DNA of 64,000 bases from Caenorhabditis remanei (taxonomy: Eukaryota; Nematoda; Chromadorea; Rhabditida; Rhabditidae): assembly GCF_010183535.1 (NCBI RefSeq), contig NC_071331.1, forward strand, positions 2,170,001-2,234,000, read 5' to 3'. A program made the translations under genes and the position numbers. Within the stretch, counting starts at the first letter, position 1, and the number at the start of each line of letters is the position of its first letter. This document shows, in pieces, positions 1-64,000 of this stretch. The notes beneath the pieces were generated by a model that was not told the DNA's origin, searched no databases, and worked only from the letters and a program-made list of their open reading frames with translations.

Positions 1-2421
1 ACAGAACTTGCGTAAAAGAAAAGACTAACTTAAAAAAATCGATTGAGCACATAACTTCCAATTTAGTAACAGAAAACAAACCTACGCCTATAAATGAGAT
101 CAACTTTTAAAGTTTGTGGAACCTGGCTGGAGGATTTTATTAAAAAATTTGAGACACTCATTTGAACCAAAGTTTATTTTTCTGGAATGGTTTGGAATTA
201 GTTTCTTGTCTATCATACCACATTTACATTTTTCGAATGAAACAAGTATCGAAAAAGTTGAAGGTAACACAAACAAGTAACTGTAAAAGTTCAAACTTCC
301 ATTTTCCAACGATAATCCGATATTCTGTTTCGCATGTTTATTATAAATCGGGACGAAATATTTTTTCAGTACGTCTGAGTTTTTGTTCTTTTCCCGAGTT
401 CTCATCAATTTTCGAATCGTTTGTGTTGAAAATAAAATTAAGTTTGCTGAATGGATAACGAACAGAAATATTCTACCTGGGTGGTTATAGATTTTATGAA
501 ACCGCTAATCAATTTGAGAGAATTTTTTATGATGATGACTGTTACAGATTTATTCGTGTTTGATGACTGATTGACAGAACAATCCATGAATACAACAAAC
601 CTCTTCTTGAGAGAATCTTACCAAATAGAAGTGATGAAGCTATTAAATCAGATGATAAATGTGATGGCAAATAACGTGGGCTAAAAAGCAATTCCAGCTT
701 AAACTATATCTGGATAACAAACTTCTAAAACAGTAGTGCTAGGTTTTTTTTATGTGAAAATAAGTCAAATTTTGGAAACGTTGTTATGCAAATGTAATTT
801 ACAAAAAGAGTTAATAAAACAGGAAATTGACTGCTTGCAGTGACTCTCTTGGGATAACGACAGATTACAGATTCCAAATGACAGTTTCAATAAAACAATA
901 AATTTGACCAAAGCTTTCTTTGTTGATAAATGTTGCACTTTGGAGAACTGGCGAAAAAAGAAAAGAATCACTTAAAAATACGATTGAGCACCTAACTTCT
1001 AATTTAGTAACAACATACAAATGAACGCTTACATATTTCAAAGTTTGTGGAATCTGAAGGATGTTGTTGAAGAATTAGACACACTCACGATGACCAAAGT
1101 TATATTTCTTCCCGAATGCTTATAGGTTTTCTGAAGCTGTTAAACAATTTTGGAAAAATGTTGAATGATGCCGACTGTTCTAGATTTATTCGTGTTAGGT
1201 TAAGAATTGTCAGATTAAAAGCCATATGAAAAGTAATCTGTTTTTTCAGATTCAGACCAAATAGGAGTATTGAAACTGTGTTCGTTTGAAGACTGATCCG
1301 AACTGTAAGACTAGCTTGAAAATTTCTTTTTCGAAATTTTTTCATGAAACCAGTACCTCCAGATGATAACAAATGTTTCCCAATTATGTGAAAGCTAACT
1401 AGGAAAAAACATTTGCACTAACTAGTTTTTCGTATGAGCCAAGACGGTTAGGGATCCAGGTATACACCAAAAGATCCATCATCTGCTCTTTGTACAATAA
1501 AGTGACTCTACGGATCAGCCGGCTTTGGAGCTATTGACAGAATCTGGATCTCAGTCAAAGCAGCCGGTACCAACAGTAGAGCAACAACTGATACTTCAAT
1601 CGATTCAAAACGAGATTACGCTTACAAAGTTAACAGTATTTTTCTGAAAAACCGGAAGTGGTAAAATACAAAGACTAATCGAAGAACTATATTTGTATTG
1701 AAATTGAAAACTCCCGGTTTCTCAGCAGTTGTTTCAGTTTTTATAAATTCGTGGTTCTGTTTTGATTTGTCACCAAATTAATTCCAGAAACAGAAAGAGG
1801 TTTCTCATATTCAAAATCTGACAGTTCTCGATAATTGCGGTGATCACAATTTATATTATTATACTGTTTAATACCGAATAAAAATCGATGAGATTATAAA
1901 CGACGAAATTCGTCTTGCTCTTACGCCTTGCATTTATAACAGTAAACTTTACAGATTTCATGAGAACAGCTGCACTAATATCATTTATCTGGTCCTGGAG
2001 ACTGAGGAATGAGACGTCTTGTGTTCCAGGTTCTCAACCATTCATCGAGTTCCACCACCGAGGCCATCTGACAACCAGCCGCCACCTCCTGATGACGTCA
2101 CCTACATATCTGCCGCCTCATGATCTCACCCACTCTCTCCACTCCATCTGCTCGATCTCTTCTCTCGAGTGCTCTTCTGGCTCCGCCCTACACATTCTAT
2201 AGAGGATTAAAAATACTGTCTTTCTCATCTCTCGTGGGTTCTTTGCTCTTCTCACTTTAATTTAGACTATTTCGTCTCAATAAATTTTTATCAAATCTAT
2301 TATAGCAACACTAAAATCATTGCAATCTAGAATTAGAGAACAAAATGTTATACGGTGGAAATGGTAGAAAATGGAAGAGTTATCTGGTCCGGAGAATTGT
2401 GGAGCACATAGACCAACCGTG

Positions 2422-2728
2422 TTAGAGTTGACGAGGAAGACCAATTTCACCTCGGCTCATTTTGTAGAAGAACTCTGTAAAATAAGATTTTCAACTAGAT
2501 CGTTATTTGCTGGAATTTATCCACACTGAACTCGATACTATGAAAAAAAAAGTTCCAACTCACCAAGTACTCGTGGATCGTTTTCGAGCCAAATATTTTT
2601 GGTGTCACTCAGTATTGGGCAGTTCCAGAGTCGGAAGATATGAGTATTTGTCTCCTGAGTTATCTTCTCTTCAAAGTTAATACCAATGATTGTTTCCATG
2701 AAACATAGGTTGAAAGCCGGAATGGTGA
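2422..2728 (-). pseudogene. 3'-terminal two exons of an unidentified gene (relic or partial gene)
   Basis: On the minus strand an exon at 2728-2564 follows a TTTGCAG acceptor, ends at a GTGAGT donor, and joins in phase to a last exon at 2474-2422 (acceptor ATTTTACAG) that ends in TAA. Together they encode about 72 residues, including FMETIIGINFEEKI, RLWNCPILSDTKNIW and RVLEFFYKMSRGEIG. The 47-nt intron before the first exon has a good donor (GTAAGT at 2775), but the exon upstream of it (about 2776-2860, reading NSPYKFLTEDPVVFFI) ends one base out of phase after a run of eight Ts. That suggests a homopolymer frameshift, or a relic. The ETIIG stretch loosely recalls cytochrome P450 sequences, but I would not assign a family. 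Confidence 0.4.
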
Positions 2729-3988
2729 CTGCAAAGAAGACAATTTAAAAAATTGAAAGTGGTTAAAACACTTACAGTATAAAAAAAACAACAGGATCCT
2801 CGGTCAGAAACTTGTATGGTGAGTTTCGTGTTCCTCTGTTAGCGGCAATCCAATTCTTTGAGCATCAGTCAGATTCCACCCGTTCAAGTCCGGGAAGATT
2901 AACAGAAACGCGAGATTCAAAACTTCTGAAAATTTGGGGATATTTTAAATTTATTTTTTATGTTAAATTAGCAAGTATTAATTTTTTAATTTTTAATTGT
3001 TCTATTTATCCCAACTCACCATTTAGAATTCAATAAAAATAAGTAGTTTTCATAAGGAAAACTGAAAAAATTAAAACAGATAAATAAACAACGTGTTCTC
3101 AGCTTTTCAATGATATAGGTCACTTGCCATAACTCCATACCCCACTCACAACATTCCCTAGTCAGAAATTGTTTTAGTTTACAGAAATTTGTGGTTATGG
3201 GACATTGAGTTATTTCATTTGTCCCCAAATTATTTCTAGAAATAGAAAACGATTCATCATATCAAAATCTAACATCTCTCAAGAAAATAATCAAACGGAA
3301 CTTCTAAAATCTAGAAATACATACCTTACATTTAAAACAGAAAAATTTACCAAATACATCAGAACATCTGCACTAATCTCCTTTATTGTTTTATCATGCC
3401 CAGAAGACAATCTATATTTTATTACCGTTTAGCACCGAGAACTTAGAACTCGCTGAATTTTTATGACAATTTTAGTTTACCTCGGATATGTTGAAATCCA
3501 TCTAAACCATCTAAAACAGAAAATGTTACCGAACTCATGAAAACAGCTGCACTAATCTCTTTCATTGTTGCATCTGGTCCCGGAAACTGGGTAATAAGAC
3601 GTCTAGTGTTCCAGGAGTACACCAGAAGGTCCATCATCTGCTCTTCATGGAATAAAGAGGGGCTTGTGCAATAGCCAGGTGAAACTCAGTAAGACCATCG
3701 GGTACCGACAGACGATGATGGGTGAAAAAATAAGAAAAATATGAACTAGTTGTGAAAGAAACTATTATAAAAAACTGGTTCGACAAGAAATGAAAAGTCA
3801 TTTTTTAGATTGCAAATATCGGCTGTAGGGAAAAATAAGATCGTTCATAGAATTGCTGAAACTATCAAGAAACTATGGAAAAATTCAAAATTATAATTCT
3901 CAGTAACAAGTACCAAAATTGATTACTTTTTCACCATGCCCATTTTTCTGGTTGACATTTTTTGCAAGTTTTTTAGTCGTGGTGAATA

Positions 3989-4536
3989 AGGCTTCCATTC
4001 GGTCCAGTCGGGTTCGGTCCGACCGTCGACCGACCGCCGACCCGACCGACTGCCGACCGACCGAGCCGACCGAGGTCCGCATTTGTGCGTGAAGTGTTTG
4101 CGTATTTATCGGCGGAAGTTTAAATTTAGTTTATTTTTTTTCATAAATTTCAGAATTTTTAAAATTCAATTTGTGAAAAGTGCGCTGAAAATTATGTCAA
4201 AACATGATTCACTTTGAAAAATTTGACGAATATCGAGTGATTTTTGAAAATCGGAATAATAAACCTGTGGTCATTAAAAATTGCACTTTGACCGAAAATT
4301 GGTATTAAAAATTGTTGGAAGTACTAATTTTGTCCAAATTATTCCAAATTAATTTCATTTTTTGTCATCCTTGCCCGGAAAAATGTCAGTTTTCAGCCGG
4401 ATTTCTTTTCAAAAATTGTCGTCGATTATGGCGCATACAGACAGAAAAAATTGCGTAGGTCGGCGATCAGTCGGTCGGGGGTCGGTCGGGTCGGCGGTCG
4501 GTCAGGTCGGTCAAAAATTGGACCGAATGGAAGCCT
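3989..4536. mobile_element. TA-flanked non-autonomous DNA transposon with GACCG-rich arms
   Basis: Termini AGGCTTCCATTCGGTCC and its inverse are flanked by TA at 3987-3988 and 4537-4538. Inside each end lies about 80-90 bp of degenerate GACCGACC / GGTCGGTC repeats in opposite orientation. No ORF resembles a transposase. The 548-bp element is absent from the related unit near 8800, which reads through the corresponding TA-containing site. Confidence 0.75.
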
Positions 4537-5578
4537 TAGTGGTGAAATCGGTTCATTCAATCTGGTCGAACGCTTTGAACCTCTCAATTATGGATACAAA
4601 ATTTGTATTTGTCCAAATTTTCAGAATTCTGACAGAAATCCGGTAAAGCTCTAAAAAAGATCCTTGCTCGATTATTTGAAAAAATCATGCAATATATTAA
4701 ATTTTTTATATGAAAGCTCTGGAACACGATAATAATAATTTCAAATTATAAATCTTCATTAGTCCATCAGATTTCTATTGTGTATCTGAAATATAGTTAA
4801 TTTTCATTCAATTAAAAACGCATTAATCGCCTTATCGCCTCGGATGACGGCTACTAATCAATAAATAGCTCCGTATTGGATACATTGTCTGGTAAGTCCA
4901 TCAGTTTCAGTTGAAGTGTTTATGTGCATCAAATATTTGAATTATTACAAATTAGCGGTAATACTTCCAAATAAGACATTCGTGAAACAGAGAGTTTTTC
5001 AAGTTCGTCAAAAAATTCTATCTGTCTGTTGGTTTGTCTAAATTTACATGTTTAGTTGTGCTCAGTCCTTTTATTTCTTCATATGCATTAAGTTCACCAG
5101 ACTGTTAAAATGATAGTCATGTCTCTGTATGTGTTTTGTCAGGTCAGTAGGTTTAAGATTGTATTGTGATGATCACATTAGAATCAAATCGATAACAGTT
5201 TTTTATGTTGATGGTATAAAACATTCATTGAACGGGAACTTTCATAATTTATTGCCACACTGTTATTATTCAATTACCATTGGAAACAACCGATTCTAAA
5301 CGAAACTTTTCTGAAACTGTATCTTCCAATCGTTCCATGAAATGAAGTTATCTGACGATGTATCCAAATGATTTTCTTTGTCAATTCGCTACACTATCAT
5401 AACACCGAAACTAAAACTTGTCCAATAATAAATAAAGCGTACTTGTAACAGTGATCTCACACGAATTTGTCTGATTGCCACTGTTTTGAAGGTTAATTGC
5501 AAGATTCATCCTAACAAAACAATCAAGCACCAGTAATTTTTCCAGACATTTAGAAACTGTAAATTTCTGGATTACATT

Positions 5579-5645
5579 GGAAAAAAATTAAAGAAGATAT
5601 TGCAGGAAATTTGATTCATTTCTAAATAAAAGTTGTTTGAAACAG
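5579..5645 (-). ncRNA. predicted 21U-RNA (piRNA) locus with upstream motif
   Basis: CTGTTTCA core on the minus strand at 5645-5638; predicted 5' U at 5599 (context CAAT), 39 nt past the core. Confidence 0.55.
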
Positions 5646-5751
5646 TAAAAATTCGGGAAGTGATAATTATAATATCTTCACTTATCTGTATCTCTATGAT
5701 TCAAACTAAATTTTTTTTTCTTCTTCATTGTTTCATTATTTCAATTTTATG

Positions 5752-5818
5752 CCAATATGATGACGAACCAAAATGTTGCTAAATTTGAACATATGCTAAT
5801 GAAATGATTCTGAAACAG
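5752..5818 (-). ncRNA. predicted 21U-RNA locus
   Basis: Minus-strand CTGTTTCA at 5818-5811; predicted 5' U at 5772 (CATT), 39 nt past the core. Confidence 0.55.
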
Positions 5819-6781
5819 TAGTTTTGCACTTTCATCGACATGATTTAATGCTTTGAATCTGGAGAAAATGATGACTTGAGAGAAAGAGGAATTATATAAC
5901 GTATGATCACTCAAATAATTTTGCATAGAAAATTCAGCTTCCGGAATGAAGTTAAATTTTGTTTTCACTTGTCAGTTGTAAAAACTGTTGATTCTGATTA
6001 TTTCAACTTGCATTCGGGCATTGACAAGTATGATTCTAGGTGAAACACTGAAACGATTTCAGAAACTGTTAATCAATTTGGCAGAAATGCTTTATGATTC
6101 GGGTTGGAGCGTTGCGAGAACTAATCTCTTTTCAGATAATCTTACCAAGTAGGAGTAATGAAATTGTGTTCGTTGGAAGATTGATCGAAAATCCAAGGCC
6201 AACTTGAAAATTCCTTCATGTACTTTTTTCCTGAAATCATTTTCATTTGCAGCACTTGAAAATGTGAAAACGTGTTTCTCAATTATGTGAAATCTAACTT
6301 GGAAAGAACAACTGCACTAAGTACTTAGTACTTGACAATATTTCTCCAGGTGTACAGCAAAAGATCCAAGATCTGCTCTTTGTAGAATAAGGAGACTATA
6401 TGGACCAGCCGGCTTTGGTGCATTAGCCATCTGGAACTCTGTCGAAGCAGCCGGTACCAACAACGGATTAACAACTGACACTTTGAGAAGCTAAATATAG
6501 TAAGTGATTCAAACAGGAATACGCTGTCAAAGCTAACAGAGTTGTTATAATTGTAAGAAACCGGAAACAGCAAAAGAAATTGACTAAGCGGAAAACTTTA
6601 GTTTTGATGAAAGTATTGAAATTGAAAATTTCCGGTTTCTCAGAAATTGTTTTAGTTTATAGAAATTTGTGGTTGTGTATATGTATTATTTCCAATAAAG
6701 GATTCCTCATATCAAAATCTAACAGGTCTCGTTAATTGCGGTGATCACTATCTATTTTATTACCGTTTAGTACCAATTATA

Positions 6782-8050
6782 TCAGGCTGGTGCATAAGTT
6801 TCTTTCTTTTTTTGGATCATTTTTGTCATGAAATTTCTAGAAGGCTAATAACTCACATAATGATAAATATAGTTATTTAGTAGCTATAACTTATTGTGAT
6901 TATACCTGTGACATGACGTCTGCCATCTGCTGAATCTCAGCCGTAGACAAGTCAAAATACATGAGGAACCCTTTTTTGGTACCATTCTTCGTCTTCATTT
7001 TTTTCTCAGAAAATGTTGACGAGAATGGGTGATCTATTCAAAATTAAAACAAGCTAAAAAAATTATGTTAAAAAAATTAATAATGACATTTGAACTAAGC
7101 AACTGTAGTTTAGTGCCGGTCGCTGAAGAACGGCGAGGATCAGCAATTTACGAATGTTTGAGTTTTTTCGATTTTTCTTTAACGCTAGATAATGAAATTG
7201 GTAGAAATGTTTATTTTTGAATAGAGTAGGCATTGACGTTTCTGAATTTATTTTGTTTCAGATGATTAAGCAATTTGCTTTTTTTCACAGAAAGCACGAA
7301 TTCAACATCATCAAAGTCACGTGATTTTTAAGTTTGATGAAGCCTGCTACTCGTGCTTCTGAATCAATCCACTAGATCTTTTGCACATTTTTAGAGCAAT
7401 GTATCTACTGTTGATTACTTGTAAGGAGATAGTTCTGACTTGCTTGAAAGCGTTGATAAGAGACCTAGACTTCACCCAGGTCTACTACACATAACGTTTT
7501 TAAAGCACAAAAATCATAGCAAACACGCGACCCACGTTTTATCACTTAATTAAATGGTTTTCTTATTATTTTTTTCTGGAATCACTTACTCATGTTGCCT
7601 TCTAACTTTTACACATAGTTTGGCATAAATGCTCTCTCAGATGTTTATATAATATGCTTGAACGTAGCTGAACAATGATTTCTAGTTGCTGTCAATCGTC
7701 TGATCATAATTTTTTCGCCTTTAACGTTCTGACCGAAAACTAAAATGTGACAACAAGGTAAAGTATTTTTCTATAACTTTCATTTAGTTTCCCATTAAGA
7801 TCGTCAAATTTTGATACCAATGTCGGCTAGAACCAAAAAACTTTCCAAAATAGGCGTTTGGTTGACCACAGAAAAAACCATAGTTTTAACGAGCGGAATG
7901 TCTAGGCACCAATTTAAAACTGTATTTGTTAGCCACTGAGAAGGTCATTAGAATGCAAAAAAGTTTGGGTCGATAAACAATCACAGTATCTAGAAACCGT
8001 GAGTCAAAATTCAACCTCAAAAAAAGAAAGAAACTTATGCACCAGCCTAA
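6782..8050. mobile_element. mariner-type TIR element, copy 1 (non-autonomous)
   Basis: The 1269-bp element has inverted termini of about 34 bp beginning TYAGGCTGGTGCATAAG, flanked by TA at 6780-6781 and 8051-8052. Termini with GGTTGGTGC-like cores are typical of mariner elements. The interior has only a 63-codon plus-strand frame (7029-7220) and no recognisable DDE transposase. It is the same length as copy 2 at 10227 and reads the same wherever I compared. Unit B, near 3430, is an uninterrupted relative of the insertion site. Confidence 0.85.
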
Positions 8051-8736
8051 TAACTCGAAGAGTTTATGTGACGACATTAGTGCGTCCCTTACATCGAAAA
8101 CAGAATATTCTACCGAATACATGAAAACAGCTGCACTAATCTCTTTCATTGTTTCATCTGGTCCTGGAGACTGGGTGAATGAGACGTCTGGTATTCCAGG
8201 TGTATACCAGAAGGTCCATCATCTGCTCTTCGTAGAATAAGGAGGCTCTGTGGACCAGCTGGCTTTTGCGTGTCTGGTGCAATAGCCAGCTGGAACTCAG
8301 TAAGGCCATTCGGTACAGGCAGATGACGATGAGTGAGAAAGTTAGAAAATTTTGAATTGGTTGTGAATGAAATTATTATAAAAAATAACAGTTTGGTAAG
8401 AAAGTCGAAAAAAAACAGTCTTGATTTTTATAATTTTGGTATAAAATAGCAATCAAAAAACTGGAGAATTAATTATAGGAAATAAATAAAACCGGTCATA
8501 GGATTGCTGAAACTGTCAAGAAATTCTAGAAAAGTTTCAAATTTTAGTTCTCCGTACAAACTATTTTGAATTGAATTGATTTATTGAGATGAAGGGCCAA
8601 AAGCCACTAACACAATCACAGTAGAGAACAAACAAAAGCGATAAGGAAATTAGATTAGTAGGTAGACATGTTAAGAGTGAGATAATTAGAGAAGTCAAGA
8701 AGTAAAAAGTACTCAAAGCAGATCCAAAATGAAAGG

Positions 8737-8744
8737 CTGTTTCA
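8737..8744 (+). promoter_or_regulatory. CTGTTTCA core without a good start at +37 to +41
   Basis: Exact octamer in the unit C repeat; no YRNT at the expected distance, so a weak candidate. Confidence 0.25.
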
Positions 8745-9466
8745 CCATGACCATTTTCTGCTTGACAATTTTTAGAAAAGCTCCGTTTCGAGTCCTCACA
8801 TTAAGTAATAGATTCATTCAATCAGTTCAATCAGGTCGAACGTCTTCATTTTCTGAATTATGGATCCAAAATTTGAATTTGTCCAAAACTTTCAGATTTC
8901 TGATAGAAAGCCGGCTAAGCTTTGAGAAAGATATTTTTGTTCTCTATTTGAAGCTTTTAGGGAAAAATAACCAGTTGCATAGTCGACGACTTCTTTATAT
9001 GAAAGTTCCTAAACACGATAATTATTTTTAAAGTTGCAAGCATTGTTGCTAGTTCAGATAGTTTTACAGTTTCTTATTTTTGTTATATCGAATTTCACAG
9101 TGTCTACAAAGTTTTCTCTCCACCATTCGAATTTTCCAAACTTCCAATTCGCTATTGCCCTCATCATTTCTTCCCTTTCCGCTCGTCTGTTCAGAATTTC
9201 TGGAGTGCTTCTTCTTTTTCTTTTTCTTCAACTACATCATCTGCCTTTAGGCTAGCTTCTGCTCTCAGAGCCATATGTGGCAAGCAGCTGGAGAGAGAAG
9301 AACGACGAATCGAGAATCTAATTGCAACGAGGAACGGAAGAAGAAGGGGAAAATGCGGGAAAATGATGAGAAGAAAGGGAAAATAAGGAGGATGGTAATG
9401 ATGAGTGTGAAATGTATTGGATGGGGTCTTCAGCAAGGCAGCGATAAAAATAGTAAATGTTATATA

Positions 9467-9817
9467 CCAGTCGGTTAACGCAGCCTAAGGGCTGCTCAAC
9501 CTCCTTTTCTACACCACCCGTGTTGAAAATTTGAAGAAATGAATTTGAAGAATGAAAAAGTTCTATAATTATTTTCCACGTGAACTACTATTTCCCTATT
9601 TCGGAACCGAAAGCCACTGAATGGCTTGAAACCCAAGTTTTTTCACCTAGTGGCCTAGTCGAGGCCTGTTCTAACTAAAAAAATAGACGGGCATCAAGTG
9701 GTGAAAATTTCTGATCCTTTGGTCCAACTTTGAAGAAAATCGGTTCAGTAGGAAGGGCGGTAGGATCGGCCACAGACAGACAAACATACACCCGTTTGCG
9801 TTTGTTAATAGTAAAAA
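9467..9817 (-). mobile_element. short non-autonomous Helitron
   Basis: Read on the minus strand, the element starts near 9817 with TTTTTACTATTAAC (family start TCTTTACTAAT, so the first C is mutated). It ends at 9467 with a GCAGCCCTTAGGCTGC hairpin followed by CTGG, with host T next to the end. The host A/T junction without a target duplication and the hairpin plus CTRR end are Helitron hallmarks. Both ends match the 2.2-kb copy at 51124-53348. 351 bp, no protein-coding content. Confidence 0.65.
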
Positions 9818-9841
9818 TAGAAGAAAGTATTATCGGAATGC

Positions 9842-9849
9842 TGAAACAG
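9842..9849 (-). promoter_or_regulatory. CTGTTTCA core (minus strand), weak 21U candidate
   Basis: Exact octamer; nearest YRNT lies at +35, inside the small Helitron end. Divergent from the site at 9937. Confidence 0.3.
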
Positions 9850-9936
9850 ACTAAAGTGTCGAAAGTCGAGCTATAACCAAATTTTCGACTATTACATAGC
9901 AAGTGAGGGAAGACACTTTTTGAAAAAAAAAGTACA

Positions 9937-10002
9937 CTGTTTCAGATTTAGAATATTAAACTTTTCGCTTGCTTGGTATGTTTCTTCTCGCCGCAATGTT
10001 CA
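9937..10002 (+). ncRNA. predicted 21U-RNA locus
   Basis: CTGTTTCA at 9937-9944; predicted 5' U at 9982 (TGTT), +38. Confidence 0.5.
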
Positions 10003-10226
10003 AACCACAATCTAGAACAATTAAAATAATTTATTTTCAAGAAAAACTAAAAGCTTACAGATAGAATGAACAATTGTTTAATAAATGCGTATAAATCAAA
10101 CCGTCAGCTTCATTTTTGTAGTTGACAACTTTTTTATACGAGCACTCTGAAAATGACTCTTTATCTGAGTTTAAAAAATTTCTTATAATTCTCTAAGGGG
10201 TAAACCAAGCAAAAAATGGTCAACTA

Positions 10227-11495
10227 TCAGGCTGGTGCATAAGTTTCTTTCTTTTTTTGGATCATTTTTGTCATGAAATTTCTAGAAGGCTAATAACTCA
10301 CATAATGATAAATATAGTTATTTAGTAGCTATAACTTATTGTGATTATACCTGTGACATGACGTCTGCCATCTGCTGAATCTCAGCCGTAGACAAGTCAA
10401 AATACATGAGGAACCCTTTTTTGGTACCATTCTTCGTCTTCATTTTTTTCTCAGAAAATGTTGACGAGAATGGGTGATCTATTCAAAATTAAAACAAGCT
10501 AAAAAAATTATGTTAAAAAAATTAATAATGACATTTGAACTAAGCAACTGTAGTTTAGTGCCGGTCGCTGAAGAACGGCGAGGATCAGCAATTTACGAAT
10601 GTTTGAGTTTTTTCGATTTTTCTTTAACGCTAGATAATGAAATTGGTAGAAATGTTTATTTTTGAATAGAGTAGGCATTGACGTTTCTGAATTTATTTTG
10701 TTTCAGATGATTAAGCAATTTGCTTTTTTTCACAGAAAGCACGAATTCAACATCATCAAAGTCACGTGATTTTTAAGTTTGATGAAGCCTGCTACTCGTG
10801 CTTCTGAATCAATCCACTAGATCTTTTGCACATTTTTAGAGCAATGTATCTACTGTTGATTACTTGTAAGGAGATAGTTCTGACTTGCTTGAAAGCGTTG
10901 ATAAGAGACCTAGACTTCACCCAGGTCTACTACACATAACGTTTTTAAAGCACAAAAATCATAGCAAACACGCGACCCACGTTTTATCACTTAATTAAAT
11001 GGTTTTCTTATTATTTTTTTCTGGAATCACTTACTCATGTTGCCTTCTAACTTTTACACATAGTTTGGCATAAATGCTCTCTCAGATGTTTATATAATAT
11101 GCTTGAACGTAGCTGAACAATGATTTCTAGTTGCTGTCAATCGTCTGATCATAATTTTTTCGCCTTTAACGTTCTGACCGAAAACTAAAATGTGACAACA
11201 AGGTAAAGTATTTTTCTATAACTTTCATTTAGTTTCCCATTAAGATCGTCAAATTTTGATACCAATGTCGGCTAGAACCAAAAAACTTTCCAAAATAGGC
11301 GTTTGGTTGACCACAGAAAAAACCATAGTTTTAACGAGCGGAATGTCTAGGCACCAATTTAAAACTGTATTTGTTAGCCACTGAGAAGGTCATTAGAATG
11401 CAAAAAAGTTTGGGTCGATAAACAATCACAGTATCTAGAAACCGTGAGTCAAAATTCAACCTCAAAAAAAGAAAGAAACTTATGCACCAGCCTAA
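10227..11495. mobile_element. mariner-type TIR element, copy 2 (non-autonomous)
   Basis: 1269 bp, with the same termini and interior as copy 1 at 6782, flanked by TA at 10225-10226 and 11496-11497, in the same orientation 3445 bp away. The near-identity implies recent transposition or gene conversion. No transposase gene inside. Confidence 0.85.
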
Positions 11496-11768
11496 TACAA
11501 AAATGAAGCTCTATCTTGGTGTATCCGAACATTTTTAAAATTATGAGACCATCTTATGGCGAACATCTCAAAATAAATCGGGCTTGTTAAAATTATGAAA
11601 AAAATTTCTGTAACAGTGTGCTGAGAAAACAAATTACTCATACCTATACAACTGATAGAACATTGATACAATCCTGTACGAAGTATATTTTTGGTTTCAC
11701 TTATTCGAATTGGTAATTTAAAATTTTGCTGCACCATTCTTACTGACGAAAACATTTCTCGTAGAGTC

Positions 11769-11835
11769 CTGTTTCAAAATCTAGACATCTTCTTTTTCTC
11801 ATTTACCTGGGCATTGAGCGTGTGCTGTAATCTCC
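11769..11835 (+). ncRNA. predicted 21U-RNA locus
   Basis: CTGTTTCA at 11769-11776; predicted 5' U at 11815 (CATT), +39. Tandem partner of the locus at 12144. Confidence 0.55.
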
Positions 11836-12143
11836 TTTATTTCAGATCTCTCATCTGCTCTGCTAGTTATCCAACAAAATCCACACCACCTGCAATAATC
11901 CATTTCCACATGTCTCCCCCTTTTACCTGTTTTCATAAATTTGTCTTCATGTCTAATCGTGGGTTCATGGTATGATTCCCGAATTGTATTAATCTTGTAA
12001 AGTTTACAGTTGCAATGAGATTTGAAAAAATAACAGACACTGAAAAAACTGATATGAGTTGTTTTCGGTTTCACTTATCCTTTTCAATTATTTGAAACTA
12101 TTCTGCACCAGTCGAAATGTTTGAAGATATTTGTCACAGTGCC

Positions 12144-12212
12144 CTGTTTCAAAATCTAGATATCTTCCATGTCTCTTTCTCTTATGAGTAGTACAGCTCT
12201 TCCCCAACAAAA
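12144..12212 (+). ncRNA. predicted 21U-RNA locus
   Basis: CTGTTTCA at 12144-12151; predicted 5' U at 12192 (TAGT), +41. Confidence 0.5.
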
Positions 12213-12217
12213 TCCAC

Positions 12218-12418
12218 CACCTGCAATAATCCCTCACCTGTTCTCATAATTTAGTCGTCCCACCACCCCTCATCTACCTGTTTTTTTACTCTAAATGTAA
12301 GAACTATCAGGTGTGACGGGGGCCCAAGTGTTTTTCCAATCTCCATCCCAATCACCTGTGCCCCACCTGGAATCCTAAAAATAAAGCCACACCAGGTGTC
12401 AATTCATACACACACCTG
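12218..12418. promoter_or_regulatory. cluster of CACCTG/CAGGTG E-boxes
   Basis: Seven exact sites at 12218, 12235, 12308, 12353, 12364, 12393 and 12413, with an eighth at 11887 in the tandem copy. Composition predicts far fewer than one in 200 bp. CACCTG is bound by bHLH heterodimers and by Snail/ZEB zinc-finger repressors. The cluster lies 1.8 kb beyond the 3' end of the bHLH gene at 14264-14711; a regulatory role is inference. Confidence 0.45.
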
Positions 12419-12430
12419 CGACTTTAACTG

Positions 12431-13970
12431 AAAATATTTGAATAGACTAACTGAAGCCAAGTTTTTCAAAGACTTTGTTTACTGAATTGCCGCCAAATCA
12501 ATTTTCTCTTGAATATGATCGATATGAAACGGCAAAAACTGGAAAATACCTTAGTGAAACGCATTTTGAGTTTAAAATCAAGTAAACATGTTTTTCTGAT
12601 GGCGAATGATGACTTTTGTGAAATTAGAGATGCTTAACGATGTTCGCTCGAAAAGGGCAATACATATGTAATCGTTACCAGAATCAGAGTCACGTTCGAA
12701 TTAATTAAACATATCCAACCGTTTCTACAGATTGCTAGAAACATGAATAATTATAAAAATCGATGCTGAAAAGTACCCATCAGAATTCAGTGTCACTATT
12801 TCTGGCAGTTAGTAAAATAAGTCTAATTTAATTTCAGTCAATTAGAACATTTTAAAATATCAAGATTCGGTTAAAAATTTCTTCTGTTTTCAATTCAATA
12901 TAAAAAGTGCAATTAATTAAGAAAACCAATCACATTATTCGAAGGATTGAACAGATGAATTTAAATTGGCTACTAATTAAAAACTAAAAACGCAATTTTT
13001 GAGCATAAAACCAAACTGTCATGTTTTTTATCAGATAAGGTGAATCTGGTTTTCGTAAAAATTCGAGAGAGCAAATCGGACGGTATGACAAATCAGGGTA
13101 TTAAACAAACCTGAAACCTATACATAGTTGTTGCAACCGAAAATTCTTTTTCAAATTTTTAAAAAACGATCACGAATAAACGAATAAATTAGACATTTCC
13201 TACTGTTTTTACAAATTGTTAGAAACTTGAAAAAAATATGAAATTCGATGCTGAAAAATACCCGTTAAAACTTTGGAAAACGGTTTCTGGTAGTGAAGAC
13301 TAACCAGTTTAAACATTGATATATTTCTAGGACTAGTTTTCAGACGTTTTTCAATTTTTCTGAAAAATGAAACGGCCCCAATTCTGTTTATTAGAAAAAC
13401 CAATCATATTAAAACTTATCTCAAGTTTTTGAAGCAGAAATTTTTATTTTTCTTTGTTTTCCTACTGGATTACCACAGGAATTGGATCTGTAGAACATTC
13501 TTCACTGATTCTGAGGTAACAATGCTTTCATAGTCACCAAAAAGTTTTGAAGTACCATCTACTCTATTTGACGGCGTATGGAGTAACATTTGCTTGAAGA
13601 ATGCAGCTAAATGTGAATTTAATTACCATTGCGTAAAAATGAAAAACTTGGAATGTCAATTTCTCACTTTTCTTACTGTTCCTTATGATTAGTAAATTAC
13701 TTTCCAAATTTTAGTTAATCTGATCACATTCTGCTTAGTAAACGAAATTACGTAACTTAGAGTGACATACTGTCTCTCTTGCATCATAAACCTTGTTTGA
13801 ACGATATTTGATACCTATGGTAGGGAAAAGGTCAATTCCTATACTCCCAGATTTATTGAGTATTTGGGCAGACACCTGTGGAGAGATAGACAATGGGGGA
13901 CTGGATTAGGAGGACAATAGACACAAATTTTTTTATTGTTTCATTAAAAAGTCACTATCCAGTTCAAATC
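12431..13970. other. AT-rich intergenic stretch
   Basis: No gene, element ends or 21U core found. Only short chance frames; one more CACCTG at 13871. Confidence 0.6.
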
Positions 13971-14263
13971 TAAAAGTGTCTGTTGGTGTGTACAGGTGTC
14001 CAGATGTCATGATAGACATCTCAGCTAAATTCTGTACACGTCTGTTTTCAATAAGCGAAAAATTTTTAACAGCTGTTCTCCCTCAAGCCTATCCATATGT
14101 TAGCTTGCACCTGTTCCAGATGTCCGCACAATCTGTCTGTTGTGACGTCAGGGTGTCCACATGTCCAAATTACATGGGGATACTTATCTTATAAGGATCG
14201 ATTTATTTACAAAAGTAATTACCCGGAATGATTTGCCATCAAAAAAGTTAAACCGTGTGAGAA

Positions 14264-14711
14264 TTAAACAGATGACGTCGGCGAGGATTCTGGAGACGAG
14301 GCGGGGGTGTCGGGTCGCGACGTGGACGGGCTGACAGATGCGGAGCTGGTGAAGAAGTGCTCGAATCCGGCGGGCAGCGAGTTTTCTTTTCCGGATAGCT
14401 GGGCTTGGAGCTCTCGGATATGGGCGATGGTGGCCAAGACGAGCTCATATTGGTCGGCGTCTTCCTCGGCGGCTACTAGTTGCCGAAGACGGTTGGTGAC
14501 CTGGAATATAAAAAAAGGTGAAGAAAATTTTTTCTATTTCAAAAAAAAGTGAAATTTTTTACTGTTTCAAATTTTTAATTTATTTCAAAATCACAAAAAA
14601 TACCTTCTCCTTTTCCCTTCTCTCTGCCGTCGTGAATTTCAGGATCTTTCTGGATTTTGGGGAGACGTGACTGATGACTTCGCATGGTGGTCGGGCAGTG
14701 GAATTCTTCAT
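14264..14711 (-). CDS. small bHLH-type transcription factor, two exons
   Basis: Exon 1 is 14711-14604 and exon 2 is 14500-14264, joined in phase 0 across a 103-nt intron (donor GTATTT, acceptor TATTCCAG), giving 114 residues. Residues about 26-66 read as a basic helix-loop-helix: a basic stretch with AERREKEK, helix 1 VTNRLRQLVAAEE, then helix 2 DQYELVLATIAHIRELQAQL. The tail is rich in Ser, Pro and Thr (SPSTSRPDTPASSPESSPTSS), as in many transcription factors. The start is the only ATG before the basic region; GC content is clearly higher than in the surroundings, as expected for selected coding sequence. E-box-binding nuclear regulation is inferred from the fold. I cannot tell which nematode hlh gene is orthologous. 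A CTGTTTCA octamer lies in the intron on the other strand. Confidence 0.75.
14563..14570 (+). promoter_or_regulatory. CTGTTTCA core in the bHLH intron
   Basis: Exact octamer, antisense to the gene, with no YRNT at +37 to +41; probably not a functional locus. Confidence 0.2.
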
Positions 14712-14855
14712 TATAGCAAGCAGAGAATAGCGATACAGATGTCTGAATGGAGTGAGAATGAGGGTCCGTTAGGCGGAAAAGAGGGGGGTGGAGCCTTGGG
14801 CACGCAGCTGCCAAGGCCACGCCCCCTTAGGGTGTTTATGCACAGGTGCGCAAAT

Positions 14856-14861
14856 AAAAAA
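14856..14861 (-). terminator. Pol III oligo-T terminator of the tRNA gene
   Basis: A run of six Ts on the minus strand starts 5 nt after the tRNA 3' end. Confidence 0.7.
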
Positions 14862-14865
14862 TGGG

Positions 14866-14938
14866 TGATCTCGGGCGGGATCGAACCGCCGACCTTCTGT
14901 GTGTTAGACAGATGTGATAACCACTACACCACGAGACC
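14866..14938 (-). tRNA. tRNA-Val (anticodon AAC)
   Basis: 73 nt folding as a cloverleaf. Acceptor GGTCTCG pairs with CGAGATC (one G-U), discriminator A. The A-box region is TGGTGTAGTGG, the B box GGTTCGATCCC. Anticodon stem TCTGT/ACAGA carries loop CTAACAC with anticodon AAC. No intron. Followed by an oligo-T terminator. It lies on the same strand as the bHLH gene, about 155 bp upstream of its start. Confidence 0.93.
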
Positions 14939-15087
14939 GCATGTAAGAAAGTGGTCGACAGGGTGTGGAAGAGCACGGTAAAAAAGGGGGAGACTTGGGA
15001 GAGAAAAAAGAAAAGAGTGGGTAGGTTCCGGGTGGATCCAAGCCGCCACTGACTCACTAGTCGGAAGTATTAGGGTTTTTAAGTTTT

Positions 15088-15153
15088 CTGAAAAGATCAA
15101 GTCATGCACTGCCCAACTCGAAAAGTCCCGTAAAACTGCAGTTTCTGAAACAG
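15088..15153 (-). ncRNA. predicted 21U-RNA locus
   Basis: Minus-strand CTGTTTCA at 15153-15146; predicted 5' U at 15108 (CAGT), +38. Confidence 0.5.
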
Positions 15154-15760
15154 AAGATTTTTGCAGAGTTCTGACTTTTACTAGTTTTGCTCGCTTTTTC
15201 AAACAAAAGTTAAAGTTGCCTTCAAGCAATTGGAAACCAAAAACTTGAAGTTTAGAGTAAATACATTCAATTGAAATCCTTCAAGTGTCCAATTTTACGG
15301 TGTTTCATAAAAATTCGATAACTTCTACCGTGCGCCACGGCGCCACGGCGTCACAAACAGTAATATAGGCTCCGTTTTCAGTAATAATGTAGATCAGCTG
15401 TAGGACTTCTATTTTGCAGTTGACAATTTTTTTTTTTGAAAAATCACTTATTGGAAAGTTATACTTTTTAAAAGAGTAGCTCACACAGCAGACATGAGAC
15501 TTGTGAGAGAAGTTTCGTTTTTTTACGGGCTGTTCAAAATTTTCCTTCAATGTAGCTGCCCGTAAATGCCTGAAAATGAAGTCTTGCATTATTTGACCTG
15601 TTTTAAGCTGGCAGTGAAAATGTAATGTTTTTTCTGCAACAAATTATGTTTCGAAAAATTATTCAATTTGCCCAAAGTGAGCATCAACACTGCATTCAAA
15701 AATATTTGTTTCAGAAATGCTTCTTAAATTTACAACCTATTTCTCTTTGTTGGTTGATTA

Positions 15761-15891
15761 TTATCAAAACAATTTTTCTTGACATTTTTCTCAGCCCGCG
15801 AAAGCTCCCGCGTTTGAATTTAGTAACGCCCCTTTTTTGCAGTCTCGGGCAGGGTATTTCGCAAACCGCCGCGCACTTTTTTCATGATTTA
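15761..15891. repeat. left terminal inverted repeat, 131 bp
   Basis: Inverse of 18438-18568, including the GC-rich AGCCCGCGAAAGCTCCCGCG stretch. Confidence 0.85.
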
Positions 15892-16120
15892 CTTTTCAAG
15901 CATTTTCGAAGGATTTTTCATCGTTTTTTTTCATTTGGAAGCATTTCAAATGCAGTTTTTGTAGAAAATATGTTTTTTTAAATTATTGATTGCAGTTTTT
16001 CAGATAAAATCGACGCAGTTACAACAAAAGGAAAGCAATCGACATAAATAAAAGAGAAGAAACTAATATTTTAAGCAAAGAAACAAATCAATTAGATTTT
16101 CAGGTGAAAAGCGGCGAGCA

Positions 16121-18266
16121 TTAGACCATTTCGGTGTAATCAATAATCAGCTCCTCATCGTCATCAGAATCATCAAAAGAATCATCGGAAGAATCGTCTG
16201 AAAGACAGAAAGAATCAAAGAAGTCTCCATTGTCGACGTCATCGCCATCGATGGTGACATTGATGAGACGTCCCTCGTCGTCGACGTCGTAAAGAAGATC
16301 GAAGTGCTCTTCACTCAAGGTGAGCATTCTCTCTTCACTCATTTCTCTCACATCTTGCTCGATTTTTTGTGTGTGTGCGAAGAGATCTTTCGAGGAAACG
16401 TCACGGAAATTCTGCAGGAAACGTAGCGCACGAGTACGAACCTAAAAAAAATCAAATCACATTTATTTTTGTGGCTCGTGTGTTACAGTTTCGGCAGTAT
16501 CCGTCGTGTTTCCTTCTTTACGGAGGTGCTGTTTCAGCTGTGACCACAGTAATTCCACTGGATTGAAAAAACAGTGGTACTGTGGTAATCGCAGAACTGT
16601 GACTCCGTGGCTCTTGGCGTACTCATCGAACTCATATGTGGTGAAAGCTTCTCTTCCACCGTTACAGTCAATAAAGGCCTTGACTAGATCATAGAGAACA
16701 TCTCTGTTCTGTTTTTTGAAGAATTTAAGGCCGTTTTCAGTCAAAAATGCCTGAATTTCTTGTTTCGATGACCCAGATGTTGGTGGCTAAAGTTAAAATT
16801 AGATTTAAATTGTATGGAGAAATTTATCTCACTTTCTTGATTGCCTTGCAATGATACGGGGCGTTGTCGACGATTAACACGGCAGGACGCCCTTCTTTTT
16901 GAGCTTCGGCTGCAAGGAGTGGGACAATGGTTTTGTAGTACCGCTCAAAATTGTCCCCATCCATGTCACGATGGTAGTCAGCCTTCTGCTCATCTACATT
17001 TACTCCAGAAATCAACAAAAGCTCAGAACCAGGCAACACTCCTTTTTCAGTCAGAACGGCAGCCACAATGATTCTTTTCCCTCTTTCTTTTCCTTGTTGT
17101 GGTCCTGCCTGAGGAGCTTCTAAATCACTCATTCTCGCTCTTTTGTAGTTCCCTCCATTACTATGTTGCCAACCATATCGTCTCACCATCCCGTCATGGG
17201 CCCACGTCTCGTCACAAGAACCATAGAAAGCATTTTTCTCATCCCACTTCTTTTTCTCATTCAAGTAGATTCCACGTCTTTTGATAATATCCAGACGCTC
17301 TTCAACAACTGTATTGTGGTCCTTCTTTTTATATAGGAATCCCAGACCGCGGAGAACGTGGAGGAAAACGGTTTTGCCTTTAGTGAAAGACAAATTTTCT
17401 TTTGACCACTTCCATAAATCTTCACTTGTTACATCTTTCCCATTTCTCCACATTTCATGAATCCGCCCAATGATTCTCGATCTTGTCAGCATCGGTAGCT
17501 CAGATACATAACGACGACATTTTTCCTTTCTACTCATATCCCGGAGACGTTTTTTTGGTTTCATTTCTCTTTCCGGGGTTCTATTGATAACCGTATTTCT
17601 GGAAATTCCACAAACTTTTGACGTCGCATCGATCATATTTTTCAAAAATGTGTGTCGAACATCTTCGCCAATTGAGGCTCTCATAATATTAATAACATTT
17701 GTCACATTTCGCATTATTTCCTCCCCACTGTTTTTTATGTTTTTTTTGGTGGGAATTTTCGGAAAAGTGTCTGATTTGATTGCACAAAGAGCTCTCCCGA
17801 TCCTTTTGTACATTTCATCTTTCTGCAACCATGACACTAATACTAATAATATTTTAAATCAGTAATACCATATCTAATTTTTTATTTTCAGAATCGATGG
17901 AAGACTGGATGACGATCGGTTGCGGTGTTGGTTCGGAATCGCACTGAATCTCAACTGTGTGGTGGACGGTGGAATCGGTGGCGACGTTTTTCAAGTGAAG
18001 AAGACCGATGATGTTCTCCGGTTTGACTTGAGATCCTTTGGAGCTTTGAGTGGATTTGACTTGAATCCCCAGGCTCCGGACCTCGAACTCACGACCGGAA
18101 GCATCTTCATAAATAATTTACGTGTTATTCATTTTTCATTATATATCAAGCATGTGTGATTTTGAAAAAATGTGATTCACATCTTGATTCTTAATAAATA
18201 TTAATCTTATTCACCTTTTCTTTGTCCATATGTCTGTCTCGCTACATTTTTTTTAAACTTTGTCAT
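16121..18266 (-). CDS. DDE transposase (IS630/Tc1-like, DDE_3 type), five exons
   Basis: Exon model: 18266-18215, 18104-17869, 17822-16833, 16786-16487, 16441-16121. Every junction keeps the frame and the last three introns are 45-46 nt; total 632 residues. Visible catalytic context: first Asp in SCDETWAHDGM, second in LIVDNAPYHC, Glu in FNPVELLWSQLK after RLPQYHC. Second Asp and Glu are about 88 residues apart, well beyond the classic Tc1/mariner 34, as in the DDE_3 group whose insert carries a PTSG..K..I motif. The N-terminal half holds a basic KPKKRLRDMSRKEKCRRY stretch; the C-terminus is a very acidic tail (DDSSDDSFDDSDDDEE). The last four exons are well supported. The first exon (weak AAG acceptor for its intron) is my best guess for the start. 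Confidence 0.8.
16529..16536 (+). other. CTGTTTCA octamer inside transposase coding sequence
   Basis: Exact match with a YRNT at +39, but lying in coding sequence of the transposon; most likely chance. Confidence 0.15.
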
Positions 18267-18437
18267 TTTCCAATAACGTTGTCGTGGTTTTTGTACCTAG
18301 GTTGGGTTCGTGTTCTATCGGACTGAAATTAGACGTATTACAATAGTTTAATCATCCAATTAGTTGATTTTTATTAGAAAAATTGCAATAATAATCGATT
18401 TTTCGGCTTTCCAACACCTCAAAAATCGAAAAGCTGA

Positions 18438-18568
18438 TAAATCATGAAAAAAGTGCGCGGCGGTTTGCGAAATACCCTGCCCGAGACTGCAAAAAAGGGG
18501 CGTTACTAAATTCAAACGCGGGAGCTTTCGCGGGCTGAGAAAAATGTCAAGAAAAATTGTTTTGATAA
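18438..18568. repeat. right terminal inverted repeat, 131 bp
   Basis: Inverse of 15761-15891; ends GTTTTGATAA before TA. Confidence 0.85.
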
Positions 18569-18908
18569 TAAGATATAAATTAAATTCCGCATAAACGGTA
18601 CGTGGGTGAAGACGGAGTCGAATTATTTAAATTCTAAATTCAAAAAAATTTAAAGATAAGTGGAAACAGAAGATAACACAAAAATCTCAGTTAAGTTTCT
18701 CTGTGTTTCGAGATAAAACACAAATCTCAATAAACAATAGCTCACTGTTTTGGAATTAGAATGCATACATTTTTGATTTCGCAAATTAATTTTTGATTAT
18801 TTTATCACATCTTTCTTATAATTATTGTCATCTGTCTGTTCGCTATTTCACTTCTAAATTGGAATCTGTACAACTGGAAGGAAACAAAACCACAGTTGGT
18901 TTGAAATT

Positions 18909-18916
18909 CTGTTTCA
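18909..18916 (+). promoter_or_regulatory. CTGTTTCA core, weak 21U candidate
   Basis: Exact octamer in intergenic DNA; no YRNT at +37 to +41. Confidence 0.25.
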
Positions 18917-19083
18917 GAAACATGTGAAATAAGTTTCGTGACGAAGTTTAAAACTATGAGAATCCCATTAACGATTTTTATGACGCACAACAGAAAAAAA
19001 CTTGTATCCTCCGTTTCAAAGAACCGTCAAGACATTGTTGAATAGTTCTGAGTCTCTGGTGGTTGTTCGTTATCTTCTACTTA

Positions 19084-19312
19084 TTGTCGAAACAAACTTT
19101 CTTGACATTCGTTGTTTGCGGACCTAAATTCCCGCGCTTAAAATAAGCCACGCCCTCTTTCCGTTGTATCGACTATGATCTTAGTCAAACTCCCCGATAT
19201 TTCCTGAATATATAGCCACGACAACGGAAAGAGGGCGTGGCTTATTTGCTTATTTTAAGCGCGGGAATTTAGGTCCGCAAACACCGAATGTCAAGAAAGT
19301 TTGTTTCAAAAA
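19084..19312. mobile_element. 229-bp palindromic MITE
   Basis: Long inverted repeats GAAACAAACTTTCTTGACAT... flanked by TA (19082-19083, 19313-19314). The ends resemble those of the complete transposon at 15761 (AAAACAATTTTTCTTGACAT), so that element's transposase may mobilise it. Absent from the paralogous segments near 28690 and 44650. Confidence 0.75.
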
Positions 19313-19341
19313 TAGAATTTTCATTTTAGTGCTTATCAGTA

Positions 19342-19408
19342 CTGTTTCAGGTCTTTATCAATAACGGTAAATTAAAATTCTACTCAATCGTACAGCATTA
19401 AATTTGAA
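19342..19408 (+). ncRNA. predicted 21U-RNA locus
   Basis: CTGTTTCA at 19342-19349; predicted 5' U at 19388 (CAAT), +39. Paralogue at 28746; the third copy near 44690 has CTGTTTCT. Confidence 0.55.
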
Positions 19409-19426
19409 AATTCGTCTTTCCATCCA

Positions 19427-19600
19427 GACAGATGTATCTTTTCTCTCCCTAAAGACCTCTTTTCCTGATGAAGAATAAGAAGTTGAGCCCCCGTCTCCCT
19501 TCCCGAACAGCTGTCCATTTTCATTTCTGTGTGCCAATTGACTCACAGCTTGCGCAAGTGAAAAAGAAACGACGGACCAGCTAGTACGAATTTGAACGAA
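19427..19600. repeat. conserved block, copy 1 of 3
   Basis: A block of about 170 bp starting GACAGATGTATC and ending near GAACGACGGACCAGCT recurs at about 28830-29000 and 44770-44930. It is better conserved than its flanks. Minus-strand frames in copies 1 and 2 keep GSTSYSS-GKEVFR-DTSVW-RRI; copy 3 has a stop in that frame. Either an old exon or a conserved non-coding element. Confidence 0.45.
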
Positions 19601-20155
19601 GGGGGCTTTTGAAATGAAATATGGAGACGGAATAGCTTTTAAAAGGGGATGTTTGTTCAGGAAATGTAACATTTGTTCTTTCAAATTGTGGAATATATTT
19701 AGGGAACCAGAAACAGGAATAATATCGGAAAAATAATTTTTCAAATTGTGTTGAGATGAGAAAAAAAGTTATAACAGTAATAAATCCACGCTTTAATCAA
19801 AAAAATTGCGGTAAAATTCAGCTTAAACACAGTTTCTGAATTTTTCTGAAATTCTGAAAATTCTGAATTTTCAAAACCACGTTCTTTCATTCTGAACTGC
19901 TAAACACTACTTCTTCATTCTCAACACATTAGTTTCGCTGATTTTAGAAAAATCAATTTTCATAGGCCAAAACCTTTATAGATCAAACAATTATAATTGA
20001 AGTTAAAAATCATCTATTTTGGCAAAATAAACATTTGTCTAGCGGTTCTGATACTTGTGTTACATAGAATTTTGAATTTGATATTGAAAATTAAGTCAGA
20101 GACGCAGAATGTTCTGATGTTATTATTAATTTCCGCTACGCACATGGCTCACTAT

Positions 20156-20163
20156 TGAAACAG
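20156..20163 (-). promoter_or_regulatory. CTGTTTCA core (minus), weak 21U candidate
   Basis: Exact octamer conserved in the paralogues at 29508 and 45238; here no YRNT at the standard distance. Confidence 0.3.
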
Positions 20164-20391
20164 CCGAAATATACTTTTTCATTTATTTTGAAAACGATTT
20201 GAAACCGCGGCAAGATTATAAACTTTGTTTATTACTTACTAATGACAAAATTGTGAAACTGTCAGAAATGGATCAGTTCCTACTGGAAATTTAGGAATTT
20301 CTACACCTCAATTTGAGCGAATTCAAAAATGCCATTAATTTTTTCAAGACAATACTATTTCATTTACTTAAAAAAAATAAAACATAACATA

Positions 20392-20458
20392 TATTTTGTT
20401 CATTCAATCTGAATAGATTGCCCTAATCTGAAATGAAAAAGTTAGTAGCTTGAAACAG
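20392..20458 (-). ncRNA. predicted 21U-RNA locus
   Basis: Minus-strand CTGTTTCA at 20458-20451; predicted 5' U at 20412 (TATT), +39. Paralogue at 29894. Confidence 0.55.
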
Positions 20459-20645
20459 ATGAAATTTTGTGAAAGTTCGGATAGCGTATTCACTGTTCCA
20501 ATTAAGGCACTTTTCTATATTCGACTGTTTTTTTCTGATTGAGCGAAGCGATAAAACTGTCTCGAAGATCAGTGAAATCTTGATTTAACCTTCAGCCTGT
20601 CGTTTAGAGAAATTCATTTTCAAAATCTATCTCTACTTGCAAACA

Positions 20646-20710
20646 CTGTTTCAACACTTTTTCAAAAACTCGCTTTTACGTCAGTGCGATGTTTACTTAT
20701 TCCCACCAAA
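20646..20710 (+). ncRNA. predicted 21U-RNA locus
   Basis: CTGTTTCA at 20646-20653; predicted 5' U at 20690 (CGAT), +37. Paralogues at 30093 and 45815. Confidence 0.5.
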
Positions 20711-20762
20711 TAGAATACAAATTTTTCAAAACCAATATTTTTCTCCTTCCTAGACCCCCTCG

Positions 20763-20974
20763 AACATGTTGAATGCACATGTTATACATATTCTCTCCTC
20801 TTTTTCAATTCGAAAAATCTGCAACTAGTTTTGTTCGTTCGAAAATGTCATATGGTCAACATACGTGCTGAATAAGAATACCCCATGTGTTTTTGGAATG
20901 ACAACAGACACACGGATGGACGGAATAGAAGAGGATCGACTTTAACATGTGTACTGTGGCAGATGCGTTAACAC
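20763..20974. repeat. highly conserved repeat block, copy 1 of 6
   Basis: About 210 bp running from AACATGTTGAATGCACATG through GTCATATGGTCAACATACGT to GGCAGATGCGTTA. Other copies: 30209-30382 (truncated), 41584-41796, 45930-46141, 46387-46563, 46811-46992. The central 110 bp is nearly invariant while neighbouring DNA diverges. No coding frame is kept in common. Function unknown. Confidence 0.7.
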
Positions 20975-21568
20975 TTAAGGGAAAAGAAGCGATTTTGAAT
21001 TGTGAAAATTTGGAATAAAGGGACGAGAAGAGCATTCGAGAGTTTTGTTTTAAAAAAAACGAAAAGAAAAAATAAGGCATCTGACAACAAGATCGTTTCT
21101 TGATAGAGTAGGAAAAACTGTAGTTATTTCACTGAAATTATGTTTCATACATGAAGGAGTTAAAGTAAAAATTAAAGTAATAGTGAATTTCTTTCATGTT
21201 TGTTTGCGATTTCATGTTTTTTTTAAAAACTGAATCTTCTGAAAAATTTTTGTTGCCCATTTTTATTAAAGTTTCAATCAGAAAAATAAAAGCAATCGCT
21301 TTCCCGCAGAAGCAACAACTTTTCTGATCTCCAAAGTTTTGCACAATTTGTTCATCTCATAACATCAATCACATCCCCCAGTGCTACAAGTGTCTTTTAG
21401 GAATTGGGAAAATTGATGGTGAGCAAAATTACATCAGTAAAAAAAGAACAAAGAATTATTTCATTGAAAAATTAGGAAAAATAGCCAAACAATCAAAACG
21501 GAAAACTGAACACCTTCTAAATTAAACATTTCTGAAACTTTAGATTTCTCTTTTTAAAGGCTTATTGA

Positions 21569-22215
21569 GGCTCTATTCCAGTTTAGATGTCCTTTAAAAA
21601 CTAAAACGTCCTTTAAAACACTTAAACGTCCCTTAAAACACTTAGACGTCCCTTGAAACACTTAAACGTCCTTTCAAACTCTAATTTTTTTAAAACGTCC
21701 TTTCAAAAGTTTAGACGTCCCAAAAAACGTTTAAACGTCCCATAAAATGTTTAGACGTCCCTTGAAATCCCAAAATATAGTTCTGAAGATTTAAACGTCC
21801 CAAAAAACATTTACACGTCCCAAAAAACATTTAGACGTCCCAAAAAACATTTAAACGTCCCAAAAAATATTTAGACGTCCCTTGAACACTTTCAGTGGCT
21901 TTTAGTGCTGAAGGGACGTCTAAACATTTTTTGGGACGTTTAAATGTTTTTTGGGACGTCTAATTATTTAAAACCAAATTTTCGGATTTCAAGGGACGTC
22001 TCAATATTTAATGGGACGTCTAAACGTTTTTTGGGACGTCTAAATGTTTTTTGGGACGTTTAAACATTTTTGAACATATTTGGGATCCAAAAGGACGTTT
22101 AAATGTTTCAAAGGACGTTTAAGTGTTTCAAGGGACGTCTAAGTGTTTTAAGGGACGTCTAAGTGTTTTTTGGGACGTTCAAGTTTTCAAAGGACATCTA
22201 AACTGGAATAGAGCC
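21569..22215. mobile_element. Merlin-like foldback MITE built of 20-bp tandem repeats
   Basis: Termini GGCTCTATTCCAGTTTAGAT and inverse are flanked by a perfect 8-bp duplication CTTATTGA (21561-21568, 22216-22223). The arms are arrays of a roughly 20-bp unit (TTTAGACGTCCCAAAAAACA), about 14 copies on the left and 13 inverted copies on the right, around a short centre near 21900. The GGCTC end and 8-bp duplication match the large element at 49158-62130, which carries IS1016/Merlin-type transposase fragments. No ORF. Confidence 0.8.
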
Positions 22216-23749
22216 CTTATTGATATATGTAACTGTTTATACAAAAAACTGACAAAACTACTCCTTAAACAATGAAGTAGCACCAATCTTTTCAGCCATT
22301 TCGAAACTGTACATTTTTAGATTGTATTGGAAAAACATTGAACAAAGATATTGCCTGGAATTCCATAAGTTCCTAAATAAAAGTTATCCGAAACTGTGAA
22401 AAAAGGAAAAGTGATATTTATATTATCTTCACTTACCCGTATCTCCTATGAAACTATTTTTTTGTCCACTCTTACACTCTGAAAATCGAAATGTCAAGAA
22501 TATTTTAATACCTGTGTCGAGCTTTCCCAGTTAAGATTTTGCTCAAGAACTGTCAGATCTTCATCCTCTTCACGGTATTCCAAACAGCGAAATGGAATTT
22601 TTCACGATTTTTCTCATTGGAGCGCATTTGCAAATTACAAAAATGGAAAATTATTTTTTGCACTGAAAATGCTGTTTTTCGGCTCTTGTGCTTTTGTTTC
22701 GAATTTTTCTCAATTTCTGCAACGACAGTCTGATAGATTGGCTCAATACCTATCATTTGAGCACAATTTGAAACATTTCTGTCGTCTCAATGATTTTATG
22801 CGGCTCTTTTTATGGTTTGAACAAAAATCGGTGTTTTCATATAAAAAATCGCGAATCTGCGGACCGAGACCAGTTATTTATTGAGCAACTTGATGATATT
22901 TTATTGCTCAGCACAGAAAATCCAGGAATTGTTATACTTTTCCTCCGAAAACACCGTTTTTCCTGAAAACTACATTCTGAGCCGTAGCGGCATTTCCAGA
23001 CAACCAAAATTAACAAATGATAGCTAAAAATGAAGCAAACAACATTTCCTATCAGATGGTCGTTTGGGATTTTCGTAAAAAACTTTTTTAAGCCAAAAAA
23101 GCTCAAAACGTGCTTCATGTGTCAAAAAAGCGTTCCCATGTGAATTTTAGATCAGAAAATTTTTAGAGATCACAATAATTACTCACGCGGGAAGCTCCGC
23201 GGGCTGCACGTAAAACGCGTCAGTAACCGATAGGGTGAACTGGATTCGCTGATAGGAACACCGTGGCTCTTAAAAGATTGTAAAACAATTCAAATATGTA
23301 ATGTTTCCAAACTTGGATAAATGAAATTTTTTATTTAAAATAAATTCTTTGGTGGCTGGAATCGTGTTTTCCTGAATAAAAAACATTAAGAAACAGTGGT
23401 TTTCAAAGTTATTCAGTGCGTCAAATTACCGAAAATCAAACTTGACAACTTTTTTCCAATTTTTTTTTGATGGGCGGTAAAAACCGTAATCTGTGTATCT
23501 GTTTGGCGATATTTTTATACCGGATGCTTATTTTTTATCGTTTAACTAAATTAGGATTTTTTTAAAAGACCAATCTCTCAACTAATTTTCGAAGAAAGTT
23601 AAGTTTCTAAAACTGCAAAATTTTTTTGACTGCGGTGGACCAACGGAATTGGGTCAAGATACAGAACCACGATTCAATCACTTTGGGAGAATTGTTTCTG
23701 AATGAAACATTCCTGAGCGTCAGTTTGTGTCTATGTGTGTCCATACATA

Positions 23750-25255
23750 CAGTACCGCTCAAAAGTATATTAACTTTTGGTTTTTTGATCATAACCTATC
23801 TCAAATAGGTCCGATTGAGCTGAAACTTTGAGAAAACATTTATTGTAGAGTTTTCGATATATTTACACAAAATCTGGGTGAAAAATCATGTTCCAAAAGT
23901 ATTTTGCACAATTTTCGAAAATCTCGAAAATGCGAAAAATGGCATATTTTTGTTCAAATGACCAGTGTATCAAAAACAGGTTGTAGAAACAGGGTTTATG
24001 ATACTTTTCTGTTAGATACAGACTATTTCTTCAATTTTTGAATACTGGTTCGCAAACCTAGGCGTGCTTTCTATGTACGCCATTCCGGCAAAGTTAGGTG
24101 GTTGAGACAATTGGAGTTGTGAGGTTCAAACTACTGTGAAATAGTTTATTTTTGTACAAAACGGTATAGGTTTGCGCTAAACTATTTGAAAAACGATGAA
24201 GAACAATTTAATAATACCCCGATTCTGATTAAAGCCCTCAATCAATTTTTGGAGACGTTCAAATGTCAAATAGGGGGCCTCTGTAATACAAATCTGACAC
24301 GTTCCGGAGTGAAATTTCATATTTATCTGAAACCTTCAATACCAAAATTTTAAAGACTTATTATTTGAGTATTTGTTAATATTCTGAACTATATTCTGAA
24401 GCACAAATTCGTAATTGGAAGCTGTCCGACTCTCTGCAATCTAGTACATAATTTTTCAAAAAACTCAATATTTTATAATTCTTTTTTTTTCGAGAAATAG
24501 TGTCTAGCTGATCTTTTAAAAACATTTTTTACATGAAAAAAAGACTTTCATAGATTTCCAACAATCAAAAATGTATTCACTTACGTTGCCTTATATTTTC
24601 ATACTGTAGGCAAAAACTTCAGTTATAACATGGATACCGCGTTGTTACTTTCTAGTGTATTCATACGTTCAAACAAAATAAGCGGTTCAGAATATAGTTC
24701 AGAATATTAACAAATACTCAAATAATAAGTCTTTAAAATTTTGGTATTGAAGGTTTCAGATAAATATGAAATTTCACTCCGGATCGTTTCAGATTTGTAT
24801 TACAGAGGCCCCCTATTTGACATTTGAACGTCTCCAAAAATTGATTGAGGGCTTTAATCAGAATCGGGGTATTATTAAATTGTTCTTCATCGTTTTTCAA
24901 ATAGTTTAGCGCAAACCTATACCGTTTTGTACAAAAATAAACTATTTCACAGTAGTTTGAACCTCACAACTCCAATTGTCTCAACCACCTAACTTTGCCG
25001 GAATGGGGTACATAGAAAGCATGCCTAGGTTTGCGAACCAGTATTCAAAAATTGAAGAAATAGTCTGTATCTAACAGAAAAGATTTTCGAAAATTGTGCA
25101 AAATACTTTTGGAACATGATTTTTCACCCAGATTTTGTGTAAATATATCGAAAACTCTACAATAAATGTTTTCTCAAAGTTTCAGCTCAATCGGACCTAT
25201 TTGAGATAGGTTATGATCAAAAAACCAAAAGTTAATATACTTTTGAGCGGTACTG
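23750..25255. mobile_element. 1.5-kb foldback element with TA target duplication
   Basis: Ends CAGTACCGCTCAAAAGTATA and inverse are flanked by TA (23748-23749, 25256-25257). The inverted arms reach to about 24390 on the left and from about 24685 on the right, with an indel of about 75 bp between arms. Near-identical arms mean the transcript would fold into a very long hairpin. No transposase frame; the TA duplication places it near Tc1/mariner. Confidence 0.8.
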
Positions 25256-25508
25256 TACGTCCAGATTCTTCCATGTTATATTCTTTCGTACGCTTGTCCT
25301 AAATTAAGGTACAACTGATCGCTTGGAAAAACTAATTGCTTCTGGATAAGATATTCTTGAAGCAGCAGTTTTTTTTCAGTTTTTTGTCTGTCTGCCGTGT
25401 CTTTATGTCCGATTGTCCGCAGTACTGTAGTGGTGTTTGTGAAAGTAAGATAGTCACGGTACAGATGTGCTAAACTCTGTTTCCGGATAATTTTGATCCG
25501 TCAATGTG

Positions 25509-25575
25509 GTTCGATACATGGATAAAGCATTGTTGATATTCAAGAAGGTTGCCAAATAAAACAGTTCTGAAACAG
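25509..25575 (-). ncRNA. predicted 21U-RNA locus
   Basis: Minus-strand CTGTTTCA at 25575-25568; predicted 5' U at 25529 (CAAT), +39. Confidence 0.55.
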
Positions 25576-25929
25576 TGAAAGTTATAGTTAAAAATAAGAT
25601 TTCTTATTATTCGATCAACATTCGGTGTAAAAATATCTTTGAAATAAAACAGCCTGAATCCAAATTTGCTAGGCCTAGGAGTGTTGACAGAGACAACGGC
25701 ATTGTGCGATTTACTATGATCTTTACAAGAAACATTAAAGAAACTAAAAAGTACTCACTTCTTGACAACCGTATCAAAACAAAATTCCATCCAGGCACGA
25801 GTTTGTTTCCATTCCATATAATTCTACTAGACCATATAACAAAATTATTGTCAGAAAAATGAAGTGATCTAATCATTAAACACTTCTGAAACTGTTGAAA
25901 AAACAACAAGACAATGAAAAACAATTTTC

Positions 25930-27310
25930 GAATTCTTTTGGAAAGTGCGCCTCTATTGCGTTTTTTACGGTATATCGATTACTGCAAATTCAAACATTAT
26001 TTGTGATGGTGTGTATGCAATTTCAGTTGAATATTTGAAACTTGATCCCTTTTTTATAAGCCCTATTAAAAACAGTAAATCTTGACATTTTACCAGTGTT
26101 CGAGCCATGGCGCTCAACTCATTGTGGGCAACACCGATTATGGAACATCGTAATTGTTCCCTGTTAAAATAAACACGAAACGTTCTATTTCATTTTTCCC
26201 GTTAATCAGTGTTCGTTTTTGTGTACGGACCTGTTTACAAATACCATATTTAGTCTAATAGACCAGCACCGCAACAGTGAAAATTTATTCATACATATTT
26301 ATGATATCATGGAACCAACTTATGGCTTAATTAGCTAGTAATACTTTAAGCCTCAATTGAAATGTTTTTATTACGGAAACTTAGATTCAGTTCAACATCG
26401 TAGCAAGTTTAGATACTTAGTGATGAAGCCAACCTGGAACGGAAATTATTATCTTCTCAAAATCTATTTTTCAACCTTTATGGCACCAACATGCTTTTGT
26501 AAAATAAATGTTTTTTCCAAACAAGACATTTGAGGACTTTTTCACTCTTCTAAAAGACTTCCGTTTGTCTATTAGTCTGTCTAGCTGTTTATGTATCAAA
26601 AAATTGAATTTTTGAATTGAATTTTTTTTCAAAACAAATTCTAAAAAATAAGTACATTTTCTAACAGTATGTGTGGCTTTTGTGACTTAGCTATGTCGTG
26701 AATAAAGACCTATTAATTCCGCGACACATGTTACAAGTTTTAATTGATGTTGAGAGTTTATCCAGTTTTTTTCAGCTCTTCATTTTTTCTGTTCGAATCT
26801 GAACAGTTGGATTGAACGGTTAGTAGACTCATTGGTTGCATGGTAAATTTTTTTAACATTGACATTGTGAAATAGTGATGGGTTTTCTGTTGCACACTTA
26901 TGTCAACTAGTGTCATTTTATTTTCAGGTGCTTATCTATTTGACACTTGTTAACAATTTATTCACGTTTCATTATGTTTTCAAGCAATGTTAGTTCTAAA
27001 AAAATTGTTGATCTTGTGTCTGAAATCGATTCACGCATTTACCACGTTCTTTTTTTATTTCAAAATGAAAAGGTCCACTGTTCCAAGATCTTCATATCAA
27101 ACTTCTGGCAAACAAAATTTCATTAATTGCGTCATTAGAGCAAGCTAAGCAGCTTTGAAAGTCGATTTAGTGTTTGTCGTTTTTTATTAATTTTTCAAAT
27201 AAAACACTCTTTTTTCCAATTGAGAAAATAATAGAAATAGAGAAAAAGCTACTCATACCCCAGAACTTTTGCACTACGTAAAAAAGGGTTTTAAGTTTTC
27301 ATTCTATAAA
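25930..27310. other. AT-rich intergenic DNA with old duplications
   Basis: No gene. About 26930-27180 is similar to 36560-36850 (shared CCACTGTTCCAAG and TATCAAACTTCT), and 25945-25980 recalls 37048-37080. Otherwise nothing recognised. Confidence 0.5.
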
Positions 27311-27316
27311 TAAATA

Positions 27317-27383
27317 AAAATAAGACCATTGTATCAATCATATTTGAAACCTGAGCTGAAATATTATGAAACTGATGAAACAG
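27317..27383 (-). ncRNA. predicted 21U-RNA locus
   Basis: Minus-strand CTGTTTCA at 27383-27376; predicted 5' U at 27337 (TGAT), +39. Confidence 0.55.
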
Positions 27384-27669
27384 GTTTTAATATTTCAAAT
27401 TCATAATAAGCTTCATAACTGTTTTCACAAGCAGTAAATATAAATCAAATAAATGCCACTCCTTCTTTTTAAAAAAACCAAGGTATACCTATCATTTTTT
27501 TTTCTATAGTATAACCAGAAGGTGGAACGGGAATTCAATGATCTATAATTTCTGAAGTATCACTAAAAAATGGTTTAGACGGCTGCAAAGTTACTCTCTA
27601 GCTCTGAAAAACTGAAATATATCATTTTCAACTGAAAAGGCAAAATAAAATGCTTTTTGGACGGTATAT

Positions 27670-27737
27670 CTGTTTCACAAAAATGAGCTATTTCCAATTT
27701 CAAAGTTCAAGGTTACTACATAGTTATTCTGATAGTT
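27670..27737 (+). ncRNA. predicted 21U-RNA locus
   Basis: CTGTTTCA at 27670-27677; predicted 5' U at 27717 (TACT), +40. Confidence 0.5.
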
Positions 27738-28745
27738 CGTTTTTGGAAAAAATAGATAATTTCCGTTAAATCAACAATTTGGAGTTTTGACGTTTTTTTA
27801 ACCTATATGAAAGTCGTAATTTAGCATTTCACTGCAAACATCTATTTTTCTTGCCCAAAGTGGTCATCAACTGCATACCTGCAACCCAATCGTCAAATTG
27901 TTCCATTTTCGTGAATAGAAAGCACCAAATCTCAAATATATCGAATATGACACTTTCTGAAAGAGGTTTTCAGAAATTCTTTTGTCTTTTTCAAACAACT
28001 AATATCAGAAATTGATAAATCGGAGCGGGAGTATAGGTGCTATCGTAACATTCTACGTTTTCTACAAACTTCTTCGAACTGTTGTGTGATTTATTTAGCG
28101 ATATTAAGAGAAATAACCAGAGTTGCAACGCACTTTCTCGGCCCGGCCCGGAATTTTGCAAGTATGGAAATAACAATGAAATGGAAAAATCGACAAAATA
28201 TTCTGCTTTCAAAATAGAAAATAAATACAGCCTCTAAAAACATGCAAAGAGATTGGAAAACATCAAAAATTAGATTATTCTAACGAACTTGGTAGATTCA
28301 ATTTTATTTATCATTTACTCTGAACTAACCAGTGTGTATTTTTGACTTGTTCAATACGTACATCTGCACCACTTATGATCGGATGACTGTTATTTCGCAT
28401 GATGGTCAGTTCCATTTTTAGGCGTGGGTAGGTTCATTAAATCAGTACAAAGCTGTTATAATAAATTTTTGCCTTTTCTTCATTTTCTTCATGCCACAGT
28501 TTTGTTTTATCAATTCTTGGATGAAATAATTCTGGAGCATTAATTTTTCTATTTATGTTTGGATACGTCATCGGTCTTTCTGTTCATATTTTCATTAAAA
28601 AAAGACACTCCGACAGAAAAAATGTATCCTATGTTTCAAAGAACTGTCAAGACATTGTTGAATACTTGAGTACCTAGTCATTGATTTGTGGTTTTTCGTC
28701 ATTGGAATTTCAAAAAATGTTCTTGTTAGTGCTAATCAGTACATA

Positions 28746-28812
28746 CTGTTTCAGGTCTTCACTAACATCGGCAAAGTAAAATTTTACCTAATACAGCTTA
28801 CTCCCAAGTAAT
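28746..28812 (+). ncRNA. predicted 21U-RNA locus
   Basis: CTGTTTCA at 28746-28753; predicted 5' U at 28792 (TAAT), +39. The predicted RNA differs from its paralogue at 19388. Confidence 0.55.
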
Positions 28813-29507
28813 TCAAAATTCGTCTTCCTATCCAGACAGATGTATCATTTCCCTTTCTAAAGACCTCTTTTCCTAATGAAGAATAAGAAGTTGAGCCCCG
28901 TCTCCTTCCCGAACAGCTGCCCATTTTCCCTTCTGTGAGCCAGTTGGCACACAGCTTGCGCAAGTGAAAAAGGAACGACGGACGAGCTAGTACGAATTTG
29001 AAAGAAGGGGGAATATGGGGGCTTTTGAAATAAAATATGGAGACGAAAAAGCTTTTAAAATGGGAATGTTTAGGAAACAAAATGTTTGTTCTTTCAAATT
29101 GTGGAATATATTTAGGGAACCAGAAACAGGACGAATATCAAAAAAACAATTTTTCAAATTGTGTTGAGATGAGAAAAACAGTTTTCACAGTAATAAATAC
29201 ACGCTTTAATCAAAAAAAATGTGGTAAAATTCTGCTTAAACACAGTTTCTGAAATTTTTCTGAATTTTTAAAACCACGTTCTTTCATTCTGGGCTGTTAA
29301 ACTACTGCTTCATTCTCAACGCATTAGTTTTGCTAATTTTAGAAAAAACGATTTGCATTTACCATGGGCCTTTTTTGAATATATCACGTCCTACAAGTAA
29401 AGTTAAAAAATCTCCTACTTTTTCATTATTCAACTTTGAAACTGAAGATTTGGCTGTGATCGAAAACAAGTCGACTGATTGAAATGCGTATGTATAAATG
29501 CCACTTT

Positions 29508-29515
29508 TGAAACAG
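29508..29515 (-). promoter_or_regulatory. CTGTTTCA core (minus), weak 21U candidate
   Basis: Nearest YRNT at +34; paralogue of 20156 and 45238. Confidence 0.3.
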
Positions 29516-29651
29516 CCGAAATAAACATGTTCTTCTTATTTGGCGAACAATTCGCAATTGTCTAGCGGTTCTGATACCTGTGTTACATGCAATTTTGAAT
29601 TCAATATGGAAAATTGGATCAAAGGAACCCAGAAGTTCTGAATTTGTATTA

Positions 29652-29718
29652 GCAACTGATGCAAGAATAAAATTATAAATTTTGTTCATCAATTGGCAAT
29701 GACGAAGTTGTGAAACAG
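29652..29718 (-). ncRNA. predicted 21U-RNA locus
   Basis: Minus-strand CTGTTTCA at 29718-29711; predicted 5' U at 29672 (TAAT), +39. The paralogous position near 20250 reads TGAAACTG, so the core differs there. Confidence 0.55.
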
Positions 29719-29833
29719 TCAGAAATGGATCAGTTCCTATTGGAAATTTAAAGAACACTAGTACCGAACTCTAGAAAATCCAGAAACGCCATTAATTTTT
29801 TTCAAGACATTACTATATTATTTGCTTTTCAAA

Positions 29834-29901
29834 AACATAAAAATATTTTGTTCACTGAACAATGTTCAGTCAATCTAAAATCTCATAGTATGTTGAAACA
29901 G
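29834..29901 (-). ncRNA. predicted 21U-RNA locus
   Basis: Minus-strand CTGTTTCA at 29901-29894; predicted 5' U at 29854 (CAGT), +40. Confidence 0.5.
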
Positions 29902-29941
29902 ATTAAAATTGGTGAAGCTTCTGGTAGATTAATGGATTTCA

Positions 29942-30010
29942 CTGTTTCAATCATGGCACTTTTCTATTTTTAAGTGGTTTTTTTTCTGATAAGCGGATGT
30001 TATTTCCATT
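29942..30010 (+). ncRNA. predicted 21U-RNA locus
   Basis: CTGTTTCA at 29942-29949; predicted 5' U at 29990 (TGAT), +41. The paralogue near 20490 has CTGTTCCA. Confidence 0.5.
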
Positions 30011-30092
30011 CACAGATCAGTGAAGACAGGATGCAACCTTCAGCCCGTTGTTCAAGAAGTTCAGTTTTAAAAACGATTTGTTCTTTCAACCA

Positions 30093-30161
30093 CTGTTTCA
30101 ACACCTTTTGAATAATTCACTTCAATGTCCGTGCGTGCGATGTTCCCTTATCTCCATTAAA
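30093..30161 (+). ncRNA. predicted 21U-RNA locus
   Basis: CTGTTTCA at 30093-30100; predicted 5' U at 30141 (CGAT), +41. Confidence 0.5.
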
Positions 30162-30802
30162 ATACAAAATTTTCTAAACCAACCCATTTATCCTTCCTAG
30201 ACCTCTGTAACATGTTGAAAGCACATGTTATACATATTCTCTCCTCTTTTTCAATTCGAAAAATCTGCAACTAGTTTTGTTCGTTCAAAAGTGTCATATG
30301 GTCAACATACGTGCTGAATAAGAATACCCCATATGTTTTTGGAATGACAACAGACACACGGATGGACGGAATAGAAGAGGACAAACTAGGGCAAACTCTC
30401 AATAACTGTGAAACGCTATCCAGGAAACAGAAATGTTGAATTTTTTGAGCATTTTTCCGTACTTCGAAAATGGTTTTCTTATCATTTTCACTGTGTTATA
30501 GGTTAGATATTTTGCCCGTATCTTTCCCATAAGATATAGAAAACATGATTAAGGATCGATCCATGTTTATTTAGTAAGCGGAGAGAGGTCCAGATGGACC
30601 GACCTCCCTCCGGCCAGATGTAAACTCTTACTGATGAAATAGAATAGAATACTCGTGGGTGTGGCTCCGCGTGCCTTTTCCTCCCTCGTCCCTCTCACTC
30701 ATGTGGCCACCCGCAAGGCGGAACAGCCACAAGAGTGACGGACTCGGGCGATAGAATAAGAAAGGGACCAACGACCAGAAGTGGTCGAATGGCCTTTCAC
30801 AA

Positions 30803-30871
30803 CTGTTTCAAAACCATCTTAATTCAAAAATGAGAATGTATCCAGGTTAGTCCCTTCCTGAATAACTTTTA
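30803..30871 (+). ncRNA. predicted 21U-RNA locus
   Basis: CTGTTTCA at 30803-30810; predicted 5' U at 30851 (TAGT), +41. Lies just after a GC-richer insert of unknown nature (about 30570-30790). Confidence 0.5.
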
Positions 30872-32090
30872 TGTGCCGGAAGACGGAACATGAAAGACAA
30901 AGTGCTAAATCCCGCTCTTACTTGGTTTCTGTGTAGTTTTGAACTGATAAAAAATATCAAATAAAAATGTTTCACATGGTGCTGAAAGCAAATGTTACGA
31001 GATAATTACCAATGAGAGAGGTTATACCAGTAACTAATACGACTTTTGAACTTCTAATAGACTTCCGTTTGAGAATCACTGTTTCTCGATAAGCATTAAA
31101 TTAGCCAGATGTTTCCAACAACAGTCACTGGTAATCCAACAACAGTCACTGGTAATTGGAAAGAATCTGTTCTCAAGTGAACATGATCATTATTTACTAC
31201 TTGCTGTAAAAATCACACAAAAAGTAAGGCAGAATGAATTTGCGTCCAAAGTTGCTACAAACAGCAAAGTTGACTTGTGCAATCGTAGTAGAAAAATTAA
31301 GGATGAGCGTTTCTCTGACCTCAAAACAAGAAAATTGGTTTATACTGTTCCAATGTTTCAACACAATTTTCAATACAATGAGTTTTGAGCCAGCTTAATG
31401 GGTATAGTTTTCATTGCCGACATTTTAAAGAAAACTGGTGGTAGCATAGTTACAATTTTGATTTAGAAAATGGATCCTCAAGAACCATTAAAAATGTCAC
31501 AAATACTGAGAAGAAAAAAAACGGGAAATAATACACTATTAACAACAGAAATGATTCATATAGTTTTATGAAGCCTGGAAAACAGGAAGTTTCCGTATAC
31601 TATATTAGTGATAACACTTAATATCAACATTCAATTTACAGTTCCAAACAATTATGTTACCAAGATAGATTTTGTCAGTGACACTTTTTGAATAGTAAGC
31701 GCAATCCTTTGAATAATTGGAATTTGATTTCACTAGTTTTCAAAAATTTATAGAAGCTGGTAAGTGTTTCAAGAATATCTCGACGTCTTTTGATTTATTA
31801 ATCAATAAAGCAAGAAAAAATTACAAAAGATGTCTGAAAATCTTGTTTTTTTTTCGTTTCTTGTAAAGTTCCGACCGATAAAAATTACTTACAGAATTAC
31901 ACCTACAAAAATTGTTTTAAGTAACGATGTAATTTATCTTTTTCTAATTTTTAAAGATAAATTCAAAATTATCGACTCTAAACTTACCAGTGTGTATTGT
32001 TTGACTTGTGCAATACATCATTAGGTAGTTTTTCTGAATTCTTGGAATCTAAGAACCCTTCTCGTCAAGTGTGTTAACCCGGTCGGAAAA
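30872..32090. other. AT-rich intergenic stretch
   Basis: No gene or element ends seen. Contains a small tandem duplication CAACAGTCACTGGTAAT near 31120-31155. Confidence 0.5.
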
Positions 32091-32094
32091 TGTT

Positions 32095-32160
32095 CTGTTT
32101 CAAATGTGTGATACATTGAAATACATTTTAGAAGATCAATGTCATATCTTTGGCGACGTA
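32095..32160 (+). ncRNA. predicted 21U-RNA locus
   Basis: CTGTTTCA at 32095-32102; predicted 5' U at 32140 (CAAT), +38. Confidence 0.5.
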
Positions 32161-32288
32161 TCTCAGTAGAATCTCAATTTTGAACATAGGTTTATTCCAA
32201 AATAACAATAATCAGATTGTAAAATCGAAAATTCGGCTCAGCCTTCAAATTGCATCTCACAAGAAAACTGTTTCTCGCCTTCATAGTA

Positions 32289-32850
32289 CAGTAGCGAGTA
32301 AAAGTGAGTATACTCCATACTTTCAATTGTATCTCAGCTGAAACAAGTCCGTTTTGCATAAACTTTTTTTCAAAGATAGCTGAAATATCCAGTAAAACTA
32401 ACATAAGTTTTTCGTTTGAAGTGATCAACTGATTCTTTAATCAAACAAGGAATATATCCATGTGTTTTATTATGCGTGAAAAAACACTTTGTATGCACTG
32501 TTTGTAAGGTATGTTCGTTTTATACCCAGAAAATATCGAAAATTGAGAAAAAGTGGCAATAAAATATTTTTTGAGTAAAAAAAATTAGCAAAATTATTTT
32601 TTTTTAATTGCTGTTTTTGAATGATGGTTTGTAGAAATACTCAAGGCGCATCTTTTGGTTCATGTTTCGGCTAATTTCTAGCATGTTTTGATGAGTTATG
32701 ATGATTTTTCCGAGGGCACTCCTTTTGACTTCTGGAGCTCTAGCACGATTCTCAGGTGCTCATTGAAAAAAATAGTTTATGCAAAACGGACACGTTTCAG
32801 CTGAGATACAATTGAAAGTATGGAGGTATACTCACTTATGCTCGCTACTG
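32289..32850. mobile_element. 562-bp TA-flanked non-autonomous DNA transposon
   Basis: Inverted ends CAGTAGCGAG..AAAGTGAGTATAC (one small mismatch/indel) continue through CTTTCAATTGTATCTCAGCTGAAAC, flanked by TA at 32287-32288 and 32851-32852. No ORF. Tc1/mariner-like by target site. Confidence 0.75.
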
Positions 32851-33229
32851 TATGTACTCGACTGTTACCAATATTCAGTAAATAAAAAAATACGGATGCA
32901 AAATTAATTTCATAGAGCAGTTTACAACTAAAACTTTTTTCTGTTTCCATTTGTTGATAAATGCTTTTATTACGGAACCACTGTTAGTTTTGTCAATCCC
33001 AAACAGATGGACAAGAAGTAAGACACTTGGAGATACACTTGATCTGTGTAGAGGATCCACGAAAAACTAGCAAGTGGATAGAGGAGTGGCCGAGATGTTT
33101 CTGCAGATCCTTCGAGTGAGAACGCAATGCTGGACAATTGACGATGACTCAGAAGGAAAGGGTGGACATGGGCACGAGATTCATAACAATAATCTGTCAA
33201 AGTTATAAACAGAGAGTGTCAACCTGAAT

Positions 33230-33867
33230 TGTAGAAAATGTAGTGACAAGAATCTGAAATGAGAAAGAGAGAACAAATATACGATAAAGGTTTATTATCG
33301 TAATGGAGAAAGGAGAAGATTAACTCCGGAACCGGAAGCTAATCGAGGGCCTAAATGGTAGCCTTGGCGCTGCTGGCGAAGTGTTCACGATCGACGGGAA
33401 ACAAGTAAAAGGGATTTTGACTTTGTGCTCAAGAGGTCAATTAATCGGCATAATTTGTTAAAGAATAAGTCACACGGATTTTAATTAGAATACATAGCGA
33501 TCAATTATATAAGGGAAGTCGTTATCTATCTGTAGAGCGGCATCCTTCTTCCCTCGCACACCCCGCTGGTCTTGCCACGATCCCAGACGAGAACGGCGCT
33601 CCAATGGAGAGACGCAGGCAGCCCGCTGTAGATTTACGGAGAGCGAGGAGTCGTAGGAGCAACGAGAAAAAAGACGAACGAGGACTGGGGAATCTGAAAG
33701 GGAAATTAATCTGAGAGTAGGGATGATTAGTTATTATAATAATTATCTTAATTGACTGTTGTTTAATTTATTATAGAGATAATGTTTGAGATCGTTACGG
33801 AGAGTTCTTATAATTCTATTCTTCTCAAGAGTACTAGTTCAACTTGTGGAACGTAGTTTCCACAACA
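33230..33867 (-). mobile_element. possible solo LTR (BEL/Pao-like ends)
   Basis: The minus strand starts TGTTGTGGAAACTACG and ends CATTTTCTACA (TGT..ACA). It is GC-richer than the surroundings and includes TATATAAT and AATAAA in plausible promoter and polyadenylation order. No target duplication matches at these exact borders, and no internal retroelement sequence follows on either side. Boundaries are therefore uncertain. Confidence 0.35.
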
Positions 33868-34122
33868 GTTAGTTCTAATCATACTTTTATTCAAATAGCA
33901 ATACTCTTATTCAAATAACAAAGTTAAATTTTATTTCTCCCGGATTCAAAACAGTAACTTTTTCTCTAGCTTTCAAAATTTTAAACTTTTTCCTGAACTT
34001 TGATCCCGAAAAGATGGAAGCGCAATACCATTGAATAAAATCTACAAGCCTTGAAAAAATTCTGTTCAAAATACTCATGTTGATCAAAATCGCGACAAAA
34101 AATCAAATTTGAAAAACTAACG

Positions 34123-34188
34123 CTGTTTCATAATTTCCTTTAGTTAACAGTGAATTGGTTTCATCATTCAATAACTTTAGTATTTTAC
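34123..34188 (+). ncRNA. predicted 21U-RNA locus
   Basis: CTGTTTCA at 34123-34130; predicted 5' U at 34168 (CATT), +38. Confidence 0.5.
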
Positions 34189-34635
34189 TCATACACTATG
34201 TATGATTGACGCAGATATTGTCCTTTTTCCTCTAAATTCTTCACATTTTTACTTTTTCAGAAAACGATAAGTTGCAGTAATAATTATGTGTGTTTCCTAC
34301 CGCTAACGAATTTAGAAGGTTTACAATAATGGAAACCATTTTATGAAATTTATCTTCATCACGTTTTATTCACTGCTTCACGGAAACAAGAAATTTTGAA
34401 CTAGTGAAAACAAATCAATTATTTTAAAAAATCCGCCACTGAAACAACAACATTTTTAACTGCCCCTTTTAAGTTTTCAGAGAATGGCAGACACAATTCC
34501 ATTTTTACATGAGGGTGGACTAAAAAATTGGAAAAAATGAAAATAAGTCTCTGAAATGAAAGTATATATTTGAAAGTTAATATGCACCCTATTTGTCACT
34601 AGCGTGTCAAGCTGTCCGCAACTTATTTTTAAAAA

Positions 34636-34701
34636 GTTTTACTCAATCAAACATAATTATGGATGAGTAACGCATTTATAAATGTAAACTACTTGAAACA
34701 G
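34636..34701 (-). ncRNA. predicted 21U-RNA locus
   Basis: Minus-strand CTGTTTCA at 34701-34694; predicted 5' U at 34656 (TAAT), +38. First of three same-strand loci spaced by about 135 bp. Confidence 0.5.
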
Positions 34702-34769
34702 TAAACTTTGTGCTTCTCTCCTAATTCTGAACTTAACTTGCCATCAAGCTTTTGTTGATAAAGTTGTGT

Positions 34770-34836
34770 GCAAGAAAGACACAATCCAAATTGACACCGA
34801 AAATACTGACTAGCTGATGAGACATTTCTGAAACAG
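34770..34836 (-). ncRNA. predicted 21U-RNA locus
   Basis: Minus-strand CTGTTTCA at 34836-34829; predicted 5' U at 34790 (CAAT), +39. Confidence 0.6.
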
Positions 34837-34907
34837 TGAACTTGTATTCACGACGAAATTGACATACTCAGATTCTGAGGCTTCAGAATGTCCATCATTT
34901 TTTTCAG

Positions 34908-34974
34908 TCTCTGCCAATGGTAGACTAACTGAAAAACATCTGAATTTTTAATGTTTGAAGCAGATCTGAAACAG
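34908..34974 (-). ncRNA. predicted 21U-RNA locus
   Basis: Minus-strand CTGTTTCA at 34974-34967; predicted 5' U at 34928 (CAGT), +39. Confidence 0.6.
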
Positions 34975-35169
34975 AGAAAACGAGTTTTTGGTTGCATAAC
35001 AAAAAAAAGTTTCTGATCAAGCACACCAGGAAACAGCAAACCTTCTTTACTATGTGCTTGGTTGTCCGGTATATCAATAAGGTAGGTGCGCCAGCATGGT
35101 GTGTCCTGATGTACATTATGTCTGCATTGTCACGTACAAAAGTTTTTTTCTGTCAGAAAATGCGGATAC

Positions 35170-35177
35170 CTGTTTCA
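35170..35177 (+). promoter_or_regulatory. CTGTTTCA core, weak 21U candidate
   Basis: Exact octamer; nearest acceptable YRNT only at +46. Confidence 0.25.
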
Positions 35178-35179
35178 TC

Positions 35180-36480
35180 ATATAATGTTCTGTGAGCCAG
35201 AAAGTTTAAAAAAAATTCCTGCTTTAAAAATAACATAAAATCGGCTTTCGACAATAATTACAGTTGGTGAGCTTGGACGATACGTTACCAAATAAAAATA
35301 GAACAAGATTCGTAAGCTACACTTTCATTGTCGATATATTGTATTCAAGTGATCGCTGAGATATTTAGGCAATTCCCAAACAAGACTCATACGTGTTCAA
35401 TGGACTGGCCTTTTTGTGGAAATCAGAAAAATAATTTTCAATTTTTTTCTTGAAAATCTTTTTTTTGTATCAATTTTTGTAGTTTTCTTTCTTTTCCTGT
35501 CATATTCAACACAGTCCTCTGTTAAATAACTTTGCAAATATGAAGTTCTATTGCACCAACCTCCCAAGTGGAACCTTTCGCTGAATTTCATCGTTAAAGC
35601 GTAAGTAACAGATGATCCGATGGTGGAAATTGGTTGTTTTGTAAACCTAGATCACGTTCCAGTCATGTTCTCCCAATTTTATAATGCTTTCCTTAATATT
35701 TCAGTTCGAATGATTCAGTTCAGGAAAAAATTTCAAAAAATCAAAAAATTCAATTTTTCTGAAATTTTTTACTGATATGATCTAAAATTGTGTCGGGAAT
35801 AAAAAAAAATGACATGATTGAATTAAAAATTATAAAAATCATCAATTTGAAACATCAAAATTGATTTACCGAAAGGCCTCGAAAATTGAAATCGCACTTT
35901 TTCACATACTTCCCCAAAAAAGTGTTCTTTGAGGATAGAGATACCAGTAGGGACAACATGGATCCAATACCAAATTTTATGTAGATTTAGAATTTTGAAT
36001 AAAAAACGCTGTCTTCTCGTGTCACTGCCGAGATAAAAACGATTTCATGAAAAAAACCCGAAAATTTCATGAATTTTCAAAATTTTCACAATGAAGGTGT
36101 TGAGCTGGAATTTTCTTCTAAACACAAAAAATGCTTAAAATAGTGTCTACAATAACTTCCCGTTGAGATTTCATACCTAACTACTTTAGGAAAAATTTTC
36201 GAAAAATATCGATTTTTTTATTTTCCTAGGTAGCCAGGTGGCGGACCCGACCAAAAAGTACCCCAATTTGCTGAGAACACTTGATACTATCTTTGATCAA
36301 AATTATAGGCAAATCGGAGATGGTCGACGTTTTTCGTATGCCTACGGGTGATCGAACGAGTCAGAGAGTGCGTCTTAATTGGTCACAGATATAATGAGAA
36401 AAATGTAACTTTCTGGTCTTGATAAAAGCACGAAACGGGTATTTACAAGTTTCTTACTACTCCGTCAGCTCAATATAATT
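35180..36480. other. AT-rich intergenic stretch
   Basis: Runs of A/T words and short direct repeats around 35700-36200; no gene, element end or octamer found. Confidence 0.5.
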
Positions 36481-36567
36481 GTTGTGACACCATGTTTTTA
36501 ACAAGCTTTCCCAGTTAAGATTTCGCTCAAGAACCTCTCTTTGGTGGCTGGAAGCGTGTTTTGTTTT

Positions 36568-36575
36568 CTGTTTCA
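36568..36575 (+). promoter_or_regulatory. CTGTTTCA core, weak 21U candidate
   Basis: Exact octamer in a segment duplicated near 26930; nearest YRNT at +34. Confidence 0.3.
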
Positions 36576-38134
36576 CACTACATGTAAATTCCTCAACAGT
36601 TTATTCACTTGTTTTTTTCAAAGAATGTTAGTTATAACAAATTTACTGATCCTTCCTCGGAACTTGATTATCCAATTTTCCATGTTCCTTTTTTCTATTA
36701 CAAAATTAATAGATCCACTGTTCCAAGTCCTTCTTATCAAACTTCTAGCAAACATAATTTTATTGCTTGCGTTATTTGGGCTAGCTCGATGAATAAGTTC
36801 TCTGATTTACTACATAGGTAATTCTGCTTTTTTAATACAACTAACATCACACTAGTTTAATAAGTTTTCCATTTGAAACCGAGAAAAAATTAGCAGTAAT
36901 GTGAGAAAGCAGCTGGAAGTTCACTTTTTGTAGCTTCAACCGCAGAAAAACTTTGCATTTTCTGAAAAAGGATAGTAAGCAGCCTTTAAAATCGACTTGG
37001 TTCTACAGAGCACTGTGATATTTTTCAAATAAAACACCATTTTTTGAAAATGCGCCTCTACTTCAGGTTTTACGGTAACACTGCAAATTCAAGCCGCAAG
37101 AACAGTATTACTTATATTTTCAGGCAGTTAACTCGTGATTTCTTGACATTCTCCGTTTCACAAACTCGTGATTTTTCAGTTTTTCAATTGTTTTCAATAG
37201 AATGAAAAAAGGAAAGCGTTCGCAACAAAAATCGGAAACGAACAGTAGTATAAACGGGAGATGAAACACTAAATTAAATCAAAATGATAATACAAACGTT
37301 TCTGAAATATTTTCTTATTATTCTGAATTTCTATTGGAAACTGTTGAACCTGTTGTTATCGGTTCGTGACAGTTGCCAGGGGGTGTTAAAGGCGCAAGAA
37401 ATTTGTTCGGATGGGTCTCGTAGTTGAAATTAATAAAAATTTATTATGGCATGCATAATTTCATTAACTGCGGTATTAGTCCTAACTCGATGAATTATTA
37501 TAGGTTGTCTTTTTGCTTCACAGTTTCTGAATGAGCTCATTTAGAAAAAGTGAATTTCGTGGAATTGTGTGAACTGTATCAGATGTAATAGCAAGCATGG
37601 TACCAGGATGGAAAACTAAACATGTCTGGAACAGAAAAAGAACTTTTGAAAAAATCAAATGTTACTTACTGTTTCCGAATTACCAGATTAGATGCTCCAC
37701 AAGTAAAATTTATTTGAAGCTAAGCTCTAAGCCTAAAAGTAGCAATGCCTTCATGCGGTGGAAGAAATTTTTTCAAACTCTTTTTTTTTTGCATTTCAGA
37801 ATTTACTTTTTTTATTCTGAAAATCAATTGTCAAAAATATTTAAATACCTGTATCAAGCTTTCCCAGTTAAGATTTTGCTTAAAAACTGTCAGATCTTCA
37901 TCATCTTAAAGGCATGAAAAGCAATTCAAATGTGTATTGTTTCCAAACTTGGATAAATCTTGGATTAAACTTGTATAAAAAAATCTTTCTTTAGTGTCTG
38001 CAGTCTTGTTTTCCTTCATTAAAAAATTAGATTTTCACAAGTTTTGCGAATCATTCGTGATTTTTACTTTTTCAATTGCTTTTGATTTAATCAAATTTGG
38101 AAAAAAATTGAAAAAAAATTCCCTCCAAAAAGAC

Positions 38135-38200
38135 AGGCCTGACGGGCCGGGCCGGCTTGAAGTTTTGAAAAAAAAGTCGGGCCCAGCCCTTGACAAGTAT
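38135..38200. mobile_element. GC-rich hAT-type MITE, degenerate copy
   Basis: ACGGGCCGGGCC...GGGCCCAGCCC followed by TTGACAAGT; same family as the well-preserved copy at 48720-48791. Confidence 0.5.
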
Positions 38201-38507
38201 GATGAAAAGGTATTCTGAAATAGTTTAATTTTCAAACTTCTTTTCTTGAATGTCAGAGGAAGTGTAATCAAAATCGATCATGTAATCATTTTTTCAATTT
38301 TTGTAGTTTAAAAGTAGTTTAAAAAACAGTAAAATATTTGAAACGGGATGGTTTTGTATAAAGTTCGAGGCATACGCTTACGATTATTAAATAACGGTTT
38401 CAAAGTGTCTATATGCAAGGAAAGTTTTTAGGAAGTGTGTTTTGAATGATTGTTTCGTTTTTGGTGCGTGTTTTTTCATTGAAAGCTAGTGTTGAATGAT
38501 TATATTT

Positions 38508-38574
38508 CTGTTTCATATAACTTTAATAATCTCTATCAGGTATCACCCAATACTTGTTCCCGTATAACTTGTTT
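38508..38574 (+). ncRNA. predicted 21U-RNA locus
   Basis: CTGTTTCA at 38508-38515; predicted 5' U at 38554 (TACT), +39. First of four same-strand loci within 580 bp. Confidence 0.6.
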
Positions 38575-38713
38575 CATTCTTCTCTCCTAACCAATTTATG
38601 AAGTTTTTACCATGTGTCGCAAATCATAATTTATTCTAATCAACTCTTTCATAAAGTGTTTTCAATAACATCGTTCTATAACTGGCTAAAAATTCAAATT
38701 AATTCATTTCTAG

Positions 38714-38779
38714 CTGTTTCAATGGAAGCATATTTTGACTGTATTTAATGAGAATCAATTTAATGATTTCAATTACAAG
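38714..38779 (+). ncRNA. predicted 21U-RNA locus
   Basis: CTGTTTCA at 38714-38721; predicted 5' U at 38759 (CAAT), +38. Confidence 0.55.
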
Positions 38780-38835
38780 TGAAAATTTCTCACCGCTCTC
38801 CTACGAAAACAAAATTATAATTTTACTTTAGTTCT

Positions 38836-38902
38836 CTGTTTCATTGACCCTGCATCATTTTGGTCACTGATTTACACATATTGAATTGTTTCTTTAATTT
38901 TA
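38836..38902 (+). ncRNA. predicted 21U-RNA locus
   Basis: CTGTTTCA at 38836-38843; predicted 5' U at 38882 (TATT), +39. Confidence 0.55.
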
Positions 38903-38969
38903 TTACTCTGTATCGGAAGGCGGTACATGCAAGACAAAAATCCCGCTCAAAGCTGTGTAGTTTAGAACT

Positions 38970-39530
38970 GATAAAAATGTTTTTATAGAAATAGTGTATC
39001 TGAAATATTGTTTTTCTGTTTCACTCGTCTCATAGGAGAACGAAGGTTCTTTTTAACTTCAGTCAAGCAATGCCTGTCCTTCTGAGAGTATGTTTTGTGA
39101 ACAAACTGACAAAGTACCTGTGCGTCTGATACGTTACTGTTACAATTTCGTATTTTTGAAAATGCAGGATTGTTGAATCGAAATAAGAAACTATTCGTGT
39201 TTCTGATTCTACAGGAAAAGAGTTTGGGCTGAGACCATTGATACGTCTTAAATTAGCAAAATGTTTTGTTTCAAAAGATTGGATGTTTTAATAATAGTTC
39301 TGCGTCTAATTTATTGTCAACTTGTTTTAGAGAACTACTGTAACCCAACAACAGAATATGTCAAATTGTTTCAATTACATTAAACAAATTTTTAAAACTA
39401 TTATTACCATTAGTCTTAACCAACGCTTCAGAGGAGTTTTCCTTCAAGATTATATGTTTCAAAATAATCTGAAAACTTGTGGCAACAATCTGATATGTTT
39501 GACGAAATATAGTTATTTTCTTATCAGACT
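38970..39530. repeat. segmental duplication paired with 42580-43137
   Basis: Shared sequence runs from AATAGTGTATCTGAAATATTG through CTGTTTCACTCGTCTCATAG to TTATCAGACTA. The copy at 43137 lacks the MITE at 39532, giving its empty site. Confidence 0.8.
39016..39083 (+). ncRNA. predicted 21U-RNA locus
   Basis: CTGTTTCA at 39016-39023; predicted 5' U at 39063 (CAGT), +40. In the paralogue (42697) an extra 9-10 bp shifts the spacing. Confidence 0.5.
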
Positions 39531-39531
39531 A

Positions 39532-39668
39532 TTAGCAAGTCACAGTTCTTACAACCGCGCTCTACCGAAACCGAAAAAAAAGTGTGCGAAATAGAGAGAC
39601 TCAGAGAAAAAGAGACATTTTCAAGGGAATTTCGGTGGAGCGCAGTTGTAAGAACTGTGGCGAGCTAA
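39532..39668. mobile_element. 137-bp palindromic MITE
   Basis: Ends TTAGC...CACAGTTCTTACAAC and inverse; TA at 39530-39531 and 39669-39670. The duplicated segment near 43137 reads CAGACTAGGTCT, exactly the pre-insertion site, so the TA duplication is demonstrated. Confidence 0.88.
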
Positions 39669-39728
39669 TAGGTCTGGTAACATTCAAAATGAGCCCCCAC
39701 CCTAATTCAAATACAGCCCCCCATGTTG

Positions 39729-39736
39729 TATATAAG
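39729..39736 (+). promoter_or_regulatory. TATA-box-like TATATAAG
   Basis: Lies about 40 bp before the C-rich tandem repeats and 300 bp before the small ORF at 40029; could be the promoter of the element remnant there. Confidence 0.35.
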
Positions 39737-39770
39737 TACAACCTCCACCTCCATCCAACACTCATCAACT

Positions 39771-39874
39771 TGTTTTTCAAGTTGCGCCCCCCACCGTGTT
39801 TTTCAAGTTGCGCCCCCCACCGTGTTTTTCAAGTTGCGCCCCCCACCGTGTTTTTCAAGTTGCGCCCCCCACCG
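39771..39874. repeat. four perfect 26-bp tandem repeats
   Basis: Unit TGTTTTTCAAGTTGCGCCCC+CCACCG, four copies without visible change. C-rich arrays of this kind also form the arms of the Merlin-like element at 49158. Confidence 0.85.
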
Positions 39875-40028
39875 GTCGTCATAGTTTCGAATGAAAACAT
39901 GTTCGACGACTGGTTGTTTTTTAATTTTTCAAGCTTGTTTTGTTGATTTTTTTCTATAATTTTTATTCTTTTCATTTAAAATTAATTCCAGAAGGTAAAC
40001 TTCGAGAGATTTAAAAACGAAATTTGCA

Positions 40029-40151
40029 ATGGCTTCCATACTCGACATGAAATCCGTAACGGACGTGATTACCCAATGTCCCGATGAACGGTCAGTAATC
40101 CGTATGTTGATGAATGAAGGGTTAATCAGAAACTCGGCGCTAACCCCATAA
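40029..40151 (+). pseudogene. 40-residue ORF, possible transposase N-terminus
   Basis: ATG at 40029, stop at 40149-40151, following an AATTCCAG acceptor-like site near 39990. It reads MASILDMKSVTDVITQCPDE then RSVIRMLMNEGLIRNSALTP. The layout (small helical N-terminal domain after C-rich tandem repeats) would suit the start of an ISXO2/Merlin-type transposase, cut off by the LINE just downstream. This is inference from style, not a clear homology. Confidence 0.3.
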
Positions 40152-40153
40152 TA

Positions 40154-41263
40154 TTGAATTGGTGGGGGGTTAATATTCCTTCTCTAGACGTTGTTTCTCT
40201 AGACGTTGTCTTCTTTGACTTTAAGAAAGCATTTGATAAGGTGGATCACATAATTTTGATCAATAAACTTGCAAACTTTGGTCTGTCAAACCTTTACATC
40301 TCCTGGTTTGAAGCTTTCCTCAAAGAACGCACCTTCTCAGTAATGGTTAACGGATCCCGAGACAATAAAATTTCTCCTATTCCCTCGGGTGTTCCGCAAG
40401 GAACTGTATCAGGTCCCCTATTATTCTTAATCTACATAAACGACCTACTCCTGAAACTCCCATCAAACATTCATTTTGCCGCTTTTGCTGATGATATCAA
40501 ATTGTATTCCCATGACCCAGTTCTCCTCCAACACGGTATAAACCTAGTATCCAAATGGGCCTCCGCCAACGCTTTGCCGTTAGCTCACACTAAAACCTCT
40601 CTTCTTAGGCTAGGTCCCGAAAACTCTCGTCACCCATTTCATGTAGACTCCATCCCCATCTCCGAATCTACAGTAGTACGGGATTTGGGTCTATTAACCG
40701 ACTCTAATCTCAAATTCGACCTTCACATTTCCAAATTATCCTCGCTAGCTTTACTCCGCTGTAATCAACTGCTGAAAGCCTTCAAGTCTAGATCTCTATC
40801 ACTCTACAGACATCTTTTCAACACCTATGTTCTTCCCTTGCTTGAATATTGCTCTGTTGTTTACTCTCCTTCACCTTCTAGCGTTCTGTCTCAAAAACTG
40901 GAAAAACCACTCAGATTATTCACTAGAAAAGTTCTACAACGATGCAACATCCCTTATTCTTCATATCTCGACCGTCTCGAAATTCTCGACATTTACTCAG
41001 TCCGCCATCGCAGACTTAAATCTCAATTAATCTTACTTTATAAATTTATATGCGGCGCAGCGTACTTACCAAATATCCAGTCGTATGTCAGACTGTCCAA
41101 TTCGGCTAGACGACCCATGACTTTAATTTGTGTTAGGCCTGATATTAAGGATTTTTTCTCTAATTCAATCCCCCTATGGAATTCTGTCACATGTAATACC
41201 CATAAGTTCCTTTCTCCCGGTGAATTTGTCTCCCTTCTCAATCATTCAATTAATAGACTATGA
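40154..41263 (+). pseudogene. 5'-truncated non-LTR retrotransposon reverse transcriptase
   Basis: An open frame of 369 codons covers the RT palm and C-terminus: FFDFKKAFDKVDH, SGVPQGTVSGPLLFLIYINDL, catalytic FADDIKLY (residues about 110-117), then the CR1/jockey-type tail through LFNTYVLPLLEYCSVVYSP and IPLWNSV. The endonuclease and N-terminal RT are missing, so the copy is dead on arrival, as is typical of LINE insertions. The first ATG is not a natural start; a 15-bp duplication (TCTCTAGACGTTGTY) marks the 5' junction. The frame itself has no stops. Confidence 0.85.
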
Positions 41264-41514
41264 TCTCCCCCTGTGAATTCGCTCTTTACCTTGCCCCCTC
41301 TCCCCTTCTCGCTTATTTCATTCATATCTTCTCTCCTCATATCAATTGATTCTCGTTCCCCCATTTTTTTCCCCCATACTTCTTGACTTAATTATCTTGC
41401 TTTCCACGTATTTCCCCTCCTACCAGGTCTTTAGCCTCGTGAGGGGCATGATCCGGTCTCCTGTATATTTTAATGATTTATATCCCAGTCAATAAATTAA
41501 AAAAAAAAAAAAAA
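40165..41514 (+). mobile_element. truncated LINE (CR1/jockey-like) with poly(A) tail
   Basis: RT coding end, pyrimidine-rich 3' UTR from 41264, AATAAA-like ending and A16 tail at 41499-41514. Inserted after the small ORF at 40029. Confidence 0.75.
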
Positions 41515-41583
41515 TAATTCACCACCCAATTCAAAATCCTCAAAATTCTCAAAACCAACTTATTTCTCCCTCCTAGACCTGTG

Positions 41584-41796
41584 AACATGTTAAATGCACA
41601 TTTTATACATATTCTCTCCTCTTTTTTCGATTCGAAAAATCTGCAACTAGTTTTGTTCGTGCGAAAGTGTCATATGGTCAACATACGTGCTGAATAAGAA
41701 TACCCCATGTGTTTTTGGAATGACAACAGACACACGGATAGACGGAATAGAAGAGGACTCGCTTTTACATATGTACTGTGGCAGATGCGTTAGCAC
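41584..41796. repeat. highly conserved repeat block, copy 3 of 6
   Basis: Isolated copy directly after the LINE; same core as 20763-20974, without the rest of the duplicated unit. Confidence 0.7.
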
Positions 41797-42426
41797 GTGG
41801 ACTTGAGAGGAAAGAAGTGATTTAGAATTGTGAAATTTTGGAATGAACGGATGAAAAGAAAATTCGAGTAAGACAAACTGTAGTTATTTTACCAATTCAT
41901 CAGAAACTATTTTCATTAATTCCTGAAAAAAAACAATTCCAATGAATAAGTCTAAGATATATGTTTTTAAAATTTTTGCAAATCCAAATAATCATCAATT
42001 GATTTTCCTCATGAGTTTTTTTAGAAACTTTTCTTTCATTGAAAAGTTTAGTATTGTTGCTAAATTATGATACATTAAAATATAAATCGATAGTAAGAAG
42101 GTGGCTTCTTATTTTTCTGTTTAAAGTAAGAATTTCTTGAATATAAAGCATTCGCGTACTTTGAAAGAGAATATTATTGTTAATCAAAGACTTTCAGTCT
42201 CAAAAACCACACAGAGAAACAGCAATCTTTATTTCTGACAGACACTTTCCTGATACCGCTTGAGCAGTTTTTAAAAAAAAATTGCTCAATAACTACAGGT
42301 TCTTTTTGAACAATCACTAAAAAAAATCATCAATTCAGTCGAATTTTTGCAGAAAATGCCTCAAAAACCACTTTTTCAAAAATTACTGCTGAAAAAAACA
42401 TGTTTTTCGAAAAAAAAAATTCGCTT

Positions 42427-42509
42427 CACCCGGACCGAGCCGGGCCGACCGGGTTGACCTGGCCGGGCCGGTGAAAATTTGGAAATCGGCCCGGCCCGTG
42501 ACAAGTGAT
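42427..42509. mobile_element. GC-rich hAT-type MITE, degenerate copy
   Basis: CGGGCCGACCGGG...CGGCCCGGCCCGTGACAAGT; the right end matches the 48720 copy. Confidence 0.5.
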
Positions 42510-42579
42510 AGAATAGTTTCCATAATTCTATTTTTCTGTAACGAAAGAATAATCGTGGAAGACAAAATGCTAAATTGTT

Positions 42580-43137
42580 TTATAGAAATAGTGTATCTCA
42601 GGAAAAATTTATGGAGAGCGATTAGATGTGCTGCTATGCTAGAAGTAATTGGAATCAAAAACTACTCGAGAATAGTGTATCTGAAATATTGTTTTTCTGT
42701 TTCACTCGTCTCATAGGAGAACGAAGGTCCTTTTTAAACTTTTTAACTTCAGTCAAGCAATACCTGTCCTAGATACTTCTGAGAGTATGTTTTGTGAACA
42801 AACTGACAACATACCTGTGTGCGTCTGAACAGTTCTGAACCAGATGCTACGTTACTGTTACAATTTCGTATATTTGAAAATGCAGGATTGTTGAATCGAA
42901 ATAAGAAACTATTCGTGTTTCTGATTCTACAGGAAAAGGCTGAGACCATTGATACGTCTTAAACTAGCAAAATGTTTCGTTTCAAAAGATTGATTATTTT
43001 AATCATGGTTTTGGATCTAATTTATTGTCAACTTGTTTTAGAGAACTATTGTGACCCAACAAGAATAAGTCAAATTGGACAATTACTTTTAAAAATATAT
43101 AAAGGTAGACGAAATATAGTTATTTTCTTATCAGACT
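42580..43137. repeat. segmental duplication paired with 38970-39530
   Basis: Carries the uninterrupted TA site for the MITE at 39532 and an altered 21U locus (core 42697-42704). Confidence 0.75.
42697..42704 (+). promoter_or_regulatory. CTGTTTCA core, paralogue of 39016
   Basis: Core retained but a small insertion downstream moves the CAGT start to about +50; possibly inactivated. Confidence 0.3.
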
Positions 43138-43519
43138 AGGTCTTATGAGAATAACAATCCGATTAAAAACTAAATCGTCCACTAGGTTTCACCTAAATGC
43201 TGTTTCCGAAACACCAAAAGTTTGCCCGCTCAGTATCAGCGAATGCTGGGTTGATTGATTTTTAAAGCAGCAAAAATTCTAAATGAGCAAGATTCAGCAA
43301 CGATTGGAAACTTCACAAAGTAGCTTTGTGTGTCTAGTTAAAAGTGCTCCGAGTTGGAACATTTAAATTTTTTTTTAATTAGTGTTAGTCACATAATATT
43401 GCTTCACGTGGTGCTGTTACGTTGTTATTCCCCACAGAATAATAAGACTTTTCAAAAAACGAAATATTTCAAAATTTTCTGAAACCGTGAAAAAACTCGA
43501 ATTCCGAACTCCTAAATCA

Positions 43520-43586
43520 CTGTTTCATCTTCAGCACTTCAGTTTCGAGATTTTTTTTAGTTCGTTCTCAGCGAAACTTATGATTT
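43520..43586 (+). ncRNA. predicted 21U-RNA locus
   Basis: CTGTTTCA at 43520-43527; predicted 5' U at 43566 (CGTT), +39. Confidence 0.55.
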
Positions 43587-43599
43587 GAAAAAAAATAAA

Positions 43600-44550
43600 G
43601 TTCCGAGAAAAATTTCGCGGGCTGAAACGCAAGCGTGGCAGAGGATAGTGGGCGGATATTAAACTGCAATCATAAAATTCCACCTGATTTTTCAACGAGC
43701 AACGTTGAATTTTGAAATGAAATCGTATTTAAATCGTTGTTTTCAACGTTTTTTGCCGAATATTTTCACATTTTTCATTTTTAATCATCGGGTATTGACT
43801 GAAACTGAAGTCGCGTGAATTAGACCTTGGCTGGTGTTTATTATATACTAAAAATCTCCGAAACGGTTGAAATTTACTTTAATATGACTACAAGCCTGAA
43901 AAAACGTTGAAAGTTCCATCATGAGCTGATGAGTTGTTAACATGATATCTAAGATAAATTTTTGTTAAAAAATATGTATATCAAACAAGAATTATTCCTG
44001 CTGCGATATTTCACGAATGGTTTTTAGCCAGAAATTACATGTGATACTCTATCAAGATTGCTTTAACTGATGATGATAGTATCACCAAGCTGCTATCGAT
44101 ACACTAATCACAACAGAAATAATTCATATATTTTTGAAACCTGGAAAACGGATGTTTTCAAAAACTTGTAGGAACTGGATATTCTAAGAGGTCTTGAATG
44201 AATTGTTCTATCCCTATTAATACTGTGCAATCAACAACAAAAAATAATTGGTAAAAAAAAAGTGTAAACCTGTTTCTTGCAAATGCTGACAAAAAGAGTA
44301 AGGGTGGAAAAAACTGAAAATCTCTGTTGGTATCTTTACTACTTTAAAAATCAATCCTTCTAAATCATTAGTTACATCTGAAATTCATCACTGTTGTTTA
44401 AAATTTGTTAGGTTTTATGAGTTTTAATCTATAGTGAACAAGCATAAGCAACACAAACCACTGTAGATTCTCACTAAAATTCCGTTTCTGAAACATTCAA
44501 AATCAGTTAATCTGTTTGATGATGGTAGTGATTAGACCCAGGCACTCCCA
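43600..44550. other. AT-rich intergenic stretch
   Basis: No gene or element recognised; a GC-rich CGCGGGCTGAAACGC scrap near 43616 recalls MITE termini seen elsewhere. Confidence 0.45.
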
Positions 44551-45178
44551 CTGACGAGTTTTATGACACCCAACAAAAAAAATGAATCCTCAGTTTCAAA
44601 GAACCGTCAAGACATTGTTGAATAATTCTGAGTCAATAATGTTTTTTCGTCATCGAGTTTTAAATTGTTGTTGTTAGTGCTAATCAGTACTGTTTCTGAT
44701 CTTCATCAACAAAGTACAATTCGTCTCAATCATATTGAACTCCCCAGTAATTCAAAATTCTTCTTCCCACCCAGACAGATGTATCATTTCTTTCCCTAAA
44801 GAACTCTTATCCTGATGATGAATAAGAAGTTGAGCCCCCGTCTCCTTCCCGAACAGCTGCCCATTTTCATTTCTGTGAGCCAGTTGGCTCACAGCTTGCG
44901 CAAGTGAAAAAGGAACGACGGACCAGTTAAAAACTGTTTCTAGTTGGGTGGAAATGAGAAAAAAACGTTATCACAGTCATCTCTGGAAAAATATGAACCA
45001 TAAAGTTTTTTACAAGACCACGAAAGCAAATCGCGTTAAAATTCAGCGTAAACCTAATTTATCATTCTGAAACCTTAAAAAACGTGTTTTTTTGTCGAAC
45101 CTTTGAATATATCAGGTCCCTACGATCAAAGTTAAAATTCCTCAATTTTTACATTATTCAACTCTGAAACTGAAGTTA

Positions 45179-45245
45179 TGGTTGTGAATAAAGAGTCCAC
45201 TAATTGAAATTTTTTCGATACGTACATGGCACACTTTTGAAACAG
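45179..45245 (-). ncRNA. predicted 21U-RNA locus
   Basis: Minus-strand CTGTTTCA at 45245-45238; predicted 5' U at 45199 (TAGT), +39. Confidence 0.55.
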
Positions 45246-45814
45246 CGGAAATAAACTTGTTCTTCTTATTTTGCAAAAGATTCGCAATTTTCTTGAGGTG
45301 CTTTTACCTGTGTTACAATTTTGAATTCGATATGGAAAATTGGATCAGAGGCACCCAGAAGTTTTGAATTTGTATTAGCTGCTGATGCAATAATCAGATT
45401 ATTAATTTTGTCCATCACTTACTAATGAAGTAGTTGTGAAACTGTCAGAATCAGTTCCTACTGGAAATTTTGGAATTTCTACACTCGAATCCTAGAAGTA
45501 CAGAAACCCCACTAATATTTTTAAGGCGTATCTATTTCATTCATTCAAAAAAATTAAAGAATATATGCCCTTCAATCTGAATTCATTGCCCTAAACTGGT
45601 TTGAAAAAGTTTGCAACAGAGGAAATTTCGTGAAACTTCCGATAGAGTAAAGCATTTCACTGTTTTAATGAGGACTAGTTTTTATTTTCAAGTGTTTTTT
45701 TTTCTGATTGAGAGAAACAATACAACTGCCTCGTAGATCAGTGAAATCTGGATTATACCTTCCGCCAGTCGTTCAGAGAAATTCATTTTCAAAATCTATC
45801 TTTACTTGCAAACA

Positions 45815-45879
45815 CTGTTTCAACACTTTTTCAAAAACTCGCTTTTACGTCAATGCGATGTTTACTTATACCCACCAAA
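45815..45879 (+). ncRNA. predicted 21U-RNA locus
   Basis: CTGTTTCA at 45815-45822; predicted 5' U at 45859 (CGAT), +37; paralogue of 20646 with the same spacing. Confidence 0.5.
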
Positions 45880-45929
45880 TAGAATACAAATTTTCCAAAA
45901 CCAACATTTTTCTCCTTCCTAGACCTGTG

Positions 45930-46992
45930 AACATGTTGAATGCACATGTTATACATATTCTCTCCCCTTTTTCAATTCGAAAAATCTGCAACTAGTTTTG
46001 TTCGTTCGAAAGTGTCATATGGGCAACATACGTGCTGAATAAGAATACCCCATGTGTTTTTGGAATGACAACAGACACACGGATGGACGGAATAGAAGAG
46101 GACTCGCTTTTACATATGTACTGTGGCAGATGCGTTAACACATGGATTTGAGAGGAAAGAAGTGATTTAGAATTGTGAAATTTTGGAATGGACGGATGAA
46201 AAAAATGAAAAAATTGAGAGGTTTCTTTAAACGAACTAAAAGAAAAATGTAGATCTGAAAACAAGATCGTTTCTTCATAGAGTAGGACAAACTGTAGTTA
46301 TTTTTCAAATTTTTCAGAAATCGTGCTTTGTGAAAAATACTGTTTCTTGAAGTTTATTTCTCGAAACAAAACATTTTTCAATAATATTCTCTCCTCTTTT
46401 TTCAATTCGAAAAATCTGCAACTAGTTGTGAAAGTGTCATATGGTCAACATACGTGCTGAATAAGAATACCCAATGTGTTTTTGGAATGACAACAGACAC
46501 ACGGATGGACGGAATAGAAGAGGACTCGCTTTTACATATGTACTGTGGCAGATGCGTTAACACATGGACTAGAGGGGAAAGAAGCGATTTTGAATTTGGA
46601 AAATTTGGAATGAATGGATGAAAAAAATGAAAAAATTGAGAGGTTTCTTTAAACGAACTAAAAGAAAAATGTAGATCTGAAAACAAGATCGTTTCTTTAT
46701 AGAGTAGGACAAACTGTAGTTATTTTTCAAATTTTTCAGAAATCGTGCTTTGTGAAAAATACTGTTTCTTGAAGTTTATTTCTCGAAACAAAACATTTTT
46801 CAATAATATTCTCTCCTCTTTTTTCAATTCGAAAAATCTGCAACTAGTTTTGTTCGTTCGAAAGTGTCATATGGTCAACATACGTGCTGAATAAGAATAC
46901 CCCATGTGTTTTTGGAATGACAACAGACACACGGATGGACGGAATAGAAGAGGACTCGCTTTTACATATATACTGTGGCAGATGCGTTAGCA
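45930..46992. repeat. three tandem copies (4-6 of 6) of the conserved block, period about 420 bp
   Basis: Copies at 45930-46141, 46387-46563 and 46811-46992, separated by matching spacers (GTAGATCTGAAAACAAGATC near 46249 and 46671). Identity between the last two periods is very high. Confidence 0.8.
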
Positions 46993-47092
46993 TATGTACT
47001 TGGGAGGGTAAAATATGCGATTTTTAAAGAAACAGAGATAAAGTATTAAAGAAGAACGTTTTTTGATAGAGGGACAACTGTAGTTATTTTTG

Positions 47093-48110
47093 CAATTCAT
47101 CAGAAACTATTTTCATCAAATTCTGAAAAAAAAAACTGTTTCTTGAAGTTAAATTCCTGAAACACAACAATTTCAATTAATATGTCTAAGATATATATAT
47201 AAAAGTGTTGCAAATTCAAATAATCATTGAACGATTTCTCCCATGTATTTTTTTTGCTTTCCTGTTTTATTTCAAAGTAAAAACCACTGGTTCAAAATAT
47301 TGTTGCTGGACAAATTAAAAAGATGACACATTCCAAGTATAAACTGATTGTAAAAAGGTTTTTTCTTATTTTTCTTTTCAAAACAGCCATTTCTTGAATG
47401 CAAATCATCAGACGGAATCTTAATGATGTAATTCAAGTCTCAGAAACAGCAATACTTTTTTCCGATTTTAGGCAGACCTTTCTTAAAACCACTTGAGCAG
47501 TTTCTCACGGTAATTTCGAGTATTTTTTACAGTTAAATGACTGTTTCTCAAGAATTTCACCAAATTATGTTTCATAAAAGTGTAAAAAGTTAAGTTTTCA
47601 GAAAAATTAATTAAAAAAATGTAAACTTTCCATCAATCAAACTATTTTTTATCACTGTGAAAAGGAAACGGTATCAAAGCAAAATCCCATCCAGGCACAG
47701 GTTTGTTTTCATCCCATATAATCCTATTAGCCCATATGTTATTGTCAGAAAAAAAGTGATCTAATAATAAAACAATTCTGAAACTGCTGAAAAACAACAC
47801 CGTTGCTCCAGTCCTACTTTTTGACTGGAATTTTGTGTGTTTGTTTTTTTGTGCTATTTTATAAACTCCATTGCAAAAAAGAATGCATGCAATAAAATCG
47901 TCTTGATTGCTCTTGTAATAAGTACAACAAATGAAACTTCTGAAAAATTTATGTTACCAACTATTAATATAAGTTTCGATCAAAAGCATTAAATCAATTA
48001 TCGTCTCAAGTCATACAGAAGTTAAAAATTTTCTGATCTAGTATTGCACAATTTTATCATCTCATTACAACAATAACATCCCTTAACGCTGCAAGTGTCT
48101 TTTTTGCATG
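47093..48110. other. AT-rich intergenic stretch
   Basis: No gene. The part from about 47930 resembles 21200-21450 (shared GCAAGTGTCTTTT-like word and following text). Confidence 0.45.
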
Positions 48111-48135
48111 AATTGGGAAATTGATGGGAGCAAAA

Positions 48136-48603
48136 TTAAGCAAGTGAAAAAGCACCAAGAACTATGTTATTGAAAAATTCCTGTTCCAGAAAGTTAAAAT
48201 TTCTTTCTCCAACATTACATTGTCCATGGAAACGAGCAATCTTTGAAAATATATCTGCGTGAAAACAGCGACTTAATTTGAACAACGAACAAATGAATCT
48301 GTTCAGAAAATCATATCTATTGAAGACCCGTTGAATGTCTGCAACCCACATGATCACCTGGTCTACCATCTATGTAAGCGGGGACAAATAATTCTGTTTC
48401 ACAAACTTTTGTACAACTTCATCAATGTCCAGAAGTTGTATGGTCATATCTTTTTTCGGCAAAAGCAAATGTTTCCGCCATGTGAAGCTTATTACATATC
48501 TTGAACTTTTCTTGTAGAGTTGATCAAAATTGTATAAAACATTTTTGAAAGTGACTAAAAGAGATTTTCTGAAGTTTTTAGTAAATACCATGATTTTATT
48601 CAC
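48136..48603 (-). pseudogene. gene-like frame with one in-frame stop
   Basis: One continuous minus-strand frame of about 155 codons, broken only by TAG at 48370-48372 and directly followed by ATG. Its residue usage (NFRKSLLVTFKNVLYNFDQL, IARFHGQCNVGERNFNFLEQ) looks more protein-like than neighbouring frames. No family recognised; could be a decayed exon or an unusually long chance frame. Confidence 0.25.
48394..48401 (+). promoter_or_regulatory. CTGTTTCA core, weak 21U candidate
   Basis: Exact octamer, nearest YRNT at +43. Confidence 0.3.
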
Positions 48604-48719
48604 TAGAATTTCATTGTCAATTTTTAATGCTATTATTATTTTACCAATCGAATCAACAAATAACTTTGTAAAAGAACAGGAACATTTTATTCCACTTTTT
48701 CAAACGGGAACACTGCAAT

Positions 48720-48791
48720 CAGACTTGTCACGGGCCGGGCCGGGCCAAACTCAAGAAAAATCTCGGCACGGCCCGATTTTTGACAAGTCTG
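48720..48791. mobile_element. 72-bp hAT-type MITE
   Basis: Ends CAGACTTGTCA and TGACAAGTCTG are flanked by a perfect 8-bp duplication ACTGCAAT (48712-48719, 48792-48799). The interior is GGGCCGGGCC-rich and nearly self-complementary. CAG..CTG ends with 8-bp duplications are characteristic of hAT elements. Relatives at 38135 and 42427, and a scrap near 28140. Confidence 0.85.
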
Positions 48792-49172
48792 ACTGCAATT
48801 CCCCATTAAAAAGTATTCTGAAATAGTTTTATTTTTTATTTTTTCAAACTTCTTGTCTTGAATGTTGAGGGAAATGTAATCAAAACCATTAATCTAATTC
48901 TCTGCTTTCTTAATTTTGTAGTTTTTTGAAGGAGACAGAAACAGAGGAGAAGTTGAAGCTGGGGTGGTTTTGTATAAAGGTCGAGGCATGTGCTTACGTT
49001 TTCTAAAAAAAAACAGTTTCACATTGTCTTTATGCAAGGATAGTTTTTGGGAAGTTTGTTTTGAGGTTATTTCGGTCTTGGTGCATGTCCTTTCAAAATA
49101 AACATGGGTTGAGTCAATTTTTTCTCAAAACCTATATTTTTTGTTTCAAATAACTTTGGCTCTTTATGATTT

Positions 49173-49374
49173 AACGGGGGTTTTAAGAATTAACGGGGGT
49201 TTTAAAAATAGACGGGGGTTTTAAGAATTAACGGGGGTTTTAAAAATAGACGGGGGTTTTAAGAATAGACGGGGGTTTTAAGAATAGACGGGGGTTTTCA
49301 GAATAAACGGGGGTTTTCAGAATAAACGGGGGTTTTCAGAATAAACGGGGGTTTTCAGAATAAACGGGGGTTTT
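49173..49374. repeat. G-rich tandem array, 11 units
   Basis: Unit of about 20 bp, AACGGGGGTTTTAAGAATT and variants, 11 copies of CGGGGGTTTT. The right arm has 7. Confidence 0.9.
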
Positions 49375-49561
49375 CGACAAGTTCTCTTTACTTATACTAA
49401 GAAAACCCTAAAATGGTCAAAAATGACTACACTCCCTCCAGTATACATTTTTTTCATAGGCTTTTCCAATTTTTTTGGTTTTTTTTGTTTTTTTCTGCAT
49501 TTTCTCATTTACTTATCTATTTTGTACGTCGCATAGTTTTTTGATCAGAGAAGTGTAATAA

Positions 49562-49801
49562 TTGTCCTTCTTCTTCTTTTGCTCTACATTTGAAATCGAC
49601 GAAACGGCGATGTTTCGGGCGAAATATAATCGGGATCACATGGTAGATGGTCCAACTGTTTGGGTTTTTGGATTGCTGGAAAGGAAGACTAATAAGGTAG
49701 ATTCGATAATCCTGCTGCCCATAATCAGACGTAATCTGAAACCTGGTATGATCTCTAAAAAAGAATACATAAAAAAGAGATTGATTTATTTATTTATTTG
49801 A
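49562..49801 (+). pseudogene. Merlin/ISXO2-type transposase fragment, left arm
   Basis: Reads FEIDETAMFRAKYNRDHMVD then TVWVFGLLERKTNKVDSIIL and LPIIRRNLKPG. The EIDE context (first catalytic Asp) and WVFG strand match the DDE_Tnp_IS1595 (ISXO2-like) domain. No N-terminal zinc-binding region and no rest of the catalytic core follow; the arm runs into a LINE fragment at 49783. Confidence 0.75.
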
Positions 49802-50283
49802 AGGACTTTCACCACTTATACAAATAAGAAAAAAAGAAACAGTTATAATTTAAAAGTTAGAGTGTTTAAGTATTAAAAAGGGTTCCACAACATTAAAAGA
49901 ACTATTACATCGAAATACATCGGAATTAGGAAAACTGGGGAATATATGAGGGGGGAGTTTATTCCAACAGGAGATAATCCTGTTGGTAAAAAATTGGCAA
50001 GTGTTCTTAGTGCCGTTTGATAATTTAGATTTGATATAATAAGAGTGACGGCATAAATTATTACTAAAACGAGGAAGACTAATGTGCACGTCGTTATAAA
50101 TTCTTACTTCTTTACTAACAAGAATCTTATACATAAAAACTAAATCAATAATAATGCGTCTATGTTCAAGAGAAAGAATATCACAATGTTTAATGGATTC
50201 AAAATAAGATATGTAAGGAATATTAAATTTACGAAAAACCCGAAAAATAAAAGTTTTTTGGACTGACTCGATTAGCCTAACTT
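49783..50283 (-). mobile_element. 5'-truncated LINE fragment with (AAAT)n tail
   Basis: The minus-strand frame from about 50278 to 49850 reads LIESVQKTFIFRVFRKFNIP, DILSLEHRRIIIDLVFMYKI and FFTNRIISCWNKLPPHIFPS, the C-terminal tail of a CR1/jockey-type reverse transcriptase. Related to the tail of the LINE at 40154 but clearly diverged. The 3' end carries AAATAAATAAATAAAT at 49784-49799. Confidence 0.75.
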
Positions 50284-50736
50284 GTTATTTAGATGTGGGG
50301 GAGAAAACTCTCCTCTCTCCGCCAGCGCAGTGAATAAGGATGTACTCATGAGATACTGTGCCACGACAGGGAGATGTATGGAATGTACGTCCCTCCTATA
50401 CGCAATCCACAACTGTCCTCTACGTCTGATGAAAAAGGAAGACGCCGAATGACAGCTACGAGAAAAAGAAATGGAGCTGAGACTACTCAAAAATTCTAAC
50501 TCAGCAGAATGCCTGGTTTGTGTTACTAAAGGAAGCCCTTTCTTTAGTATTCACAACATACCAGGAATCTGGGATATTCTTCTGTATGCGGCCCAGCCAT
50601 CGCCGATAATCGTTGTTCTTGCAAAAATCTCTTTTTTATGTATTTTTTTTAGAGATCATACCAGGTTTCAGATTACGTCTGATTATGGGCAGCAGGATTA
50701 TCGAATCTACCTTATTAGTCTTCCTTTCCAGCAATC
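50284..50736 (-). pseudogene. Merlin right-arm remainder with second transposase motif
   Basis: The minus strand near 50575-50625 reads TTIIGDGWAAYRRISQIPG, the second catalytic Asp context of ISXO2-type transposases. It is out of frame with the upstream KPG segment across GTATGATCTC..TTTTTGCAAG, which may be a decayed intron. From 50490 down to 50284 the frame continues without a recognised domain. Confidence 0.5.
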
Positions 50737-51123
50737 TGTCCGGTACCTACCGGTGTTATCTCTAAAAAGTCCATAAAGTCACTCCAAGTCTTAGACTTGC
50801 CTTCATAACTCGCGGGTTCGATGCAAATGCGCTCTAGCGCATTGTATCTATTCTCCGGCGCGAACATGTCAAAGTGAAGAGAAAGAGAGATGGGTAATCA
50901 TTCTTGAGCTTGGGGCGGCCTTGTGTTAGGTCGTTTTTACCCGTTTCTGTCAAGTTTCACCCGTTTATACTTTTTGGGTGGTTTTTGTCACCTGTTTTCT
51001 ATCGTTTTAATTAGCTTTTGTTTGTCTTTCTAGCTTAGGGTAGCTATTAGACTCATTCTTACTTTCTCGTTCTTTTGTAATCGATTATCGAGAAGATAAT
51101 CGATTGATTGTTACTAGAATAAA
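50737..51123 (+). repeat. 5' LTR, first part
   Basis: TGTCCGGTACC start; interrupted after AATAAA by the Helitron. Matches 61207-61593. Confidence 0.93.
51079..51105 (+). other. perfect 11-bp stem hairpin in the LTR
   Basis: AATCGATTATC, loop GAGAA, GATAATCGATT, ending 12 nt before AATAAA; duplicated in the 3' LTR at 61549-61575. Its place near the polyadenylation signal suggests an RNA 3'-end role. Confidence 0.6.
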
Positions 51124-51204
51124 CCAGTCGGTTTACGTCGCCTAACGGCGACTAAACCTCCTTCCCTACACCACCCTTCTCAGTTTTACAGCGCCTGCGG
51201 CGCT

Positions 51205-52580
51205 TCTTAGCTGAGCAGTTGGTTCCGACAAAGCACAATTATAAAATCTCTCCTTTTCAGACTCAAATTCTACAAACTTTCTCAATGACTTTTTCTATCC
51301 TGATAGAATATGGAATTGAGAATGATCTGTTTTTGAATTTTCGAATTTGAACTTTCTTCCTATGTTTTTCTTATTTCGAAACAGTCTTACAAAAGAACGT
51401 GAACTTGATAACTCTTCTCTCTCCCCTCCCCAAAAGGCGAGAGATCATACCGATATGAGTTTTTATTTTTTGCCTGATCGGCGGCGATGCCGCCTCTCCT
51501 TCTCGGAATATGGCAGACTAAGACCATATGTTTTTACTAAAGTTCAAGAACTTGAAGACTTTTCTATTCACATCTTCAAAAAATGGATTCGGATTCAAAG
51601 TACTCTTCCTGAAGTTTTTGACTGATCGGCTCGATGCCGCCTCCCTTCTCGGAATATGCCTGACTAAGACGGTGTTTTAACAAACTCTCATCCTAGAATT
51701 CATTTTTTTAGGTAGCCGATCAACGACAAAGTTGCTTATTCACAAACCACCATCACTACTTGAGTAGCATTCTTCCATTTATTTCAACATCTTGTTGGTA
51801 ATTTCGTTAGTTGAGCAGTCGGGTTCCGGCAGAGCACAATTGTGAAATCTCTCAATGACTTTTTCTATCCTTATGGAATATGGTATTTAGAATGAGCGGT
51901 TTTTGAACCTCCCTAAAAAGCGAGTAATAATTCAGATATCAATTTTTTTTACTGATCGGCGGCGATGCCGCCTCCCTCCTCCCTCCTCGTTTGGCAAAAT
52001 AAAACTATAAGTTTCAACAAACCCCTAGGGTCGCTGAAAACGTCATTGATCAGGCGCGATCTAATGCTAACCCCGAACCTTATGATACGTAACAGAGAAA
52101 AAAGGGTTTCCCGGTTCCTTTCTCTTTTACTTTTTATATTGTATGAAATTCTTCTTCTTTTATAAGTAGTTTTTGTTGACTCTGAGCAGTCCGTTCCGTA
52201 ACATAATCCCTATTTTTCTAATAGGAACTCACAAATGTTCTCAGTGATTTTTATCCTAAATTGACCGGAACTATTTTAAAAGAGTCTTTCAGAAAGAACA
52301 GAAATTTGGTAACTTTGCTTTTTTTCGGACAGGAAGGGATAATTGAAATATCAATTTTCGATTTTGGACTGATTAGCGGCGATGCCGCCTCCGTCCTCTA
52401 AATATGGCACACTATGATAATTTTTTAATGAATCCTCAGCCTAGCGTTTAAATTTTTGAAGGTAACCGTGCCACAACAAAGTTCCTTATTTACAAATCAC
52501 CATTACTTCTTTAGTAGTATTATTTTTTCGGGAGTTTTGCATTCTTTGATTATTATCATTCAGAAGAGCAAATTCGAAAC
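51205..52580. repeat. three to four diverged internal repeats of the Helitron
   Basis: Each repeat runs from a GAGCAGT(C/T)-GGTTCC-like start (about 51217, 51814, 52181) to a hairpin GGCGGCGATGCCGCC (51479, 51958; variants near 51626 and 52377) and a following ATATGG(C) block. Regular repeats with GC hairpins may serve as capture or stem-loop structures. Confidence 0.6.
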
Positions 52581-52967
52581 AATCGGGGTGCGAATTTATA
52601 GAGAATTCTCAAGGCACACGGAAAGTCAATTCCCTTTTAGAAATTCGGATTTCATATTCTCTTCTTCAAAAAATGCACTTACAGTATTTTTTGAGTTTTT
52701 GATATAAAGCTGCGGACAAAACTCTTATTGTAAGCTGCCATCAGCTTCTGACACGGTTTTTGTGGAATTCTAATTTTTGAACACCGTCAAAGTTGCAACT
52801 CAATCACCCATTATGATAGAATCGTAGCGGTGGGAACAGTGACAAAAGATTGGTGCAGATAGTTACTTGACCCTTTTGATCTACGAAATCTTTACTGTAA
52901 AAGTTATATACAACTTTCATATATTGGCTGTCTATGTTCTTTTCAAAACAAAAAACCAAAAAGAAAT

Positions 52968-53040
52968 TTCCGACCTGGAGGGAACGAACTCACTACCCCG
53001 TGGGTGAGAGTCATCTGCGTAGACCGCTACACCAAATACG
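52968..53040 (-). pseudogene. tRNA-like segment within the Helitron
   Basis: The minus strand has an A-box-like TGGTGTAGCGG, a CTCTCACCC anticodon-loop-like stretch and a B-box-like GAGTTCGTTCCC in tRNA spacing, but acceptor and T stems pair poorly. Resembles tRNA-Glu(CTC). The Helitron copy at 63729 runs toward the same region. Confidence 0.4.
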
Positions 53041-53348
53041 CGCGGCCGGGGCGTTCTCGAGAATGCAGTCAAGAAACGCCGAGTCAGTAGTATCAGGTTG
53101 ATACTTTGTGCTTTCTACCACCCTGTCGGGACACACCTTTTCTGAACGCTTTCTACTGTTGAAATCGACATCGTCTCCAGAAGACGTCAAATTTGATATT
53201 TTTGAAAAACTAAAAGTTCGGGCATCATCTAAGCGCAATTTCCTATCTATCTATCCAGGTTTCATTAAAATCGGTCCAGTACGAAGGGAGTTATGACGTG
53301 CAACACATAAACGGACACACGGAATCTGTTGAATATTATTAGTAAAGA

Positions 53349-53455
53349 TTCGTAACTATCTAGAAAACTGTGTTTATTGATTTTCTTCGTTTTTCGCTCA
53401 TTGTCTGTTTACCAGAAGCTAGCGTGACACCGTTGTTACGTCTAACTTTCTGACT
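53349..53455 (+). repeat. 5' LTR, second part
   Basis: Continues the LTR after the Helitron, from TTCGTAACTATC to TTTCTGACT; matches 61594-61700. Confidence 0.93.
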
Positions 53456-53473
53456 TGGGGGCCGAACGCCGTT
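53456..53473 (+). other. primer-binding site
   Basis: TGGGGGCCGAACGCCGTT begins directly at the LTR end with TGG, complementary to a tRNA CCA end; the donor tRNA was not identified. Confidence 0.6.
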
Positions 53474-53540
53474 GTTTGACCTCTCGTTACCGAAATCTTC
53501 TTCGGAAGACGAGAATTGTTCATTTCGTTGGTTTTTCTTA

Positions 53541-53802
53541 CACGTGGACCCGGAAAGAAAAACTAGCGAAGTGATAAGAACTCTGTTTTTTTGCTTACAC
53601 GTGGACCCGGAAAGCAAAAATCAGTTTTCGCTGCCTCTAGTATAAGAATTGTCTGTTGCTACACGTGAACCCGGAAGCACAGTCAGTTTTTATTTGTCTC
53701 TTGTTGGAAATTGTGTGTGCTACACGTGAGCCCGGAAGCACATTCAGTTTTCTCTGCCTCGTGTTACAAAAATTAAGTGTTGCTAAACGTGAACCCGGAA
53801 GC
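53541..53802 (+). promoter_or_regulatory. five spaced CACGTG-plus-CCCGGAAG modules in the retrotransposon leader
   Basis: CACGTGRACCCGGAAG-type modules start at 53541, 53598, 53662, 53723 and 53786, 57-64 bp apart; the last has AACGTG. Each joins an E-box to an ETS-like GGAAG. The spacers also recur (TCAGTTTT..CTCTG.TG), so the region is a degenerate tandem repeat of about 60 bp. Confidence 0.7.
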
Positions 53803-53923
53803 ACACTCAATTTTTGTCAGTTTTACTGATTTCGGCACATAATTTTCAACGGAAACTTCGATTTTCCGGGAAAATTATTGATTTTTTCTCGTCGGAAATT
53901 AATTTTCGGTGAAAATTTCGTGC

Positions 53924-53931
53924 TGAAACAG
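53924..53931 (-). other. CTGTTTCA octamer in the retrotransposon leader
   Basis: No YRNT at the expected spacing; treated as a chance match. Confidence 0.15.
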
Positions 53932-54191
53932 TAAAATTTTTCGAAAAGGCTAATATTTGAATTAGAATTTGGCAAAAACATTGCGAATTTCTAAAATTCA
54001 AGTATTTTCTTGTCGGAAAATTCAAATTGTTCGCAGAGAATAACTGTGTGTGAATTCTTCGGAGAAGCTGTATCATTTCTTCGAAATAATCGTCATTTCA
54101 TCGTGAATTTACATCTTTTTCGTCAACATAGCCTTGCGAAATTGAATAATCAAGTATAATTTTCCAGGGTAAACTCTATCAGTGCGAGAAA

Positions 54192-57100
54192 ATGGCGGAC
54201 ATCGACGAAGACGAAGCGACGAGAAGGGCTGAAGAAGAGGCGAATCGATTGGCTGAGGAAGAAAGAATTCGACTGGAAAACGAATTGTTGGAAGAAGAAG
54301 AGCCAATGGAGGAAGGAGAGGAAGAGAAACGAGTCCAGGAGGTGAGATTAGCGGAAATTGAAAAGGTTATCAATGAAACCTGCATTGACATCAAAAACCA
54401 GACAAAATTCAGCACGAAACAGTGTAGAGTATTGTTGTCCCCACTCATTGGGAAAATTCTAGAAGTAGAAGAACAATTCCGTGGGAAAAAGAAAGAAAGT
54501 GAATTCTGGGAAAATACGAATGTCAAACTAAATAAAACTGTTTTGTCATTGCAGGACGAATTGGAAAGAAAAAGTCCACCACAGCCGCCGACGCCACTCG
54601 AAGAGCCGCCAACAACAAGTGTGTTGTCTGGTCAATCGATACAACTAAATGAGGAAAGATGGAAGCTGGTGAATTTGCTAGAAGTAAATGAAATTCATAA
54701 TGAAGAAGCATTGAATGAACTGTTCGGAAAAATAGAGCAGCTGGGAAATGAGCTAAGTACACACAAAGAATTATTGCAGAAAGCACGTGAGCAGTCGGAC
54801 CGATCAAAAGAAGAATACTTCCAAGCAAAACAACAAATCGTGATGTTACAACTAAAACTGAAGGCTGAAGAGGAGAAAAACGAGAAATTGAAAAAGGAGA
54901 ATGACACTGTGGCGGCGAATAATCAGTCAAATAGTCTGACTCGCTATGGTGAGCAACGTCAAAGCATTACTGAGAAAAATAACAATATTGTTCAGACTAC
55001 GGGAAGGCACTCCATGTTCGCAACATCAACGCCACAACATGGAATGCACCGGCAAGGTGAGACAAACGGAAAAGTGGGGGAGTCAAGAGAAAATGCGCGT
55101 TTTTACAATGCAGACACGTCAGAAATAATTGATACAATTACTCGCCAAGAATCGCGTGATTCTGGGGGAAATTGGAATCAAAGAATAGTTGAACAAGATG
55201 CTCAAAGAAGCATGATTGTCCATGATGGACATGAAATGCCGAACATGAATATGCAATGGAGAATGACACAAGCTCTGCCAGATCCTCCGGTATTCTCTGC
55301 AGGAAAGAATTCTGTCAATGCAGAAACTTTTGAAAGGGCATTTTACATGAAATATAGGTTCTTTGATATCGAGGCACAGAAAAGCTTTCTGGAAACAAGA
55401 TTCCTGGCGGGAAACGCGTTGACAGTATACAAAGGCTTGCCAGAATCAGATAAATATTCGGTTTCGCGCATTCTAGACGCTATCAAAAGACGATTGAGTC
55501 AGTCAGAACCAGAAGAATCACGCCGAGCTAAAAGCAAATTTCAAGGGCTAAAGCTACAGAAAGAACAATCCATTCAGAGTTTCTGTTTGCAAATGGATGA
55601 AATAGTTCGGGTTGGGTACAAAGGCGTACCAGAACATCAAATTTCCTCTATGAAAACTACAAAGTTGCTCGATGAAATGAAAGAACACTCTATATTCGAG
55701 GTGTCGTTGCAAATTCTGGGGTCACAGCTGAGAAAATGTCCTGAAATGGAACAATACGAGCTGTGCCGAGAAGAAGCAACGCGTTTCGATGAAGAATGGA
55801 GAAGTGGGAAAGCAAAGCTGAATGAGAAGAAAGTGAATCGACAGCAGTCGAATCAAAATTTCTCAAACCAGCAAAGCAACTACTCAAACCAAAACACTTC
55901 ATATTCAAGAAATAAGCAAACTGTAGGCAATGATGAAACGTCGCAGAACTGGAGAGAAAGATCTCAGGGAAAGTTTGTTCCGACAAACAATGCTGGTGGT
56001 AATAATGTGGTTAATAAGTCGGTGGGGTTTAGTGAGTGCTCAGAGTGTCGATTAACTGGATGTCATGACCCAAAGTGCTCGAGAGCACCGGGGTCAAGCA
56101 CACCAAGAAAAAGCAATCCTGTTGTCTGTTTCCGCTGTAATGAACAAGGACATATTGCTCCAAACTGTCCGCAGAAAAGTACACAACAACTAAATAGCCA
56201 AGGGGATATGGCAAAAGTGCAAACACTTGATAAAAAGGAGTGTCTGGAAATGCCAGAAGCTGAAAAACCCAAACAAAATAAGAATAGTCGTACACCAGTT
56301 CGAATTGAACAAGGAAGGATTGGCTCAGCGGAAGTAAACTTTGTGATTGATAGCGGGGCTTGCATTTCAGTCATTTCGGAGAACACTTGGAAAGAAGTTG
56401 TGGAGAAGAATGGAGGGAAAGAATGGGAAAAAGAAGCAATTCTTAAAAACCCAGAAAAGATCGATGTTTACGCTGCAAACAACACTCCGATGAACTTGTT
56501 ATACCAAGTAAAGGTGGAAACATCGCTCCATTCTCGCACAAGGGATCTAAAGTTCTATGTCACTGATATTGACAGAGATACTGTAATCTTGGGAATTGAT
56601 CAATTTGAGTTGTTAGGCATACAGATGAGTTTTCAAAAGAAACCGCGAGATATTCGAATGGTTAGACAAGTGAAAATACCGCCAGGAAGTGAGAAAATTG
56701 TTGAGGTTTCAGTTGAAGGAACAATTAGAAAAGACAAGAGTCTTTGTCTGATTACACCAATGGTTTCGTGTCTTGCACCAGCTATTTATCAAATCAGAAA
56801 GTCTGGAAAAGCGAGGGTTCAAATGAGTAATTTAGGGAAAAAAGCAATTTTTCTGAAAAAAGGTGAACTCATAGCTAGTGGAGAAGTAGAGGGGTTTGAC
56901 GTCATTGAAGAAAACGAAGAAAACATGAAACTGCTGGAAGAATTCTTCGAAAGGTCGAAACTTCTGGAACAAGATATGGAGACCATCAATCTGATCGAGA
57001 CAAATGTTAATAGTGGGGAAAGATGGGACATTCTTTGTGAGCAGTTGAAGAAAACATGTGCTAAGTCCGAAGAAGAAGAAGATGTGTGGAAGGTCATAAA

Positions 57101-57830
57101 AGACTATCAACATATATTTGCTACGGATGATACTGAGTTGGGTAGAACTAATGTTGTTGAGTGCGAGATTGAGTTGACAGAGGGAGCTCAGCCAGTGAGG
57201 CAGAAAGCGCGACCTATTCCGTTGGCGATCAGAGGGGAAATCAGGAAAATGATTCAGAAAATGTTGTCACAAAGAGTCATACGAGAAAGTAAATCTCCAT
57301 GGGCGAGTCCGGTTGTGTTAGTGAAGAAGAAGGACGGATCAGTGAGAATGTGCATTGATTACAGAAAAGTGAATCTGCTTATCAAATACAATGCGCATCC
57401 GCTACCGAACATTGAAACAACGCTTCTTTCACTTGCAGGAAAGAAGGTTTTCACCACATTTGATCTTCTTGCAGGGTATTGGCAACTTCCTCTGAAAGAG
57501 GAAAGTAAAGAAATTACAGCATTTGCCATCGGATCAGAGTTATTCGAATGGAATGTTTTGCCATTCGGGTTAGCCACATCTCCTGCTATTTTTCAAGCAG
57601 CTATGGAATGTGTTGTAGGAGATTTATTAGGGACTTGTGTCTTTGTATACGTCGACGATTTGCTAATTGCTAGTGAGAACATGAAAGAACACGCTATCCA
57701 TGTCCAAACGATTCTAGAAAGAATCGAAAAAAGTGGAATGAAGCTGAAAGCCAGCAAATGTTGGATAGCAAGGGAAGAGGTGGACTACTTGGGCCATATG
57801 ATCACTCCAGAAGGAAGTAAGACAAAATGA
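54192..57830 (+). CDS. gag-pro-RT polyprotein of the gypsy element
   Basis: 1212 codons from ATG at 54192. Residues 1-100 are Glu/Arg-rich, probably coiled coil, followed by a gag region. CCHC zinc knuckle CFRCNEQGHIAPNC at about 645-658. Aspartic protease FVIDSGACISVI at about 716 and VILGIDQFELLG further on. Reverse transcriptase from about 1000, with WASPVVLVKKKDGSVRMCID, LPFGLATSPAIFQ and catalytic FVYVDDLLIA (about 1148-1157). The frame ends at 57830 just after YLGHMITPEGS, where gypsy RTs normally run on into the connection domain. The next ORF begins 4 bp earlier in another frame, and several expected residues are missing at the join, so a small deletion with frameshift is likely. Gag and protease look intact. 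Confidence 0.9.
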   Translation: MADIDEDEATRRAEEEANRLAEEERIRLENELLEEEEPMEEGEEEKRVQEVRLAEIEKVINETCIDIKNQTKFSTKQCRVLLSPLIGKILEVEEQFRGKKKESEFWENTNVKLNKTVLSLQDELERKSPPQPPTPLEEPPTTSVLSGQSIQLNEERWKLVNLLEVNEIHNEEALNELFGKIEQLGNELSTHKELLQKAREQSDRSKEEYFQAKQQIVMLQLKLKAEEEKNEKLKKENDTVAANNQSNSLTRYGEQRQSITEKNNNIVQTTGRHSMFATSTPQHGMHRQGETNGKVGESRENARFYNADTSEIIDTITRQESRDSGGNWNQRIVEQDAQRSMIVHDGHEMPNMNMQWRMTQALPDPPVFSAGKNSVNAETFERAFYMKYRFFDIEAQKSFLETRFLAGNALTVYKGLPESDKYSVSRILDAIKRRLSQSEPEESRRAKSKFQGLKLQKEQSIQSFCLQMDEIVRVGYKGVPEHQISSMKTTKLLDEMKEHSIFEVSLQILGSQLRKCPEMEQYELCREEATRFDEEWRSGKAKLNEKKVNRQQSNQNFSNQQSNYSNQNTSYSRNKQTVGNDETSQNWRERSQGKFVPTNNAGGNNVVNKSVGFSECSECRLTGCHDPKCSRAPGSSTPRKSNPVVCFRCNEQGHIAPNCPQKSTQQLNSQGDMAKVQTLDKKECLEMPEAEKPKQNKNSRTPVRIEQGRIGSAEVNFVIDSGACISVISENTWKEVVEKNGGKEWEKEAILKNPEKIDVYAANNTPMNLLYQVKVETSLHSRTRDLKFYVTDIDRDTVILGIDQFELLGIQMSFQKKPRDIRMVRQVKIPPGSEKIVEVSVEGTIRKDKSLCLITPMVSCLAPAIYQIRKSGKARVQMSNLGKKAIFLKKGELIASGEVEGFDVIEENEENMKLLEEFFERSKLLEQDMETINLIETNVNSGERWDILCEQLKKTCAKSEEEEDVWKVIKDYQHIFATDDTELGRTNVVECEIELTEGAQPVRQKARPIPLAIRGEIRKMIQKMLSQRVIRESKSPWASPVVLVKKKDGSVRMCIDYRKVNLLIKYNAHPLPNIETTLLSLAGKKVFTTFDLLAGYWQLPLKEESKEITAFAIGSELFEWNVLPFGLATSPAIFQAAMECVVGDLLGTCVFVYVDDLLIASENMKEHAIHVQTILERIEKSGMKLKASKCWIAREEVDYLGHMITPEGSKTK

Positions 57831-60800
57831 AGAAATTTGCTAGACCAGAAGACGTCAAACAATTGCAATCTTTTCTAGGATTAGTAGGATATTATCGAAA
57901 CTTCATTATGAGTTACTCAAAGATAGCATATCCGTTGAATTTTCTCACGTCAAAGAAAAATGCATGGGTCTGGGGTACCGAGCAAGAAAATGCTTTCGTG
58001 CAGTTAAAAAGCTCGGTATGTTCCGCACCTGTGCTAAGACAACCTGATCCTGAAACAGCAATCAGTGGAGCTCGCCCGTATCTAATATACACGGATGCAA
58101 GTCGTCAGGGAGTGGGAGCCGTGTTAGCCCAAGAGGCAAATGATGGTGAACAGCACCCTATTGCATTCGCTTCTAAATCGTTGACTTCTGCAGAGACAAG
58201 GTATCACATAACTGATCTAGAAGCACTAGCTATGATGTTCGCTTTGAGAAGATTTCGCACCATCATCTATGGCTCACAAGTAATTGTGTTTACAGACCAC
58301 AAACCATTGATATCACTCATGCGTGGTTCTAGGTTGGCAGACAGGTTAATGAGATGGTCGATAGAGTTGATTGAGTTTAACCCAAAGATTGTATATGTCA
58401 AAGGAAAAGCCAATGTGGTAGCTGATGCGCTGAGTAGGGGAGGATGCCCACTGATTGATCCAGATGACATGGAAACAGGAGATATGCCAAATATCATTGG
58501 GGAAGTGAAAATGATAAAAGCAGGGAATAAGTTCGACACTAGTGAATGGCTCGGAAAGTTGAGAAAGGAAGAAGGATGGAGCGAGGTTATAGGGAAGCTA
58601 GAAAATGGAGAGAAAACAGGGTCCGTGAAAATCCCTGGAATAAAGAAAGGGATATGGCTTGACAACTATATGATTATAGGTAAATCGCTGAGAAACACAG
58701 AAGATGAAAACTGTAGTCGGTTAGTTGTTCCTGAAGAAATCATTCCATCATTAATCAAGGAGGCTCATGAAGGAGAATTAGCTGGGCATTTTGGTACAGA
58801 GAAAATGCTTCGCCAATTGAATAAAAAGTTCTTCTGGTTACGAATGAGAGCTAGAGTGGAAAATCACGTGAAAAGTTGTCAAAAGTGCCTTTACACAAAT
58901 GACTATACAAAAATGGTGGCTCCTTTGAATCCATACAAAACAGAGTATCCATTGCAGATTGTAGCATGTGACCTTATTGATGTTGGGCTATCTACCCAAG
59001 GGAATAGATACATTCTATCAATCATAGACTTATTCACTAAATACGGAATCGGGGTTCCTATTCCGGACAAGAAAGGTGTAACAGTGTTGAAGGCTTTCAT
59101 TGAGAGATGGGCCATTGGAGAAGGAAGAGTTCCGGAAGTATTATTAACTGATCAAGGGAAAGAGTTCTGTAACGAACATTTTCAAAAGTTCGCAGAACTA
59201 GTGAAGATGAAACATATCACCACTAAAGGCTATAACAGTAGAGCAAATGGATGTGTAGAAAGATTCAATAAAACACTAATGCATACAATAAAGAAGCAGA
59301 ATGCGGTAGCTGCAGAATGGGACGACCAAGTTCCATTTGCAGTATATGCATACAACTCAGTTGTCCACAAAACTACGGGAGATTCACCCATGTTTTTAAT
59401 GTATGGCAGAGACGCGAAAGGCGGACTTGAAAAAATCGGGGATGACGCCTGCGGTGTGTCTTATGTGGACATGGATGAATACAAGAACTTGTTAGTGCAA
59501 GAATTAAATAAAGCATACGCTTTTGTTAAGGAGCATGCTCTGCAGGAACAGCAAGAGCATAAAGTGTTATTTGACGCAAAACATCGCATTTCCCAGAAAT
59601 CGTATCCACAACCCGGAGCAAGAGTACTTGTGGAAATTCCATCTGAGAAGATGGGAGCTCGTTACCCAAAACTGACAAACAAATGGAGAGGTCCATATAG
59701 AGTAATCTCATGTTCTGAAAACTCAGCAATGCTTGTTCCAGTTGCTGGAGGTAATCGGGAATTACTGAAAGTTCCATTTGAGAATCTGCGTAATATTCCT
59801 CCTCAAATGGATAACACTCCAGTTGAAACTAAAAAGGGACGCGCGCGGTTAAGAAATACAGCTGTAGAAGAAATTTCGGGGAAAATGGTTGAAGACAATA
59901 ATCATGACTTATGTATTTTCAGTGAACTATTCTGGTGCCGATGCCAAAAACCGTGCGTCTTCTTCCTTCCAAACAACAAGGATCTGCGGTTTCACTCGCC
60001 CACACAATTTGCAAGAGCGTCTCAACTTCTGCAGAAACACAAGGACTTGAAAAAGGATGATATGATGATGCTCGTGCAAAAACGATTACCAATGTTCCCA
60101 GAATTACCAACAGAGGAGGCTTGGATGATTCTTGGTCAATGTCCTACTCTCAATATTTGGGTGAAGGATATTGTATTGTGGAGAGAAGCCTTTGAATTGC
60201 AGTATGCCATGACTCTGGAAAAGTGTCTAGGCTCCGAACTGCTGCAATCCATGTCAGCCATGGTGTTCTGTTTCCCAGGAGTCGAACTGAAATCTGTCGC
60301 TTTAGCATTAAAACATGTGAAGTTATTGAAGGATGAAGACACTGTCGTTGAACGAATCAGAAAGAATTTGGAGACTAGGGAAGTGAATGTGGCAGTGTTC
60401 GTAATCCCCTTCTCCACATCTGAGCAATCCAAAGATTTGTGGCAAGAAGCAATTCACGCACTACCCAAAGAGATCGATATCATCGTCGTGTTTAGCCACA
60501 TTAGCCAATTCGATCACGCCAAAGGAGAAATATTTACTCAGCTAGTAAAAGAACTGTACAGACTGGATGGGAAACTCACCGTGCTTGGCCCAGACTTCAC
60601 AGTGAAGTTCAATTTGAATAGGACGCTGTTGAACGTATCAGACCGGTCCAACTGCTTAAAATATTGGGAGGATCTGATGCGCATTGTGAAAGAAGAAAAG
60701 ATTATCTGGCCACATCTCAAACTAGCCACTTTGGAGTCAGTGGAAACAAATCAACCTGCTGCCACTGAAGCTACAGGAGCAAGTGGATCTGGATTTGGGC

Positions 60801-60883
60801 CCATTCGAGCTCACAATAGTAGAGGAAGCAGATCGGGATCATACGGATTGGGATCATATTCAAAATTCCGGCACAATCGCTGA
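57827..60883 (+). CDS. RNase H-integrase part of pol with long C-terminal extension
   Basis: 1018 codons. Starts inside the connection region (FARPEDVKQLQSFLGLVGYY), so this ATG is an artefact of the upstream lesion. RNase H about 85-204 (YTDAS, TDHK, ADALSR). Integrase: zinc-binding H314, H321, C351, C354; catalytic D382, D442 and E478 (ACDLID, LTDQGKEF, GCVERFNK); GPY/F module with WRGPYRVI at about 620-627. Residues about 661-1018 form an extension with no motif I recognise and no membrane segment. It has alternating hydrophobic strands such as VNVAVFVIPF and IDIIVVFSHI suggesting an alpha/beta fold, and a Gly/Ser/Arg-rich end. It is not envelope-like. Confidence 0.9.
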   Translation: MKKFARPEDVKQLQSFLGLVGYYRNFIMSYSKIAYPLNFLTSKKNAWVWGTEQENAFVQLKSSVCSAPVLRQPDPETAISGARPYLIYTDASRQGVGAVLAQEANDGEQHPIAFASKSLTSAETRYHITDLEALAMMFALRRFRTIIYGSQVIVFTDHKPLISLMRGSRLADRLMRWSIELIEFNPKIVYVKGKANVVADALSRGGCPLIDPDDMETGDMPNIIGEVKMIKAGNKFDTSEWLGKLRKEEGWSEVIGKLENGEKTGSVKIPGIKKGIWLDNYMIIGKSLRNTEDENCSRLVVPEEIIPSLIKEAHEGELAGHFGTEKMLRQLNKKFFWLRMRARVENHVKSCQKCLYTNDYTKMVAPLNPYKTEYPLQIVACDLIDVGLSTQGNRYILSIIDLFTKYGIGVPIPDKKGVTVLKAFIERWAIGEGRVPEVLLTDQGKEFCNEHFQKFAELVKMKHITTKGYNSRANGCVERFNKTLMHTIKKQNAVAAEWDDQVPFAVYAYNSVVHKTTGDSPMFLMYGRDAKGGLEKIGDDACGVSYVDMDEYKNLLVQELNKAYAFVKEHALQEQQEHKVLFDAKHRISQKSYPQPGARVLVEIPSEKMGARYPKLTNKWRGPYRVISCSENSAMLVPVAGGNRELLKVPFENLRNIPPQMDNTPVETKKGRARLRNTAVEEISGKMVEDNNHDLCIFSELFWCRCQKPCVFFLPNNKDLRFHSPTQFARASQLLQKHKDLKKDDMMMLVQKRLPMFPELPTEEAWMILGQCPTLNIWVKDIVLWREAFELQYAMTLEKCLGSELLQSMSAMVFCFPGVELKSVALALKHVKLLKDEDTVVERIRKNLETREVNVAVFVIPFSTSEQSKDLWQEAIHALPKEIDIIVVFSHISQFDHAKGEIFTQLVKELYRLDGKLTVLGPDFTVKFNLNRTLLNVSDRSNCLKYWEDLMRIVKEEKIIWPHLKLATLESVETNQPAATEATGASGSGFGPIRAHNSRGSRSGSYGLGSYSKFRHNR

Positions 60884-61183
60884 TATGGATAGTTTCCTTG
60901 ATAATTATCTAAATTGTTTGTCTTTTGTTATTCACATTTATTCCTTAATCACTCTCCAATCATCTCATGTTATATCTGGTTCTTGTTTTATAGTCTTAAA
61001 TTCTATCCCCCCCTTCCACCGACGATTACCCCCCTGTCCTAACCTTTATCGAGAAGTCTTTAACTTCTTCTGTTGTTTTGCTAATTAATTATCTTGTTTT
61101 AATTTAAACCCAAAAAGCTCCATATTTTGTATCTCCTAGTATCTTCACAAATGTTCCGTGTCATTCATTAAAGCCACGGGAGA

Positions 61184-61204
61184 AGGGACTCGAAAGGACC
61201 CGGA
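61184..61204 (+). other. possible polypurine tract
   Basis: Purine-rich GGGAGAAGGGACTCGAAAGG-like run a few bases before the 3' LTR; imperfect. Confidence 0.35.
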
Positions 61205-61206
61205 GA

Positions 61207-61700
61207 TGTCCGGTACCTACCGGTGTTATCTCTAAAAAGTCCATAAAGTCACTCCAAGTCTTAGACTTGCCTTCATAACTCGCGGGTTCGATGCAAATGC
61301 GCTCTAGCGCATTGTATCTATTCTCCGGCGCGAACATGTCAAAGTGAAGAGAAAGAGAGATGGGTAATCATTCTTGAGCTTGGGGCGGCCTTGTGTTAGG
61401 TCGTTTTTACCCGTTTCTGTCAAGTTTCACCCGTTTATACTTTTTGGGTGGTTTTTGTCACCTGTTTTCTATCGTTTTAATTAGCTTTTGTTTGTCTTTC
61501 TAGCTTAGGGTAGCTATTAGACTCATTCTTACTTTCTCGTTCTTTTGTAATCGATTATCGAGAAGATAATCGATTGATTGTTACTAGAATAAATTCGTAA
61601 CTATCTAGAAAACTGTGTTTATTGATTTTCTTCGTTTTTCGCTCATTGTCTGTTTACCAGAAGCTAGCGTGACACCGTTGTTACGTCTAACTTTCTGACT
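61207..61700 (+). repeat. 3' LTR, 494 bp, intact
   Basis: TGTCCGG..TTTCTGACT; includes the hairpin at 61549-61575 and AATAAA. Serves as the empty site for the Helitron in the 5' LTR. Confidence 0.95.
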
Positions 61701-61815
61701 AATCCAAAAACCCAAACAGTTGGACGATCTACCATGTGATCCCGATTATATTTCGCCCAAAACATCGCCGTTTCGTCGATTTCAAATGTAGAGCAAAAGA
61801 AGAAGAAGGACAATT
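61701..61815 (-). pseudogene. Merlin transposase fragment, right arm
   Basis: Inverse copy of 49562-49675, encoding the EIDET..MF.AKYNRDHMVD and TVWVFG stretch, cut at 61700 by the gypsy element. Confidence 0.7.
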
Positions 61816-61989
61816 ATTACACTTCTCTGATCAAAAAACAATGCGACGTACGTAAAATGAGAAAATGCAGAAAAAACAAAAAAAACCAAAAAAATTGGAA
61901 AAGCCTATGAAAAAAATGTATACTGGAGGGAGTGTAGTCATTTTTGACCATTTTAGGGTTTTCTTAGTATAAGTAAAGAGAACTTGTCG

Positions 61990-62116
61990 AAAACCCCCGT
62001 TTATTCTGAAAACCCCCGTTTATTCTGAAAACCCCCGTCTATTCTTAAAACCCCCGTCTATTCTTAAAACCCCCGTCTATTTTTAAAACCCCCGTTAATT
62101 CTTAAAACCCCCGTTA
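61990..62116. repeat. C-rich tandem array, 7 units
   Basis: Inverted counterpart of 49173-49374 with four fewer units. Confidence 0.9.
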
Positions 62117-62138
62117 AATCATAAAGAGCCATAACTTT

Positions 62139-63080
62139 AATAGCGTTCACCAAGTATTTTTTTTGTTGTTCGAGACGAGGCATTTTCTTAATTCTTCGAA
62201 AGGTTTATAATTACAAAATTTAAAGCAACTATTTTAAAATGCCTAATTGTTTTGTAACCACAATAAATGGAGATATTTTTTGCAGAAACTAGAATAATGC
62301 CCGCATTAGGAATCGCAAACTTTTACAATGATTGAAATTTGATTCGCCTGATTTTATGCCAAAAAATTCAATCTAGGTGAGACAAATGTGGCAAAATGCT
62401 GGAATTACATAAATTGCGTTTTTGAAACAATAAATATTTTCCAGTCCGCGTTTCAGAACTACAATTTTTATTGTGTAGGTTGCTAACCTAATACCACTGA
62501 TAAGTTATAAAATTTTTGTTTAGCAGAATCTGGTTATAAAGAAAGTCGTCATGGAATTGGGATTGCTTTGTATTTTTCCATAAAAATACAAACGATACTA
62601 AAGCAGAACAATAAAATTTATAAATCAGGGATATCAGTAGTAGAGATATGCAAGGAATGGCCAGAAGTTTAGTAACATTTCAGTTTCTTCTTCCCATTAG
62701 TTTTTTCACTGTTTTTAGATTATAAGAAAGTACTCGTTTTGTTAGTAATTTGTTATCTTAAGTTGGTAATTTTTTGCAGTCAAAAGATTCAGAACTTCAA
62801 AAAAATTTTTGTGTTTTGTATGTTTGCTGAGTTTACTTATTCACAAAAAAGAGTGGAAAAGTTACCGGACTGTCGGAAGAACTGAAACAATAAAACTCTA
62901 ACTGCTTCACTGAGAAAATGTACAAAAAAAGAAATCTCAAACTCATGACTGACGATTACATTTTTTTTTGTTTATCAATTTTGTTTCATATAAGAAATTT
63001 GGAGATCTTGCTCCTTCATCGGACCATAGGGTTGATGTTTTCGTACGAAAGGTTGTAAGAAAGAGTTTGTCAAAAATCGG
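62139..63080. other. AT-rich intergenic stretch
   Basis: No gene, element end or exact octamer found. Confidence 0.5.
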
Positions 63081-63112
63081 TGACACCAGGGTGGAATCGA
63101 ACCACCGTCTAC
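63081..63112 (-). pseudogene. 3' half of a tRNA
   Basis: The minus strand reads GACGGTGGTTCGATTCCACC then CTGGTGTCA: a perfect T arm and acceptor 3' strand. No matching acceptor 5' strand or D arm is present upstream, so this is a truncated tRNA. Confidence 0.6.
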
Positions 63113-63260
63113 AGATTAAGCAAAAGTAGGGAAAAGTTGGTTTTTTTCGTAAAAAGAATGTATCAATACCGAAGTAACATCTAAACTATGTTGTGGTTCT
63201 CCTGTATTTGAAACGTTTATTGAATGTTATGGACGAATGAAAATATTGAAGCCAAATCTC

Positions 63261-63268
63261 TGTTTCAA
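63261..63268 (+). promoter_or_regulatory. CTGTTTCA core, isolated 21U candidate
   Basis: The only exact octamer found in host-like sequence right of the nested elements; start site not assigned. Confidence 0.3.
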
Positions 63269-63728
63269 TTAAAACATAAAACATCTTCAGTATCACTATC
63301 TATTGATCATAACTTTATTTTTTCTATATTGTTCAAAATAGAGCAGTTGGAGAGGAGAATAAATTTAATCCCGCTCTGAAGCAACTATGGTGTTTCGAAA
63401 AAAAATGAAAAATGGATTTTGTGTTTCACTATTATGTTTTATTTATAGCAAAATAACAACAGTGATACCAGAAGTTTGTTTTTTGGCACGAACTTGGAGC
63501 TTAATAATAATTCGGTATCATCTTCATGGCGCTGATTCAGATATCGCTCACCTGCTCCCTCTTCCTCGGTATCCAGGTGAAACATAAAATTCAAATTGCT
63601 GTTTCGAGTCCGCAAACACGCCGGTATTAGCTCGTATATTTCGACAATAAACATCACTTAACAACATTATACAATGATGTTCCCAACGACTTGACCCATA
63701 TTGAAGAGTATTCACGGTTTCACTGTTA

Positions 63729-64000
63729 TCTTTACTAATAATATTCAACAGATCTGTTTGTAAGTCCGTATGTCGCCGACTCTAGCGCCCTCTGTACTGA
63801 ACCGTTTGTAATGAAACTTAGACAGGTCGCTTGGAAATTTGTCCCTGATAATGCCCGAACTTTTCTTTTTTCAAAAATGTCAAATTTGACGTCTTCTGGA
63901 GACGATACCGATTTCAACGGTAAATGGCGTTGAGAAAATGAGAAAAGGTGTGTCCCGACAGGGTGGTAGAAGGCTCATCAACCTGATACTACTGACTCGA
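63729..64000 (+). mobile_element. Helitron 5' end, continuing beyond the window
   Basis: TCTTTACTAATAATATTCAA after host A, then sequence that is the diverged inverse of 53348 back to about 53080 (shared GTCTTCTGGAGACGAT and AAAGGTGTGTCCCGACAGGG). Same family as the Helitron at 51124, opposite orientation. Confidence 0.8.

What the first reader, a model, noticed from the sequence alone, without database searches (positions are those of the whole stretch)
5579..48401. Window is a type I 21U-RNA (piRNA) cluster defined by CTGTTTCA motifs
By eye I count 44 exact CTGTTTCA octamers (27 plus, 17 minus); base composition (about 35% GC by estimate) predicts 2-3. Of 41 outside transposon coding or leader sequence, 30 have a YRNT whose T falls 37-41 nt past the core. 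Fifteen are at exactly +39, where about 3 would be expected. CTGTTTCA upstream of YRNT is the established promoter grammar of C. elegans 21U-RNAs. The gene-poor, AT-rich setting and both-strand arrangement also match. The octamers in the gypsy leader (53924) and pol (58051) lack the spacing and act as internal controls.
Basis: partly seen in the sequence, partly recalled or inferred. Interest (0 to 1): 0.92.

Follow-up and report, generated by a model that had tools for sequence, protein, structure and literature searches.

The report
Worm piRNA gene cluster, fast-diverging piRNAs
This stretch of a roundworm chromosome looks like a dense field of tiny genes for piRNAs, the germline's guide RNAs against foreign DNA; many sit in local duplications, and the copies differ more in the guide RNA itself than in the DNA around it.

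Summary
A YRNT whose T lies 38-40 nt past the core follows 30 of 45 window sites and 108 of 141 distinct neighbouring sites, but 12 of 60 chromosome I octamers (chance about 21%). The cluster is wider than the window (193 octamers in 264 kb) and the motif is degenerate (matrix trained on flanks: 122 window sites against 3 in the mirror image). This is the known kind: type I 21U-RNA loci. No reads were available, so transcription is inferred. New here: 125 of 193 octamers lie in locally duplicated DNA. In 161 promoter-anchored paralogue alignments core and 5' T are conserved (T changed in 4 of 142), while nucleotides 2-21 differ 1.47 times more than adjacent DNA (577/2762 against 903/6374; 0 of 2000 re-anchored nulls reach this), the excess fading at about nucleotide 21-22. 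A group-level Wilcoxon is only P 0.083. The footprint fits the predicted mature RNA and suggests, without proving, diversifying selection on duplicated piRNAs.

The parts
1..64000 (.). segment of a type I piRNA (21U-RNA) domain, chromosome IV 2,170,001-2,234,000; it continues on both sides
   Evidence: 45 exact cores; 122 matrix-plus-spacing sites of 12 bits or more (60 plus, 62 minus; per 8 kb 17,17,13,23,22,19,5,6) against 3 in the mirrored window
29374..30382 (+). duplicated module carrying five exact cores (29508-, 29711-, 29894-, 29942+, 30093+)
   Evidence: 31 matched stretches in the genome (itself included), all on chromosome IV 1.978-2.472 Mb, all same strand
45102..46303 (+). diverged copies of the module (77% to 29374-30382, 83% to 20213-21129)
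20213..21129 (+). copy of the module (78% and 83%)
14300..15400 (+). duplicated segment with cores 14562+ and 15146-
   Evidence: nearly full-length copies at chromosome IV 2.164 Mb (85%) and 2.453 Mb (82%); partial copies near 1.973 and 2.246 Mb
4924..4990 (-). predicted 21U locus: core 4983, T at 4944 (+39)
5579..5645 (-). predicted 21U locus: core 5638, T at 5599 (+39)
5752..5818 (-). predicted 21U locus: core 5811, T at 5772 (+39)
9937..10002 (+). predicted 21U locus: T at 9982 (+38)
11769..11835 (+). predicted 21U locus: T at 11815 (+39)
15088..15153 (-). predicted 21U locus: core 15146, T at 15108 (+38)
16529..16595 (+). predicted 21U locus: T at 16575 (+39); not among the 111 strict loci (matrix score too low)
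19342..19408 (+). predicted 21U locus: T at 19388 (+39)
20392..20458 (-). predicted 21U locus: core 20451, T at 20412 (+39)
20646..20713 (+). predicted 21U locus: T at 20693 (+40)
25509..25575 (-). predicted 21U locus: core 25568, T at 25529 (+39)
27317..27383 (-). predicted 21U locus: core 27376, T at 27337 (+39)
27670..27737 (+). predicted 21U locus: T at 27717 (+40)
28746..28812 (+). predicted 21U locus: T at 28792 (+39)
29652..29718 (-). predicted 21U locus: core 29711, T at 29672 (+39)
29834..29901 (-). predicted 21U locus: core 29894, T at 29854 (+40)
32095..32160 (+). predicted 21U locus: T at 32140 (+38)
34123..34188 (+). predicted 21U locus: T at 34168 (+38)
34636..34701 (-). predicted 21U locus: core 34694, T at 34656 (+38)
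34770..34836 (-). predicted 21U locus: core 34829, T at 34790 (+39)
34908..34974 (-). predicted 21U locus: core 34967, T at 34928 (+39)
36568..36633 (+). predicted 21U locus: T at 36613 (+38)
38508..38574 (+). predicted 21U locus: T at 38554 (+39)
38714..38779 (+). predicted 21U locus: T at 38759 (+38)
38836..38902 (+). predicted 21U locus: T at 38882 (+39)
39016..39083 (+). predicted 21U locus: T at 39063 (+40)
43520..43586 (+). predicted 21U locus: T at 43566 (+39)
45179..45245 (-). predicted 21U locus: core 45238, T at 45199 (+39)
45815..45882 (+). predicted 21U locus: T at 45862 (+40)
63260..63327 (+). predicted 21U locus: T at 63307 (+40)
50737..61593 (+). LTR retrotransposon inside the domain; poor in predicted piRNA loci (2 strict loci in 53300-61700, 14.6 expected by length)

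Best explanation
The window is part of a large type I piRNA (21U-RNA) domain on C. remanei chromosome IV. Each locus is its own tiny gene: a degenerate Ruby-type promoter (core NNGTTTCA with A/T-rich flanks), a spacer, and a YRNT initiator whose T, 38-40 nt past the core, becomes the 5' U of a 21-nt RNA. By analogy with C. elegans, a complex of SNPC-4, PRDE-1 and TOFU-4/5 would drive Pol II to make a roughly 26-28 nt capped precursor, which is trimmed and loaded into the PIWI protein PRG-1. Shown here: motif excess, spacing, concentration on chromosome IV in the listed places, conservation of core and 5' T between paralogues, raised divergence over the predicted mature RNA, and a PIWI-clade exon in the genome. 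Inferred: transcription, processing, PRG-1 loading and silencing; and that new loci arise largely by local same-strand duplication of multi-promoter segments, after which promoters tend to be kept and mature RNAs diverge.
For: Counts and spacing against chromosome I controls. Genome-wide 19,000 against 6,781 mirrored. ATTACTGTTTCAAA 158 against 1 mirrored, 96 of the 100 listed places on chromosome IV. Flank-trained matrix with spacing term: 122 against 3 mirrored at 12 bits; 601 against 12 in 264 kb when a spaced YRNT is required. Core variants show the same spacing. Exact core kept in 34 of 64 paralogue pairs, 22.2 expected, P 0.001. GTTTC mismatch 46/689, 5' T 4/142, nucleotides 2-21 577/2762, adjacent DNA 903/6374. 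PIWI-clade exon at C1:627,672-628,363. Species from exact chromosome lengths.
Against: No small-RNA, chromatin or capped-RNA data. 15 of 45 window octamers lack a YRNT at +38..40 and may be background, use another T, or be dead. YRNT retention between paralogues was not significantly above control offsets (40/49 against 21/32, P 0.12). Sampled chromosome IV is uneven: 0,0,6,3,2,0,2,1 octamers in eight 5-kb samples.
Confidence: 0.94

Rival explanations
1. The octamers are a by-product of repeats: one or a few duplicated sequences or a transposon carry CTGTTTCA, and the spacing is inherited, not functional.
For: 125 of 193 octamers lie in 60-97% identical repeats of 120 bp or more.
Against: Collapsing similar window sites still leaves 17 of 39 at +39. 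Core and 5' T change less than flanks between copies while nucleotides 2-21 change more. The module at 29374-30382 was found only in 0.5 Mb of chromosome IV, on one strand.
Confidence: 0.03
2. The motif serves something else: snRNA-type promoter elements, or sites of another factor (forkhead binding is reported at 21U promoters).
For: The piRNA motif is reported to derive from snRNA promoter elements (abstract and passages of PMC6436959); forkhead binding is mentioned in passages of PMC3597512.
Against: Rfam at gathering thresholds finds no snRNA in the window, only one tRNA. A factor site alone does not explain the YRNT at a fixed distance or the divergence footprint.
Confidence: 0.02
3. The domain is mostly degenerate: old promoters with few active loci.
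For: 15 of 45 exact cores lack YRNT at +38..40; many paralogues have altered cores.
Against: Core, GTTTC and 5' T look constrained between copies, and the acceleration is stronger where GTTTC is kept in both (113 pairs, 1.60) than where not (48 pairs, 1.30).
Confidence: 0.08
4. The faster divergence of nucleotides 2-21 is mutational (transcription-associated damage or pausing), not selective.
For: The loci are presumably transcribed in the germline; substitutions in the body have a lower transition fraction (0.40 against 0.50); the 3' edge is only known to a nucleotide or two (position 21, that is nucleotide 22, is still at 0.21).
Against: Positions 22-27 are not raised (0.11-0.16) although the precursor is reported as about 26-28 nt, and positions -3..-1 are not raised either.
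Confidence: 0.35

Closest known systems
C. elegans type I 21U-RNA clusters, chromosome IV (passages of PMC3597512 and PMC6436959; Ruby et al. 2006 recalled)
   Same: CTGTTTCA core about 40 nt upstream of the 5' T, A/T-rich spacer, chromosome IV, individual promoters, core variants with 5' C or A.
   Different: Different species; local duplication of multi-promoter segments is prominent here. I did not test whether C. elegans clusters show the same.
C. briggsae piRNA clusters (section 5 and passages of PMC9683057)
   Same: Ruby motif, YR dinucleotide at -3/-2 of the T, a left-end chromosome IV cluster (0.02-7.1 Mb), both strands.
   Different: C. briggsae loci were shown by PRG-1 immunoprecipitation; here prediction only. 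That paper says individual piRNAs may not be subject to positive selection; the paralogue footprint here hints otherwise.
C. remanei 21U-RNAs sequenced before (cited in passages of the review PMC6468775; the original, recalled as Shi et al. 2013, was not held)
   Same: C. [quoted passage not shown] elegans or C. briggsae.
   Different: I could not check whether loci of this window were listed there.
Pristionchus-type dispersed piRNAs (abstract and passages of PMC6436959)
   Same: The upstream motif is described as common to nematode piRNAs.
   Different: Those lie in introns of active genes and are dispersed; this domain is dense and on chromosome IV.

Membership tests
type I 21U-RNA loci | Ruby core motif in excess | tested here: met
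   45 against 6.9 expected; variants too
type I 21U-RNA loci | YRNT with T about 40 nt downstream of the core | tested here: met
   30/45 window, 108/141 flanks, 12/60 chromosome I
type I 21U-RNA loci | A/T-rich elements around the core and in the spacer | tested here: met
   base profile of the 264-kb sites
type I 21U-RNA loci | 21-nt RNAs with 5' U at the predicted T | not testable with these tools
   no reads; indirect: conserved T and raised divergence over nucleotides 2 to about 21
type I 21U-RNA loci | dependence on PRG-1 and PRDE-1/SNPC-4/TOFU | not testable with these tools
   a PIWI-clade Argonaute exon exists in the genome (Piwi-like protein 1 at 121.6 bits, Argonaute-2 at 60); the promoter factors were not searched for
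Caenorhabditis-type clustered piRNA domain | concentration on chromosome IV, both strands | tested here: met
   96 of 100 listed places of an extended motif; the other 58 of 158 were not listed and could lie further along IV or on later contigs; 60 plus, 62 minus
Caenorhabditis-type clustered piRNA domain | depletion on X | not tested
   the listings stop before contigs C5 and C6
Caenorhabditis-type clustered piRNA domain | H3K27me3 chromatin | not testable with these tools
   no chromatin data
snRNA genes | an snRNA downstream of the element | tested here: not met
   Rfam scan of the window at gathering thresholds: one tRNA only

The most novel reading that the evidence does not exclude
Nematode piRNA genes are born by local duplication of multi-promoter blocks and then diversify under positive selection acting on the mature 21-nt sequence: promoters and the 5' U are preserved while nucleotides 2 to about 21, and not the precursor's tail or the initiator, diverge about 1.5 times faster than the neighbouring DNA.
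Probability: 0.43. Interest if true: 0.78.

Novelty: new member of a known kind. Interest (0 to 1): 0.55.

Why it matters
Worm piRNAs are reported to be unconserved between species, and the C. briggsae study (PMC9683057, section 5 and passages read) concludes that the sequences are under little selective pressure and asks how new piRNA genes arise. Comparing paralogues inside one genome works at a scale where the sequences still align. It offers an origin (local duplication of promoter-bearing blocks) and a sequence-only readout of where the mature RNA lies, and it makes 'neutral drift or selected diversification?' directly testable with population data.

Tried and rejected
LTR element as target: predicted 21-mers of the 109 strict loci outside 53300-61700 match the element (window 53401-61600, either strand) no better than 21-mers taken 60 or 120 nt further on (best match of 5 mismatches in 4, 6 and 4 cases). 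No sign of targeting of this element.

The +13 YRNT peak was first a puzzle; the base profile shows it is the Y-A-x-T part of the A/T-rich promoter half. It is also seen in the flanks (29 of 141) and weakly on chromosome I (6 of 60 and 3 of 8).

Gene content: 20 open frames, chosen by hand from the list, were scanned against Pfam. 40118-41260 has a reverse transcriptase domain, 57821-58720 (a piece) RNase H domains, 54150-55349 (a piece) only a hit below cut-off, 16827-17858 none (and no PDB relative); the other 16 have no family at E 0.01. So 'gene-poor' is plausible but untested with gene models.

The first paralogue profile counted gaps as mismatches; leave gaps out and give the same dip. 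The Wilcoxon over 16 group means is not significant (P 0.083), whereas the per-pair test (2e-8) and the cluster bootstrap are. The held-out test is small (20 pairs; P 0.027 ignoring dependence; with the single best copy per place 8 pairs, 10/154 against 12/329).

No title or abstract start in those listings reports faster-than-flank divergence of mature nematode piRNAs or piRNA birth by block duplication; only open-licence PMC papers are searchable and most listed papers were not opened, so this is weak evidence of absence. Two Genome Research papers were not held. PMC6367137 was looked at in passages and added nothing used here.

The dispersed 80-base piece in 14300-15400 is now named as the tRNA gene.
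Full report
Where it is. The window is C4:2,170,001-2,234,000 of a 130,466,896-base assembly. C1 and C4 are 17,247,545 and 25,790,997 bases, exactly the lengths given for chromosomes I and IV of C. remanei PX506 in Table 1 of PMC10461856 (section 6 read). The same table puts the end of the left arm of IV at 8.6 Mb, so the window lies on the left arm.

Observation. There are 45 exact CTGTTTCA where an order-2 Markov model expects 6.9. The genome holds 19,000 against 6,781 for the word read backwards. Of the 45, 17 have a YRNT whose T is exactly 39 nt past the core (mean of offsets 4-119: 3.3). Taking +38..40, it is 30 of 45 in the window, 108 of 141 in the 200 kb around it (148 sites before identical contexts were removed), and 12 of 60 at chromosome I octamers fetched as controls; random positions give 0.208. 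Fisher P is 2e-6 (window against chromosome I) and 9e-14 (flanks against chromosome I). The 60 controls are all plus-strand places from 0.46 to 2.67 Mb of chromosome I. A further 8 chromosome I sites from L001-L008 gave 3; 20 extended-motif sites on chromosome IV (plus-strand places, fetched) gave 14; and 14 sites in eight 5-kb chromosome IV samples gave 8. In the 20 extended-motif sites +38 (7) and not +39 (3) was the commonest offset.

Extent. An extended motif, ATTACTGTTTCAAA, occurs 158 times (1 mirrored). Of the 100 places listed, 96 are on chromosome IV, 3 on C2, 1 on C3 and none on C1; the other 58 were not listed. Density is uneven: 0,0,6,3,2,0,2,1 octamers in eight 5-kb samples.

The motif is degenerate. 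Of the 24 one-base variants of the core (the best 14 were printed), several carry the spaced YRNT well above 0.208: ATGTTTCA 51/94, CTGTTTCT 45/82, CAGTTTCA 46/89, CGGTTTCA 31/48, CTGTTTTA 34/56 (264 kb). In the window alone the numbers are small and mixed (ATGTTTCA 6/14, TTGTTTCA 6/19, CAGTTTCA 12/16). PMC3597512 (passages) describes a C. elegans piRNA under CTGTTTCA as male-type and one under ATGTTTCA as female-type. A matrix trained on the flanks, with a term for the spaced YRNT, scores 122 window positions at 12 bits or more against 3 in the mirrored window and 6.0 on average in five Markov-1 sequences; strands are 60 and 62. Requiring a matrix score of 9 and YRNT at +38..40, 111 strict loci remain in the window (median spacing 298 bp) and 601 in 264 kb against 12 mirrored. 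Training and test regions share duplicated DNA, so they are not wholly independent.

Duplication. 125 of 193 octamers (29 of 45 in the window) lie in another 60-97% identical stretch of 120 bp or more within 264 kb. The module at 29374-30382 has 31 matched stretches in the genome (itself included), all on chromosome IV between 1.978 and 2.472 Mb and all on one strand. The segments 25200-28900 and 43000-49100 have nearly all their long matches in the same half megabase (1.976-2.490 Mb) on the same strand; matches elsewhere come mainly from short stretches that look like dispersed repeats (only 40 of 442 and 40 of 585 candidates were scored). In 14300-15400 the dispersed piece of about 80 bases is the tRNA-Val gene. 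In 34300-39500 (40 of 431 candidates scored) all but one of the reported matches outside the segment itself come from one dispersed 1-kb repeat, so that search could not show local copies. Same-strand local copies point to tandem duplication or unequal exchange rather than transposition (inference).

Paralogue footprint. From the 601 strict loci, 161 distinct pairs with a usable best paralogous alignment (200 bp or more, 65-95% identity) were obtained. Mismatch rates, gaps excluded and positions shared with another locus masked: free flank 1267/9194 (0.138), GTTTC 46/689 (0.067), spacer 382/2836 (0.135), 5' T 4/142 (0.028; the T rate in flanks is 0.119, P 0.0002), nucleotides 2-21 577/2762 (0.209), nucleotides 22-29 163/1107 (0.147). 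By position, counted from T = 0: 1-7 220/984, 8-14 185/965, 15-20 172/813, 21-27 143/960, 28-41 315/2149, -22..-9 275/2109, -3..-2 43/289. Single positions are noisy: position 21 (nucleotide 22) is also at 0.21 and positions 12 and 18 are at 0.12-0.13, so the 3' edge is known only to a nucleotide or two. Against adjacent DNA (-22..-1 and +21..+41) the ratio is 1.47; random re-anchoring in the same alignments gives 1.00 (sd 0.06, maximum 1.22) and 0 of 2000 reach it. It holds for queries inside (31 pairs, 1.49) and outside (130 pairs, 1.47) the window, in three identity strata (1.37, 1.60, 1.67) and for exact cores (43 pairs, 1.65). Standardised for base composition against free flank it is 1.51, cluster bootstrap 1.26-1.67, and all ten groups with at least 4 pairs are above 1 (1.11-1.81). 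In three copies fetched later from outside the 264 kb it is 52/388 against 75/818 (1.46; T unchanged in 20 of 20).

Against this: a Wilcoxon over the 16 group means is only P 0.083; the held-out set is small (P 0.027 without allowing for dependence); gaps are also more frequent in the body; leaving out bodies with more than 7 mismatches (11 of 124 pairs) shrinks the difference from downstream DNA from 0.058 to 0.037 (P 0.002), so part of the signal comes from strongly changed bodies; an early test of YRNT retention was not significant (40/49 against 21/32, P 0.12).

Reading. Constraint on the core and the 5' T, with divergence raised only over the nucleotides that would be in the mature RNA, is what a working 21U locus under selection for novelty would leave. 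A purely mutational cause tied to transcription should cover the reported 26-28-nt precursor, including the trimmed 3' tail, and positions 22-27 are not raised. Selection for novelty is favoured over mutation only modestly and is not proved; polymorphism data would decide.

Machinery. The genome search for Piwi domains gave 67 exon-level matches. Four stretches were put to solved structures: C1:627,672-628,363 (L124) is clearly PIWI-clade (Piwi-like protein 1 at 121.6 bits, Argonaute-2 at 60), L029 is AGO-like, L122 is divergent, and L121 failed. L030, L031, L123, L125 and L126 were fetched but not compared. PRDE-1, SNPC-4 and TOFU factors were not searched for.

Known or new. Type I 21U-RNA clusters are well known in C. 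elegans and C. briggsae, and C. remanei 21U-RNAs have been sequenced (review PMC6468775, passages). The cluster itself is a further member of a known kind. The duplication history and the divergence footprint did not appear in the listings of the ten searches or in the passages read; the library excludes most subscription papers, so this is no proof of novelty.

Noticed in passing
window 50737-61593: LTR retrotransposon with two identical 387-bp LTRs (50737-51123, 61207-61593), so a recent insertion into the piRNA domain; two long open frames; few piRNA loci inside.
   Followed up: partly
window 49157-49782 and 61700-62131: Inverted copies (about 95%) flank the LTR element, as if it landed within or beside an element with terminal inverted repeats; a 19-bp tandem repeat lies in both arms.
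   Followed up: no
window 6780-8052 and 10225-11497: 1273-bp direct repeat, 100% identical, 2.2 kb apart: recent duplication or long terminal repeats.
   Followed up: no
window 35378-36378: One-kilobase repeat found on all six large contigs, in many places as two abutting opposite arms (a large palindromic element); only one arm here.
   Followed up: no
window 23745-25260 and 15758-18571: Pairs of 99-100% identical inverted repeats, probably DNA transposons; the second encloses an open frame of 344 residues with no Pfam or PDB match.
   Followed up: partly
G000 C4, places: The A/T-flanked motif ATTACTGTTTCAAA is listed far more densely at 18.5-20.4 and from 23.1 Mb (75 of 96 places; the list stops at 23.59 Mb) than at 2.7-12.6 Mb (21), and not before 2.69 Mb. 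C. briggsae's right cluster is also reported to have strong A/T flanks (passages of PMC9683057), so promoter flavours may differ by cluster.
   Followed up: no
264 kb around the window: Substitutions in the mature piRNA body have a lower transition fraction (230/577) than in flanks (632/1267); unexplained.
   Followed up: no
window 14864-14938 (-): A tRNA-Val (AAC) gene lies in the duplicated segment 14300-15400.
   Followed up: no
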